64,000 nucleotides of DNA from Siphonodentalium dalli (lineage: Eukaryota; Mollusca; Scaphopoda; Gadilida; Siphonodentaliidae), in assembly GCA_032622095.1 (NCBI GenBank), contig CP136064.1:216890205-216954204 (forward strand). The letters are read 5' to 3'. Positions within the stretch are counted from its first letter, which is position 1; every line of letters begins with the position of its first letter. The position numbers were made by a program, and so were the translations under genes. Shown in pieces: positions 1 through 64,000 of this stretch. The notes under the pieces are model-generated. The model made no database searches and was not told the DNA's origin. It was given only the letters and a program-made list of their open reading frames with translations.

Positions 1-232
1 TCTGCTGCCCTTTCCATCGATGTCCTAGACAATCGTGATGTAAATTCCTGTTCAACAGTTAGTGGATTGTCTCCTGTTGACATGAGAGATGCTACAGGAA
101 CCAGGCTTCCATTATTGGTAACCTTGGTAACAGAAAGCTGGGTCCAGCTTCCTGGGTTTGTTACCGTGCAGGTATAATTGGCGCTCTGAGGTCCCTCGAC
201 TATTGATATCATCTGATTTTCCACTGTTATCA
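1..232 (-). CDS. Exon e43: type-E V-like Ig domain, cut by window edge
   Basis: The phase-1 acceptor TTATTTCAG lies at 233-240. The exon encodes ITVENQMISIVEGPQSANYTC, then NPGSWTQLSVTKVTNNGS, and stays open to base 1. The NYTC and SWTQL spacing matches the E exons at 52254 and 18810. The C-terminal Cys pair is beyond the window. Confidence 0.78.
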
Positions 233-608
233 CTGAAATAATAGAAACACTTCTTATTCATTAGGTCTTTCAATGCAAACGTATTTTGTATAATATTAGA
301 AACTCCCTGATCTATGTGGTGACTCAGTTTGTATAGATGCATAGTGCATAATCAGTCTGATGGTGAAGTGCAGATTGATGTTCCACACAAAAGAGGGAAA
401 CCTGATTGGAGTATTGGGATAATCTGTAGAAATAATTCTTATTCATTATTCAAAACCCAACCAAACATGATCTGCTAACATTTAAAACTAACAAGAATAG
501 TTAGAATACCACACACATCATCATTATCAATATTGGGCAGTTTCGATCTATCTCCTGGTATCCAATCTTAAATGTAATAAGATTTGAAGTTGTAACTTAG
601 CTACGTAC

Positions 609-638
609 CTGGTGGGAAGCTGGTAGTTGTGGAACCCA
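609..638 (-). CDS. Exon e42: very short Thr linker
   Basis: The 30-nt phase 1-1 micro-exon lies between GGTTTTGCAG and CCAG|GTACGT and encodes GSTTTSFPP plus split codons. It has the right position (after A', before E), the right phase, and the same CCACCAG|GT end as e5 and e6. Its small size makes it the least certain exon. Confidence 0.6.
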
Positions 639-1092
639 CTGCAAAACCATAAGAAATGAAAATCAGTATGAGTTTTCAATCAATTGTATTTGATTCATGA
701 TGACATCATATAGAGTCAGATTTGCCATATTAGTTTCAACATAAAGAAAGGAAAATAAAAAAAACCCTTAAGAAGCATATACAAATAGAAAAAAACATCA
801 TACATAGTATATTATAGTACAGAATGAACAGATTGTTGTCAAGGAACATAAAATATGCAGCATAATTATCCACGACCTTCATAAAAAGAGCACTCATTGA
901 TTCTCTGAAAAACAGGACATAATATTTTTGGCTTTCGAGATATTTTATCTGTCAGGATTCAATGTCGGAATCACACAAAATAAATGTTAGGATTTTGTGT
1001 CTTGGCTAAAAACCTGATATGAGATGACGTAAACTATTACACTGTGGTCCAATTGACAAATTTTTTAACTACTTTTCATCCAAACAGCTTAC

Positions 1093-1431
1093 CAGTTTTA
1101 ACTTTCAAAATGGTATCTATATAATTCATGACTCCAGACAGTGGTTCTAATCCAGCATTTGACACTTCACACCTCAGAACAAGTCCATCATCTGATTGGC
1201 TGAAGACATAGGTCAGCTGACTTGTGAGTACAGTAGAGCAGGGCGTGGAGGACTCCGCTAGTGTGGCATTCTGTGTCAGATCGCTGAAGGAGCTGTTATT
1301 TGCTGAGTACAGTTTCCAAATAAGGTCACCAGGTGGATTGCCGACATCAGCAGTGCAGTTCAGAGAATCTGTAGGAGCCCTTCCTGCTGTTAGTGTGTCT
1401 GGTATAGTAACTGCTGGTGCCGATGGCCTTA
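1093..1431 (-). CDS. Exon e41: type-A' C2-like Ig domain
   Basis: The 339-nt phase 1-1 exon reads RPSAPAVTIPDTL, DSLNCTADVGNPPGDLIWKL, STPCSTVLTSQLTYVF, then GLVLRCEVSNAGLEPLSG. It is the sister of e38, one codon shorter. Donor ACTG|GTAAGC, acceptor TTTCGCAG. Confidence 0.86.
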
Positions 1432-1493
1432 CTGCGAAAAATAGATGTGCAGATTTGAAATTATAATAAATAATAACACACACATACATTTAA

Positions 1494-1753
1494 CCCTTCC
1501 ATGACTGGAGCTTCCTGAAATTTTGCGAAAACCATTTGCCAATGCATTATCTTATATATGCGAGTCTCCAATAGGGAGCCTCTCATATAAAAGAGAATAC
1601 ATTGGCCTAACAATATTTACCTTGGCCTTGTAAGCAGTGCATTCTCATATATATGCATATATGGAAGGTTCCCAATCGGAAACTAGCATATAAAGAGAAT
1701 GCCTGGCACATGGTCTTTAATGCTGCACCAGCGCAACTTCCATCATGAAAGGG
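1494..1753. repeat. Foldback MITE, TTAA/CCCTT type (family P1)
   Basis: The ends are inverted: TTAACCCTTCCATGA on the left and TCATGAAAGGGTTA on the right. Inside is a ladder of hairpins built from CATTCTCTTATATATGCGAG and its complement, with TCTCCCATAGGGAG between. TTAA duplication with CCCTT ends resembles piggyBac-derived MITEs. Confidence 0.65.
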
Positions 1754-2329
1754 TTAGCAGAATCCAAGCCATTGAATACATATTGTTGTATACCACAAGT
1801 TGAATACAAGCAGGAAGTACTTCGAATTGACGTTGTTGCCAAGAGCTTAATATTAAGATGCATTTTGGGTGATGCATGTGCAGATAATTAGAAGTTTTTC
1901 ATCAGACTGAAATCACAATAAATTTAGTTTTAATATTAATGGTAGTCACAGTCATGGATTAAACTTATTTGACACCAGGGTGTGGAATAAATACAGAACA
2001 CAACTTGCATAATAATATAGAAACTTTTATCAAACTCGATGCAGATGGCCCATAGTCACATTTCACTCAATCTCCACCTTCGTGAAATATATCCTTGTGC
2101 CATCCACAAGTAATTTGATAAAATATTCTCAATTATGATATGCAGTGTGTTCATTCTATTTATACAGCAAAATAAAAGTGTATTGTTGATATAATCCATA
2201 AAGTACCCCAAGCTGAGTACCATATTGATAGCAAATAAATGTTTTGGTTGTATATTTCATCAGTATGCCGAGTAGAGGAAAGCTGAATGCAAACAGCCTT
2301 TATGAACCAATCTTCAGAAGGACTCAAGT

Positions 2330-2600
2330 CTGCAGATAAGAAGACCCTCAGAGGGTGAATTTAGTGATGCTATGCTAGGGACCTCATTCTGCTAATTTGC
2401 AGAAGATAAGATGCATAATCAAAGCAACTAATGGGTGAACATCACAAACTTTAACTGGGAAACTTCAATCTGATTCAAGGTCTCCCATAGAATGAGGCCT
2501 AAGCAGAATGAGGTCCCCCGAGGGTGAATTTGGTGATGCTAGCCCGATGTTGCGGGATAGCATCACTAAATTCACCCATTGGGGACCTCATTCTGCAAAT
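2330..2600. repeat. Palindromic repeat with GAATGAGGTCCCC arms (family P4)
   Basis: Inverted segments AGAATGAGGTCCCCCGAGGG and CACCCATTGGGGACCTCATT flank GTGATGCTAGCC. A related left part starts near 2330. Other copies lie at 4.9-5.3, 12.6-12.7, 12.9-13.0, 20.2-20.4 and 53.1-53.3 kb. Confidence 0.6.
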
Positions 2601-2726
2601 GACAGACACACTATTAGCAGGTTTGGAAAGGCTGTGGTAGGTTCTGTGAAGATGATTGTTTCAAAATTCTAGTTTGATGTCAATATTATATAACTATAAA
2701 TTCTAAATGTTAGAAGTTGTAATTAC

Positions 2727-3050
2727 CTTTTATGACCAGTTCTCCTGTGGTATTTATACTTCCGTTACCATGTGACACTAAACACTCATACACGCCAATA
2801 TCTTGACACAGTGGCTGGTCAAACAGCACTGTCGCAGTAACGTTAGTAGGGTGGAACTCAGTGGTTAGTGTCGCTCGATTTGCTACATTTGGGCTGACCA
2901 TCTGTAGAAGTTCCGAAACCAGAGCAATGTTCACAGATGAGTGAGCGTGCTTTATGGAGAGTCCAGCGAAGCCTTCTATGTTAGCTGCGGAGCAGGTCAA
3001 CGACACTGTGCCATTGTTGAGAATGGTCTTAGCGCTCCGCATTTCTACAA
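2727..3050 (-). CDS. Exon e40: type-B' V-like Ig domain
   Basis: The 324-nt phase 1-1 exon has VSLTCSAANIEGFAGLSIKH and LCQDIGVYECLVSHGNGS. It differs from e37 at few positions. Its acceptor region (TTTATTTCAG) is copied three more times just upstream, at 3086-3300. Donor AAAG|GTAATT. Confidence 0.86.
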
Positions 3051-3300
3051 CTGAAATAAACAAAGACGGAGCATGTAACATCATTAATTACTGATGATGG
3101 TCTTAAATCCCCACATCTCTATAAATGAAATAAATAAAGACAGAGTAAGTAATATCATTACTGATGATGGTCTTATAGCACTCCACATCTCTACAACTGA
3201 AATAAACAAAGACAGAGCAGGTAAAATCATTACTGAAGATGGTCTTAAATCCCCACATCCATATAAATGAAACAATAGAGATCAGATGAAGAACCAAATA
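3021..3300. repeat. Four-copy 70-74 bp tandem duplication of a splice acceptor
   Basis: The start of exon e40 plus its acceptor (ATGGTCTTAGCGC ... CTACAACTGAAATAAAC) is followed by three diverged copies, with ATGGTCTT at 3023, 3097, 3167 and 3239. The third copy keeps an intact TTTATTTCAG acceptor. Confidence 0.8.
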
Positions 3301-3671
3301 AAGATATTCTTAGTTCCCAACATGTCTTCTAAGAATAGAAACTGGTTGGGTTCATTGTATATGTATATGTAGTCATATGTTCCCTATGCAAATTTAAACA
3401 AAATCAGACGATAGTAATTCTCTTTTGATTAATCCTTTTTATAAAAACTCATGATCTGGACTCCTGGATTCTATTTATGGTGAAACCCGGATCTAGCTGT
3501 CACGATAGGAAATACAACGATGCATTGATTGAAATAATTTTATCAGTTAATAATGTTCATTTTTCGTGCTTTCGTGCCTTAATCTAAAGAAGAAATAGTC
3601 TCTATAGGATTGTTCTGGGAATTGTTCAAATACATACACTTATACTTTTCACCTTGAAAATAAAAGCTTAA

Positions 3672-3876
3672 CCCTTTCTATACTAAACATTCATTGATGA
3701 GTAGTTATCCCATAGGAAATTTTCAGATAATAAGTTCAACAAACGACCATTATCTGAACATTTCCCTCAATAAATAGGACCCCTTCTGCACTTTTAATAT
3801 CTGTCATCTGCTTATCTTATCATTCCGATGTACACTTTTTTTAACTCGTGGGGGGATCCATTTAGTATAGAAAGGG
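3672..3876. repeat. MITE with TTAA duplication and CCCTTTCTATACTAAA ends
   Basis: Left TTAA-CCCTTTCTATACTAAA and right TTTAGTATAGAAAGGG-TTAA are inverted, about 205 bp apart. TTAA plus CCCTT ends fits a piggyBac-like MITE. Degenerate relatives appear near 8.70-8.83, 14.36-14.52, 19.62-19.77 and 58.9-59.1 kb. Confidence 0.7.
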
Positions 3877-4122
3877 TTAAAACAGTATGCATTATAAATA
3901 TAGTTTATAAAGGCAAAGTATGAGATGATTTGGCACCCATAAATAAAATAAATTTTGCAGACAGGTGCAATGGTGCTGACACCGATCTCCTGTGAAGAGC
4001 TGATTTCATAGTATTTTATGACTATTTATATTTTGTGTAATCTTTTTATTTGGCAAAGCATCACTGGAAATCCTCCCCTTATGATCACATGATTGCAAGG
4101 CTTGAGCCATCCATTGATATGA

Positions 4123-4330
4123 GGGGGGGGGGGGGGGGGGGGGGGGGGGGTATCTGAAAAGGAACATTTATTTGCGCTTAAGTGCAAATGAATTGCGCTA
4201 AAGTGCAAATGATTTGAACTCAAGCGCAAATAGTTTCCCATTTAAGACTTCTGTTATTTATTTGCGCTTAAGTGCAAATGAATTACGCTGAAGTGGAAAT
4301 GACAAGAATTATTTGCGCTTAAGTGAAAAT
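4123..4330. repeat. 28-bp poly-G tract and octamer-like palindrome cluster
   Basis: G28 at 4123-4150 is followed by repeats of the near-palindrome ATTTGCGCTTAAGTGCAAAT and variants up to 4330. Confidence 0.75.
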
Positions 4331-4586
4331 CAGTAATAAATCTGAAAACGCCTCTCATATGTCCATAGCTCAGATATTTGCCACAGACAGACAAAATAAA
4401 CAAAAAAACAAAGAATGATAACTCTAGAATATAAAAAGCAAACAACGCCCCTCTTTTGACAGCAGCCATGATGGTGATTCTCCATACCAAATTTCATTCT
4501 TTCAGTTTTCTTCAAAAAGTGGGGGATATAATAAGAGGAAATCTTGATACGGAATGTTTTTCGATAATGTATTAACATATACATAC

Positions 4587-4760
4587 ATGGCCCTTTAGCT
4601 GTGAGTTCTGATGGACACATCTTGAAATCTGGGAGGTAGCATTCACCATGCGGACACTGTCTGACATCCATATCAGTCTCGTTATGGCATGTTATATATT
4701 TGCTGCAATCTTCTGGATGGATAATCTTGTTTCCTGGATAAACTCCACTGCAAAATGTTA
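4587..4760 (-). CDS. Exon e39: CBM14 chitin-binding domain
   Basis: The 174-nt phase 1-1 exon encodes VTFCSGVYPGNKIIHPEDC, KYITCHNETDMDVRQC, PHGECYLPDFKMC and ends TAKGP. It is a recent duplicate of e36. The acceptor is ATTGCAG and the donor CCAT|GTATGT. Confidence 0.84.
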
Positions 4761-4924
4761 CTGCAATGCAATGTAGAAGTGATGTATTGAATTGAGGAAT
4801 AATCTTGATTTCATGATGTGATTGCTATCGTGACGGTATAACACAATTGTGTCAATCCACAAACTTATAGATTGAGAAGTGATTTTTGTGAACAGCATCA
4901 ATCCTTGAAATAGCATGTCTGTCA

Positions 4925-5320
4925 CTTGTAGAATGAGGTCCCCATAGGGTGAGTTTAGTTATGCTACATGTATTCTGCAATCGTCACCAAATTCACCCTC
5001 CGGGAAGCTCATTCTGCTTAAGACTCAACTGCTATGCGAGCCCAAGGATAAGATTGAAGCTCCCCGGTTGAAGTTGGTGATGTTCACCCAATAGTCACCT
5101 CGATTATGCATTTTATCTTCTGCAAATTAGGGGGATATAGAAACTGAACAAAAGGTAAAAAGTAACTAAAAACAATGTTAATTTGTGACTATAGATACTT
5201 TCCAGAAGATGAGGCCTAAACAGAATTAGATCCCCAGAGGGTGAATTTAGTGATGCTAGCCCACTGTGTTGTAGTAGTGTCACTAAATTCACCCTCTGGG
5301 GACAATATTCTGCAAATGAC
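4925..5320. repeat. P4 palindromic repeats (two copies)
   Basis: GAATGAGGTCCCCATAGGG near 4931 with a complement near 4995, and a second palindrome at about 5218-5312 (GATCCCCAGAGGGTGAATTT and its inverted partner). Confidence 0.55.
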
Positions 5321-5864
5321 AGATGCACTATCTCAATGTTTGCTACTGTATAATCATATCATGACATAAGAAATTTCTAATATAATTGTATATCTAAGAA
5401 AAATAAACATATTTAAAGCTTTGCGAAATGCAATCAAGTACTACTGAGTTTCTAGTAAAATACATATGAAAAGTTAATTAAATGTATCAAAATGACTAAA
5501 GTTATCTAAATATATTAAAGAACTGAATGTTTATTCTGTGAAATTTCCAGTTATAGATATGTATTTAATTATTCCACACCCCTGCAGTTGGTAAGACCAA
5601 CATGTGCTTAGGTCTTTCATTAATGTAGTTGATTTGATTTAATTTTTATATGAAACACTCAATTCAAACATGGCAACATATTTAATTTACTTTGCATCAC
5701 ATAGACTGACAATGCAAATATTAAATAGTTTTAGGTTGTATTCCATTAGTGGCAAATACATACCGTTTGTCAATGATTGGGCTTCCTTTGATGGATCTAT
5801 TTTGCATTATCCCTTTCTGTACTAAATTTACTCTCCCACCCAGTTATAAGAGTATTCATTGGAA

Positions 5865-7017
5865 TAGGGCCCAAGCTAGGGGTTGAAAACAGGGAGAAGT
5901 GACTTCTCCCTCTAGAAATTTTAGGGAGACTTCAGCCCAAAATAGGGAGAAGTGGGGTTGACTTTAAGAAAAACATAAGAACCACTACTTAATTTTCAAA
6001 TATCGCTTTATTTATAACATCAATAAAAAGATCAAATAAAAAATAAAACTACAAATTTTTTACTTTATCTGAAGAAATTTGCCTAATTGTTATTATAAAT
6101 TTGAAATTTTTGGAAATGTTTTGTGTAATTATCATTTAAGCAAGACAATTAGCAACTAGTAGTTAAATTTTTAACTTAAATGGAAGTAGTATTGTGATAC
6201 AATATTGTAGTATTATTTCCTAGATTGGGACTTGGAAGATACGTTTGTACTGTCTGAATCATGATGCATGTAACCTTTACTTTCACTTTTGTAAGTTTAA
6301 TTTGGTCACTGCTGTAATGTGCGTGTCCGCTAAAATAAACAATAAGGATTAACTAACAAAGGAGTTGCAAAAGCTTTTGGTTTTATTTCTAAAGCTTTTA
6401 TTAATTAATGGCCTCCCTTAAATTAATGCCAAAGTCAAGGTATAATCCGATTAAAACAATAAACTTGACAAGTGGGCGTGGCCATTTATTTACGGAAGCG
6501 GTCTTTCCCAAAAAGTGTGACGCATTGCCGAAACGAACTTCCGAAGCACCTAGTGTACATAACCTGATAGCATCGTAATTGTTTTATATCTGAAAAGTGG
6601 GACGGAGGTCCTGTAATAATTTATAAACTCATGGAACTCCAATGGTCTAATTACTTCTGACACTAGTGATAATGACTTTCGATGGTTTGATATATAATCC
6701 CCCGAAAATACCGGCGAATGTCGGCGACTTCAAATACATGTATATCGTGCCTGGGTTAAATGTGAACAACTTCTTTGATCAGAAAGGGATATTTTAAGGA
6801 ATTGTTTCGCCAAATGGTTCAGAGAGATAGGACAACAACATTATGACAGATATATTTTAATATATTTTTTGGCAAAACAAGTCAAATTACCACTGGTAAA
6901 TCTCAGTTTCGTCAAATTTGGAAGGCGACTTCATTTTTGCCTCGCGGACGTCCGAGGGTGAAGTCGCCAGCCGGAAGGCGAGAACTTCGCCCGAGTCGCC
7001 TCCTAACTTAAGGCCTG
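5865..7017. mobile_element. Non-autonomous hAT-like element, 1.15 kb
   Basis: An exact 8-bp duplication CATTGGAA flanks the element (5857-5864 and 7018-7025). The ends are TAGGGCCCAAG on the left and, inverted, CAGGCCTTAAG on the right. No transposase is seen. It lies in the e38-e39 intron, inside a degenerate older repeat. Confidence 0.65.
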
Positions 7018-7148
7018 CATTGGAATGGTCCATTATTTATTTGGAGGGATGTTCAGATAAAATGAGTAGATGATAGTATTACAAAAATAGAATACAGAAG
7101 TGCAGAAGGAATCATATTCTTTGAAGGGAAATGTTCAGATCGGAACTA

Positions 7149-7337
7149 CAGTAAAGCCCTAAATAATTGACTCTTTAACCACAGCAGAATTATGGGTAAT
7201 TTTTCAGGATTTAGTCAAAAATATGGCTTGTTGAGAAAGTGAGAGCTTTCCGATGAATGGCAACAAGCCATATTTCCTCGAAATGCTGAAAAATTACCCA
7301 TAATGTGGTTAAGGAGTCGTTATTTAGGGCATTACTG
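7149..7337. repeat. Long palindrome MITE, TA-CAGT ends (family P3)
   Basis: TA-CAGTAAAGCCCTAAATAAT on the left and ATTACTG-TA on the right, with arms containing AACCACAGCAGAATTATGGG. The two halves pair almost fully. TA target plus CAGT ends suggests Tc1/mariner-like mobilisation. Confidence 0.65.
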
Positions 7338-7393
7338 TACTTCTTAATGAGTATTTACAATAGAATGGGTTATTATGCATTGATTATACCCAC

Positions 7394-7735
7394 CAGAGAG
7401 CACATTCAGAATAGCATCATGATATAGCTGAACTCCTGGTAGTGGCTCCAATCCAGAACTGATGACCTCACACCTCAGGACTCGCCCATCATCTGATTGG
7501 CTGAATGTATATGTCAGCTGACTTGTAAGAATCGTGCTACATCGTGGGCCCGACTCTTTTATGAGTACAGCAGAATCTGTCAGTATTTCATAGCTACTGT
7601 TATCTGGTGTGAAAAGTTTCCAGATGAGTTGTCCAGCAGGGTTACCAACGTCAGCAGTACAGTTAAAGTCATCATCTGGAACCTTTCCTGCGATGACGCT
7701 GATGGGAATAGTAATTGCTGGTGCAGATGGCCTTA
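7394..7735 (-). CDS. Exon e38: type-A' C2-like Ig domain
   Basis: The 342-nt phase 1-1 exon is open throughout although it has no early Met. It reads RPSAPAITIPISV, DDFNCTADVGNPAGQLIWKL, GPRCSTILTSQLTYTF, then GRVLRCEVISSGLEPLPG. It is the sister of the exon at 1093. The next exon downstream is CBM14 with no linker, E or D between. Donor TCTG|GTGGGT. Confidence 0.84.
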
Positions 7736-7998
7736 CTAAAAATAGAAGGAAATTCTACAATATAAGGTTACTATTTTTTCTTAAATATCCTTAAAATGAG
7801 AAAAAAATAAAAATAAAAAGCTTGTGAATTGAAGCCATATGATCCGGCTTTCATCTTTGACATACATATATATATATATTGGGCATAAGGGATGATTAGT
7901 AAAAAAAGACACAAATTGTGCAGATGGTGCATGGATATATTCCACCAGAAGCAAGAACTCGATTGAATGTAACTATATATCAACATTAACAAGTTTAA

Positions 7999-8256
7999 CC
8001 CTTTCATGATGGGAGCTGCGCTGGTGCAGAATTAAAAATCATGTACCAGTCCATTCTCTTATATATGTGAGTCTCTCTATGGGAGACACACATATATGAA
8101 AGAATTCACTGGCTTAATACTAGGTCAAGGTAAATATTGTTAGGCCAATGTATTCTCATGCATATGTGACGCTCCCTATGGGAGACTTGCATATATAAGA
8201 GAATGCATTGGCATAGGGTTTTCACCAAATTTCAGGAAGCTCCAGTCATGGAAGGG
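7999..8256. repeat. Foldback MITE, TTAA/CCCTT type (family P1)
   Basis: TTAA lies on both sides (7995-7998, 8257-8260). The ends CCCTTTCATGATGGG and CAGTCATGGAAGGG are inverted. It is in the opposite orientation to the copy at 1494, so the two insertions in equivalent introns are independent. Confidence 0.7.
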
Positions 8257-8261
8257 TTAAT

Positions 8262-9000
8262 TTAAAATTGAGATTCAGATAAGTGTCATGTTCTGTATTT
8301 AATAAACACATAATTATATTAGGTAACCCCTTGTCTGTGTTTAAATGACACATAATTATTCGAATGCGATTGAATTGTTTATGGAAAACAGTAAAGTAAT
8401 ATATCCATCAGCACAAACGCATCAACATACAATTGAATTAATTTAATCGACTTAATAGCTCACTCACTCTTTAGAGACAAAGTGAAGTAGTTCTGGTGGT
8501 CATATTTTAATAGTGATTTTCATATATCCCTGATATAATATACAAATATTATAAGTTACTTAGATGTGTATCCATATCTTCCTGGAAATTTCTGTATAGA
8601 TACAGGGTATAAAATAATCATTTGGAGTCAGAGAGTCAATAGGAGCTTCTGTCATTAATTTTTCCCTGGGATATTGTTTTAACATTATATGTTTTAACCC
8701 TTTCTTTACTAAATGGATTTACTAAAAGTATACATTTGTATATACCGGTATTATTCATTTATAGGTGATAAGATAATAAAATAAACAGATAATGCAAGAG
8801 CAGATTGATTCCTATTCATCGGTGGGAAATGTTCAGATAATAAATTGAACAAATGACCATAGGTGTATCTTTTATAGAAAATCTATATTTTAAAATCCTG
8901 TGTAACTCCAGATGCAAATGTACCTTCATAACAAGTTTCATAGAAATTTTGCCATTGTTGGAAGTGATCCCAGAAAGAGATATAGCATCATTCAACTTAC
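8262..9000. other. Intron between e37 and e38, no gene seen
   Basis: A+T-rich intron with only a degenerate CCCTTT/ACTAAATGG repeat near 8.70-8.83 kb. No other coding signal is seen. Confidence 0.6.
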
Positions 9001-9324
9001 CATCTATAACCAATTCTCCTGTGCTGTTTATACTTCCATTACTGTGTGACACTAAACACTCATATAAGCCAATATCTTGACACAGCGGCTGGTCAAACAG
9101 CACCGTTGCAGTAACGTTAGTAGGGTGGAACTCAGTGTTTAGTGTGACTCGATTTGCTACATTTGGGCTGACCATCTGTAGAAGTTCCGAAACCAGAGCA
9201 GTGTTCACAGATGAATGAGCGTGCTTTATGGCTAGTCCAGCGAAGCCTTCTATGTTAGCCGCGGAGCAGGTCATCGACACTGTGCCATTGTTGAGAATGG
9301 TCTTAGCGCCCCACATCTCTACAA
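9001..9324 (-). CDS. Exon e37: type-B' V-like Ig domain
   Basis: The 324-nt phase 1-1 exon has TVSMTCSAANIEGFAGLAI (first Cys, with Phe where B and E exons have Trp) and LCQDIGLYECLVSHSNGS (extra Cys, Asp, Tyr-x-Cys). It is nearly identical to the exon at 2727 and the same length. Donor GATG|GTAAGT, acceptor TATTTCAG. Confidence 0.86.
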
Positions 9325-9489
9325 CTGAAATACAAAATGACATATGGTTTAGTAGACGATCGAAGCATTTGCAGGACTTAACGTAAGTAAGCTCATGAAT
9401 GATATTAGTCACTAATTAAATGGCTTAGTTTCAAAGTGAAATGAATAAATGGCATCATCCATTTATATTCAAATATCACAATTAAGAAA

Positions 9490-12400
9490 TACAGGTGATC
9501 GCTCACAAATTGTCTGCGTATCGTTGGAGCCACGGATTTTCGATGTCTACTAAACTGTAGCTGTTCATTATCGGGATTAATGGTCGGTGGTCGGTCACAA
9601 TGTCAAAGTGTTGCAATCCTTCAAGAAAAATCCGACATTTATTAACGGCCCAAACAGCAGATAAAAATTCCAATTCGATCATCGCGTATCTTGATTCAGC
9701 AGCTGATAAAAATCGGGACCCTGCTTGGATCATGTGCCATACTTTCGTTGGTTGATCCTGTTGGAACAACACAAAGCCTAAGCCATTCAATCGACTGGCA
9801 TCTACATGCAGAGATGTAGGTTTCTTTGGGTCGTAAAAGGATAGGACTGGTGCAGTTGATAAGAATGTTTTAGCGCCATTGAACGCGTTCTCGTGAATTT
9901 CATCCCAAATGAAACTATTCTTCGATTTCAGCATTGAACGCAACGGATCAAGATACTTTGATATCTTGTCAGTGAAGCTGGCGAGTTGGTTTGCTAATCC
10001 AAAGAAAGATCGCAAATCAGTGATGTTTTGCGGCCTAGGAAAATTACGAATGGATTCAGTTAAAGATGGGTTCACAGTGTAGCCCCTGCTACTAACGCGA
10101 TATCCACAGAAATTCACTTTACTGACCAACGAAGAATTTGTCCACGTTCAGCGAGATACTTTTGTCTTGGCATCTCTGAAGTATTTGTCGAATGTGTGTG
10201 ACATGATTTTCATAGCAATCATCATAGGCAACCAAATCGTCGACAATCCTACGGTATCGCGGTATGCCTGCAAGTGCTTCATCCATTTGGCGATTGTAAT
10301 GTTCGGAGATTGAACAAATCCCGAATGGTGCACGGCGAAACATGAACCGCCCGAATGGCATGATAAATGTCGTCAGACGTTGAGACTCTTCAGCCAAAGG
10401 GCACTGCCAGTAGCCGCTCAAGGCGTCGAAAGACGCAAAGAATTTAACATTTGATGCTACCATGTCTGCTACAGCCTCCTGTGGACACGGAGAACTATAC
10501 CTTTCACGTCTGACAAACTTGTTCAGCTTCGTGAAGTCTATACACAATCTGATGTCATCAGAATTTTTCTTTGGTGTTACCACAATGGGAGCGCACCACG
10601 GTGTCGGTTCTGTTACTGGTACAATTATTCCATCTTCCACCATCGATTTTAGTTTTTCTTGCACTTTATCCCTGTATGCATATGGAACCGTTCTAGGTGC
10701 AGTTAAACAGAATGGAGAAGCATTATCTTCTATTTCAATACGAAATTCTTCATCAGGCATTGTCCGTACAGTACCATCAAATACAGTGGGGAATTCTTGC
10801 ATCATCTGATTACGAAGTAACTCGCCGGATGACAATACGTGGCTAGTAGTCGATGTCGCACGCATATGGTCGATTATGCTTTTCGCTTTATTGTGTGAAT
10901 TTTTAGCCAAAGTGCTCCTTGGTGCATCCAGGTCACGGACAATTGGTGCAATTGGTGTTTCTCGCTTAATGACCGTTGGAGCCGGAATCGTGTCCGTATG
11001 GTCGTTCGGCTGTAACAATCCCTTACTCGCGTTTGTATGGGCGGGAATCGCGTCCGTGTGGTCGTTCGGCTGTAACAATCCCTTACTCACGTTTGTATGG
11101 GCGGTTATGGAATTTTCCCGTTCAGTATCATGATGCAGAACATGTGGTGAAACATTTGCATCCAATATCGCATCCGTGTGGTCGATATGCGTTAATGATC
11201 CCGTGCTCACATGCGTACGGGCGCTTGTGACATCGTCTAGTTCAGCGTCTTTAGAATGTGTATCCACTCTCTGTGCCGGATAATCAGCTGGTATGAAGCC
11301 TAATTTTTTAGATGCCAACCAAGAGATATAAAATCCCTTCGTCCCGTCCAACACGTGCACTGTTTCTGGACAAGTGAATGAACCACACTCCAGCATTGCA
11401 TCGAATTCGCCAATCTGTCGAATATCATGGTTATCTGCCGCTTTAAGAGTCAGTGTGGGTGAACGCAAATTTGCGGTATCAATATTTAGTCTTTCTAATA
11501 TATCAAGACCACATGCCGAACCCTCGGCCCCAGTGTCAGGCACCGCTCTAATCACAGATCCATTGGCGATCTCACCACCTACAGTCAAAAATACTGTAGG
11601 CGACTGTCTCTCAACAATCGATGCGAGAAGGGGACCAAAACGAATACTTGACATCTGCTGGCTAGTATGTTGAGGCCCCCTGGATCCTGTGCACAGCTTT
11701 GATTTAGCCCAATGTCCCTTTCTAAGACAGACGGCGCATTTAGTGTTTGACGCAGGACAAAAACTGTCTTCAGAATGGCGTTTTGTGCAACGTGCACACA
11801 CAGAAGAATCCTGGTTCTTCATACTAAATTCTGGGCTATGTTCAGTATGTTTATTTGGTCTATTATACTTCTGTTGACGTTTGCATTTGGAAATTGCACT
11901 CATGTCAGCATGATCATTCTGGGTGATTTCTCTACAATAGCGTTTGGCTGCTTCTTCAGCTCTGCATAACTCAACAGCTTTTACAAGATTCAAATCTTTT
12001 TGGGCTAATAATTTTTCTACCATGTCAGCATCACGTATGCCCGTAACAATGCGATCGCGCAAAAGAGATTCCTGGCATATATCACAAAATTGACAAGTCT
12101 TAGCAAGCTCGCGAAGATCGGTTACAAAGTCATCAAAACTCTCACCATTTTGTTGATGACAAAGGTTGAAATTCCGACGTTCAATGACAATGTTGACCTG
12201 TCCACATGCATGCAAACGCAATGCTTCAATGACCTCCAGTGGTTTATCTTTTTTAGCATCTGATAGGTCAGGTTCATCGCAACTTTCAGCGTTTCGTTTG
12301 TGAAGCAAGAACGCAATATTGCCATTTGCATCTCGGCTGCCTGTCCATCCAACTTTGACAAATTCGCGAAATCTTTCCATCGCCGAATCCACAATGTGAG

Positions 12401-12520
12401 GCTTTCATCGCGTTCCGCTAAGATGTCCAGCTGGTGTGGCATCAATCGAGAGGTCGCAAAATTTAATTCTGCCATTATTCCGGTATCGAGGACGCCATGT
12501 TATGTTTAGAACTATCCGGG
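9490..12520 (-). mobile_element. Truncated gag-pol retrotransposon fragment
   Basis: This minus-strand insertion lies in the intron between CBM14 e36 and B' e37. It holds Gag, a zinc knuckle, an aspartic protease, reverse transcriptase and part of RNase H. It stops after the TDHRPL motif of RNase H; no integrase or LTR pair is seen. The 5' edge is not clear and may extend to about 12.6 kb. It belongs to the Gypsy/Metaviridae-type retroelements, of the kind often annotated as K02A2.6-like. Confidence 0.8.
9503..12475 (-). pseudogene. Broken gag-pol reading frame of the retrotransposon
   Basis: The Gag start (MAELNF) is at 12475. Its frame is lost at an A6 run near 12250, and the main 757-codon frame continues to 10119. 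Along it: zinc knuckle (CAVCLRKGHWAKSKLC, residues about 220), protease DTGA motif (about 290), a 20-residue tandem repeat (AHTN.SKGLLQPNDHTD, 10985-11104), then RT with IRLCIDFTKLNK, FASFDALSGYWQ and VDDLVAYDD (about 570-757). A second frameshift near 10120-10129 moves the RT end and RNase H (FIWDEIHENAF, LHVDASRLNGLG, VTDHRPL) to another frame, which stops at 9503. Two shifts and missing integrase make it non-functional. Confidence 0.85.
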
Positions 12521-12634
12521 ATCGATAAATCGATAGATTTAATTAATGATAAACATAAAGTTGGTATATCCAATAAACCAGGTCGGTTATATCAGGGTAC
12601 AATATAAAGCGTTAATCTCAAAGTCCAACACCGG

Positions 12635-12745
12635 ACATTTGCAGAATGAGGTCCCCAGAGGGTAAATTTATTTATGCACCCTACATCGAGGGCTAGCATC
12701 ACTAAATTCATCCTCTAGGGACCTCATTCTGCTTAGGACTTATCT
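12635..12745. repeat. P4 palindromic repeat
   Basis: GCAGAATGAGGTCCCCAGAG and its inverted partner (AGGGACCTCATTCTGC) are separated by a short centre with GGCTAGCATCACTAAATTCA. Confidence 0.65.
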
Positions 12746-13031
12746 TCTCTGGAAGGTATCTTTATTATCAAATTAAAATAAAGATTCTTTAGAAAGATAC
12801 ATTTTTTTTTAGTTTATTTTTTTTTACATCTCCAAATAGGCAGAAGACACTTTGCATTATCGAGGTGCACATCACAATCTTCACCATCTGGGAACTTAAA
12901 TCTGTGTCTAGGTCTCCATTAGGAGATGAGGCTATATAGAACGAGGTCCCCAGAAGATGAATTTGGTGATGCTAGCCAGCTGTGTGGGGTAGCGTCACTA
13001 AATTCACCTGTTTGGGGACCTCACTCTGCAC

Positions 13032-13914
13032 CAGACCTGTTTACTTTCCCGATTTTGGCGGGAGTCTCCCGATTTTGTGTCATTTCTCATGTGCTCCCGA
13101 TTGGGAAACCAAATCTCCCGATTTCAAAAGATAAACCCCAAATTAGCGGACGGCTGTACCAAGCATTAAGCAATGCACGCTATAGTGTTACAAATCAATT
13201 AGGAATATATCGCCTGCGAGTCAAACAGTGACAAAATGTTGACACAACGTTGACACTCTCTTGTTTAACAGCGTTGAGTAAGTAAATGCGGTCTTCAATG
13301 TCCAGACAAGGATTATAATATATCAAACAAGACGCTTCCTTTTTTGGCCACACTTAATAAAGTGTTGGTTTCTGCTAGTCCCGACTGACTGCTTTAAAAT
13401 CGCCGACTCAAATTATTATATTATATTCCGTCTTTGTGGTATTCCGTGTTTTATATACGCAATAACAGAACACGAATCGAACAGACCTCAAAGTTTGAAA
13501 CAATTATGTCAATATGCTCGCTCTTTAAATTTACCGATGTTACCTGACGTTACTGAATATATTTGGCGACAAAATTATCCGAGAGCACCATTTTATAGTG
13601 CGCAAATATAGTTTTAATCGTTGAATTGCCTTATTCGAAATAAAATGTGATCCATAATCGGAAAATCATAATTTTATTCCCAATGATTTTTATCATTTTA
13701 GAAATTAGAGGCACTCGGTAATCGGTGTCAAGGCCGTTAATTGTGGCAGATGCAAACCAAATGCAACAAACAGTCTATGTGACATTTAAATGAAAAATAT
13801 GAAGTTTTTTTTCGTGATACTCTTATCGAAAAAAATCTCCAGATTTTTCACTAAATCTCCCTCTTTCTTGAGGACAAATCTCCAGATTTCCAATTTTAAA
13901 AGTAAACAGGTCTG
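13032..13914. mobile_element. Non-autonomous hAT-like element, 0.88 kb
   Basis: An exact 8-bp duplication CTCTGCAC flanks inverted ends CAGACCTGTTTAC and GTAAACAGGTCTG. The sub-terminal parts repeat TCTCCCGATTTT and its variants. It is inserted in a P4 repeat (arms at 12.93-13.03 kb) upstream of exon e36's donor. No transposase is seen. Confidence 0.75.
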
Positions 13915-13998
13915 CTCTGCACCATAATTTCAGGTCTATTTCTGCAGTGAAATTCTGAGAAAAGTGAAGATATGTTGTGATAACTATTGATAACATAC

Positions 13999-14172
13999 AA
14001 GGTCCCTTTGCTTCAAGCTGTGCTGGACACATCTGGAATTCCGGCAGATAACACTGATTAGGGGAACACCGCCCGATGTCCATGTTAGTCTCATTATGAC
14101 ATGTTATATATTTGTCACACTCTGATGGATGAACTATCTTGTTTCCTGGGTAAACACCTGTGCAGAATGTAT
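13999..14172 (-). CDS. Exon e36: CBM14 chitin-binding domain
   Basis: The 174-nt phase 1-1 exon encodes DTFCTGVYPGNKIVHPSEC, KYITCHNETNMDIGRC and SPNQCYLPEFQMC, ending LEAKGP. It has six Cys with the CBM14 spacing and an extra fifth Cys. The apparent Cys after GP comes from reading into the GT donor (CCTT|GTATGT); spliced to e37 the codon is Phe. It is closest to the exon at 4587. Confidence 0.85.
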
Positions 14173-14548
14173 CTGGAAAGGAGAAAACCACAAATTACAA
14201 AATGATGTCAAAGCAGGATAATATCCAACCAACATTCTCCTCCAAATAAGTTCATAATATGCTAAATTGAAAGCTAAAATCTGCACACTCTGTAGTCATT
14301 TCAGAGAAGGTACAGCACACTATCTTTTTTCCTCAGATATATATGGTGAAGTTATGTTTAATCCTTTCTTGACAAAATACTCACTTATGCTGAGAAGTTG
14401 ATATGGCTATTTGTTAAACTTAATATCTGAACATTCCAAAAGACACAATCCTATCTTCTTCAATTGTATTATTAGAACACCCCTCCAAATGAATAATAAG
14501 CCACTCCAATGTATATAATTACAACTGAATCCATTTGGTAGTTAAAGG

Positions 14549-14985
14549 GGCCCAAGGCATTCGCAGTGGGTAAATGTTTTTATGTGTAAGCAATATTTGC
14601 TAAGTGGGTGTCTGACCAGGTAACACGTTGTCCGAGACGTAGTGAACACCAAACCTGGCACACCAGAATGACAAAAACAAGTCAAAGTGAGATGCCGGCA
14701 GGTAGACCAGAGGCCTTTTGGAAAAGTCAAATGAGGATAAGAGCAAAAAACGGCTTAAAACATATTTGTCAAAAGAATCGTTCACGCAATACTGCTGGAC
14801 ACAAAACACACAGGCTATGTGCAAACAATATAAAAGTCTGTAAAAACAGTACCACTAAGAAGAACATGGCGAATAGATAAACTTTATTCTTGATATTCAT
14901 CACTGATTGTTCTCCAATAACGAAATTTCACACTTTGAAGCCATTGTTATGTAAACAAAACTGTTACAGTGATTTGTATAATTTG
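14549..14985. repeat. Relative of the GGGACCCAA intron repeat
   Basis: GGGGCCCAAGGCATTCGCAGTGGGTAAATG resembles the ends of the repeat conserved in the B-A-linker introns; CCATTGTTATGTAAACA near 14940 is shared too. No reading frame is recognisable. Confidence 0.4.
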
Positions 14986-15192
14986 TAATGCCCTAAATAA
15001 TCAACTCCTTAACCACAGCAGAATTATGGGTAACTTTTCAGGATTTAGGTGGAAATATGGCTTGTTGCCATTCATTGGAAAGCTCTCAGACAGAGCTTTC
15101 CAATGAATGGCAACAAGCCATATTTCCGACTAAATCCTGAAAATTTACCCATAATTCTGCTGTGGTTAAGGAGTTAATTATTTAGGGCATTA
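14985..15192. repeat. Long palindrome MITE (family P3)
   Basis: The two arms (CTTTTCAGGATTTAG and its complement) meet at AGAGCTTTCCAATGAATGGC. The pairing extends nearly end to end over about 200 bp. The terminal CAGT is eroded. Confidence 0.7.
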
Positions 15193-15353
15193 CTTATCTA
15201 TTATTTTATATTCAGGAAACTATAGAAAACTTGTTAGGAAGAGATAGACAATCTTTAACTCTTTATGGTCAACTAAATATGTTGTCTCTTATTGGGTGTC
15301 GAACATTATAATTCTCAAATTCATAGCTAAAACACAAGTAAATTTATTGTTAC

Positions 15354-15695
15354 CTGGCACTACATGTCCAGTTTTTACATCCTCGGATATCTGTAAATTA
15401 TATACGTTTGGATCTCGTGGTTCCATCTGACATTTAACAGTAGCTCCATCAAACTGCGCGGGTGAAGAGATAACACCCTCAGCATAGGCACTCGTTTGGC
15501 ACATGTTTTCAACCTGGGTGTCATATGAATCGGTGAGGGCCACAGACTGGAATGAGTTTGTCCCAATTGGTTGATAGTAGAGTTTAAGGTCTGCCACTCT
15601 GGGAGACCCGACATAACCGTCACAGCTGATCACGATTGGCATGTTCTCATTTTGCTTCACAGAAGGCAGTCGCAAGACAGGAGTTTCAGGTTTGG
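15354..15695 (-). CDS. Exon e35: type-D C2-like Ig domain
   Basis: The 342-nt phase 1-1 exon starts KPETPVLRLPSV. It has PIVISCDGYVGSPRVADLKL, an extra Cys in ENMCQTSAYAEGV and a second core Cys in GATVKCQMEPRDP. Leu-Lys-Leu replaces the C-strand Trp, as in other D exons. Donor CCAG|GTAACA, acceptor CATTCCAG. Confidence 0.83.
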
Positions 15696-15864
15696 CTGGA
15701 ATGAAAAAATGTTGTGTAGACTTAAGCATGGTAGTCACTGTACATTGTTAGTGAGTTGATTATCTTTAAATTAAAACCCACCGGCGTGTTATCCCTTTGT
15801 CCTGACACGGCTCTTATCCGGCAGAATGATCAAGCTTTTTGATCGTATGAGTGTTATTTAACGC

Positions 15865-15950
15865 CCATGGTCATTCTTTTAAGAATACTACCCGTGGGCA
15901 TTCTTTTTTAAGAATGCCCATGGGCATTCTTTAAGAATACGCAAGGGATT
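15865..15950. repeat. Small hairpin cluster (GGGCATTCTT)
   Basis: Repeats of CCCATGGGCATTCTTTTAAG alternate with their complement, giving several overlapping short hairpins. Confidence 0.6.
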
Positions 15951-17640
15951 ATTTGATGCTAAACTCCCGTCGCGAGTCAAGAAAATAGAATAAAACTATA
16001 CATACAACGTCTGTCGTAACAGGGACTCGAGCGTTAATATGGGGGTGGGGGTAATTAGTAATTAGCAGGGAATTTTCTACATTCGGTCAAAATATTCGAT
16101 GGAAATTTTCCAATCTTAGTCAATTACACATTAGTAAATAAATCAAACTAAAACAAAATGGCGGCCTGAATTTGTCTGTAGTTAGACCTATACATATTTA
16201 TTCTAAGACTACAGATTTCAGTCAGGTTCGGATTTAAAAAATGTTTAAAACAAAAAACAAATCGAGGACTGAGTTTTCATGGAGTTAGACTTTTATATAG
16301 ATGCTTGGGTTTTACAGTGTTCAGGCTCATATTTTAAATTGTTTCATGATTCCTCCCCACAATAGGTACAGTTAGGAAATTCCAAGCCACGGGTTGGGAA
16401 GCAAATGAAATTACGTGACATTGTGAGCTCGGCCTGGTTAAAAGGGGCGGGATGCAGCCAGAAAATACCCGGAGCCCTCTAGCCACATCGCTGATGACTG
16501 ATCAACTATATATTGAACGATATATAGGCACTATTTATATGAGATTGTATGCTGTTTAAAAAAAAAGATAACACAGGTTATACATTTGTTCGCTGACCAT
16601 TTGTTAACTTTTGGGGGTGATACTTAAAGGTATATGTAAGGTCATCATGGTGGGGGAATAGTTGGAAATCATGCATACACGATGGGACTGATGGGAATTT
16701 GCTAACCGCGGGGGATAGCCCATGTCATGTATGAATTGTCCAATAACTGGAAATGTTATGATACCTTTCAGTTTGAAACAACTAACCTGAAGGGGATGGG
16801 TGTGCGAAAATTAAATTGTCTTACTGCTCTGAGTCATGAATAACCACGTCCCTGTGTATAAACTATAGAATGATACTTAGAATTCAAGCTAGTACATGTT
16901 GGTGTCTTTCTGATAATAATTGGAAATTCAAGATACCCCATACGATTGGATACTAATACTTCTATTCTTGAGTATTCTACACAAGACAACAATGAGAAAG
17001 AATCAGTAAACCCATTTATGCAAGCTTCTTGTGGGCTTTCGACTTCTTAATAATGAGGCAGCTTTACCAGGTTTCGTGTTGTTTGGCGCCAGAATATTCG
17101 AGAAATAACATTTTATAAAGAGCGTTTTTACTTCATTATCATGAAAAATGAAGAGAAATTCTGATCACATTATTTTGGATGTTTCTTGTGGTGCTGTATT
17201 TGTGATGTATATGTATAACGACCATTATTTTTCATGTTTTATTGCCTGATAAATTCTTATGGAATGTTAACTTATTTGATGTTGAATTGGATGGGGCATC
17301 TTTAAATCAAGAAAGTAAAAAACAAAACAAATACAATTGGATAGAAATATATTGCTCACATACACTGGCCGAATCCATAGCGCAACGGCAAACTTTGGAG
17401 GAAACGACCCTCAACTGACGAGTCCTAATTCGAATTAAATAATAATTGAAACGTGTTGCTTTTCTTCGTGGACAACAATAACTGTCCGTGCTGAACTGTG
17501 GGCGTATACTCAGGTAATCAAGACAGAGCTGTGGACCAGACCAACTGGATAGTTGGCTCCAATGACAATTCAATGTGTGGGTTTTAAGTTAGATAATATT
17601 CTCAGCATAGGGAATTCGGTCAAGAATAGACTCGGCCCAA
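15951..17640. other. 1.7 kb intron stretch with nothing recognised
   Basis: No coding, RNA or repeat structure that I can name. It is part of the 3.1-kb intron between E (e34) and D (e35). Confidence 0.5.
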
Positions 17641-18074
17641 GCGCCTCGTCTTTTACCGAATCCCCTCTGCTTCGAATATTATCCATTACATAACCAGAAA
17701 CCTAGGATTCACGATTTAATATTTCTTACCATGTTCATTTGTATAAGTTTATTTTTCCATCGAATATGGCCCGTGATTTCCCACAGAGTTTCTATAGAAA
17801 ATTGGTCCCCATCTCATCAGATTCAAACAACAACAGCAACATTTTTTTAAATGCCGCTTCAGTTATCAGAAGCGATTAATTGCCCAAAAATAATGCTAAC
17901 CACGTCAACTATAGTGGCCGCGATTTACCTGATACACCCCTCTGCTTCGAATATTATCCATTACATAACCAGAAACCTAGGACTAATATTTCTTACCATG
18001 TTAATTTGTATAAGTTTATTTTTCCATTGAATATGGCCCGTGATTTCCCACAGAGTTTCTATAGAAAATTGGTG
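17640..18074. repeat. Direct repeat of about 150 bp
   Basis: CTCTGCTTCGAATATTATCC through TTTCTATAGAAAATTGGT occurs at about 17667-17806 and again at 17940-18074, with small indels. Confidence 0.7.
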
Positions 18075-18173
18075 TGCAATATTGCCAAATTTTGTAGCAA
18101 ATGGCTAAACTTTAATCCACTCTTTCATATGATCCTGGTATTTAAAGACGTAAGAATTAACTGACCTGTGGGC

Positions 18174-18324
18174 AATTATAAAACAACCACTATTACATTT
18201 ATCAAGAAAATTATAAAACAACCAATATTACATTTATCAAGAAAATTATAAAACAACCAATATTACATTTATCAAGAAAATTATAAAACAACCAATATTA
18301 CATTTATCAAGAAAATTATAATAA
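18174..18324. repeat. 35-bp minisatellite, four copies
   Basis: AATTATAAAACAACCAATAT plus TACATTTATCAAGAA is repeated four times, nearly without change. Confidence 0.85.
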
Positions 18325-18469
18325 GCAAGTCATAAACATCAATTGTTTCCACAAGATTTTAAGAAACATCCATTTTTTCAATTCTTAAAAAATGTTGAAT
18401 ATCAGCAAAAAAATGATACTCAGACTCTGTGAGATGTGAAAGGTCTTGAAGGTAGGAAATCACCAGCAT

Positions 18470-18769
18470 ACTGAGAGCTTTCCGATGAATGGCAACAAGC
18501 CATATTTCCAACTAAATCCTGAAAAGTTACCCATAATTCTGCTGTGGTTAAGGAGTCGATTATTTAGGGTATTACTGTAGGTATATTTCTGTTAGTGATG
18601 TTGTTCCTCAAGGACTATGCTCATAATTAGTTTTACTAATTGCTTCTAGGTACATTACTCATAGTGATATTCATGTTAAGTTTTGGTGCACTATACACTA
18701 TTTGAACATAATATCACATGTCTGATTGTCACATATCCAAAGGAGTCGATTATTTAGGGCATTACTGTA
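18470..18769. repeat. Half copy and end fragment of family P3
   Basis: The right half of the palindrome occupies 18470-18577. A separate 31-bp terminal piece (AAGGAGTCGATTATTTAGGG, to ACTGTA) is at 18739-18769. Confidence 0.6.
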
Positions 18770-18809
18770 CAAAAAGGTTGATTGCCTATAATTAACTGCA
18801 AAAACTCAC

Positions 18810-19157
18810 TTTCAACAATAACTGGTGCAGAATCATTGAAACCAGCTCCACCAGAAAATATAGTACAGATGTGCTCAGAATTATCTTCACAAGTCAACGG
18901 AGAAATCGTCATGACGATCTCGACCTGATGATCTGTGATACTGAATGTAGATTGTGCCCTCATTCTATTTCCGTACGGAGACTCGAAGAACAAGAACCCT
19001 GAAGATGCCAGAGTGGCGAGTGGCACAGTTGTACCACCTGCATGTTTCTGTATCAGTATTATGGACCAATCTCTCGGATACATGACTGTGCATGTAAAAT
19101 TAAGGGATATATCTGTGCCACTGTCTAGTACCGCTCGTGGTGAATTTACTGTCACCG
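18810..19157 (-). CDS. Exon e34: type-E V-like Ig domain
   Basis: The 348-nt phase 1-1 exon has SLNFTCTVMYPRDWSIILI, then SPLTCEDNSEHICTIFSGGAG, with extra Cys, Asp and His-x-Cys in place of Tyr-x-Cys. The donor is GAAA|GTGAGT and the acceptor TTATTTCAG. It opens the second E-D-CBM14 run of the window. Confidence 0.83.
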
Positions 19158-19236
19158 CTGAAATAAAAGATTTTATACGTGGATCAAGCAAAAATGACAC
19201 CTCCACTACTTTGGTTTCCTCAAAGCTAATAATTAA

Positions 19237-19601
19237 AGGTACTCAATCCGATTAAGCACCCCTAAATTACTATTTCTTTGGCTTCGGGGGTAAAAAATAT
19301 TTGATTCGAATCGAGGAACCCACACATCAAAGCTCAAAACTCTAAAATCAAGTTGTTAGTTATTAACAATAATAACCACTTGATTTTATAGAGTTATCCA
19401 TCTTACACCCGCAATTTGTCTGTTTGACCACGAGGCAGACTAAATTACTGGCCCAAATCTCGAGAAATTAACGAACTTCAAAAATCGATATCTGATCACT
19501 CTGAGCTTCGATGTGTGTGTTTCTCGACTCGAATCAAATATTTTTTACCCCCGAAGCCAAAGAAATAGTAATTTAGGGGTGCTTAATCGGATTGAGTACC
19601 T
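19237..19601. repeat. MITE with TTAA duplication and long inverted ends (family P2)
   Basis: TTAA lies on both sides of AGGTACTCAATCCGATTAAG and its inverted partner. The arms extend for about 80 bp through CTTTGGCTTCGGGGGTAAAA. TTAA with AGG ends fits Kolobok-like as well as piggyBac-like elements. It lies just upstream of exon e34. Confidence 0.75.
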
Positions 19602-19950
19602 TTAAAGAAATGTATTCCTCAATTATAACCGCTATACTAAATGGATTCTACCACTCAGTTATAAAAGTATATATTTGAACTGTCTATTTTTCATTTAGAG
19701 GGGAGTTATTATTTTATAACCCAGAATCTATATATAAAGAAGAGAAAGGAAAGGCTACAGATTGATCATGATGCTTAGGAACAAAACCAATTTCTGCAAC
19801 TTTTAGTTGCTTGCAGCAATTATTCAACATTTACAGAATCAGCTGAATATTATGGCACTTTTTTTAATTGAACGAAACAGTTTTTCTGTTAGACAGCTCA
19901 TACTGTTGTCCTGAATAAAAAATCTAACATAATAAATATTGTAAACATAC

Positions 19951-20004
19951 CCAGTTCCGGTAGAGTAGTAGTGGTGGTTGGTGCTGTCGTTGATGTCGTC
20001 GTTT
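19951..20004 (-). CDS. Exon e33: Thr/Pro linker
   Basis: The 54-nt phase 1-1 exon encodes TTTSTTAPTTTTTLPEL plus split codons. Acceptor TTCCCAG, donor CTGG|GTATGT. It closes the eight-triplet series and precedes an E domain, as e6 does. Confidence 0.75.
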
Positions 20005-20151
20005 CTGGGAACAAGGAAAAAAGGATTCATTGATCGGCAGTAGATATATATCTGATGAAACCTATCAAATATGTCTATTATATGTTTGCTAAATTTCTCC
20101 ATTCCATGCATCTATTTGAAGGGTATAGTACATACCTGGATATAGTGTGTC

Positions 20152-20450
20152 TGATATTTGCAGAATGAGGTCCCCAGAGAGTGAATTTAGTGATGTCACC
20201 AAATTCGCCCTCTAAGGACCTCATTATGCCTCATCTTCTGAGAAGCATCTACAGTCTCAAATGAACATTTGTTTTTTTAGTTACCGTTTCTCTGTATCTG
20301 GTAATTTGCAAAAGATAAAATGCATTATTGAGGTGACAAACATCACCAACTTCAACTAGGGAACTTCAATCTGATCCTAGGTCTCCATAACAGTTGAGGC
20401 TAAATTCACCCTCTGAGGACCTCATTCTGCAAATGTCAGACACACTATTT
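20152..20450. repeat. P4 palindromic repeat
   Basis: GCAGAATGAGGTCCCCAGAG and inverted partners at about 20161, 20215 and 20408-20432. Confidence 0.6.
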
Positions 20451-20487
20451 CCAGGCTTCGTATGGTATAAGGCCACACTTTGATTAA

Positions 20488-20911
20488 AGGCACACTTAAT
20501 TTTCGAACGCCCCAGATAATTTTATATAAAATATATGCCATATTATATACCATTTGAAAGAGGAAGCTCCAAAACATTGTATTATCAACTTATTCGGTGT
20601 AATAAACTGTGAACATGTTGTTTTTGTTGAGATACCGACTTGGTGTTCTGTGCTCAAGTTTCATTATTCCCCTTCCATTGAAAGTGCATTTTTAGTTTGA
20701 ATTCTGTTGCATTCTGGGAGCCATAACGGGGGAAATCTTTCTATGATTTCAGCTGTTTTCTATTTCTCTATGGGCATATTCTGAGATACAAGCATTTCAA
20801 ATGTTGATGAATTATAGTATTTTAATCATATTTTATGGCATAGATTGTTATTAAAACCATATATCAAGGCACAAAAAATAATAATCGGTGACTCGAAAAT
20901 TAAGTGGGTCT
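20488..20911. repeat. MITE with TTAA duplication, 424 bp
   Basis: TTAA-AGGCACACTTAATTTTCGA on the left and TCGAAAATTAAGTGGGTCT-TTAA on the right are inverted ends. No reading frame is recognisable. Confidence 0.65.
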
Positions 20912-21027
20912 TTAACTTGTTAACAAATAACAACTAGAGAATCTAATAGTTCCAACTTTGTCAAACTCATATTGCTATGCGTTCAGCAAGGATGAGCGGA
21001 ACCCTCTAACAACTGACTCCTTTGTTA

Positions 21028-21445
21028 TAACCCTTCCACGACTGGAGTTTCCTGAAATTTGGCGAAAAACCTGTGCCAATGCATTCTCTTATATATGCGA
21101 GTCTCCCATAGGGAGATTCCCATATATAAAAAAATACATTGGCCTAACAATATTTAACCCTTCCATGACAAGATAAGAGACACTTCATGAAACGGAAAAG
21201 AGACACTTCATGAAATTTTGTGAAAACCCTGTGCCAATATATTCTCTTATATAAGTGAGTCTCCCATATGGAGCCTCACATATATAAGAGAATTCATTGG
21301 TCTAACAATATTTACATTGACCTTGTAAGCCAGTGCATTCTCTTGTATATGCAAGGCTCCCTATGGGAGACTCGCATATATAAGAGAATGTACTGGCACA
21401 GGATATTTAATGCTGAACCAACGCAGCTCCCATCATTAAAGGAAT
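21028..21445. repeat. Compound P1 foldback elements
   Basis: A shortened P1 copy (ACCCTTCCACGACTGGAG) runs into a second one starting near 21155 (TTTAACCCTTCCATGAC) with the full hairpin ladder, ending just before exon e32's donor. Confidence 0.6.
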
Positions 21446-21483
21446 AAGCAATATTTATAAACTGCATTTCTGATGATACTAAC

Positions 21484-21813
21484 CTTGAGAAACTGTGATG
21501 GTAATTTCCGTGGATGGATCCACACCCTGTGCCGGCCTAGCATCACTAATAGCCTCACATCTGAGGACAGCACCATTAAAATCATTTGTAAAAGCATGCT
21601 CAAATGTCGAGGTGAGATATTCACTGCAGTCGCGCCTGACGACAGATGATATTTCTTGCACAGAGAAGTTCGCATACATCACCGATCCAGGTAATTTGAT
21701 TTTCCACCGAAGCTCCCCATTGGCTGATCCCACAAACCCCGAACAGGTATAGTTCTCTGCTGAACCATTTGTGACAGATGTAGGTGCAGAAATGGTAGGT
21801 GTCTGTGTATGTG
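21484..21813 (-). CDS. Exon e32: type-A C2-like Ig domain
   Basis: The 330-nt phase 1-1 exon starts HTQTPTISAPTSV (His-Thr where other A exons have Arg-Pro). It has ENYTCSGFVGSANGELRW, RRDCSEYLTSTFEHAF and AVLRCEAISDARPAQGVDP. It ends TVSQ and is one codon longer than its neighbours. Donor CAAG|GTTAGT. Confidence 0.88.
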
Positions 21814-21899
21814 CTGTATAAAGGAATTGATTTAATGTAATCAATATATATTATTTGATATAAATCATTTGAGGCCCTTATTAATCATTGTCTGGAAAA

Positions 21900-22500
21900 A
21901 AACAGGATTTCAACGACATAAACTGTTTATTTTTAATGACATATAAAAATCCATTTAGTGGCCATTAGTTATATTTTAATCACACACCATTTCATTTTAG
22001 TGGTATGTGTATTTGTGTTTTAATTGTTTTGACATTCAGTTTTAGTAGCATATAAAATTCAATTTTAATGGTCTTGATAGTTATAATTCAATGGCATACA
22101 CATTTTCTTGCTTTTAACTATTTTATTTCAATGACATATAGAGTTCGAAGCAAAAACAGTTGAATTTTTAAGGAATATACATTTTCATTTTATGTCATAC
22201 ACAGTTATAATCTAGTGGAATACAACTCCATTTTTGATGGCCATTAGAAGTGTATTAGATAGCATACAGAGTTTGATTTCATAAAAATCTTGATTTCAAT
22301 GGCATTGAATGTACTATTTTAATAGCACATACAAATTTATTTTAGCAGTTTTTTACAGTGTTATTGTATTGGCATATACATGCAGTTTCATTTTAAAAGG
22401 TTTTGTATTTCTGTATTAGTAGGATATATACAATTCCATTTTAATGGTCAATACAGTTCTATTTTTAATGGTCAATACAGTTCCATTTTAATGGTATTTG
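21900..22500. repeat. Degenerate minisatellite, CAGTTCCATTTTAATGG
   Basis: Variants of ATACAGTTCCATTTTAATGG recur every 25-40 bp through the intron between B e31 and A e32. The same motif family is in the matching introns of all the other amplified triplets. Confidence 0.65.
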
Positions 22501-22515
22501 AAAATCTTGACTTAC

Positions 22516-22851
22516 ATTTCAGACTGAGTGATCCTTCTTTCGACATGTTCTTTGAATGAGTCTCGATTGCACATATATAGCTCCCTTCATCCTGGCACTC
22601 TGAGTTAGTAAACGTTAACTCAATTGTCACATTATTTACATTCACATCCATGACTTGTAATGAGATTCTACCCAGGATGGGGTCATTCGGTGTGTTGATA
22701 CCCTGTGGCGGGTAGTCAAGTGAAGCAATGGACACCATGTCAGATGCTCGGATAAGAGATGCTTTGGTCCATATATCAGCATGCATGAACCGACATCTGA
22801 AGACTGATGGCCCTTCTCCCACAAATGCAGGTTCTGTCTCTAGAATTGTTG
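22516..22851 (-). CDS. Exon e31: type-B V-like Ig domain
   Basis: The 336-nt phase 1-1 exon has GEGPSVFRCRFMHADIW (Phe before Arg-Cys), YPPQGINTPNDPILGR, VNVNNVTIEL and SECQDEGSYICAIETHSKNM. It is the last B of the eight-triplet series. Donor AAAT|GTAAGT, acceptor CTACACAG. Confidence 0.88.
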
Positions 22852-23194
22852 CTGTGTAGTATAAATAAAAAGTAAAATCACCTACTATCATTTGGAATAA
22901 ACTGAACAGAGATCTGTGACCAACAAACCCCATAGAAACAACCCACAAACTAAACTATACAGCAGGTTATATTTATTGCTTTTCAAAATTATTGTAGGGA
23001 AATCATGAGATTTTGGAACATAATTTATATTGCGGCGGGAAACTAAATGAAGAAGGAAACAACATCTATATTATGAAATTATAACATGGAGGACTTATAA
23101 TTGAAGAAATGAAACAGAAGAGGAAAGAAAATATATAACATAGAGTGGAATTTATATGGCATCGGACAAAAATATAGATATATGAAGAAAAAAA

Positions 23195-23540
23195 GCCCTT
23201 ACTGATACATATCACACGTGGTACCAACATAATCAGCCCCTACTAATACAGATCACACTTGGTATCAGATGAAATAAATTACATCACATAATCAGCCCCT
23301 ACTAATACAGATCGCACATGATGTCAGATGGAATCCATTACAAAATACAATCAGCCCCCAATGATACATATCACACATGGTACCAAAATAATCAGCCCCT
23401 ACTAACACAGATCACACGTGGTACCAGATGGAATCAATTACATCACAGGTGATTGGGCTGAAAGTGGTATCAGATGGAATATTTCATAATCAGCCCCTAC
23501 TAACACATATTGCGCATGGTACCAGATGGAATCCATTACG
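23195..23540. repeat. Minisatellite of about 60 bp
   Basis: ATCAGCCCCTACTAATACAG, then ATCACAC.TGGTACCAGATGG and ATTACATCACA, repeats about six times with drift. It lies in the intron between linker e30 and B e31. Confidence 0.75.
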
Positions 23541-23640
23541 AATTGTTTCACAAACAACATTTACTGATAATTGTGACAAATCTAAAAATTCAGTGTTACC
23601 ATTTTTAAGTGAGAACATTATATATCAAAGACAAACATAC

Positions 23641-23694
23641 TCAGTTCAGGTGGCGGAGACGGCGTGGTTGTTGCCTCTGTTGTTGTTTCTGGTT
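23641..23694 (-). CDS. Exon e30: short Thr/Pro linker
   Basis: The 54-nt phase 1-1 exon encodes PETTTEATTTPSPPPEL plus split codons. It is richer in Pro than the other short linkers. Acceptor TTTTCAG, donor CTGA|GTATGT. Confidence 0.76.
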   Translation of the reverse strand, partial: NQKQQQRQQPRRLRHLN

Positions 23695-23746
23695 CTGAAA
23701 ATAATACTCTATACTTTGAACGATATGAATAAGTGCTTCCTATATA

Positions 23747-23925
23747 CAGTAATGCCCTAAGTAATCAACTCCTTAACCCTTTCAATGCCAAGTCTCGGAC
23801 TTGGCACTGAAAGGGTTAACCACAGCAGAATTATGGGTAACTTTTCAGGATTTAGTCGGAAATATGGCTTGTTGCCATTCATCGGAAAGCTCTCCCCGAG
23901 GAGTCGATTACTTAGGGCATTACTG
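23747..23925. repeat. P3 palindrome with a nested 39-bp hairpin
   Basis: TA-CAGTAATGCCCTAA on the left and GGGCATTACTG-TA on the right. A 39-bp insert at 23777-23815, flanked by TTAA on both sides, splits the sequence CTCCTTAACCACAGC seen intact in other P3 copies. Confidence 0.75.
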
Positions 23926-24255
23926 TAGATACTGATGAATAAAATAACAAGTTTTAGCCAACAGTCATTTGAAAATGCCTGTTTTGTTGTAATAGTTATT
24001 TGTTATCTATTTAATTTAATCATTTTCATAGAAGTTTTTCAAGATGTTCCATTCTGAAATTAAAAACCTTTCACAACTATTCATCAGCAATTTACAAGAT
24101 TTTGAAATATGTGATCAGTGTGCATTGCATATATCACCAAACATAAAGGCTGTTCAAGAAAAATAATTGTAATTTAATGAACTGTGAAATGCTCTAGCCA
24201 TTAGCCCATGATCTGTGTTGCGTCATTTTGAAACTGCACATTTAATAAAACTCAC

Positions 24256-24582
24256 CTTGAATTGATATAGTGATTTCCGAGAATGGATCCACGCCCTGTG
24301 CGCGCCTAGAATCACTAAAAGCCTCACATCTGAGGACAGCACCATTGAAATCATTTGTAAAAGCATGCTCAAATGCTGAGGTGAGATATTCACTGCAGTC
24401 GTGCCTGGAGACTGATGTTGTTTCTTGCACAGAGAAGTTCCCATACGTCACTGATCCAGGTAGTTTGATTGTCCATCGAAGCTCTGCATTGGCTGATCCC
24501 ACTAACCCCGAACAGGTATAGTTTTCCGCTGAACCATTTGTGACAGACGTAGGTGCAGAAATGGTAGGCGTCTGTGGGCGAG
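24256..24582 (-). CDS. Exon e29: type-A C2-like Ig domain
   Basis: The 327-nt phase 1-1 exon begins RPQTPTISAPTSV. It has ENYTCSGLVGSANAELRW, RHDCSEYLTSAFEHAF and AVLRCEAFSDSRRAQG. It is close to the recent trio but distinct from it. Donor CAAG|GTGAGT. Confidence 0.89.
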
Positions 24583-24659
24583 CTGCAATAAACAATTATA
24601 TAATACATCAACTGTGGCTTTAAATGTAAGAAGGTTTTTTATTTTAAGAATATCAATTG

Positions 24660-24830
24660 AATTCTTAAACCTTCTATGATGGGAGCTGTTCTGGTGCAGC
24701 ATTAAAGATCCTGTGACAGTGCATTCTCTTATATATGCGAGTCTCCCATAGGGAGCCTCAGATCTATAATAGAATGGCTTAGAAGGTCAACAAATATATA
24801 GTTAGGCCAATGTATTCTCTTATATATGCT
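24660..24830. repeat. Truncated P1 foldback element
   Basis: TTAAACCTTCTATGATGGGAG followed by CATTCTCTTATATATGCGAG hairpins. The second end is missing. Confidence 0.55.
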
Positions 24831-24834
24831 TAAA

Positions 24835-25180
24835 TGTTATGGTATTTTCCAGTTCTATTTACTGTTCAAATGGCCTTTACAGTTATAATTTTGTTGCATG
24901 GTTCTATTACAATCAAATATATTTCAATTTTAATGACCTTCACAGTTCTATTTCAGCAGAATATACAGTATCATTTCAATGGTATTTGTAATATTTTAAT
25001 GAAGGATACAGTTCCAGTTCATTGTAATTTACCGTTCTACTTTAGTGGCATATACACCGCTCCATTTTAATGGCTCTTATATTTTGTTCTATTTTAATGA
25101 CATACAAGTGTAATCTACTGTTCTCTTTTAATGACATATTTTAATGGTCATTACAGTTTCAGTTTAATGGACTTTACAGA
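24835..25180. repeat. Degenerate minisatellite, CAGTTCCATTTTAATGG
   Basis: Same motif family as at 21.9-22.5 kb, in the intron between B e28 and A e29. Confidence 0.6.
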
Positions 25181-25191
25181 TCCCGACCTAC

Positions 25192-25527
25192 ATTTCAGGT
25201 TGAGTGCTCCTTCCTTTGACATGTTCTTTGAATGAGTCTCAATTGCACATATATAGCTCCCTTCATCCTGGCACTCTGAGTTAGTAAACGTTAGCTCGAT
25301 CGTCACATTACTTATGTTCACATCCAGAACTTGTAATGAGATTCTGCTCAGGATGGGGTCATTCGGTGTGTTGATGCCCTGTGGTGGGTAGTCAAGTGAA
25401 GCAATGGAAACCATGTCAGATGCTCGGATGAGAGACGCTTTGGTCCATATATCAGCATGCATGAACCGACATCTGACAACTGATGGCCCTCCTCCCACAA
25501 ATGCAGGTTCTGTCTCCAGAATCGTTG
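25192..25527 (-). CDS. Exon e28: type-B V-like Ig domain (recent copy)
   Basis: The 336-nt phase 1-1 exon has GGGPSVVRCRFMHADIW, YPPQGINTPNDPILSR and SECQDEGSYICAIETHSKNM, ending EGALNLK. The donor is AAAT|GTAGGT, slightly weaker than the GTAAGT of its sisters. The intron upstream of it carries a 775-bp hAT-like element. Confidence 0.89.
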
Positions 25528-25784
25528 CTGCATAGTATAAATCAAAAGTAAAATCACTTTCTTTCATTTGGTATAAACAGAATTGCAGACAAATTTTCAG
25601 ATCTATAACCATATCAGCCGCAGAGAAAACCCACTAATTTTTTTCAGGAGGTTTCTAGATTTAATATTTTTCAAAGTTATTGTAGAGAAATCAAGAAATA
25701 AGAGAACATAATTTTTATTGTGGAAACTAAATGTGGAAGAGAGCAAAATCTGTATTTTGAATATAGAAAGTGGGAGGGATGTAA

Positions 25785-26920
25785 TTGAAAGGGACCCAAG
25801 CGTTTCAAAGTGGGTATGTGCGAAATGACATAAATTTTATAACAGCCTGTGAAACATCTATCAACAAGTGCATGTAAAATGATTGACTTTGTTCTTATTT
25901 CTATTATTAACAGTGTTCACGCTGGACCGAAAAAAACTTTAGCCAAAAGTTTAGCCAAATGAAAATTTTATTAGCCAAATGAAAAAAACTTTAGCCAAAT
26001 GTTTTTTGGCAAAATTAAAAAAAACTTTGGCCAAATTAAATCATCGTTTTCTGGTCGGTTCACAATTAATGACTAAAACGTAAAATCTAACAGACACAGG
26101 TAAAATACACAATAATTTAAATAATTTTGATGAACTAGAAGTATTTTTATATATATCATTTATTAAAAATTTATTAATCTTTATGTGAAAGAGTTATTGT
26201 GGGGGGGGGGGGGGGGCGGTAACCCGGGATTGTCCTTCTTAATGTCATTATTTTTTAATTGTCAAATTACAATCTGTCATAAAAGCATGCATATTATTTT
26301 GACTGTATCGGTATTGACGACAAATAGCCACAAAATATCTGTCGTGATTCACATTTGGCTGATTAAGCTATTGTCTTACGCTTGGTGCTCATAAACCTCG
26401 ACCGTCATAAATACAATGTCATCATAAACATGCATTGTGCAGGCGCGCTGTGAGTGACCAGACAGACAATGGGCTGAATGGGGGATTAGGGGATTAAATG
26501 TAAAAATTAATAATGACCTTTTGCTGCTTCGTGCAGAGTGACGTAATCTTTCTCCAGATTAAAACAGCCAGTTACGAACAAATTGCTTATATACCGGCGT
26601 CAATGCACTTTACAAAACATTGCTTTCTTCACATTGTCATAATTCAACCATGGTCGGTTTAATGTCCATGCGTCTGTGAACACTGATTATTAATGACTCT
26701 CAAATAATGAGATTTTGCATATCAAATCCATTGTTATGTAAACATTACTGTTACAGTGGATTTACCAATCAAAGTCCAATTAGTCCAATAAGATACCGAA
26801 GTGTAATACAAATTTGACATTAAACATTGGGTAAGGTCAAAGCATTCAAAAAATGTTTTTTAGACTTTTGATTTTTGTGCACATTTACCCCACTGCGAGT
26901 GCCTTAATTGGGTCCTATTG
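25785..26920. repeat. Ancestral intron repeat with GGGACCCAA ends, copy 1
   Basis: AAAGGGACCCAA on the left and TTGGGTCC on the right bound a segment present in every recent B-linker intron (31.34-31.89, 34.06-34.60, 37.23-37.74 kb). Near each end is a GTGGGTA / TACCCCACTGCGAG pair. It predates the duplications; the hAT at 25911 came later. Confidence 0.55.
25911..26685. mobile_element. Non-autonomous hAT-like element, 775 bp
   Basis: An exact 8-bp duplication ATTATTAA (25903-25910, 26686-26693) flanks inverted ends CAGTGTTCACGC and GTGAACACTG. The duplicated introns at 31.46, 34.18 and 37.34 kb show one ATTATTAA, the empty site. Its interior (TTAGCCAAATGAAA repeats, poly-G at 26201-26216) is related, inverted, to the element at 39443. 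Confidence 0.85.
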
Positions 26921-27159
26921 AGGACACAAAACACAGTAGGAATGAAATAGATATAGAGTGGAATATACATATGGGGTGGAAAAACATGTAAGAATAAAGC
27001 AGCTGGGTAATCTGTTACATAACCAGCCCTCACTCACACATATAGAATCTATTACAAATTATTTTACAGACATTTAATATTAATTTTGACCAATCTATGC
27101 CATTCAACCTAGAGCTACCCCTTCTATGTGAGTACACAGTATATTAAGGACAAACATAC

Positions 27160-27213
27160 TCAGTTCAGGTGGGGCAGCAGTCGTTGTCATTTCTGCTGTG
27201 GTGGTTTCTGGTT
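27160..27213 (-). CDS. Exon e27: short Thr/Pro linker
   Basis: The 54-nt phase 1-1 exon encodes PETTTAEMTTTAAPPEL plus split codons. Acceptor TTTTCAG, donor CTGA|GTATGT. Confidence 0.78.
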
Positions 27214-27572
27214 CTGAAAATATTATTTGATAATTTTAATTACAGATTCTCTCTTTCGACTATATAAAATGAAAATTTAATGCAATGTTTCTTATATAGA
27301 ATCTGATTTGTCAAATAATAAATCTTAGCCAACAACATGTCTTAGCCAAAATGTCATTTGAAAATGGAAATTTTTTTCAATAGCTATATCACAACTTGGT
27401 GTGAGATCTGAAATTTGTTGATCTATGTAGCGCCGAACCACCTCCAGGAAAGCCAGTGGTTTTGGCAGACATCAAAATCATATTGCTGTGTTGACACAGA
27501 TGATAAGTCAAACACTCTAACAGTTCACCTCACCGATGAGCATTTGAACATTGCACATTTAACAAAACTCAC

Positions 27573-27899
27573 CTTGAATTGATATGGTGATTTCCGAGAA
27601 TGGATCCACGCCCTGTGCAGGCCTAGTATCACTAACAGCCTCACATCTGAGGACAGCACCATTTAAATCATTCGTAAAAGCATGCTCAAATGTTGAGGTG
27701 ATATATTCACTGCAGTCATGTCTGGAGACCGATGTTGTTTCTTGCACAGAGAAGTTCCCATACATCACCGATCCAGGTAGTTTGATTGTCCAACGAAGCT
27801 CACCATTGGCTGATCCCACTAACCCCGAACAGGTATAGTTCTCTGTTGAGCCATTTGCGATAGACGTAGGTGCAGATATGGTAGGCGTCTGTGGACGAG
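27573..27899 (-). CDS. Exon e26: type-A C2-like Ig domain (recent copy)
   Basis: The 327-nt phase 1-1 exon belongs to the near-identical trio with e20 and e23. It reads SIANGSTENYTC where the sisters have SITNGSTENYTC, then ELRWTIKLPGSVMYGNFSVQ, HDCSEYITSTF and AVLRCEAVSDTRPAQG. Donor CAAG|GTGAGT. Confidence 0.9.
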
Positions 27900-28531
27900 C
27901 TGTAAACAAATTATACAATACATCAACTACGGCCATGTAAGAAGGCTTTTTATTTAAAATAATATATCAATTGAATTCGTAAAACAAACAAAAGACTTTC
28001 TATTCTAACAGCCTATTTTTTAACAACTTATACCATCATTTTAATGGAATATACAGTTAAATGTTATACTATTTTACTGTTTTATTTTAGTGACATGTCC
28101 AGTTCTGTTCAAATAGCCTTTACAGATATAATTTTCTGGCATGGTTCTATTACAATCAAGTATATTTCAATTTTATTTACCTTCACAGTTCTATTTCAGA
28201 AGAATAGACAGTTCCATTTTAAAGGTATTTGCAGTAATATTTTAATGAAGAATACAGTCCAGTTTGATGTTTACTTTTCTACTTCAGTGGCATATACCTG
28301 GCCGGGGTACTTCCTACACATATATATATGCATGAATACAGGAGAAGTCGGCCCCGCGCGAAGTCGGCCCCATACGAAGACGGCCCCGCGCGAAGTCGGC
28401 CCCAGAGAAGTCGGCCCCATTTATAACAGAACTATTGTTTAAAATCAATCTTTATTTATTTTATGATATGAAATGAAATATGAAACTGATAATATAATGA
28501 CAATATAACAATAACAAATACAGTTAACAAT

Positions 28532-30117
28532 TCAAACAATGTCGTCGTCGCTATCGCTGTCGCTGTCGGTGATGGGTGCTGAAATCTCTGCGATCTTTCG
28601 TAGCAGCTGACTTGTCGTTAATTCTCGGTCTCTGTACAACTTCCACAGGTTGAAAATTTGCCCCTGCACATGTGTGGTTTTGCTACGTTGAATTCTACGC
28701 AGCTTATTCTCCCTCACTAACTGCTGCTGGAGGGGAATTATCTTTGCCAGACTTGTAGTATGCTGTCGCCAGGCCGGGATCTTGGATCTTTCGCCACACG
28801 GCTTGGCCCCAGTGGAAGTTGCATCCGTGGATGTTGATGTCAGGGTAGCCAGTTGTAGCAGCTTTCCATATAGCTCTTTCGAAATCCACAGTCATTTTTT
28901 CGAATGTCGCTGAAGGTGCAAGCTGCTCTTTAACATGTTTAAAGATGGCGAGGTAGTCCTTCGTTCTGCGTCGGGACATCAGTGCATACAGGAGAGGTAT
29001 CTGCTTAACATCTGTCTCATCGTCGTTGCCAATAAACCCATGGATGCTGAACAGTTGCGCGAAAGGCTCTCTGATGACTTTGAACGTGGCATCACAGTAG
29101 ATATCTTTGGCTGTCGATAGTAATCTCAGTTGTTCATTGGTGGCAAAGATTGTGTGGCGTGCCCCGTCTATTTTGATGTCACTGCGGAGAAAACCATCTG
29201 GAAGGAAGTCAGTGGCTATGTAATATAATAATAAAATAATATAAAGGAAACCAATAAAATTATATGACATACTCCCATGAAGCTCATATATCGCAGATTG
29301 ACATTATTTTTACATATATTATAGAGGCGATATTACACTATATACAAGATTTAAGTATATTCTCATATACTTCAGGGGGGGGGTGAAAAAATTTCTTCCG
29401 GCACGTATGCCGGGGTGGGTGGGTGGTCAAAGCCACCAACAAGCAATTTTTTCCGCAACTAAAAAAAAAAATTCCTGCTTGTTTTTAGTGTTTTGGCAAG
29501 ATGTTGGGCTTCAAAACCACTTTGAATCAGTTTGAATGAGAGAAATAATGTAATTCTAACTGGTAAACTGACTGCAGGCAGTTATTGTGTTGTATTTTGT
29601 TGCAAATTTTGAAATCCAAGATGGCCGCTGGCAGCCATGTTTTTTTGGCCGAATGACATCAAAATTACTCATTCCTATTTACATGTCCATGTTAACATCC
29701 ATGATAAATAGTATGCACAGAAATTCATATACAGCTGTTTACAGTGAATTTCCCCCCGCAAATCTCTGTTTTAGTGTTAAAAGGGGGGGTGGGTGTCAAA
29801 AAATGGTCGGAAAAAACTGCCGAAAACGGAAAAAAAATTGGCGGTGGGGGTGGGTGGGTACAAAAAATGATCGAAAGGGAAAAAATGCCATACGTGCCTG
29901 AAATTTTTTTCCGACCCCCCCCCTGTATACTTGAGAAAATATTGAAAAATGAATGTTCATATGCTTGAGAAAAAATGGAAAGTTTTATCAAAATTAAAAT
30001 TTTAAATCACTTACCTGTGTTACATATTCGATGAGTCCAGCGAGAACATCTGTCACATTCTATGGACTCTTGTCGTTCTCTGACAAGAGATTTGCAATAA
30101 ACACAGTCAACAGGCAT
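28532..30117 (-). pseudogene. MULE transposase, two exons, frame broken near the end
   Basis: Exon 1 (30015-30117) runs from the ATG to ACAG|GTAAGT and encodes MPVDCVYCKSLVRER then CDRCSRWTHRIC, a zinc-binding motif. Exon 2 starts at 29215 after TTACATAG in matching phase. It carries the MULE core: IYCDATFKVIREPFAQL (first Asp), KMTVDFERAIWKA (second Asp) and GCNFHWGQAVWRKIQ. The frame ends at 28704 (SEGE stop), but an overlapping frame (28532-28717, starting in QLVRENKLRRIQ) looks like the natural C-terminus, so a one-base indel is likely. At under 300 codons it is short for the family. Confidence 0.78.
29337..29945. repeat. Foldback repeat nested in the MULE intron
   Basis: Inverted arms with TATACTTCAGGGGGGGGG and CCCCCCCTGTATACTTGAG enclose a single copy of the sequence CCAAGATGGCCGCTGGCAGC. 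That core is related to the tandem unit at 43.3-45.2 kb. Confidence 0.55.
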
Positions 30118-30749
30118 TGTGCTGAATTGAGGAATGTATGAAAATCCGATAGCTGGGCTAACCTTATATACGTCTATAAATCCGAAGTGAGAATAATGAG
30201 CTAATGGCTTCGTTCGCTAAGCAGCAATCAACAGTACTTAGCGGTTTCTTTCATTGTCTGTCGGCAACCATCATTGTTTTTATAACTGAGCCGCTGTCAG
30301 TGACTGTCCATAAGTGAAGTTCATTTTGTTATTACAACTAAGAAAACACTGCGGACTTCACAATTAGCCTACACAAACACTACACTTACTCAATCAAATT
30401 AAGTTGGGACCTCATAATTTGCTAAATAAACACTATATCAATAAAATTAAGCCGATTTAATCTCTTCTAATTAATGGGGCCGACTTCTCTGGGGCCGACT
30501 TCGCGCGGGGCCGTCTTCGTATGGGGCCGACTTCGCGCGGGGCCGACTTCTCCAGATACCATATGCATGGGTGGAGTTATAATAATAAAAATAACACCCA
30601 CTGTTCCATTTCAATGGTCCTTATATTTTAATGTTAGATTTTGTTCTATTTTAATGATGTACACAGGGTAATCTACTGTTCTCTTTTAATGACATAATTT
30701 AATGTTCATTACAGTTCCAGTTTAATTCCATTTACAGATCTTGACTTAC

Positions 30750-31085
30750 ATTTTAGGTTAAGTGATCCTTCCTTTGACATGTTCTTTGAATGAGTCTCAA
30801 TTGCACATATATAGCTCCCTTCATCCTGGCACTCTGAGTTAGTAAACGTTAGCTCGATCGTCACATTACTTATGTTCACATCCAGAACTTGTAATGAGAT
30901 TCTGCTCAGGATGGGGTCATTCGGTGTGTTGATGCCCTGTGGTGGGTAGTCAAGTGAAGCAATGAAAACCATGTCAGATGCTCGGATGAGAGACGCTTTG
31001 GTCCATATATCAGCATGCATGAACCGACATCTGACAACTGATGGCCCTCCTCCCACAAATGCAGGTTCTGTCTCCAGAATCGTTG
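30750..31085 (-). CDS. Exon e25: type-B V-like Ig domain (recent copy)
   Basis: The 336-nt phase 1-1 exon is nearly identical to e22 and e28; MVFIASLDYPPQG has Phe where the others have Ser. SECQDEGSYICAIETHSKNM is intact. The following intron holds the Mutator-like element, so this B exon and its A partner e26 are 2.9 kb apart instead of about 0.6 kb. Confidence 0.9.
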
Positions 31086-31339
31086 CTGCATAGTATAAAT
31101 CAAAAGTAAAATCACTTTCTTTCATTTGGTATGATCTGAATTGCAGACAAATTTTCAGATCTATAACCATATTAGCCGCAGAGAAAACCCACTAATTTTT
31201 TCAGGAGGTTTCTAGATTTAATATTTTTCAAAGTTATTGTAGAGAAATCAAGAAATAAGAGAACATAATTTTTATTGTGGAAACTGAATGTGGAAGAGAG
31301 CAAAATCTGTATTTTGAATATAGAAAGTGGGAGGGATGT

Positions 31340-31890
31340 AATTGAAAGGGACCCAAGGCTTTCAAAGTGGGTATGTGCGAAATGACATAAATTTTATAAC
31401 AGTCTGTGAAACATCTATCAACAAGTGCATGTAAAATGATTGACTTTGTTCTTATTTCTATTATTAATGACTCTCAAATAATGAGATTTTGCATATCAAA
31501 TCCATTGTTATGTAAACATTACTGTTACAGTGGATTTACCAATCAAAGTCCAATTAGTCCAATAAGATACCGAAGTGTAATACAAATTTGACATTAAACA
31601 TTGGGTAAGGTCAAAGCATTGAAAAATACTCTGAAAATTTTATTTAAAATAAAATATTTGAACTTACTATGCGATTAGCGATGTTTGTTGACAAATCACT
31701 GTAACAGTTTTGTTTACAAACAATGGTTTCAACACACAAATTTTTGTTATTGGAGAATTATCAATAATTAAGATAAGAGCAAAGTTTATCTATTTCTCCA
31801 TGTTCTTCTCAGTGGTGATGTTTTTCACAGACTTTTAATTTTTGTGCACATTTACCCCACTGCGAGTGCCTTAATTGGGTCCTATTGAGG
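31340..31890. repeat. Ancestral intron repeat with GGGACCCAA ends, copy 2
   Basis: AAAGGGACCCAAGGCTTTCA to TTGGGTCC, without the hAT insertion seen in copy 1. It includes the inverted pair TGTTATGTAAACATTACTG / CAGTTTTGTTTACAAACA. Confidence 0.55.
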
Positions 31891-32126
31891 ACACAAAACA
31901 CAGTAGGAATGAATTAGATATAGAGTGAAATATACATATGGGGTGGAAAAACATGTAAGAATAAAGCAGCTGGGTAATATGTTACATAACCAGCCCTCAC
32001 TCACACATATATAATCTATTACAAATTATTTTACAGACATTTAATATTAATTTTGACCAATCTATGCCATTCAACCTAGAGCTACCCCTTCTATGTGAGT
32101 ACACAGTATATTAAGGACAAACATAC

Positions 32127-32180
32127 TCAGTTCAGGTGGGGCAGCAGTCGTTGTCATTTCTGCTGTGGTGGTTTCTGGTT
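32127..32180 (-). CDS. Exon e24: short Thr/Pro linker
   Basis: The 54-nt phase 1-1 exon encodes PETTTAEMTTTAAPPEL plus split codons. Acceptor TTTTCAG, donor CTGA|GTATGT. It is identical to e15 and e27. Confidence 0.78.
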
Positions 32181-32534
32181 CTGAAAATATTATTTGATAA
32201 TTTTAATTACAGATTCTCTCTTTCGACTATATAAAATGAAAATTTAATGCAATGTTTCTTATATAGAATCTGATTTGTCAAATAATAAATCTTAGCCAAC
32301 AACATGTCTTAGCCAAAATGTCATTTGAAAATGGAATTTATTTTCAATAGCTATATCACAACTTGGTGTGAGATCTGATATTTGTTGATCTATGTAGCGC
32401 CGAACCACCTCCAGGAAAGCCAGTGGTTTTGGCAGACATCAAAATCATATTGCTGTGTTGACACAGATGATAAGTCAAACACTCTAACAGTTCACCGATG
32501 AGCTTTTGAACATTGCACATTTAACAAAACTCAC

Positions 32535-32861
32535 CTTGAATTGATATGGTGATTTCCGAGAATGGATCCACGCCCTGTGCAGGCCTAGTATCACTAACAG
32601 CCTCACAGCTGAGGACAGCACCATTTAAATCATTCGTAAAAGCATGCTCAAATGTTGAGGTGATATATTCACTGCAGTCATGTCTGGAGACCGATGTTGT
32701 TTCTTGCACAGAGAAGTTCCCATACATCACCGATCCAGGTAGTTTGATTGTCCAACGAAGCTCCCCATTGGCTGATCCCACTAACCCCGAACAGGTATAG
32801 TTCTCTGTTGAGCCATTTGTGATAGACATAGGTGCAGATATGGTAGGCGTCTGTGGACGAG
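32535..32861 (-). CDS. Exon e23: type-A C2-like Ig domain (recent copy)
   Basis: The 327-nt phase 1-1 exon is nearly identical to e20 and e26, but has AVLSCEAVSD where all other A copies have Leu-Arg-Cys, a single-base Arg-to-Ser change next to the second core Cys. It also has Met in APMSIT. Both core Cys and the extra Cys (HDC) are kept. Confidence 0.9.
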
Positions 32862-33468
32862 CTGTAAACAAATTATACAATACATCAACTACGGCCATGT
32901 AAGAAGGCTTTTTATTTAAAATAATATATCAATTGAATTCATAAAACATACAAAAGGCTTTCTATTCTAACAGCCTATTATTTAACAACTTATACCATCA
33001 TTTTAATGGAATATACAGTTAAATGTTATACTATTTTACTGTTTTATTTTAGTGACATGTCCAGTTCTGTTCAAATGGCCTTTACAGATATAATTTTCTG
33101 GCATGGTTCTATTACAATCAAGTATATTTCAATTTTATTTACCTTCACAGTTCTATTTCAGAAGAATAGACAGTTCCATTTTAAAGGTATTTGCAGTAAT
33201 ATTTTAATGAAGAATACAGTTCCAGTTTGATGTTTACTTTTCTACTTCAGTGGCATATACCTGGCCGGGGTACTTCCTACACATATATATATGCATGGGT
33301 GGAGTTATAATAAAACCCACTGTTCCATTTCAATGGTCCTTATATTTTAATGTTAGATTTTGTTCTATTTTAATGACATACACAGGGTAATCTACTGTTC
33401 TCTTATAATGACATATTTTAATGGTCATTACAGTTCCAGTTTAATGGTCTTTACATATCCCGACTTAC

Positions 33469-33804
33469 ATTTCAAGTTAAGTGATCCTTCCTTTGACATG
33501 TTCTTTGAATGAGTCTCAATGGCACATATATAGCTCCCTTCATCCTGGCACTCTGAGTTAGTAAACGTTAGCTCGATCGTCACATTATTTATGTTCACAT
33601 CCAGAACTTGTAATGAGATTCTGCTCAGGATGGGGTCATTCGGTGTGTTGATGCCCTGTGGTGGGTAGTCAAGTGAAGCAATGGAAACCATGTCAGATGC
33701 TCGGATGAGAGACGCTTTGGTCCATATATCAGCATGCATGAACCGACATCTGACAACTGATGGCCCTCCTCCCACAAATGCAGGTTCTGTCTCCAGAATC
33801 GTTG
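33469..33804 (-). CDS. Exon e22: type-B V-like Ig domain (recent copy)
   Basis: The 336-nt phase 1-1 exon has EPAFVGGGPSVVRC, FMHADIWTKASLIRASDM, YPPQGINTPNDPILSR, VNINNVTIEL and SECQDEGSYICAIETHSKNM. It differs from e25 and e28 by few residues (VNINN versus VNISN). The NVT and NMS sequons are conserved. Donor AAAT|GTAAGT. Confidence 0.9.
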
Positions 33805-34060
33805 CTGCATAGTATAAATCAAAAGTAAAATCACTTTCTTTCATTTGGTATGATCTGAATTGCAAACAAATTTTCAGATCTAGAACCATATCAGCCGCAG
33901 AGAAAACCCAGTAATTTTTTTCAGGAGGTTTCTAGATTTACTATTTTTCAAAGTTATTGTAGAGAAATCAAGAAATAAGAGAACATAGTTTTTATTGTGG
34001 AAACTGAATGTGGAAGAGAGCAAAATCTGTATTTTGAATATAGAAAGTTGGAGGGATGTA

Positions 34061-34600
34061 ATTGAAAGGGACCCAAGGCTTTCAAAGTGGGTATGTGCGA
34101 AATGACATAAATTTTATAACAGCCTGTGAAACATCTATCAACAAGTGCATGTAAAATGATTGACTTTGTTCTTATTTCTATTATTAATGACTATCAAATA
34201 ATGAGATTTTGCATATCAAATCCATTGTTATGTAAACATTACTGTTACAGTGGATTTACCAGTCCAATTAGTCCAATAAGATACCGAAGTGTAATACAAA
34301 TTTGACATTAAACATTGGGTAAGGTCAAAGCATTGAAAAATACTCTGAAAATTTTATTTAAAATAAAATATTTGAACTTACTATGCGATTAGCGATGTTT
34401 GTTGACAAATCACTGTAACAGTTTTGTTTACAAACAATGGTTTCAACACACAAATTTTGTTTATTGGAGAATTATCAATAATTAAGATAAGAGCAAAGTT
34501 TATCTATTGGGCCATGTTCTTCTCAGTGGTGATGTTTTTTAGACTTTTGATTTTTGTGCACATTTACCCCACTGCGAGTACCTTAATTGGGTCCTATTGA
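34061..34600. repeat. Ancestral intron repeat with GGGACCCAA ends, copy 3
   Basis: Nearly identical to copy 2, with a small deletion near 34260. Confidence 0.55.
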
Positions 34601-34839
34601 AGACACAAAACACAGTAGGAATGAAATAGATATAGAGTGGAATATACATATGGGGTTGGAAAAACATGTAAGAATAAAGCAGCTGGGTAATCTGTTACAT
34701 AACCAGCCCTCACTCACACATATAGAATCTATTACAAATTATTTTACAGACATTAAATATTAATTTTGACCAATCTATGCCATTCAACCTAGAGCTACCC
34801 CTTCTATGTGAGTACACAGTATATTAAGGACAAACATAC

Positions 34840-34893
34840 TCAGTTCAGGTGGGGCAGCAGTCGTTGTCGTTTCTGCTGTGGTGGTTTCTGGTT
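34840..34893 (-). CDS. Exon e21: short Thr/Pro linker
   Basis: The 54-nt phase 1-1 exon encodes PETTTAETTTTAAPPEL plus split codons, with Thr in place of the Met of its sister linkers. Acceptor TTTTCAG, donor CTGA|GTATGT. Confidence 0.78.
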   Translation of the reverse strand, partial: NQKPPQQKRQRLLPHLN

Positions 34894-35246
34894 CTGAAAA
34901 TATTATTTGATAATTTTAATTACAGATTCTCTCTTTCGACTATATAAAATGAAAATTTAATGCAATGTTTCTTATATAGAATCTGATTTGTCAAATAATA
35001 AATCTTAGCCAACAACATGTCTTAGCCAAAATGTCATTTGAAAATGGAAATTTTGTTCAATAGCTATATCACAACTTGGTGTGAGTCTGAAATTTGTTGA
35101 TCTATGTAGCGCCGAACTACCTCCAGGAAAGCCAGTGGTTTTGGCAGACATCAAAATCATATTGCTGTGTTGACACAGATGATAAGTCAAACACTCTAAC
35201 AGTTCACCGATGAGCTTTTGAACATTGCACATTTAACAAAACTCAC

Positions 35247-35573
35247 CTTGAATTGATATGGTGATTTCCGAGAATGGATCCACGCCCTGTGCAGACCTAG
35301 TATCACTAACAGCCTCACATCTGAGGACAGCACCATTTAAATCATTCGTAAAAGCATGCTCAAATGTTGAGGTGATATATTCACTGCAGTCATGTCTGGA
35401 GACCGATGTTGTTTCTTGCACAGAGAAGTTCCCATACATCACCGATCCAGGTAGTTTGATTGTCCAACGAAGCTCCCCATTGGCTGATCCCACTAACCCT
35501 GAACAGGTATAGTTCTCTGTTGAGCCATTTGTGATAGACGTAGGTGCAGATATGGTAGGCGTCTGTGGACGAG
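35247..35573 (-). CDS. Exon e20: type-A C2-like Ig domain (recent copy)
   Basis: The 327-nt phase 1-1 exon is one of three nearly identical A exons (with e23 and e26). It has ENYTCSGLVGSANGELRW, SRHDCSEYITSTFEHAF and NDLNGAVLRCEAVSDTRSAQG; the Ser in TRSAQ is specific to it. The intron on its upstream side carries a 494-bp TTAA element missing from the sister copies. Confidence 0.9.
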
Positions 35574-35734
35574 CTGTAAACAAATTATACAATACATCAA
35601 CTACGGCCATGTAAGAAGGCTTTTTATTTAAAATAATATATCAATTGAATTCGTAAAACATACAAAAGGCTTTCTATTCTAACAGCCTATTTTTTAACAA
35701 CTTACACCATCATTTTAATGGAATATACAGTTAA

Positions 35735-36228
35735 AGGTACGGTTGGCCTTGGCGGTGGGTATCCTGTGAAAAGATTTCCACCCGTCAAAAACCGCCACAA
35801 ACAGAAAGAACAACAAAATGTAGACAGACTTTGTCCGTATACAAATAAGAAATATCGCATAAACGGTATGTTATTGTCATATTTTTGACCATTGTTATGT
35901 AAACAAAGGCATAAAAAGTTACTTTTCTGGTGTTTGTTTATATTATGATGGTAAACATAAAGAGCGTTCTTTATGGGTGAATTCCTGATATGGAACGTAT
36001 AAAGAGCGTTTATGCCATTTGTGTGTGATTAGCCAGCAGCATTGTGTTGTCTTCTCTAACACAATCAGGCTCTTGCTTAGGTAAAATATAGTAAATCTGT
36101 ATGCTAACATGCTGTTTACGCGATGGTCATGGTATATATGAACGAAACTGTGTGCGTTTTAATGTTTTTCTGTTTACGGTGATTGGAACAAATATGAATA
36201 TTTTCGACAACTAAGGCCTCACGTGCCT
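35735..36228. mobile_element. TTAA-target insertion, 494 bp
   Basis: TTAA-AGGTACGG on the left and CGTGCCT-TTAA on the right. The sister introns read CAGTTAAATGTTATACT without interruption at 33020 and 28047. There is no reading frame. TTAA with AGG ends is compatible with Kolobok-like elements. Confidence 0.8.
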
Positions 36229-36690
36229 TTAAATGTTATACTATTTTACTGTTTTATTTTAGTGACATGTCCAGTTCTGTTCAAATGGCCTTTACAGATA
36301 TAATTTTCTGGCATGGTTCTATTACAATCAAGTATATTTCAATTTTATTTACCTTCACAGTTCTATTTCAGAAGAATAGACAGTTCCATTTTAAAGGTAT
36401 TTGCAGTAATATTTTAATGAAGAATACAGTTCCAGTTTGATGTTTACTTTTCTACTTCAGTGGCATATACCTGGCCGGGGTACTTAATTCCTACACATAT
36501 ATATATATGCATGGGTGGAGTTATAATAAAAATAACACCCACTGTTCCATTTCAATGGTCCTTATATTTTAATGTTAGATTTTGTTCTATTTTAATGACA
36601 TACACAGGGTAATCTACTGTTCTCTTTTAATGACATATTTTAATGTTCATTACAGTTCCAGTTTAATTCCATTTACAGATCTTGACTTAC

Positions 36691-37026
36691 ATTTCAGGTT
36701 AAGTGATCCTTCCTTTGACATGTTTTTTGATGGAGTTTCAATAGCACATATATAGCTCCCTTCATCCTGGCACTCTGAGTTAGTAAACGTTAGCTCAATC
36801 GTCACATTACTTATGTTCACATCCAGAACTTGTAATGAGATTCTGCTCAGGATGGGGTCATTTGGTGTGTTGATGCCCTGTGGTGGGTAGTCAAGTGAAG
36901 CAATGGAAACCATGTCAGATGCTCGGATGAGAGAAGCTTTGGTCCATATATCAGCATGCATGAACCGACATCTGACAACTGATGGCCCTCCTCCCACAAA
37001 TACAGGTTCTGTCTCCAGAATCGTTG
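36691..37026 (-). CDS. Exon e19: type-B V-like Ig domain
   Basis: The 336-nt phase 1-1 exon has the B motifs with EPVFVGGGPSVVRCRFMHAD (Val where others have Ala), SRISLQVLDVNISNVTIEL and SECQDEGSYICAIETPSKNM. It combines the CRF and LSRIS features of the downstream copies with the TPSKNM of e16. That mosaic is compatible with gene conversion or unequal crossing-over. Confidence 0.88.
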
Positions 37027-37224
37027 CTGCATAGTATAAATCAAAAGTAAAATCACTTTCTTTCATTTGGTATAAACAGAATTGCAGACAAATGTTCAGA
37101 TATATAACCATCAGCCACAGAGAAAACCACTAATTAGACATAGTTCTCTTCATTTTTCAGAAGGTTTATATATCTAATATTTTTCAATGTTTTTTGAATA
37201 TGGAAAGTGGGAGGGACTGTAATT

Positions 37225-37745
37225 GAAAGGAGCTCACTGCATTCAAAGTGGGTATATGGGAAATAACATAAATTTTTATAACGGTCTGTGAAACATCTAT
37301 CAACAAGTACATGTAAAAATAGATTGACTTTGTTCTTATTTCTATTATTAATGACTCTCAAATAATGAGATTTCGCATATCAAATCCATTGTTATGTAAA
37401 GATTACTGTTACAGTGGATTTACCAATCAAAGTCAAATTAGTCCAATAAGATACCGCAGTGTAATACAAATTTGACATTAAACATTGGGCATTGAAAAAT
37501 ACTCTGAAAATTTTATTTAAAATAAAATATTTGAACTTACTATGCGATTAGCGATGTTTGTTGACAAATCACTGTAACAGTTTTGTTTACAAACAATGGT
37601 TTCAACACACAAATTTTGTTTATTGGAGAATTATCAATAATTAAGATAAGAACAAAGTTGATCTATTTTGTGGTGATGTTTTTACAGACTTTTAAATCTT
37701 GTGCACATTTACCCACTGCGAGTGCCTTAATTGGGTCCCATTGAA
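37225..37745. repeat. Ancestral intron repeat with GGGACCCAA ends, copy 4
   Basis: The left end is altered (GGAGCTCACTGCATTC) but the interior and TTGGGTCC end match copies 2 and 3. Confidence 0.5.
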
Positions 37746-37819
37746 GAAAGGAAACACAGTAGGGAAGAAATAGATACAGTGGAATATACATATGGGATTT
37801 GACAAAAATTAAGAATAAA

Positions 37820-38009
37820 TGAAGAATATAGTTTAGCAAGGGAAGCCTAACTGTCTTAGTAAAGCATAGGTCGGTATAAATTGCTGTAAGTTGCTTGTTA
37901 AGTATGATAACTTAGGTAATTAGGTATTTGGTGTACCAATACGTTTTGTATTAAAATATAGTGTGACTGATTTCGCTTGGGTTGCTCATCAGGTGAATTG
38001 TCACTAATA
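37820..38009. mobile_element. 190-bp insertion with a 9-bp duplication
   Basis: AAGAATAAA occurs at 37811-37819 and again at 38010-38018. The sister introns (26.99, 31.96, 34.67 kb) have a single AAGAATAAAGCAG. The inserted sequence is not one I recognise. Confidence 0.65.
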
Positions 38010-38191
38010 AAGAATAAAGCAGTTGGCATTCTGTTACATAACCAGCCCTCACTCACACAGATATCTCATCTTGTGGATCTATTACAAATTATTTTCCAGA
38101 CAAGATTTAATATTAATTTTGACCAATCTATGACATTTAACCAGAGCTACCCCTTTTAGGTGAGTACACAGTATATTAAGGCCAAACATAC

Positions 38192-38245
38192 TCAGTTCAG
38201 GTGGGGCTGCAGTCGTTATCATTTCAGCTGTGGTGGTTTCTGGTT
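38192..38245 (-). CDS. Exon e18: short Thr/Pro linker
   Basis: The 54-nt phase 1-1 exon encodes PETTTAEMITTAAPPEL plus split codons. It has one Ile where the others have Thr. Acceptor TTTTCAG, donor CTGA|GTATGT. Confidence 0.77.
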
Positions 38246-38714
38246 CTGAAAATATTTGATAATTTTAAATATAGATTCTTTCTTCTGACTATATAAAATT
38301 AAAATTTAATGCAATGTTTCCTATATAGAACCTGATTTGTCAAATAATAAATCTTAGCCAGCAACATGTCTCAGTCAAAAAGTCATTAGAAAATGGAAAT
38401 TTCGTACAATAGCTATTTTTCGATCTATCAAATTTGTCGAACTTCAAAGACGTAACACATCAAAAGACAGACTCAACATTTTTGTCTTAGTAAAAAATTA
38501 TTTCAAACACATTACAAAATAACATTCCCCAAGCATCACAACTTGGTGTGAGATCTGATAATTGTTGATCTATGCAGCGCCAAGCCACCTCCAGGAAAGC
38601 CAGTAGTTTTGGCAGACATCAAAATCATATTGCTATCTTGACACCGACAATAAGTCAAACACTCTAACAGTTCACCGATGAGCTTTTGAACATTGCACAT
38701 TTAATAAAACTCAC

Positions 38715-39041
38715 CCTGAATTAATATGGTGATTTCCGAGAATGGATCCACACCCTGTGCGGGCTTAACATCACTCAAAGCCTCACATCTGAGGACAGCA
38801 CCATTAAACTCATTCGTAAAAGCATACTCAAATGTTGTGGTGAGATATTCACTGCAGTCACGCCTGGAGACCAAGGTTGTTTCTTGCACAGAGAAGTTCC
38901 CATATGTCACCGATCCAGGTAGTTTGATTGTCCACCGAAGCTCCCCATTGGCTGATCCCACTAACCCCGAACAGGTATAGTTCTCTGCTGAACCATTTGT
39001 GAGCGACATAGGTGCAGAAATGGTAGGTGTCTGTGGACGAG
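38715..39041 (-). CDS. Exon e17: type-A C2-like Ig domain
   Basis: The 327-nt phase 1-1 exon begins RPQTPTISAPMSL. It has ENYTCSGLVGSANGELRW, RRDCSEYLTTTFEYAF and AVLRCEALSDVKPAQGV. ALSD..PAQGV is shared with e14. The donor CAGG|GTGAGT also matches e14 rather than the CAAG|GTGAGT of later copies. Confidence 0.88.
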
Positions 39042-39442
39042 CTGCAAAAAATATATAGAATACATCAACTATGGCCATGTAAGAAGGCTTTTTATTTTAA
39101 ACAAATATATCAATTGAATTCTTATAATATAAAAAAGGCTTTCCATTCTAATAGCCCCTTTTTTAACAATGTATAGCGGAATATACAGTTAAATGTTATA
39201 GTATTATACTGTTCTATTTTAGTGACATGTCCAGTTCTGTTCAAATGGCCATTACAGTTATAATTTTGTGGCATCGTTCTATTACAATCAAGTATATTTC
39301 AATTTTAATGACCTTCACAGTTCTATTTCAGAAAAATATACAGTTCCATTTTAATGGTATTTGCAGTAATATTTTAATGAAGGATACAGTTCCAGTTTGA
39401 TGTAATTTACCGTTCTACTTATTATATTGCATCGGTGGAGAA

Positions 39443-40566
39443 CAGTGTTCACGCTGTCGGTAGCCAAATTAGCCAATGGCTAATCTTTTTCGAATTTGGC
39501 TAATAAAAATTTCATTTGGCTAAACTTTTGGTTAAACTTTTTTTGACCCCAAATGTAGTCAGAAAGCTAATTAATAAAAGCGCTCAATAGATCGACATTC
39601 AAGATGAAGTTAATTAGGTGACGAAAGTATTTCATTATTTTCATACTTATGAAATATCGTTCCGTACCAGCAAAATGTAAGCTCTAACATTTAGTGATGT
39701 GAACGATCTAGTCCGAAAACAACGAAAGTGGGAATATATCGCCGACTGTGCAAAGGGAAACCCGATCGCAGACAGTACAAAGGGAAAGCCGATCGACAAC
39801 TCTATCAACCAAGCAACCACAAAGTGCAATCATATTTAGTGTTTTAATCTGGAGAAAGATTACGTCACTCTGCACGAAACAGCAAAATGTCCTTATTTTA
39901 CATTTAATCCCCTAATCCACCATTGTCTACCTGGTCACTCACGGGGCCTCTGCACAATGCATGTTTATGATAACATTGTATTTATGACCGTCGAGGTTTA
40001 TGAGCACCAAGTGTAAGACAATAGCTTAATCAGCCAAATGTGAATCACGACAGATATTTTGTGGCTATTTGCCGTCAATATCGATACAGTCAAAATAATA
40101 TGCATGCTTTTATGACAGATTGTAATTTGATAATGGCGTAACAATATTAAGTTATTAGTTTCCAGATGTCACTTAGATATATTCGCAAGGATAAATATTT
40201 AATGATTTAAAAAAAGATATTGATATAAAACAAAACAAAAATTAAGGACAATCCCGTGTTACACCCCCCCCCCCCCCAATCACTCTTTCACAAAAAGATT
40301 AAATAATTTTTTAATAAATGATGTATATAAAAATACTTCTAGTTCATCAAAATTATTTAAATTATTGTGTATTTTACCTGTATCTGTTAGATTTTACGTT
40401 TTAGTCATTAATTGTGAACCGACCAGAAAACGATGATTTAATTTGGCCAAAGTTTTTTTTAATTTGGCCAAAAAACATTTGGCTAAAGTTTTTTTCATTT
40501 GGCTAATAAAATTTTCATTTGGCTAAACTTTTGGCTAAAGTTTTTTTCGGTCCAGCGCGAACACTG
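39443..40566. mobile_element. Non-autonomous hAT-like element, 1.12 kb
   Basis: An exact 8-bp duplication GTGGAGAA (39435-39442, 40567-40574) flanks CAGTGTTCACGCTG and GCGCGAACACTG. The right two-thirds are the inverted relative of the element at 25911, including a poly-C run (40264-40277) opposite its poly-G. Confidence 0.88.
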
Positions 40567-40760
40567 GTGGAGAATTATATTGCATGGGTGGAGTTATAAT
40601 AATAAAACCCACTGTTCCATTTTAATGGCCCTTATATTTTAATGTTACATTTCGTTCTATTTTAGACATACACAGGCGTAATTTACTGTTCTCTTCTAAT
40701 GATATATTTTAATGGGCATTATAGTTCCAGTTTTAATGGCCTTTACAGATCTTGACTTAC

Positions 40761-41096
40761 ATTTGAGGTTGAGTGTTCCTTCCTTTGACATGTTCTTTGA
40801 GGGAGTCTCGATGGCACATATATAGCTCCCTTCATCCTGGCACTCTGAGTTAGTAAATGTTAGCTCGATCGTCACATTATTTATGTTCACATCCAGGACT
40901 TGTAATGCGATTCTGCCCCGGATGGGGTCATTTGGTGTGTTGATGCCCTGTGGTGGGTAATCAAGTGAAGCAATGGACACCATGTCAGATGCTCGGATGA
41001 GGGATGCTTTGGTCCATATATCAGCATGCATAAACAGACATCTGACGACAGACGGCCCTCCTCCCACAAATGCTGGTTCTGTCTCCAGAATCGTTG
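40761..41096 (-). CDS. Exon e16: type-B V-like Ig domain
   Basis: The 336-nt phase 1-1 exon is a B domain with GGGPSVVRCLFMHADIW, YPPQGINTPNDP, RGRIALQVLD and SECQDEGSYICAIETPSKNM. It carries CLF as in e13 and the TPSKNM ending also seen in e19, whereas other copies have THSKNM. The donor is AAAT|GTAAGT. A 1.1-kb hAT-like element lies in the following intron. Confidence 0.88.
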
Positions 41097-41761
41097 CTGC
41101 ATAGTATAAATCAAAAGTAAAATCACTTTCTTTCATTTGGTATAAACATAATTGCAGACAAATTTTCGGATCTACGACCATCAGCCACAAACTAATTAGA
41201 CACAGTTGCATATATTCTGTTGAGTATAAAAGGAGATGGTCCCATAGATGGCCAGATTTAGGTTACAGTCCCCCTTTAATTCGATCACATGGTAATTATA
41301 ATGAAAATGAATTTATGACTCCAGTCATAAATTCATTTTCATTATAATTACCATTTTGTTTGCATCGTTCATGTGTGTATTTTGCACTCATCCATTGCTC
41401 AAATTCATTCATTTGTTGCATATATTCTGTTGAGTATAAAATGAGATGGTCCCATAAATGGCCAGATTTAGGGTACAGTCCCCCTTTAATTGGGTCCAGT
41501 TGAAAAAACAAAACATAGTAGGGACAAAATAGATATAGATTGTGATATACATATGGGATTGGACAAAAATGAAAGAATAAAGCAGTTGGTATTCTGTTAC
41601 ATAACCAGTCCTAACTCACACAGATATCTCATCCTGTGGAATCTATTACAAATTATTTTCCAGTCATTTAGTATTAATTTTGAACAATCTATGACATTTA
41701 GCCTAGATCGAGCTACCCCTTTCTTTTATTTGAGTTCAATAGATATTGAAGAGAAACATAC

Positions 41762-41815
41762 TCAGTTCAGGTGGGGCAGCAGTCGTTGTCATTTCTGCTG
41801 TGGTGGTTTCTGGTT
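41762..41815 (-). CDS. Exon e15: short Thr/Pro linker
   Basis: The 54-nt phase 1-1 exon encodes PETTTAEMTTTAAPPEL plus split codons. Acceptor TTTTCAG, donor CTGA|GTATGT. It is identical in sequence to the linkers at 27160 and 32127. Confidence 0.78.
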
Positions 41816-42172
41816 CTGAAAATATTATTTGATAATTTTAAATATAGATTCTCTATTTCAACTATATAAAATGAAATTTTAATGCAATGTTTCCTATATA
41901 GAACCTGATTTGTCAAGTAATAAATCTTAGCCAACAACATTTCTTAGACAAAAAGTCATTTAAAAATGGAAATTTCGTTCAAAAGTTATTTTTTGATATT
42001 TCAAATTTGCCCAGCTTCAAAGATGTAAAACATCACAAGACATATTAAACATTTTTGTCTTGGTAAAAATTAATTTCAATCACAGTACAAAATAGCATTC
42101 CTCAAGCATCACAACTTTGACACTGACGATAAGTCAAACACTCTAACAGTTCACCAATGAACATTGCACATT

Positions 42173-42482
42173 GTGAACCCCGGACCATAAGAGAATGGAA
42201 TGCTATACCAACAGAAATAGTCACCATCATTCCAGTAGATGAGTTCAGGACCAGGATGATGAACCAACTATATCCATGCTGGACGTCCCAGAAAACCCAA
42301 TCGACCCAGTAAAAAAAAAAAAAAAAAAAAAAAAAATTCAAATCAAATTCAAATCAAATCAATTATTTTATCACAAACCCTAATCATGAAGAGAAATTAT
42401 CGCCAGTCGTTGCCAAAATAAATTAGTCATAATCATCAGCCTGTTGATGGTGGACTGAAATCGGAAGAAGAAGAAGAAGAAG
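42173..42482 (+). mobile_element. 5'-truncated LINE 3' end with (GAA)n tail
   Basis: A plus-strand frame reads REWNAIPTEIVTIIPVDEF and continues to a TAA at about 42311. This resembles the end of reverse transcriptases of CR1/jockey-type LINEs. An A-rich tract, a short 3' UTR and (GAA)n follow. ACATT repeats on both sides (42168-42172, 42483-42487). The sister intron at 38.69 kb (GCACATTTAATAAAACTCAC) is the empty site. Confidence 0.75.
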
Positions 42483-42500
42483 ACATTTAATAAAACTCAC

Positions 42501-42827
42501 CCTGAATTAATATGGTGATTTCCGAGAATGGTTCCACACCTTGTGCAGGCTTAGCATCACTCAAAGCCTCACATCTGAGGACAGCACCATTAAACTCATT
42601 CGTAAAAGCATGCTCAAATGTTGAGGTGAGATATTCACTGCAGTCACGTCTGGAGAGTGATGTTGTTTCTTGAACAGGGAAGGTCTCGTATGTCACCGTT
42701 CCAGGCAATTTGATTGTCCACCGAAGCTCCCCGTTGATTAATCCCACTAATCCGGAACATGTGTAGTTTTCTGTTGAGCCATTTGTGACAGACGTAGGGG
42801 CAGAAATGGTAGGTGCCAGTGGACGAG
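42501..42827 (-). CDS. Exon e14: type-A C2-like Ig domain
   Basis: The 327-nt phase 1-1 exon begins RPLAPTISAPTSV. It has ENYTCSGLVG, LRWTIKLPGTVTYETFPVQE, RRDCSEYLTSTFEHAF and AVLRCEALSDAKPAQGVEPF. A LINE end is inserted in the intron only 18 bp past the donor (CAGG|GTGAGT). That keeps the donor intact but brings a (GAA)n tract next to it. Confidence 0.87.
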
Positions 42828-42910
42828 CTGCAAACAAATTTAGATAATACATCAACTGCGGCCTTCAATGTAAAAAGGTGTTTTATTTAAATGGCCTAAT
42901 ATAGTTTTAT

Positions 42911-43104
42911 TTAACCCCTTCATGACGGGACCTGTGCTGGTGCAGCATTAAAGATCCTATGCTAGTGCATTCTCTTATATATGCGAGTCTTTCGCATATA
43001 TAACATTATGCGAGGCTCCCTATGGGAGACTCACATATATAAGACAATGCATTAACACAGGGTTTTAGCAAAATTTCAGGATGCTCCAGTCATTGAAGGG
43101 TTAT
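42911..43104. repeat. P1 foldback element
   Basis: TTAACCCCTTCATGACGGGA on the left and CAGTCATTGAAGGGTTA on the right with the hairpin ladder between. Confidence 0.65.
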
Positions 43105-43169
43105 ATAAGAAAGAAATACACATGCACATTGCCGTGTATAGTATAATTTTATAAATGAAAGTGTCAATG

Positions 43170-45290
43170 ACACTGTAGCTCAACTTGGAAAGGGAATAAT
43201 TTAATGTATTACAGTGAATGGAGCCATTAGGAATGTGGAAAGTTGAATATCTAATACATGTTTATAGACATGAAGAGAAAAGTAAAATCCAAGATGGCTG
43301 CTGGCGGCCTTGTTTTCGGCCGAATGACCCCAAAATGAGTCGTTCCCATCTACATGTCATCGTTAACATCCATGACAAATTTTATGACGATCAGACTAAA
43401 GGTACGACCTGTAGCCCGTGCTAAAGAATTTAGTCATACAAAGAGTAAAATCCAAGATGGCTGCTGGCGGCCTTGTTTTCGGCCGATTGACCCCAAAATG
43501 AGTCGTTCCCATCTACATGTCATTATTAACATTCATGACAAATTTTATGATGATCAGACTAAAGGTATGACATGTAGCCCGTGCTAAAGAATTTAGTCAT
43601 ACAAAGAGTAAAATCCAAGATGGCTGCTGGCGGCCATGTTTTCGGCCGATTGACCCCAAAATGACTCGTTCCCATCTAAATGTCATCGTTAACATCCATG
43701 ACAAATTTTATGATGATTAGACTAAAGGTACGACTTGTAGCCCATGCTAAAGAATTTAGTCATACAAAGAGTAAAATCCAAGATGGCTGCTGGCGGCCAT
43801 GTTTTTGGGCCAAATGACCCCAAAATGACTCGTTCCGATCTACATGTCAATATTATCATCCATGACAAATTTCATGATCATCAGACAAACAGTACGACCT
43901 GTGGCCCGTGCTAATGGATTAAATTTTTTAATCCAAGATGGCCGCTGGCGGCCATGTTTTTTGTCCGAATGACCCCAAAATGACTTGTTCCCATCTACAT
44001 TCCAATTTCAACAACCATGACAAATTTTATGATGATCAGACTAAAGGTACGACCTGTAGCCCATGCTAAAGGATTTAGTCATACAATGAGTAAAATCAAA
44101 GATGGCTGCTGGCGGCCATGTTTTTCGGCCGAATGACCTCAAAATGACTCGTTCCCATCTACATGTCATTATTAACATTCTTGACACATTTCATGATGAT
44201 CAGACTAAAGGTACTACCTGTAGCCCGTGCTAAATGATTTAGTCATACAAAGAGTAAAATCCAAGATGGCTGCTGGCGACCATGTTTTTTGGCCGAATGA
44301 CCCCAAAATTACTCGTTCCCATCTACATGTCATTGCTAATATCCGTGACAAATTTTATGATGATCAGACTAAAGGTACGACCTGCAGCCCGTGCTAAAGA
44401 ATTTAGTCATACAAAGAGTAAAATCGAAGATGGCTGCTGGCGGCCATGTTTATTGGCCGAATGACCCCAAAATTACTCGTTCCCATCTACATGTCAATAT
44501 TATCATCCATGACAAATTTCATGGTGATCAGACGAACAGTACGACCTGTGGCCCGTGCTAATGGATTAAATTTTGAAATCCAAGATGGCTGCTGGCGGCC
44601 ATGTTTTTTGTCCGAATGACCCTAAAATGACTCGTTCCCATCTACATTCCAATTTCAACAGCCATGACAAATTTTATGATGAATAGACTAAAGGTATGAC
44701 CTGTAGCCCGTGCTAAAGGATTTAGTCATTCAAAGAGTAAAATACAAGATGGCTGCTGGCGGCCATGTTTTTTGGCCGAATGACCCCAAAATGACTCGTT
44801 CCCATCTACATGTCATTATTAACATTCTTGACAAAATTTATGATGATCAGACTAAAAGTACGACCTGTAGCCCGTGCTAAAGAATTTAGTCATAAAAAGA
44901 GTAAAATCCAAGATGGCTGCTGGCGGCCATGTTTTTGGGCCGAATGACCCCAAAATTACTCGTTCCCATCTACATGTCAATATTAACATCCACGACAAAT
45001 TTCATGAAGATCAGACAAACAGTACGGCCTGTAGCCCGTGCTAATGGATTGAATTTTGAAATCCAATATGGCCACTGGCGGCCATGTTTTTTTTCCGAAT
45101 GACCCCAAAATTAATTATTCTGGTCTAAATGTTGATGTCAACAGCTATGACAAATTTCATAATGATCCGACGAAAGGTACGACCTGTAGCCTGCATTGTT
45201 GACGCCTTACGTACACACGTACACACGGACGACGGACGACAAAGCCATGGCAATAGCTCAAACTTTACAAAGTAAAGTTGAGCTAAAAAT
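43170..45290. mobile_element. Repeat element with 12-copy 163-bp tandem core
   Basis: GATGGCTGCTGGCGGCC or a close variant recurs near 43295, 43456, 43618, 43781, 43937, 44099, 44264, 44429, 44586, 44749, 44911 and 45067, a period of 155-167 bp. The array is bounded by inverted TAGCTCAACTT (43177) and AAGTTGAGCTA (near 45275). A tail with GACGGACGACAAAGCCATGG precedes the right end. It sits in the intron between B e13 and A e14. Confidence 0.8.
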
Positions 45291-45655
45291 AAACTGATTG
45301 TAGGAGCATCGGCCTACAATCAGTTTCTGTGGTCAAAGTAGATTACACATGTCGGTACATCATGTTTCTATTTCTATTGTAATTTGAATGTATGATTATA
45401 TGACATGCAGATTTTGGCTTCAGGTTTCTGCAAGATTTTCAGTTTTGTACAGCTTATTCCTTTTACATCTTAAATAATTAGTATAATGATGTAGCTACAT
45501 CATATTGCTTTCATCAGCCTGACATGATTTTAACCAATTCAGCTGTGGTTTGAATTATGAAAGTGTGAGATGATGGCAACAATACATTTATTGTACTATG
45601 ACTTTTGTAGTACTTGTATAATTGTTCCACAAAAAGTCGACAACATATCCATGTT

Positions 45656-45871
45656 CAGTAATGCCGTAAATAATCGACTCCTTATTAAACCACAGCAGAA
45701 TTATGGGTAATTTTTCAGGATTTAGTCAGAAATGTGGCTTGTTGCCATTCATCGAAAAGCTCTCACTGAGAGCTTTCCGGTGAATGGCAACAAGCTATAT
45801 TTCCGAATAAATCCTGAAAAATACCCATAATTCTTCTGCGGTTAATGAGTCGATTATTTAGGGCATTACTG
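45656..45871. repeat. Long palindrome MITE (family P3)
   Basis: CAGTAATGCCGTAAATAATC on the left and GGGCATTACTG-TA on the right. The arms meet at AGCTCTCACTGAGAGCTTTC. Confidence 0.7.
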
Positions 45872-46079
45872 TAGAAACACAGGCTTCTGGCCAATCAGCA
45901 AGCAGCTTCAGGCAAGGTTGTGTAACAATTCAACATATACATATCTTTTTTAATGGAAGATACATATATCATGTTAGGTTCCTTTTCAGTTCTATTTTAG
46001 TGGCATACCAATTTCCATAATCATTCTAATGACCTAGTTATAAGCAAATAAAATTATTGAGACAGTGAAAATTTTTTGG

Positions 46080-46180
46080 GGTTGGGTGGGATTCGAACCC
46101 CGGCCCATGACGGCGAGCGCGCCTTACGACTCAAAGTCCGACGTCAATACCACACGGCCACCGAAGCGACCCCATATAGG
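46080..46180 (-). repeat. tRNA-like sequence, probable SINE head
   Basis: On the minus strand, a box A-like TGGCCGTGTGG and a box B GGTTCGAATCC are about 60 bp apart, starting with GGGGTCGCTTCGG and followed by CCCACCCAACCCCAAAAAA. The anticodon region does not fold as a clear tRNA, so a tRNA-derived SINE or tRNA pseudogene is more likely than a working tRNA. Confidence 0.5.
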
Positions 46181-46493
46181 CGCCTTGTGTGTTGTATAGT
46201 CCCAGACTTGTTAAAGAGCTACGCTCGGCATGTTTCGGAGACGTAAATATAACATGCTACTGTGCCATATCTCCTATGGTTTATAGTTATAATTTAATGA
46301 CATACACAGTTCTATTTCCAAAAATAATATAGCTCAATATTAATGTCATTTACTTTCTATTTTAGTGGAATATTCAATGATATTTAGAATGAACCCTCCA
46401 TGAAGGCCTCGAGTCCCTTTAAACAAGTATTCAGTTTAATTGCAGATACTGTTCCATGTTACAGTTTAGTGGCCTTTACGGATCTTGACTTAC

Positions 46494-46829
46494 ATTTCAG
46501 GCTGAGTGATCCTTCTTTCGACATGTTTTTTAAGGGAGTTTCTATGGCACATATATAGCTCCCTTCATCCTGGCACTCAGAGTTAGTAAATGTTAGCTCG
46601 ATCGTCACATTATTTATGTTCACATCCAGGACTTGTATTGCGATTCTGCCCCGGATGGGGTCATTTGGTGTGTTGATGCCCTGTGGTGGATAATCAAGTG
46701 AAGCAATCGCGACCATGTCAGACGCTCGGATGAGGGATGCTTTGGTCCATATATCAGCGTGCATGAACAGACATCTGACGACTGATGGCCCTTCTCCAAC
46801 AAATGCTGGTTCTGTTTCCAGAATCGTTG
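46494..46829 (-). CDS. Exon e13: type-B V-like Ig domain
   Basis: The 336-nt phase 1-1 exon encodes TILETEPAFVGEGPSVVRC, LFMHADIWTKASLIRASDM, YPPQGINTPNDP and SECQDEGSYICAIETPLKNM. It shares Cys-Leu-Phe and RGRIA with the B exon at 40761, against Cys-Arg-Phe in the others, so these two are sister copies. Its intron to the next exon (e14) is 3.7 kb because of a tandem-repeat element. Confidence 0.87.
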
Positions 46830-47295
46830 CTGAATATGATAAAATAAGTGCATATAATATTTGTTGAAAACCATGTAAACTGCAGACAAATCATCATCTT
46901 CATCATCTTTATTCTAGGAATGAGTCTCATTGACTCTTGGTTCCTGTTAGTTATGTTATGTTTTTTAACATTTGCAATCCACGATACATTTTTCACCGTA
47001 CGATTTATATTGTTAGTGTTCTACTACAAATGATTTAATATTTGAGAGATCGTAAAATTCACATTAAATTATTAGAATCTGTCTGGATTTTACTCCCAGA
47101 CTGCTAGTCCGATTTCAACCAAATTTGGCATGGTAACTCGGGGTACCCTGGCGGAGGTTATAACGGCATTAGTTTTTATATATAAGTCCATTAGCCTCGG
47201 CTCAACCGGTAGCCGACATAAATTAACAGAGCTCGAACTTCAATCAGGGACTACCTCTTTTAGGTGAGTATGCAGAATATTAAAAACAAACATAC

Positions 47296-47385
47296 TCAGT
47301 TGAAGAGGGGGCACAGTCGTGGTTGTCATCACAGTAGTAGATGTTGTACTAGTCATAGCTGTAGTTGTTGTCGTTGATTCTGTCT
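47296..47385 (-). CDS. Exon e12: long Thr-rich linker
   Basis: The 90-nt phase 1-1 exon encodes about 30 residues, mostly Thr and Ser with a few Met, ending VPPLQL. The acceptor is ATTTTTCAG and the donor CTGA|GTATGT. The later linkers in the series are shorter (18 codons) and end PPEL. The same CTGA donor context suggests common origin. Confidence 0.75.
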
Positions 47386-47399
47386 CTGAAAAATGTAAA

Positions 47400-48070
47400 T
47401 CAATCACATGTTTGAATATTAGCTACAAAAATATATTGATGCTATTATTATAATGAATAGAGGTTTTTCTCAGTTTCGTGGTATATGATAAATCTAAACA
47501 TTCAAGACAAGCCCAGGGACATTTAGGTATATGAAGAAACTTCAATAATGACTGAGTATTACTGAAAAACAACCCCATTCAAGATGACAATTCCATTCAA
47601 TGCAGCCATTGTTAAATTGTTTTAAAATAGAACTAGTTATACTAAATTTTTTGGATATTCCATAGACCGCAAAAATGACAATAGAAACTAATAGTACATT
47701 TTCCTAAAACTTTTGCCCTATCAGTATCGTAGTTAACTCAGCATGACCCACCAACATCATATATAGTACAACATGTAAAATATATAGCATGACAAGTTAA
47801 ATATATAGCATTAAAATTGAACAAGCTTGAATCTTTTATAATCAGATTTAAACAGGCCAAACATTTAGAGAATTGGATAAGAAATGTCCAGAGATGGGAA
47901 TTAAACATTGATTACACACAAAAGATTGTAAATAAATGAGAAAACGTTATTGTTTTTCATATTGAGCATGCCTCCCTGTGAGATAGATCATAGACATCTG
48001 CATGTTCACACATTTTAATTTTGGGTACAGACCCATTGTGATCCCCATAAAATCCTGTAAGACCAATGTT
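47400..48070. other. Intron between e11 and e12, nothing recognised
   Basis: A+T-rich sequence without a recognised gene or a clear transposon. Confidence 0.5.
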
Positions 48071-48075
48071 ATTAC

Positions 48076-48411
48076 CTGCTACAATAAGGATCTGTTTTTG
48101 TGTATTGAGCACCACTCCTTGTGTGGGATGAACATCTCCAATTATTTCACATCTCAGTACAGACCCATTGTGAACCTCGTAAAATGCATATTGGAACCAT
48201 GATGTATAAATGTTGTTACAATCATTCCTCGACACTGTTGTGGTAGGTTGAACAGGAAGGTCTGCATATCTGTCCATTCCCGACATCTTAAATGTCCACT
48301 TGAGTTCACCCTGTGGTGATCCCACGAGTCCTGAGCATGTGTAGTTCTCTTGTACAGTGCTGCCATCTATGATGTAATCAGGGGAAACAATTTCTGGAGA
48401 TTGTGGTCGAG
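48076..48411 (-). CDS. Exon e11: type-A C2-like Ig domain
   Basis: The 336-nt phase 1-1 exon begins RPQSPEIVSPDY. It has ENYTCSGLVGSPQGELKWTF, RNDCNNIYTSWFQYAF and GSVLRCEIIGDVHPTQGV. Its motifs match the amplified A exons, but it is three codons longer. The donor is GCAG|GTAATA and the acceptor CATCTAG. It forms the first of eight B-A-linker triplets. Confidence 0.84.
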
Positions 48412-48604
48412 CTAGATGAAGGGAAATATGGACATTATTGAACACTTAGAACAAGAAATGTGAATGTGCATAAAAGGGAAATGTTCATACTCTATACATA
48501 TAATATGTGAGTGTTCGATCGCAACAATGCCTAGGTGGTCTATACACTCTATTAAAATAAATCTGCTGTTGTAAAAAAATATGGTGTTCTACCAGAATAT
48601 AAGA

Positions 48605-48842
48605 TATCACTGACAACAGGATAAAGGCCCTGTGCCAGTGCATTCTCTTATAAATGTGAGTCTCCCATAGGGAGCCTTGCATATAAATGAGAATGCACTG
48701 GCTTACAAGGTCAAGGTCAATATTTAGGCCAATATATTCTCTTATATATCTGAGACTCCCTATTAGGGACAAGCAGATATAAGAGAATGCATTGGCACAG
48801 GGTTTTCACAAAATTTCTGAATGCTATAGCATTGGAAGGATT
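48605..48842. repeat. P1 foldback element
   Basis: Hairpin ladder CATTCTCTTATAAATGTGAG / CATTTATATGCAAGG, with ATTGGAAGGATTAA near the right end. The left end is eroded. Confidence 0.6.
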
Positions 48843-48882
48843 AAGCAGACTACTCTCTTGAGAGGTCCATAACGATACATAC

Positions 48883-49218
48883 TTCTCATTTCCAGGGTTC
48901 CTTCTTTCGACACATTCATGGAGAAGAGTTGCACAGCACATGTATATGCTCCTTCATCTTGACAATCAGAGTTTGTGAACGTCAACTCGATGGTCACATT
49001 TTTCAAACTGGCATCTTTGATTTCTATACCGATCCTCCCAACTACCGGGTCGTTAGGCGTTGCTATGCCCTGTGGTGGGAAATTCACTGAGGCAATAGAC
49101 AGTTGGTTAGAGCTGCGTATCAGGGAAACCTTTGTCCATGAGTCGATGTTAACAAATTTGCATGTGATCAGTGATGGACCTTCCCCTACGAAGCCAGGAT
49201 CGATGTTTACTGCAATAA
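48883..49218 (-). CDS. Exon e10: type-B V-like Ig domain
   Basis: The 336-nt phase 1-1 exon encodes a B domain intermediate between e3 and the amplified copies: FVGEGPSLITCKFVNIDSW, FPPQGIATPNDP, then SDCQDEGAYTCAV. The PPQG and TPNDP motifs are shared with all amplified B exons, so this is the likely relative of the amplified family. The donor is placed at AGAA|GTATGT by homology of the exon end (GTLEMR). Sequons NVT and NVS are present. Confidence 0.83.
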
Positions 49219-49599
49219 CTGTCAATAGCCAAGATATATGATACAATTAGATATTGCAATAATATTACATGATGATACCGGTAAGATTAGATAAAATTTT
49301 AAGCCACACTGGTACATACATAGATGTTTAGATCCTAGTTATATCATGTGTGTTGAATATTACATACAACTCAAAAGAAAAAATCTCAAATATTAAGATA
49401 GGTATATATCGGCTTAATAGGTATATATCGGCTATATATTAGAGTTATCTTAATAAAACAAAAATGTTATCAGAGATCCAGGGTTGAATTGCGGTAGCTA
49501 TGCCAAACATGGGGTTGGAATGAAAAATCAATTAATCGTAACTGGCTATCATACAAAACACTGTCGAGGAAGCCTGACATACTTAATATTCCCCAGCGA

Positions 49600-50335
49600 A
49601 CCGACCTTGTGAAAGATATTGTGCTATCATGATCAAAATACACGAAAATGAACTAATTAAAGATGGTAACTCTGCCCAAGGTAGGCGGACCTGGCCGTTT
49701 TCCGAACTCGATCAAGACATTGTTGAGAAAGTCTCAATACCAAATATCAACAAAATCAGTTGATATTTGTTCAAGTTTGCTATCATCATCTGTAGACAAC
49801 GTCCCATGAATGGACCTTGCCAAACTATAGGTCCAGTTTTTTAATTTGACAAAAATTTGTGACATCAAAATTGTTTTGAGACCATCTAACATTCCATGTA
49901 CTGAGTGTATCAATACTAATTGTACAACTAATCTTCTCACTAGGATCCAAACATTAAATATTGACAGAAGGATGGTGTAGCCGGGGCATCCTGGCTGGTA
50001 GATGTATGGGATGATGTAAATAAAACAAATGTGAGCCATTGAAACAATTCAGAGCCCAAAGTCATCCTTTAGAGCACTGAATTTACCCAGTGGTATACCT
50101 ACTATACAACTTACTTATTTGTAATATATACTACACTGTAATACACCACTACAACATGATTTTATGTACACATGTAAAATAGACACTCTAATTAATGAAA
50201 ATTCTATTTTAGCTCTTAGGACCACAGTGGAAATAAGCTTTACATAAGACTTTATTGTTATCCTAGATTTTATATACTGTTATTTTATATGTATATTTGA
50301 CCAAATAAATCTCATCCTATCTTAATTATCAGAAT
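49600..50335. repeat. Possible LINE remnants
   Basis: Minus-strand frames at about 49735-49990 contain short stretches (STWNVRW, STDFVDIW) that resemble the endonuclease of non-LTR elements, with frameshifts. At 50160-50330 the plus strand (GTGGAAATAAGCTTTACATA to CCAAATAAATC) resembles a LINE 3' UTR. Both are weak. Confidence 0.3.
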
Positions 50336-50411
50336 TCAGCTTTTTTTTTCTTCAAAAGTAACAAAATTGAGAATGAATCTGATACGTTACAGAATTTAAT
50401 ATATTCCATAC

Positions 50412-50579
50412 CTGGCCCAGCCGAATCAAAATCTGCTCCACAAACTTCAAATTCTGGAAGGAAGCAGGTGGCCCCAGGACAGGACTGAACAGCAACAGAG
50501 CCGTTACACAGGATATACTTCATACAGTCATATGGGTGTGATATGTTGGTTCCCATGGCAACTCCATCACATTCATCAG
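50412..50579 (-). CDS. Exon e9: CBM14 chitin-binding domain
   Basis: The 168-nt phase 1-1 exon encodes ADECDGVAMGTNISHPYDC..KYILC, then SCPGATCFLPEFEVC and ends SAGP. It has six Cys and the aromatic residues usual in CBM14. The spacing between the fourth and sixth Cys matches the family, and the fifth Cys (ATC) is additional. The donor is CCAG|GTATGG. It sits between D (e8) and B (e10). Confidence 0.84.
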
Positions 50580-50995
50580 CTGCAAACATTAGCTTATATA
50601 ATTCAAAACTGAAAATATTTATCTTTGACAATGGCTTATTGAAACTTAAGTATTTACAAGTAGTTTACCTTCTAGAGACAGTAATGAAGTGGTGGGTTTC
50701 ATCTCCTTAATAAACTCAATGTGATTGCATTGCATACATCCTTGTCTTTGTGTTCTGCCAATATCATGTGGGACAATTTTCATAATTACTAAGTCGGACA
50801 TGGGCGGAAATTAACCCATAGTATGTACATACTCTTTCCCCTCAGCTGGACCATCACCACACAATGGGATACCCAGATCCGATAATCAACACCAGAATTA
50901 CAAGGTAAAATGTTTGTGCGGAAAGACAGATATCCAGACGGGACCTTGGGCCATATTGTTAATCCTCCTCCATGAGCCGGGAGCATAAAACTCAC

Positions 50996-51334
50996 CTGAT
51001 AGTAGTAAGAACTGATGTTCGACTGAGAGGATGGGCGGCATAACATCAGCATCTCCCGCCACAATCACACATCTGATCAGCGTTCCATTCATATCAGAAG
51101 ATAACATGATCGGCATGGTTACGGATGCCAATGTTTCACACTTATCATCATTGACAACCTGAGTGACCTGATCTGGTATCGTATATGGGAAGAACGTGGA
51201 GGAACCAGCCATAGTTCCAAACAGCTGTAATGTTCCGGCTGTCGGGAAACCAATATTACCACTGCATGATATCGTCTGCTCACTGTTAGGAGCTGGATCT
51301 TCAGGAATTGTCAACACAGGAGTAGCAATCGGGG
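50996..51334 (-). CDS. Exon e8: type-D C2-like Ig domain
   Basis: The 339-nt phase 1-1 exon starts APIATPVLTIPEDP, with TISCSGNIGFPTAGTLQLF (first Cys), an extra Cys in DDKCETLASVTMP and the second core Cys in GTLIRCVIVAGDAD. It is related to A domains but has Leu-Phe where A has Arg-Trp or Val-Trp. The donor is TCAG|GTGAGT. It is followed 416 bp later by the CBM14 exon. Confidence 0.84.
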
Positions 51335-52008
51335 CTGAAACAGAATAAGATTAATGTCGGTGACTTGTAGTAACGACAAAATATCAAGTTGGGCATTATT
51401 TAACAATTATTACTGGTAGGTTGCCTCCAAATTTTATTTTGTAATTCTTTATTTTATCTCTCGCATCTTATACTTCATTTACAAAATCAGGTTGAGTTTT
51501 TTAATGTGTTATTGTTTGGCGAAATAATTTGCCTTAACTCATCTTTAGATGTTGAAAATATTCTTAGTTTTTATCCTGTTTGTGTAATTTCACAAAGTCT
51601 ACTTTCATAGACATTCAGCTACCATAAAATAGCTCATTTACTGATATTTTCTGTCTTGGTTCACTTTGGAGGTGAAAACAGAATTACTCAACATAGATGT
51701 AAAGTAGTCCCTTAACCCAGAGTTGCAAAAACAATTTGTTAATTTTATATATTTGCTTTCAAGATTGGACATTCATTAAAATTTAGCAATATTTTAGTCC
51801 AAAACACGGTAATTAATGTCTAATATTGCCAAAATTTTGAAAATTGGCATCAAGAAATATTCTAAACCATGCAGTATTACTTTTGAAAATTTCATCTTAA
51901 TGGGAAGAGTGCAAAGAAATGTTTTTAAAGTTTGGTAATTTCTTTGTTATCCACTGGGGATAGGTGTGAATTTGGAAATGAGGTGCCCAGCCAATAAAAA
52001 CCCACCTA
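51335..52008. other. Intron between e7 and e8, nothing recognised
   Basis: A+T-rich with no coding or repeat signal up to the P3 palindrome. Confidence 0.5.
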
Positions 52009-52183
52009 CAGTAACTCTTTAAGTAATCGACTTCTTAACCACAGCAGAATTATGGGTAACTTTTCAGGAATTAGTCGGAAATATGGCTTGATGAATGGCA
52101 ACAAGCCATATTTCCGACTAAATCCTGAAAAGTTACCCATAATTCTGCTGTGGTAAAGGAGTCGATTAATTAGAGCATTACTG
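52009..52183. repeat. Long palindrome MITE (family P3), loop shortened
   Basis: CAGTAACTCTTTAAGTAATC on the left and GAGCATTACTG-TA on the right. The arms meet at CTTGATGAATGGCAACAAGC, so the central AGAGCTTTCC part of other copies is missing. Confidence 0.65.
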
Positions 52184-52253
52184 TACTAATGGTGACATCG
52201 AACATCAATCAATAATGAGGCCAATTACATTATATTAATGTAGCATAACTTAC

Positions 52254-52595
52254 CTTTCACTATGATGGCACCAGAAGCATTCAAATTCCCAGCACCTGCT
52301 ACTAAAACACATGTATACATCTCCGCATCACTACACTTCACTGGAGATATCATCACCGTAAGATAAACATGGCTTCTTACAATACCAAATAATGAACCAT
52401 ATCTCCCGCCATGTTGTACATCGAACGAGAAGACACCTGCAGCAGTCAGAGAAGCTATTTGAACAGTCCCATTGGTCATCTCTTTGAGTAGCTGAAGTTC
52501 TGTCCACTCTCCCGGATGAGAGACTGTACATGTGTAGTTGACTGATATGACATTCTCGTTACTTAACACTACTGTTGTAGAATCGACAATCACCT
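52254..52595 (-). CDS. Exon e7: type-E V-like Ig domain
   Basis: The 342-nt phase 1-1 exon encodes a V-like Ig domain. The first core Cys is in SVNYTCTVSHPGEWTELQL with a nearby Trp. It ends VKCSDAEMYTCVLVAGAG, that is extra Cys, Asp, Tyr-x-Cys. The donor is AAAG|GTAAGT and the acceptor AAATTTCAG. With e8, e9, e10, e11 and e12 it forms the one complete module E-D-CBM14-B-A-linker in this window. Confidence 0.83.
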
Positions 52596-53084
52596 CTGAA
52601 ATTTAAAACGTAATGAAGAACTAAATGAGATTGTTATTGGGGGGGGGGGGGGGGGACATTATTTTGGAAGTTTTTAGGCATCTGAATCAACTGTTGTTTA
52701 CTTATTGTACCATCCATTGAAACTACCACACTATATCCCCTCCTCTAAATAACTACCACTGACGGCTTATGCCTGAACAATATGCCAAGTATATACGCTA
52801 TGACATTTCCCCAACACTTTTAGTACTATGGAAGCGGAGCGCTTTTCTCTCTGCATTTAGGTTGACAAAGTATTTGAAGTCTGTAGATGTGACAGCATTG
52901 CCGGTCCATAATGATTGTGTCTGTATACAGGTCGTATATCATAATACAATGTCAACCACTTGCTGTTTAGATAATTCTTCAGCTTTGTTCAATGACCAAT
53001 ATTTCGAGATGATACAATTGAAGATGTGGCCAAACACAAACCTCCTAGAACTTACTAAAACAGCAAGTTTCATATGCGATCGAG

Positions 53085-53270
53085 GTGACTAATGGGTGAA
53101 CATCACCAACTTCAACTAAGCAACTTAAATCTGATCCTAGGTCTCCCATAGCAGTTGACACCTAAGCAGATTAAGGTTCTCAGAGGGTGAATTTGGTGAC
53201 GCTAACCCCATGTGTAGGACAGTGTCACTAAGTTCACCCTCTGGGGACCTCATTCTGCAAATGTCAAACA
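53085..53270. repeat. P4 palindromic repeat
   Basis: AATGGGTGAACATCACCAAC, then AAGGTTCTCAGAGGGTGAAT and the inverted TTCACCCTCTGGGGACCTCA. Confidence 0.55.
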
Positions 53271-53317
53271 TAAATGGGGTTCCCTGCTAATTGTTCCAGA
53301 CTATCAAATGCATAGTT

Positions 53318-53565
53318 TACCCTTCCATGACAGGAGCTTCCCGAAATTTTGCGAAAACCCTGTGCCAATGCATTCTCTTATAAATGTGGGTCTCCCATAC
53401 AGAGCCTCGCATATGTAAGAAAATTCATTGACCTATCAATATTTACCTTGACCTTGTAAGCCAGTGCATTCTCTTATATATGCGAGGCTCACTATGGGAC
53501 ACTTGTATATATAAGAGAATGCACCGGCACAGGATCTGTAATGCTGCACCAGTGTACACATAGTA
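53318..53565. repeat. P1 foldback element
   Basis: ACCCTTCCATGACAGGAGC followed by the CATTCTCTTATAAATG hairpin ladder and GCTGCACCAGTG. The right CCCTT end is lost. Confidence 0.55.
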
Positions 53566-54273
53566 AATAAATATATGTTTAAATTAAGGCCATGTGAGTC
53601 AATTTGATTCGATGCGATTCAAAATCATTTGTCTAATTAGATTCGTTTTCACAGTACAAATGAACAACCACACATGCAGATAGCTGTGTCGCAAATGATC
53701 TATAAATAGACCAATCTCTTCAGCAATGATTGCTGCAGGACTAAGATATTTTAGGAATTTCTATTTTGATTCTCGCAAACCTTTATGAATTTGAAGGCCT
53801 GTTGAGGGTCACAAGGGAATATTTCAAACAAAATAATTCAGCAGACATTGCCAGCTAGCCTCTGCTCAGTATACTACCAGACAAGGCATTCAAACAAATA
53901 TGTATAGACTGACAAAGTTTGCCGAATGTGAAATTCCGGAATCAACTTAAGCAGAGTTACTCCCCATTCATCACCCATTGCAGTCACATCCATATATATT
54001 AACTTTATGACAAATATAAGATGCATGCATATTCTAGTAATACCGGTACTGTCTTTCTCATTCATTCTGGTATCATCAGATTCTTTTGCCCGATTCGAAT
54101 TGAAATGAAAACCCTGATTCGCAGGGCCCTAGTTAAACTAAACTCACTTGATCAACACATTTACAGCGCTGTTATGCAAGCTTGTGTGGTCTACACCTTA
54201 CAGTAAAATTAGTATTTCAAACACCTAAATTCTGAGGGTTAGCACTGACATATCATAGACTATCTAGACTTAC

Positions 54274-54360
54274 CTGGTGGTAAGGTCGTGGTCGTGACTG
54301 GAGTAGTTGTGGATGTAACTGTTGTAGTTGAGGTGGAAGTGGTTGTCGTAGTGGTTGTTT
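54274..54360 (-). CDS. Exon e6: Thr-rich linker (second of a duplicated pair)
   Basis: The 87-nt phase 1-1 exon differs from e5 by a silent change in a Thr codon. The acceptor is TTTTTTTCAG and the donor CCAG|GTAAGT. Using both e5 and e6 would give a double-length stalk of about 58 residues with no Ig domain between. Alternatively only one may be spliced in. The next exon (e7) is an E domain. Confidence 0.75.
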
Positions 54361-54435
54361 CTGAAAAAAAGATTTACACTAAAGGATATGATATATGGGA
54401 GGCCAAATTCACATTTATTAGATAATTATGCTTAA

Positions 54436-54667
54436 AGCTACTCAAACTTGATTTTAGAGTTATCCATCTTACACCAGCAATTTGTCTGTTAGAGCACGAG
54501 GCAGACTAAATTACTGGCCCAAATCTCGAGAAATTTACGAACTTCAAAAATCGATATCTGATCACTCTGAGCATTGATGTGTGGGTTCCTCGACTCGAAT
54601 CAAATATTTTTTACCCCCGAAGCCAAAGAAATAGTAATTTAGGAGTGCTTAATCGGATTGAGTACCT
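54436..54667. repeat. P2 MITE inside one copy of the linker duplication
   Basis: TTAA on both sides; ends AGCTACTCAAACTTG and, inverted, AGGTACTCAATCCG. The sister copy at 58.72 kb reads TACGCTTAAGAATAATGG, a single TTAA, the empty site. Confidence 0.8.
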
Positions 54668-55387
54668 TTAAGCATAATGGAATTACACTTAAACATAATT
54701 GGCTAGTGATGAGCTGATGATCGGAAACGACAATCAGAATTGGCCCATCGGATGACAATTGGCACTTGGGTTTCAACATCGGCATTACCGATTATCTAAA
54801 TAATAATCAGGTGCTTCTTTTTCTTCAATAAACTGTGTTAAATATTATGATGATGTTTTGTTGAATAAATGACCAAACACAAACTTGATATATGCTCAGG
54901 CCATGTCCTCTTCAGAATACCATTACCCCGGGTCTATGTTTGAACAATATATTACAGCGGAGATTGCCGGGGAAGCATGTGACACTTTGGGTTCGAGCGA
55001 GGATGACTCCACATTAACATGATTGTGCATATCTTGAAAATTGATAAATAATTGGCATACCGGAACAGTCATTTCAGTCATTTTATTTCAATAGCATGGT
55101 GATGTACACAAAGGACGTCTCACGTACGCCGATAGGTAATTTACAGTTCGTCAACATGTACACATTTTGATTTATGTATGTCAAACTATCAAAATGTTTA
55201 CATACGCAGCAGCAGTACAATAAAGCTATCTATATACACAGCGGCAGAATAACACGGGTAGAAACCGAAAGTATACGTCACGTGACACTTAAGTACGCAG
55301 TTGACTGCACTATTTGTTCTATACCACATTTACCCATCTTAAAAATATATCAAGTAACAGTTATCTTATATATATTTGAGGAAAGTT

Positions 55388-57925
55388 TGTGTGTGTGTGT
55401 GTGTGTGTGTGTCCGCGATGGACTCGAAAACGGCTCAACCGATTTTGACGAAACTTGGTACGGGTATGTAGTTTGACCCGAGGAGTAACATGGGCCTATC
55501 TGTTTGCCCGTGCAGCGTGACCTTGACCTTCAAAACTCATATCTCGGGATCCGCTGAGCCGCAGTGCTAATTGCCTTATACAATAACGCTCTTTATATTT
55601 CCCATATTTGGGTTGGTTAACCGAATAACTCTCTTTATTCCCTTCGGCTTTTGTATATGACGCTGGCGAAGTGTTTGTTTACAATCAACGCAACGCTTCT
55701 ATGAATCTTCCATTTAATTACTGTGCCTGTTCAGATTTGTTTTTTTATTCCCTTCGGCTTTTGTATACGAGGCTGGCGAAGCGTTTGTTTACAATCAATG
55801 CAACGCTTCACTGTGACTGTTCAGATTTGTTTTAGTATGCGCATTGTTTATAAACGGTCTATTGAAATGGTATTCTCGAGACATTGACATTCTTTTTGTG
55901 AATTCAGACTGTTTTATAGTTTACAATGCTAAATTGCCTTAATACTGTGACTGTTCAGATTTTATAGTTTACAATGAGCCAAGCTACCATCGATTTGTAA
56001 ATATCAACTTAGGTTGACACCAATTTTAACAATCGAGGACGATAGACCTCATATGAGTCGTTATGGCTGCTCGGCATATAGGACATTCCTTTTTAACTTT
56101 CATCCACTCAAGAATACAAACTTCACAAAAGGAATGAGAACAGCCCAAACTTTTTCGTCACACCAAGATGCCTGTGCGGTGTGACCTTGACCTTTCAAAT
56201 GACCTTGAACCTGTATCTCGGTATCCGCTGGGCCGATTTCCACCATTTTTGGGGTGTTGGTGAGTTAAAACATAACTATAAAAAAACAACCCAGCTAGTC
56301 TAATATATATTTTGGGACTTTTGTCTGTTTGTCTGTTTGTTAGCAATGGCTGGGAAAACTGCGGGACAGATTTTGACGAAATTTGATACCTAGGGGTACT
56401 TTTGTCCGGGGAGTGTTTTGGACAGGTCAAATCGTGACCCCGACCTGACCTTGACCTTCAAAATAATCAATTCAAGGTCAAATCGCGCCTTTCGACGGAT
56501 TTCAACGAAATTTGATACCTAGGAATACTTTTGTCTGGGGAGTGTTTTGGACGGGTCAAATCGTGACTCCAATCTGACCTTGACCTTCAAAATGGTTAAT
56601 TCAAGGTCAAATCGCGCCTTTCGATGGATAAAAGCAGAGGGGAAACAGCCCGGACGAAGTCGGGTCACTCTGCTAGTCTCATATATATTTTGAAGACCTC
56701 TGTCTGTCTGTCTGTCTGTCATTAATACAAATCTACGATTCTCGACCGATCGGGACAAAACTTGGTACGTGTGTGTAGTTTGACCAGGCGGTGGTCGTTG
56801 TAGTATTGGCGAGCCTGTGCGACGCCCGTGCAGTGCATGCGCAGACGAGATCTCGGAAACGGGTGGAGCTATCGACTTTAAATTTGGTATGTGAATGTAT
56901 CTTGCCCCGAATACGAATTTTATCGGGTCACCGAGCCCGTGCGACGCCAGCTTCGCGCATGCGCAGACGAGATCTCGGAAACGGGTGGAGCTATCGATTT
57001 GAAATTTGCTATGTGAACGTATCTTGCCCCGGATACAAATTTTATCGGGTCGCCGAGCCCGTGCGACGCCAGCTTCGCGCATGCGCAGACCAGATCTCGG
57101 AAACGGGTGGAGCTCTCGACTTGAAATTTGGTATGTGAATGTATCTTGCCCCGGATACGAATTTTATCGGGTCGCCGAGCCCGTGCGATGCCAGCTTCGC
57201 GCATGTGCAGACCAGATCTCGAAAACGGGTGGAGCTATCGACTTGAAATTTGGTTTTTGAATAGCCCGGACAACGTCGGGCTCATCGGCTAGTCTATTAT
57301 ATATTTTGGAAAATCTGTCTGTGTGTGTGTGGTGTGTCTGTCTGTGTGTGTGTGTGTTCGCGATGAACTCGAAAACGGCCGAGTCGATTTCGATGAAACT
57401 TGGTATGTGGGGGTATTTTCGGCCGGGGGGTGACATGGGCCTATTAATTGGTCCGTGCGACGTGACCTTGACCTTGAAATCGGGTAATTTCAAGGTCAAA
57501 CGCCCGAATATCACGGGATTTCGATGAAACTTGGTATGTGGAGGTACCTTCGGCCGGGGAGTGGCATAAACCTATTAATTTGCCCGTGCAAGGTGACCTT
57601 TACCTTGAAATCGGGTCATTTCAAGGTCAAACGCCCGAATATCATGGGATTTCGATGAAACTAGGTATGTGGGGATACTTTCATATGGGGAGTCTCATAA
57701 TCATATTCATTTGCCCGTGCGACGTGACCTTGACCTTGAAATCGGGTCAATTCAAGGTCAAATCGCCAATTTTGATGGGATTTCGACGAAATTTTATACA
57801 TAGGTTACTTTTGTCCACTGAGTGTTTTGGACAGGTCAAATTGTGACCCCAACCTGACCTTGACCTTCAAAATGGACAATTCAAGGTCAAAGCCCGGACG
57901 AAGTCGGGTCACCTTCTAGTTATAT
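55388..57925. repeat. Repeat cluster with GAAACTTGGTATG and TGACCTTGACCTT motifs
   Basis: After a (TG)n run (55388-55412), three blocks each begin with a TCTG/TGTG microsatellite and TATATATTTTG. Then come repeated units of 100-160 bp: GATTTCGATGAAACTTGGTA, GTGACCTTGACCTT and TTTCAAGGTCAAA. A subset (56800-57250) has three to four copies of a 118-bp unit with GCGCATGCGCAGACCAGATC. Each block ends with AGCCCGGACGAAGTCGGG. Open frames here are by-products of the repeats. Confidence 0.7.
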
Positions 57926-58360
57926 ATAATTTATATTTTGAATGAATTGAAACGATTATGTAAAAGTGTGTTTACAACATCCCCATTGTTCACAATTACC
58001 AACCATTATTCAATGTAATGACCGCTATTCACCAGTATTCACACTGATATCAGGTCAGCCAGTGACCTCAATGACCTCTTATCAGCCGACTATAAGTTTG
58101 TTTCGGAAAGCTGGTTTCCATTGTTTTTCCCAAAGAGGTTTTTCTGTGGTTTTTCCTGATCACCTATGCAGACAAAGTAGGATGTAATTAACCTGTATGT
58201 GAACACGTGCCCGTTCCTTAACTTGTGAGCATGTATACCAATAAACGCTGACATCGACTCTGGTCTCTGGTGTGGCTTGATGGCAATGATAGTGTTATCA
58301 TTATTGGAGAATTGAGAATACTGTCTATTACAATAATTTTAATATTATGAATATTTGGTG

Positions 58361-58760
58361 ATTCTTTTGCCCAATTCGATTCAAAATGAAAACACCCGAT
58401 TCGCAGGGCCTTTATAGGTTAAACTAAACTCACTTGATCAACACATTCACAGCGCTGTCATGCAAGCTTGTGTGTGCATGCATGGTCTACATCTTACAGT
58501 AAAATTAGTGTTTCAAACACCTAAATTCTGAGGGTTAGCGCTGACATATCATAGACTATCTAGACTTACCTGGTGGTAAGGTCGTGGTCGTGACTGGAGT
58601 AGTTGTGGATGTAACTGTTGTAGTTGAGGTGGAAGTGGTTGTTGTAGTGGTTGTTTCTGAAGAAAAAAATTTATACTAAAGAATAAGTGGGAGGCCAAAT
58701 TCACATTTATTAGCTAATTACGCTTAAGAATAATGGAATTACACTTAAACATAATTGGCT
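58361..58760. repeat. Linker-exon duplication, copy 2
   Basis: Starts GATTCTTTTGCCCAATTCG, includes linker e5 and ends TAAACATAATTGGCTG. It is the sister of 54080-54700. Confidence 0.8.
58570..58656 (-). CDS. Exon e5: Thr-rich linker (first of a duplicated pair)
   Basis: The 87-nt phase 1-1 mini-exon lies between a clear acceptor (TTTCTTCAG) and the donor CCAG|GTAAGT. It encodes about 29 residues, nearly all Thr, Ser and Val with a Pro-Pro end (...TTTTLPP). Such sequence is typical of an O-glycosylated stalk. It follows the A domain as the linker should. It is almost identical to the linker exon at 54274, and the flanking introns match too, so the segment was duplicated. Confidence 0.75.
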
Positions 58761-59300
58761 GAATTAAGCTTAGGAGTAATCATGTAAGTGTAAAAATTCC
58801 AATATGATTCAGCATTATTGGGTTTTCTACTGTTCTTATCTTGGATCAAATGGATAGACATAAAATTGTATCATTGTGGCATGACATATATGCCCTAGAA
58901 GAATTATGGTGGGAAATGTTCCCATATGTACAACAAACGGCAATAGGTCGTTTGTTGAACTTATTATCTAAAAATTCCCACCAATGAATATGAATCCTTC
59001 TGTACTTGTTTTATCTTTACGTCTGTATTCAGCTGTTATTACCTTAATGTCCCTCCAAATGAATAATAGACTGTTCCAATGATCACTTTTATAGCTCAAT
59101 AAAATTTCTATTGAAACTAATTGATACTAAACCAAATAAGTTCCTTTAAAATTTCAGCAATGACTGACAAAATTTGTTAGTGATACATCAGACATCATAT
59201 TTATTTAGTAATGGCTATTACAATAATTTTCATATGCATATTAACTCCACAAAATATAAGTTTTGCCATCAAAAATATCTGCTATTGATCAGCATATTAC

Positions 59301-59636
59301 CTTGAACAATAATTATATCCATTTCATCAAAGAGAACAGTATTAGGCACTGCTGGCTGTGCACTGGTAACCTCGCATCTTAAGATGGAGCCATTGTGTAT
59401 GCTGGTGAAAGCGTACTGGAACGAAGTCGTGTATAAATTGCTGCAGTCTTGTCTTGTTGAGTTAGTCATTTCCTGTGCTGGTAGGCTGACAAAAATTGAA
59501 GTAGTAGCCAGCTTGAAAGACCATACCAACTCTCCTCCAGGAGATCCAATCGATCCGGAGCACGTGAATGTTTCTGCTTGGTTGGAGCTGTCAGGGATGT
59601 ACGCTGGACCAGATATCACAGGAGTTACAGGTCGTG
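59301..59636 (-). CDS. Exon e4: type-A C2-like Ig domain (diverged copy)
   Basis: The 336-nt phase 1-1 exon starts RPVTPVISGPAY. It has ETFTCSGSIGSPGGELVWSF (first Cys and C-strand Trp), the extra Cys in RQDCSNLYTTSF, and the second core Cys in SILRCEVTSA. It ends VQ with a split Glu codon. The motif order is that of all A domains, but the sequence between is clearly older than in the amplified copies. Several N-glycosylation sites are present (NST, NGS). Confidence 0.84.
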
Positions 59637-59701
59637 CTGAAAAAGTGAAAAGGAAGGCGAAATAAAAAATAAAAACATAAAACAGCATAAATGTACAAGT
59701 A

Positions 59702-59855
59702 CAGTAATGTTCTAAATAATTGACTCCTTAACCACAGCAGAATTATGGGTGAGAGCTTTCCGATGAATGGCAACAAGCCATATTTCCGACTAAATCCTGA
59801 AAAGTTACCCATAATTCTGCTGTGGTTAAGGAGTCGATTATTTAGAGCATTACTG
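59702..59855. repeat. P3 palindrome, asymmetric
   Basis: TA-CAGTAATGTTCTAAATAAT on the left with a short arm, and a full right arm ending GAGCATTACTG. Confidence 0.6.
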
Positions 59856-61464
59856 CACTATAAACCAGACTCCATCATATTTTAATAATCACATTCGTAT
59901 ATCTCTAGTCTTTCACAATTCTATTCAACTAATGCAATTATAATATATGCGCTTCAATAATGTTGTCGTAGTCACTGTTGAGCAACCGGTTAAGAGAAAA
60001 ATATAAAAAAACAAGATGATCCTAATTCCTTGGCATAAAGTTTATTATTTATTAAGAGTGAAAATAGCATGGTAACATTTAAAAAATATAAAAGCACAAT
60101 GCCATGAAGCTGTTAGGTATTTTTAGTGACTATCAGTGGTCACATATATTGTACATATGAAACAACCATATGCAATATTTCTGATAAGATGTTGGCCAAG
60201 TACAAACTTCGAAAAAGATATTGTGGGGCAAACTGCCTTAGGAATTTACTAATCTTAAAGGTACTCAATCCGAATTAACGCTCGCAAATTACTATTTCCT
60301 TGGCTTCGGTGGTAAAAAATATTTGATTTGAAATCTATTATTTTAATTATAAGTGGCCCAGTAAACTGTCGACGAGAAGAACTTATCTGACAAGATAGCG
60401 GATGAAGATCGATAACTCTAAAATCCAGTGACCTTTTTGTGTCAGATATTTGACAACCGACAAAATTTCATTGAACAAAATGTTGATAAATAACAGGTTT
60501 TGGGTAATTTTATACTATAGTTGTAGTGGTTAGCATTATTTTTTGGCAATTCATCGATTCTGATAACTGATGCGCATTTAAAAAAACAAATTTGTTGTTG
60601 GAATCTGATGATATGGGGACCGTCAACAAAAATACAATTGGCAGAATTTTCTTTTGGTAAAAAAAATTCTATAAATTCAGCATATGAATGAAAATACATG
60701 ATTGAAATCACAGACACAATGTTAATATATCTACTAATATATCTAGGCAAAAAATCGAGATAAAACTCCAGAGAAACTCAGGATGCTGTTAGTCGATTCG
60801 TTGCTATTGCTAAAACACGGGCTGTTCCGTAATGTGCTAAAAATCCGCTCATTGGGAGTTGCGTATTCCCTGCGTGTGCTTAGTATATAGGGAGTGGTAC
60901 TCTCCAGTGGTTGATTTTGTTGATCGGATTCATGTGTGATGAGTTGTAATCGTAGATGTTTTTCAAGGGGTTAATGTCGTACTAGCCTGCAAAGATTGTT
61001 TGACAGTAAGGGCAGGGTGCTTGACCTTCATATGTCAATGTACTTCTCTGACATTGCCACTCAAACCGGATCAGTGTAGATACCGGTTGGTGCATTCCAA
61101 ACTGTGGAAAAACATGGTGTGTATATAGAGATCTACGAATGCCGTTCTCTGATACGGCGTTACGTGTTGATATAGTAGCGGACGTTTATGATGTCAGGTC
61201 ACTAAGCAGGGGTGGCCTTAGTATGAACAAGAATAGTGAAAAGGAAAATAATAATTTAATAAATCGCTGGTGACATCGGAGAGTGACACAGCTTAACCAC
61301 AGTGGATTTTCACTCTACGAACCCTCCAACCACTGGGGATGAACAAGAAGGACTTTTAGTCGATTTTTTTAATTATTAATTTATCTAGTCATTGATTTTG
61401 AATGTATGGGTTATTACTGCAAATAAGCGAGGTTAAAAATCCTGGACTTTTTCTGAGTACTCAC
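59856..61464. other. Intron between e3 and e4, little recognised
   Basis: Contains one P2 MITE end at 60259-60330 (TTAAAGGTACTCAATCCG). The rest is A+T-rich with no gene seen. Confidence 0.5.
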
Positions 61465-61800
61465 ATTTGAACAACATTGTCGTCTCCTTGCTAAGATTTT
61501 GCTGTGCCATTTCCACCTGACATATATAATCTCCCTCATCCTGACAGTCCGACGTTTTGAAATCCAGTTCCATGGTAACATTATCCATATTGGCATCCCT
61601 AACAGCTAGTGATATCCTGTTAATGACCATATCTTGTGCATGGCTGGGACCCATACCAGGGAAGGCGATGCTATAGATCTCTAACATATCCGAGGATCTT
61701 ATCATGGACATTTTCCTCCACTGTTGAGCATTCACCAGCTTACATGTCGCCAGAGAGGAGCCTTCTGTGACAAAGTCTGACTGTGTATTCATAGCTAACA
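61465..61800 (-). CDS. Exon e3: type-B V-like Ig domain (diverged copy)
   Basis: The 336-nt phase 1-1 exon is a divergent B domain. The first core Cys is in SLATCKLVNAQQW, followed by RKMSMIRSSDML, then SDCQDEGDYICQVEM with the Asp-x-Gly-x-Tyr-x-Cys signature of V-like Ig folds and the extra Cys three residues before the Asp-Glu-Gly. The exon ends in LFK with a split codon; reading into the intron gives a false Cys. It is the least similar B copy in the window and is followed by the equally diverged A copy e4. Confidence 0.82.
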
Positions 61801-61892
61801 CTGCAAATTAGAAATAATAATTAGCTGTACAATCTATGTAAGGGTGACAGAGATGGGGGAATAGGCAAGCAGACATCCATATTCTAAATAAA

Positions 61893-61995
61893 AGGTACTC
61901 AATCCGATCAGACGCTCCTAAATTACTATTTCTTCAGGGGTAAAAAATATTTGATTCGAGTCGAGGAACCCACCCAACAAAGCTCAGAGTGATTT
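61893..61995. repeat. P2 MITE end fragment
   Basis: AAAGGTACTCAATCCGATCA followed by TTACTATTTCTTCAGGGGTA. The second end is missing. Confidence 0.6.
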
Positions 61996-62558
61996 ATGTT
62001 ATATTTTATACTAAAACATCACCATAACCATTGAAAAACATTATATGTAAACCAGATAATAGCTAGACCCAGTGAGACAAAAGATACCCCGGCCACCATT
62101 CAATTGGGCCATATTAACAAATTAGTTTTTTAACAAAAGAATCATTCAGACTAAATTTTGCATGTTGCGAAAATGTTCTATCTAAGGCGAAAATGGTTGA
62201 TAACTCCAAAACGGTGGATGGACCTCATAATCAGAGGTGAATATGTCCCATGGTACTTAATATCTGTGGAAAGTTTGTACAAAAATAACCGAAAAATGTA
62301 GGAATAAAAGGTCAGACAAGGTTGCGTCCAAGGTCAGACTTACAAATAGATGGACAAGATGATTCTTATACATATGTATACCCCCATTACTTCAGTATGG
62401 GTGGTTTTAAAAAATGGTATAAAGAAAGAGAAATGTGCGTATTCCAGCAAAAAATTAAAAGCTTAATGCTTAATTTATCCTTAGCTGCAAGAGGCAAAGA
62501 AAACTCTAAGAACCCTTGGATATCACACTGAAATGGTCCCATGAATCAAATCAGTCAC
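61996..62558. other. Intron between e2 and e3, nothing recognised
   Basis: No coding or repeat structure found. Confidence 0.5.
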
Positions 62559-62726
62559 CTGTAGCTTCTTTGAACTTGTCTTCACACATTTCAAATTCCG
62601 GTAGAAAACAGACCAGACCAGTACAGGTCTCAGTCGTGATGGTGGCATTACATATGATATACTCAAAGCAGTTGTTGTTAGGATGAGCAATCTTCTTTCC
62701 TCGAGGAACTCCAGTGCAAATGTTAT
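62559..62726 (-). CDS. Exon e2: CBM14 / peritrophin-A chitin-binding domain
   Basis: The 168-nt phase 1-1 exon encodes a compact six-Cys domain beginning NICTGVPRGKKIAHP and ending CFLPEFEMCEDKFKEAT. The pattern Cys, then His-Pro...Cys, Tyr-Ile-x-Cys, Cys, Cys-Phe-Leu-Pro-Glu-Phe, Cys matches CBM14 (peritrophin-A), which binds chitin. Compared with the usual family there is an extra Cys four residues after the fourth one. It has the same length as the CBM14 exon at 50412. It lies between D (e1) and B (e3). Confidence 0.82.
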
Positions 62727-63348
62727 CTGGAATGCAAACAATTTCAACACAGTGAAACCTGGATGAGAAACAGCCTACATTTAAGAAAATATTATTGATT
62801 ATCCAAACTCAATTCCCTATACAAGTATGAGTACCCTGCAATGTGTGATTAATTGTTACTACAAAGTGTTAGTCTGAACTCAAAATCACTTGTAAAAGGT
62901 CTCGGTAATTTGATTCACAAGAACACCAGACAATGACGTTGTTGCAACACTCATGTAAATAATTCAAATAACAATTAGTTTATGTGTAAACTTTAATAAC
63001 TCAACAAATTTGAAAACATTGTCCAGGAATAACAAGTTTTATTGACAAGTTACTTTCTAATTGCATGCAAGTTCACAATATATAACTAAAACAAACACTT
63101 TGGAGTTCACTTTGTTAGCAGGATTAATCCTGAAGTGCATGCATATGCAACGCAGCTTGGATTGCATCTTCCTCAACAGGATGTACCAAATAAATTTGTA
63201 TTACCGTGTGCTATTGCCGGGGGTAAAAAAAAATGTATAGAGCTTCATGATCTCTTATAGCATATTGGTGGGTTGTATACTACATAAAACTATTTATTAT
63301 TATTATTATTATTATTGAATCTAAACCAGGATATTATTAGGGACAGAC
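62727..63348. other. Intron between e1 and e2
   Basis: No gene. A short (TTA)n microsatellite lies at 63292-63316. Confidence 0.55.
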
Positions 63349-63684
63349 CTGGAATGATTAGAACTTCATGGTGTGACGTTAGCTCATCTGGAGACGTCAC
63401 ATCTGGAGCTGTAATCACACACTTCAGCAATGTTCCATTGACTGCTGCATCAAGGAATAAATTCAAACTCAATGTTGCTGTGGCGCCACACGAGGTTTCG
63501 TTGTGGACGATGACTGCTTGAGATGGTTGCGTGTATGGTGTGAATGATCCAGCCATAGGAGACTTGCCGAGGAATTGTATGGTGCCAGGAATGGGATATC
63601 CGACGACTCCAGCACATGTGACTGTCTGATCGCCATTCATTATCTCCTGCCCAGATATCTGAATCTCAGGTTGTCCAATTGGAG
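63349..63684 (-). CDS. Exon e1: type-D C2-like Ig domain
   Basis: The 336-nt phase 1-1 exon encodes one Ig-like domain of 112 residues. It opens with APIGQPEIQ, has the first core Cys in TVTCAGVVGYP, an extra Cys in ETSCGATATL and the second core Cys in GTLLKCVITAP. The C-strand position has QFLGK instead of the usual Trp. The donor lies in CCAG|GTCTGT and the acceptor is TCTTAG. It is closest to the type-D exons at 50996 and 15354. It precedes a CBM14 exon, as both other D exons do. An E-type exon would be expected further right, outside the window. Confidence 0.82.
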
Positions 63685-64000
63685 CTAAGATAAGACGTAT
63701 TTGTTAAAATATATCTGTACTAATCATAGCTAAATATTTACATAGCCTGTGTGTGCTACACTAAATCCTGTTTGGCGATTGGTCAACTGCCAAATGCTTT
63801 TCATATCCCAATAAGACACATAACACAAACTGATGTCACATCTTGTTGACCTAGATGACTAATTGTGGTAGATACAGTAACTTTGAGTGCACGACTATAG
63901 ACCGATCGATCAATAATTCACAGGTAGAATATTGGGCTAACTTACGGGCTTGCATGGTATAATATCCAAACTGCAGATAGATTTCAGAAAAAAATGTCAG

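Follow-up and report, generated by a model that had tools for sequence, protein, structure and literature searches.

Proteins in which a V-set immunoglobulin (Ig) domain is directly followed by a C2-set domain include the nectins, JAM, SIRP alpha, the Siglecs/CD22 and Rst/SYG-1, and these carry one such V-C2 unit. Drosophila Dumpy and the membrane mucins are huge modular membrane proteins with Thr-rich stretches. Ig domains and chitin binding come together in the VCBPs, which, in the available text of PMC2632668, combine two V domains with a CBD at the C-terminus, the V domains being split across more than one exon and all exons in splicing frame 0. Among the molluscs, the snail FREPs are defence proteins with a single V-like Ig domain, or two in tandem, and end, according to the accessible part of PMC7588048, in a fibrinogen domain.

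Here we describe a locus of the scaphopod Siphonodentalium dalli, comprising a window of 64 kb (the whole stretch of DNA first analysed) and 100 kb of flank on either side of it. Our full model consists of 63 exons across 178 kb at C4:216,867,122-217,045,201, with a predicted transcript of about 19 kb that would specify 6,211 residues (about 662 kDa) with 38 Ig and 7 CBM14 domains, five of the latter internal. All 19 V exons directly precede a C2 exon, as in the V-C2 surface proteins, with the folds supported for one V and one C2 domain and Pfam support weak for V; those proteins, however, are not known to carry the CBM14 domains or the 19-fold repetition found here. A resemblance to VCBPs, suggested by an earlier sequence-only reading, holds loosely for the combination of Ig and chitin binding, but membership is rejected because exon phase and domain set differ: each domain here occupies one phase 1-1 exon, unlike the VCBP exons described in the available text, and the predicted protein has 19 V-C2 pairs, mucin linkers, a predicted signal anchor and CBM14 domains that are internal as well as C-terminal. 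The two may nevertheless work alike if the scaphopod protein is expressed in a mucus layer. Further VCBP traits are a secretion signal encoded in exon 1 and a hyperpolymorphic V region, beside which the present model of one genome sets putative N-terminal exons for a tail and an anchor, and recent V copies with a pN/pS of 0.13. The likeness to FREPs is partial, as the 63-exon model contains no fibrinogen exon; judged from the same model, there is also no FNIII exon, FNIII domains being a Dscam feature alongside Ig domains and mutually exclusive Ig exons. With the membrane mucins and Dumpy the predicted protein would share a huge, modular, Thr-rich design and a proposed link between cell and chitinous layer; neither is known to contain Ig-CBM14 modules. 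No relative of V exon 33469 was recovered from viral contigs, nor of V exon 48883 from prokaryote genome contigs. Among the open PMC papers listed by our searches, a repeated V-C2-CBM14/mucin protein was not found in titles or abstract openings, and phrases pairing Ig with chitin binding gave no match.

Exon structure of the window

Our exon model of the window comprises 43 exons, all on the minus strand (Table 1): 28 Ig, 4 CBM14 and 11 Thr/Pro-rich linker exons. Forty-two are complete and symmetric (phase 1-1), the remaining one being cut at position 1; none of the 43 violates the AG..GT borders, and the spliced exons form 10,612 nt that encode 3,536 residues with no stop. This agrees with the sequence-only reading in its 43 exons joining 28 Ig and 4 CBM14 domains, its uniform symmetry with open junctions and its estimate of about 3,500 residues; its statement that there was no end in sight is corrected by putative ends in the flanks beyond the window. 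Fourteen times over, the modules follow a strict order in which a V-type Ig precedes a C2-type one and a spacer, either a mucin linker or a CBM14, completes the unit. Scanning for open phase-1 exon candidates of 300-400 nt gave 28 groups on the minus strand (a count that carries no one-to-one mapping onto the 28 Ig exons), one on the plus strand and 0-2 in shuffles (n=10), and the same scan of the minus strand in phase 0 and phase 2 gave three and two groups. Thr-rich mini-exon candidates made up 9 of 61 groups on the minus strand, 0 of 49 on the plus strand and 0-1 in shuffles (n=5). For the first CBM14 exon, acceptors at 62774 and then 62747 were discarded in favor of 62726, which fits the other CBM14 exons. 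Rfam (at gathering thresholds) and tRNA scans of the window returned no matches.

Table 1. Exons modelled in the window, in 5' to 3' order of the minus strand; positions are those of the window
Feature	Positions	Strand	Support or remark
C2-type Ig exon	63349..63684	-	35% id to C 50996; no Pfam match
CBM14 exon (6 Cys)	62559..62726	-	CBM_14 below cut-off
V-type Ig exon	61465..61800	-	43% id to V 40761; no Pfam match
C2-set Ig exon	59301..59636	-	C2-set_2 30.3 bits
Thr-rich linker exon	58570..58656	-	exon model
Thr-rich linker exon, duplicate of 58570	54274..54360	-	exon model
V-type Ig exon	52254..52595	-	similarity between exons, Pfam run
C2-type Ig exon	50996..51334	-	similarity between exons
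CBM14 exon	50412..50579	-	CBM_14 26.7 bits
V-type Ig exon	48883..49218	-	V-set 18.6 bits, below cut-off
C2-set Ig exon	48076..48411	-	C2-set_2 19.4 bits, just under cut-off
Thr-rich linker exon	47296..47385	-	exon model
V-type Ig exon, recent copy	46494..46829	-	similarity between exons
C2-type Ig exon, recent copy	42501..42827	-	similarity between exons
Thr/Pro-rich linker exon	41762..41815	-	exon model
V-type Ig exon, recent copy	40761..41096	-	Pfam run, AlphaFold model
C2-type Ig exon, recent copy	38715..39041	-	Pfam run, AlphaFold model
Thr/Pro-rich linker exon	38192..38245	-	exon model
V-type Ig exon, recent copy	36691..37026	-	similarity between exons
C2-type Ig exon, recent copy	35247..35573	-	similarity between exons
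Thr/Pro-rich linker exon	34840..34893	-	exon model
V-type Ig exon, recent copy	33469..33804	-	similarity between exons
C2-type Ig exon, recent copy	32535..32861	-	similarity between exons
Thr/Pro-rich linker exon	32127..32180	-	exon model
V-type Ig exon, recent copy	30750..31085	-	similarity between exons
C2-type Ig exon, recent copy	27573..27899	-	similarity between exons
Thr/Pro-rich linker exon	27160..27213	-	exon model
V-type Ig exon, recent copy	25192..25527	-	similarity between exons
C2-type Ig exon, recent copy	24256..24582	-	similarity between exons
Thr/Pro-rich linker exon	23641..23694	-	exon model
V-type Ig exon, recent copy	22516..22851	-	similarity between exons
C2-type Ig exon, recent copy	21484..21813	-	similarity between exons
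Thr-rich linker exon	19951..20004	-	exon model
V-type Ig exon	18810..19157	-	33% id to V 52254, E 9e-23; no Pfam Ig match
C2-type Ig exon	15354..15695	-	hhalign 99.9% to C profile, profile includes exon itself
CBM14 exon	13999..14172	-	exon similarity, CBM_14 match
V-type Ig exon	9001..9324	-	similarity between exons
C2-set Ig exon	7394..7735	-	C2-set_2 31.4 bits
CBM14 exon	4587..4760	-	exon similarity, CBM_14 match
V-type Ig exon	2727..3050	-	similarity between exons
C2-set Ig exon	1093..1431	-	C2-set_2 31.0 bits
short Thr linker exon	609..638	-	exon model
V-type Ig exon, window-cut	1..232	-	full exon extends to -118 (C4:216890086)

Domain assignments and the extra cysteines

The Ig and CBM14 assignments are based on Pfam, on AlphaFold models with PDB fold matches and on exon-to-exon similarity. 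Taken by itself, Pfam gave weak support: all four window exons assigned to CBM14 (the peritrophin-A domain), with six cysteines in each, matched CBM_14 at E<=0.1, and part of the C2 exons scored above the C2-set_2 cut-off, whereas the V-set matches all fell below theirs. V-set was matched by 9 of the 14 window V exons at E<=0.1 (best 22.7 bits, cut-off 26) and C2-set_2 by 11 of the 14 C2 exons at E<=1; at least three of the latter score 30-31 bits, above the cut-off of 21. Exons 63349, 61465 and 18810 had no Pfam Ig match. Exon 50412, the exon at -21659 and the terminal exon score above the CBM_14 cut-off; the call is weaker for exon 62559, which reaches 15.5 bits against a cut-off of 22.1 when trimmed to its likely acceptor, and for the putative CBM14 exon at -9788, which has only a tblastn match (E 1.5e-4) and none in Pfam. 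AlphaFold, applied to single exons rather than to the spliced product, supports an Ig fold for one V (40761) and one C2 exon (38715), both with PDB fold matches of Ig type; the V model is of no more than fair quality (mean pLDDT 76, the five models ranging from 76 to 40). The C2 model matches the second domains of V-C2 surface proteins of the nectin/JAM/SIRP alpha/Siglec/Rst type, and a BFVD search with it gave generic Ig-fold matches only. The V and C2 profiles align with each other over just 13 columns. For six Ig exons in the flanks Pfam gave no Ig match better than E 0.2, and the flank calls are drawn from BLASTP similarity to the remaining exons, with E values of 4e-7 to 9e-27 in the set of 19 V exons and of 6e-6 to 8e-29 in that of 19 C2 exons.

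Every V domain (19/19) and every C2 domain (19/19) has one extra cysteine, which is retained even in three V domains whose canonical cysteine pair is missing; these three are mutually related, so that a single event is possible. From this pattern we infer that the extra cysteines of V and C2 form an interdomain disulfide. An interdomain disulfide involving C169 is described for Siglec-3 in the accessible part of PMC7426717, a likeness that is general and not residue by residue.

The flanks and the putative ends

The search of the flanks for first and last exons yielded putative start, anchor and stop exons. Some 23 kb below the window, the putative stop falls inside the exon of a C-terminal CBM14. 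The flank above the window adds further V-C2 modules and Thr-rich exons of great length, as well as a putative signal-anchor exon, hydrophobic with a hydropathy of 2.23 across 21 residues, and a candidate exon with the ATG; the N-terminus predicted from these exons has a hydrophilic tail and, internally, the anchor. The candidate start exon, 31.5 kb from the anchor exon, was picked by donor score and residue likeness. Thr-rich exons number 15 in the full model, together 1,291 residues, and all internal exons for domains and linkers are symmetric. Of the Thr-rich exons, the one of 599 residues shows a weak donor (1.6), and C2 112399 is short as modelled (91 residues, last strand absent, donor score 2.7). 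Between C2 112399 and the next exon (82979-83263) lies a gap of 29 kb, so that two genes may be present here. Exon 82979-83263 has no match to any Pfam family; by eye it appeared SEA-like, but neither Pfam nor a PDB sequence search (one match, E 0.74) supports this, and we leave it unnamed. A shorter version of the Thr-rich exon at 74 kb (74209) was replaced by an extension to 75808, and an earlier total of 5,678 residues by the present one.

Duplication and selection

V and C2 exons duplicate together with their spacer. Among seven recent copies exon divergence runs from 1 to 16%, and the central copies are 96-98% identical in stretches (for example, 30561-33026 versus 33289-35738 at 97%). 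The recent V copies are under strong purifying selection (pN/pS 0.13). For the recent C2 copies, with exons cut to the first 105 codons, pN/pS is 0.38 overall, giving no overall support for diversifying selection; single pairs reach a dN/dS of 0.83 (29 nonsynonymous against 11 synonymous differences) or 0.95 (3 against 1), and mapping the changed codons onto strands and loops gave no clear pattern. Replacements are tolerated more readily in the C2 exons than in the V exons, a difference that may also reflect a recognition role of C2. In at least one V exon pair, 9001/2727, the similarity is limited to the exon and looks like gene conversion. One copy, but not its sister, carries a MULE-type element together with its 9-bp target duplication.

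One gene or several

The sequence-only reading took the locus for a single giant modular gene. At the genomic level this is supported by a rhythm of 19 modules that continues unbroken for about 137 kb, by the symmetry of the internal exons, by a single candidate start and a single putative stop at the two extremes of the 178 kb, and by scans of the window for signal-peptide starts and membrane-anchored terminal exons that found none convincing; the joining of all modules in one transcript is what these features suggest. A tandem cluster of smaller secreted or membrane Ig-CBM14 genes, with start and stop exons of their own that our scan missed, seems to us unlikely. It would suit the 29 and 31.5 kb gaps in the upstream flank, and start exons are difficult to detect without RNA, but the continuous rhythm speaks against it, as do the candidates themselves: of eight signal-peptide starts on the minus strand of the window (two on the plus), three overlap C2 exons, three come from a single sequence within the recent repeats, and two were judged unconvincing, while 12 membrane-anchored terminal candidates on the minus strand versus 10 on the plus are near background. 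Moreover, of the five largest introns in the window, three (46494-42827, 18810-15695 and 30750-27899) sit within V-C2 pairs and four contain tandem repeats or transposon sequence. Less probable still is a Dscam-like cassette array, with modules skipped or chosen by alternative splicing to give many isoforms: symmetry of all internal exons would let any module be skipped without a frameshift, but tandem growth of phase-1 Ig exons gives the same symmetry, and the modules carry their own spacers, as serial inclusion would predict. We consider it very improbable that the near-identical central copies are partly haplotypic duplicates set in tandem by the assembly; their 96-98% stretches would fit this, against which stand the exon divergence across the seven copies and the MULE-type element confined to one copy, although a haplotype difference could also give the latter; the diverged modules do not hinge on this question.

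Proposed protein and its role

At the level of sequence, the module order, phases, open frame, cysteine pattern and selection on the recent copies are established. We give about an even chance to the view that they belong to one giant gene for a single-pass type II membrane Ig-mucin of about 6,200 residues, a surface tether to chitin, whose membrane topology, chitin binding and tether role are predicted. Such a protein would begin with an N-terminal cytoplasmic tail, some 130 residues long and bearing RRxS-type sites, and a signal anchor, followed by long Thr-rich mucin stretches, then 19 V-type/C2-type Ig pairs, each with its spacer of mucin linker or chitin-binding CBM14, and would end in two CBM14 domains and the stop. 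Its N-terminus would hold the cell, while chitin, whether of a gut or mucus matrix, a cuticle, a tube or a shell membrane, would be gripped by the CBM14 domains of the shaft and of its distal tip; every V-C2 pair might act as a stiff rod locked by the interdomain disulfide, with the mucin linkers as hydrated joints.

A mucus-layer protein for multivalent immune recognition, VCBP-like in that V would bind microbes and CBM14 would hold them in chitin-rich mucus, is a doubtful alternative to the tether. V-type Ig and CBM14 do occur within one protein, the module number appears evolutionarily fluid, and Ciona VCBP-C binds gut chitin and bacteria (in the available text of PMC4757023); yet the recent V copies are conserved rather than diversified, and neither exon phases nor domain set are those of a VCBP. 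More tentatively than for the tether itself, we propose that the scaphopod gene represents an undescribed class of giant type II Ig-mucins, about 0.66 MDa before glycans, with disulfide-locked V-C2 rods that would rely on this bond to the point where some V domains have given up the canonical Ig disulfide, and that would anchor epithelium to chitin by CBM14 at tip and shaft.

The array offers a natural experiment in growth by exon-sized modules, and those V domains that have lost the canonical Ig disulfide but kept the extra, probably interdomain, cysteine offer a clean, testable case of two-domain Ig re-wiring. If our reading is true, the locus would be another route to joining Ig folds with chitin binding, in a gene structure unlike that of VCBPs and at a protein size on the scale of the muscle or cuticle giants.

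Modular structure of the gene

A minus-strand exon scan using splice scores recovers in the window (contig C4, 216,890,205-216,954,204, of a 2.23 Gb genome in 9 contigs) the string CXVCTTVCXVCTVCTVCTVCTVCTVCTVCTVCTVCXVCXVCTv from high to low coordinates. In this string the Ig exons, of two kinds, are written V and C, CBM14 exons X, Thr/Pro-rich linkers T and a cut exon v. The scan arrives at the same numbers as the sequence-only reading, namely 43 exons with 28 Ig and 4 CBM14 domains. All 43 are bordered by AG..GT, the 42 complete ones are phase 1 symmetric, and when joined they give an open frame of 3,536 residues. Phase-1 candidates of 300-400 nt form 28 groups on the minus strand, against one on the plus strand and 0-2 in 10 control shuffles. 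A spacer occurs at every C-to-V junction (14/14 in the window, 18/18 with the flanks) and every V-to-C junction is direct (13/13 and 19/19); hence, the repeat unit is V-C2-spacer, with the spacer position taking a mucin linker or CBM14 interchangeably.

The search for first and last exons that the earlier reading had called for, covering 200 kb of flank, yields a candidate ATG exon above the window and a stop-bearing CBM14 exon below it (Table). The joined model has 63 exons, 18,636 nt and 6,211 residues with one stop, at its end; its predicted mass is ~662 kDa without glycans, and it carries 103 N-glycosylation sequons and 1,291 residues of Thr-rich exons. Six of the 11 flanking or edge-cut Ig exons were put through Pfam, with no Ig match below E 0.2, and BLASTP links the 11 to the remaining exons (sets of 19), most weakly V -17698 (best E 4e-7) and C -19455 (best E 6e-6; exons are named by type and lowest coordinate). 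Four exons are the least well supported: the ATG exon, the one at 82979-83263, C 112399 and the CBM14-like one ending at -9788, which has no match in a Pfam search and an acceptor made ambiguous by an internal repeat. The 40.6 kb searched holds no other phase-0 start candidate with a donor score of at least 6, and by eye the residues of the ATG exon resemble the next exon.

Exons of the flanks and a repeat of the window (window numbering, hence negative or above 64,000 in the flanks)
Feature	Coordinates	Strand	Location	Remark
Candidate ATG exon	154908-154997	minus	above window	
Exon with hydrophilic Arg/Ser-rich stretch and hydrophobic segment	123010-123403	minus	above window	
Thr-rich	116582-117307	minus	above window	
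V	113370-113726	minus	above window	
C, short	112399-112674	minus	above window	donor 2.7
Exon without domain call	82979-83263	minus	above window	
Thr-rich	81434-81685	minus	above window	
V	80286-80642	minus	above window	
C	78333-78632	minus	above window	
Thr-rich, ~598 residues	74012-75808	minus	above window	donor score only 1.6
V	64862-65203	minus	above window	
C	-7517..-7167	minus	below window	
CBM14-like	ends -9788	minus	below window	tblastn E 1.5e-4
V	-13420..-13088	minus	below window	
C	-14148..-13810	minus	below window	
Thr-rich, ~141 residues	-15783..-15358	minus	below window	
V	-17698..-17369	minus	below window	
C	-19455..-19111	minus	below window	
CBM14	-21659..-21492	minus	below window	39.1 bits
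Last CBM14, stop at its end	-23082..-22907	minus	below window	35.1 bits
MITE-like repeat	1490-1731, 7996-8260, 21206-21442, 24657-24828, 48622-48844, 53316-53552	both	window	

Other elements of the locus and genome

The MITE-like repeat, so judged by eye, is up to ~240 bp long and recurs at six or more sites, matching in either orientation. A MULE-type DNA transposon at 28335-30560 (PF10551, E 3e-7), with inverted terminal arrays and a 9-bp target duplication, is missing from the sister repeat at ~33289, and a 164-bp satellite of ~12 copies (43281-45191) lies within a V-C2 intron. Introns of the gene also hold a stretch with RVT_1 and RNaseH matches (9506-12404, minus) and another resembling it by eye (-5263 to -1159, plus), which look like pieces of one gypsy-like retroelement family. 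Past the 3' end, ORFs at -56159 to -55209 and -92036 to -91617 resemble BIR and RING domains by eye and would be IAP-like. Another giant Ig array, at C8:144703238-144804590, has 43 Ig_3 matches that all score 45.7 bits (150 of 785 candidates scored), many of them 1,492 bp apart. In 10 kb of it (144736000-144745999) each 1,492-bp unit has two phase 1-1 Ig exons, and five comparisons put the identity of adjacent units at 99.6-99.9%. Either a giant Ig VNTR gene or an assembly feature could account for the array.

Conserved cysteines

In the window, exactly three cysteines occur in each complete V (13/13) and each C (14/14), six in each CBM14 exon (4/4) and none in the linkers (0 in 11/11). Across the gene all 19 C keep their three and all 19 V the extra one, with the canonical pair present in 16/19; the mutually related V 113370, V 80286 and V 64862 lack both canonical cysteines. 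By predicted secondary structure, the extra cysteine lies between strands 6 and 7 in V and between strands 4 and 5 in C2, which, given the usual Ig topology, would place the two on facing poles of consecutive domains. We therefore infer a V-C2 interdomain disulfide, for which Siglec-3, as described in part of PMC7426717, offers a precedent, a C2 cysteine taking part there in a bond between domains; the extra cysteines may instead form a disulfide between chains.

Duplication, exchange and selection

Distances among V and among C are strongly correlated, and hence the two duplicate jointly. Module 25192/24256 is placed differently in the trees of recent V and recent C, a sign of exchange within modules. 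V 2727 (2723-3067) and V 9001 (8997-9341) are 92% identical, their C partners 69%, and their flanks (150 bp each side) are at the shuffled level. The simplest reading of this pattern would be exon-limited gene conversion, an exon-sized homogenisation, the alternative being constraint on silent sites.

In the seven recent modules (V 46494 to V 22516), counting against the commonest codon gives 45 synonymous and 19 nonsynonymous changes in V, versus 40 and 47 in C (Fisher p 0.0046; p 0.026 without copy 22516). Pairwise dN/dS ranges from 0.07 to 0.30 among V and from 0.20 to 0.95 among C, where two pairs reach 0.95 on four changes each; for C 38715/C 21484 it is 0.83, the differences being 11 synonymous and 29 nonsynonymous. 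Both domains are thus constrained overall, V more strongly, which makes it less likely that V bears a diversified recognition face.

Relation to known proteins and possible function

From the parts of the sources consulted, domain set and exon phase both set VCBPs apart from the gene model (PMC2632668), and a fibrinogen domain does so for FREPs (PMC7588048). Passages of a 2026 review on invertebrate immune diversification name VCBPs, FREPs and Dscam and contain no V-C2-CBM14/mucin build (PMC13428168); among the titles and abstract beginnings listed by literature searches, none described a protein of such build. An annotation of the gene under a generic name may already exist for the source species. 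Hence, we call it a new form within a known kind, the giant modular Ig/mucin/chitin-binding proteins.

The main functional rival would place the protein in a chitin-rich mucus layer as a recognition molecule, a role reported for Ciona VCBP-C in part of PMC4757023; the low diversification of V makes this less likely. We favor a type II membrane tether. Charge and composition suggest that the N-terminus would lie on the inner side of the membrane. The chain would run from a cytoplasmic tail through the anchor to a long mucin stretch. Ig rods stiffened by the predicted disulfide would alternate with mucin linkers as joints between them, and the CBM14 domains along the shaft, together with the two at the tip, would grip chitin.
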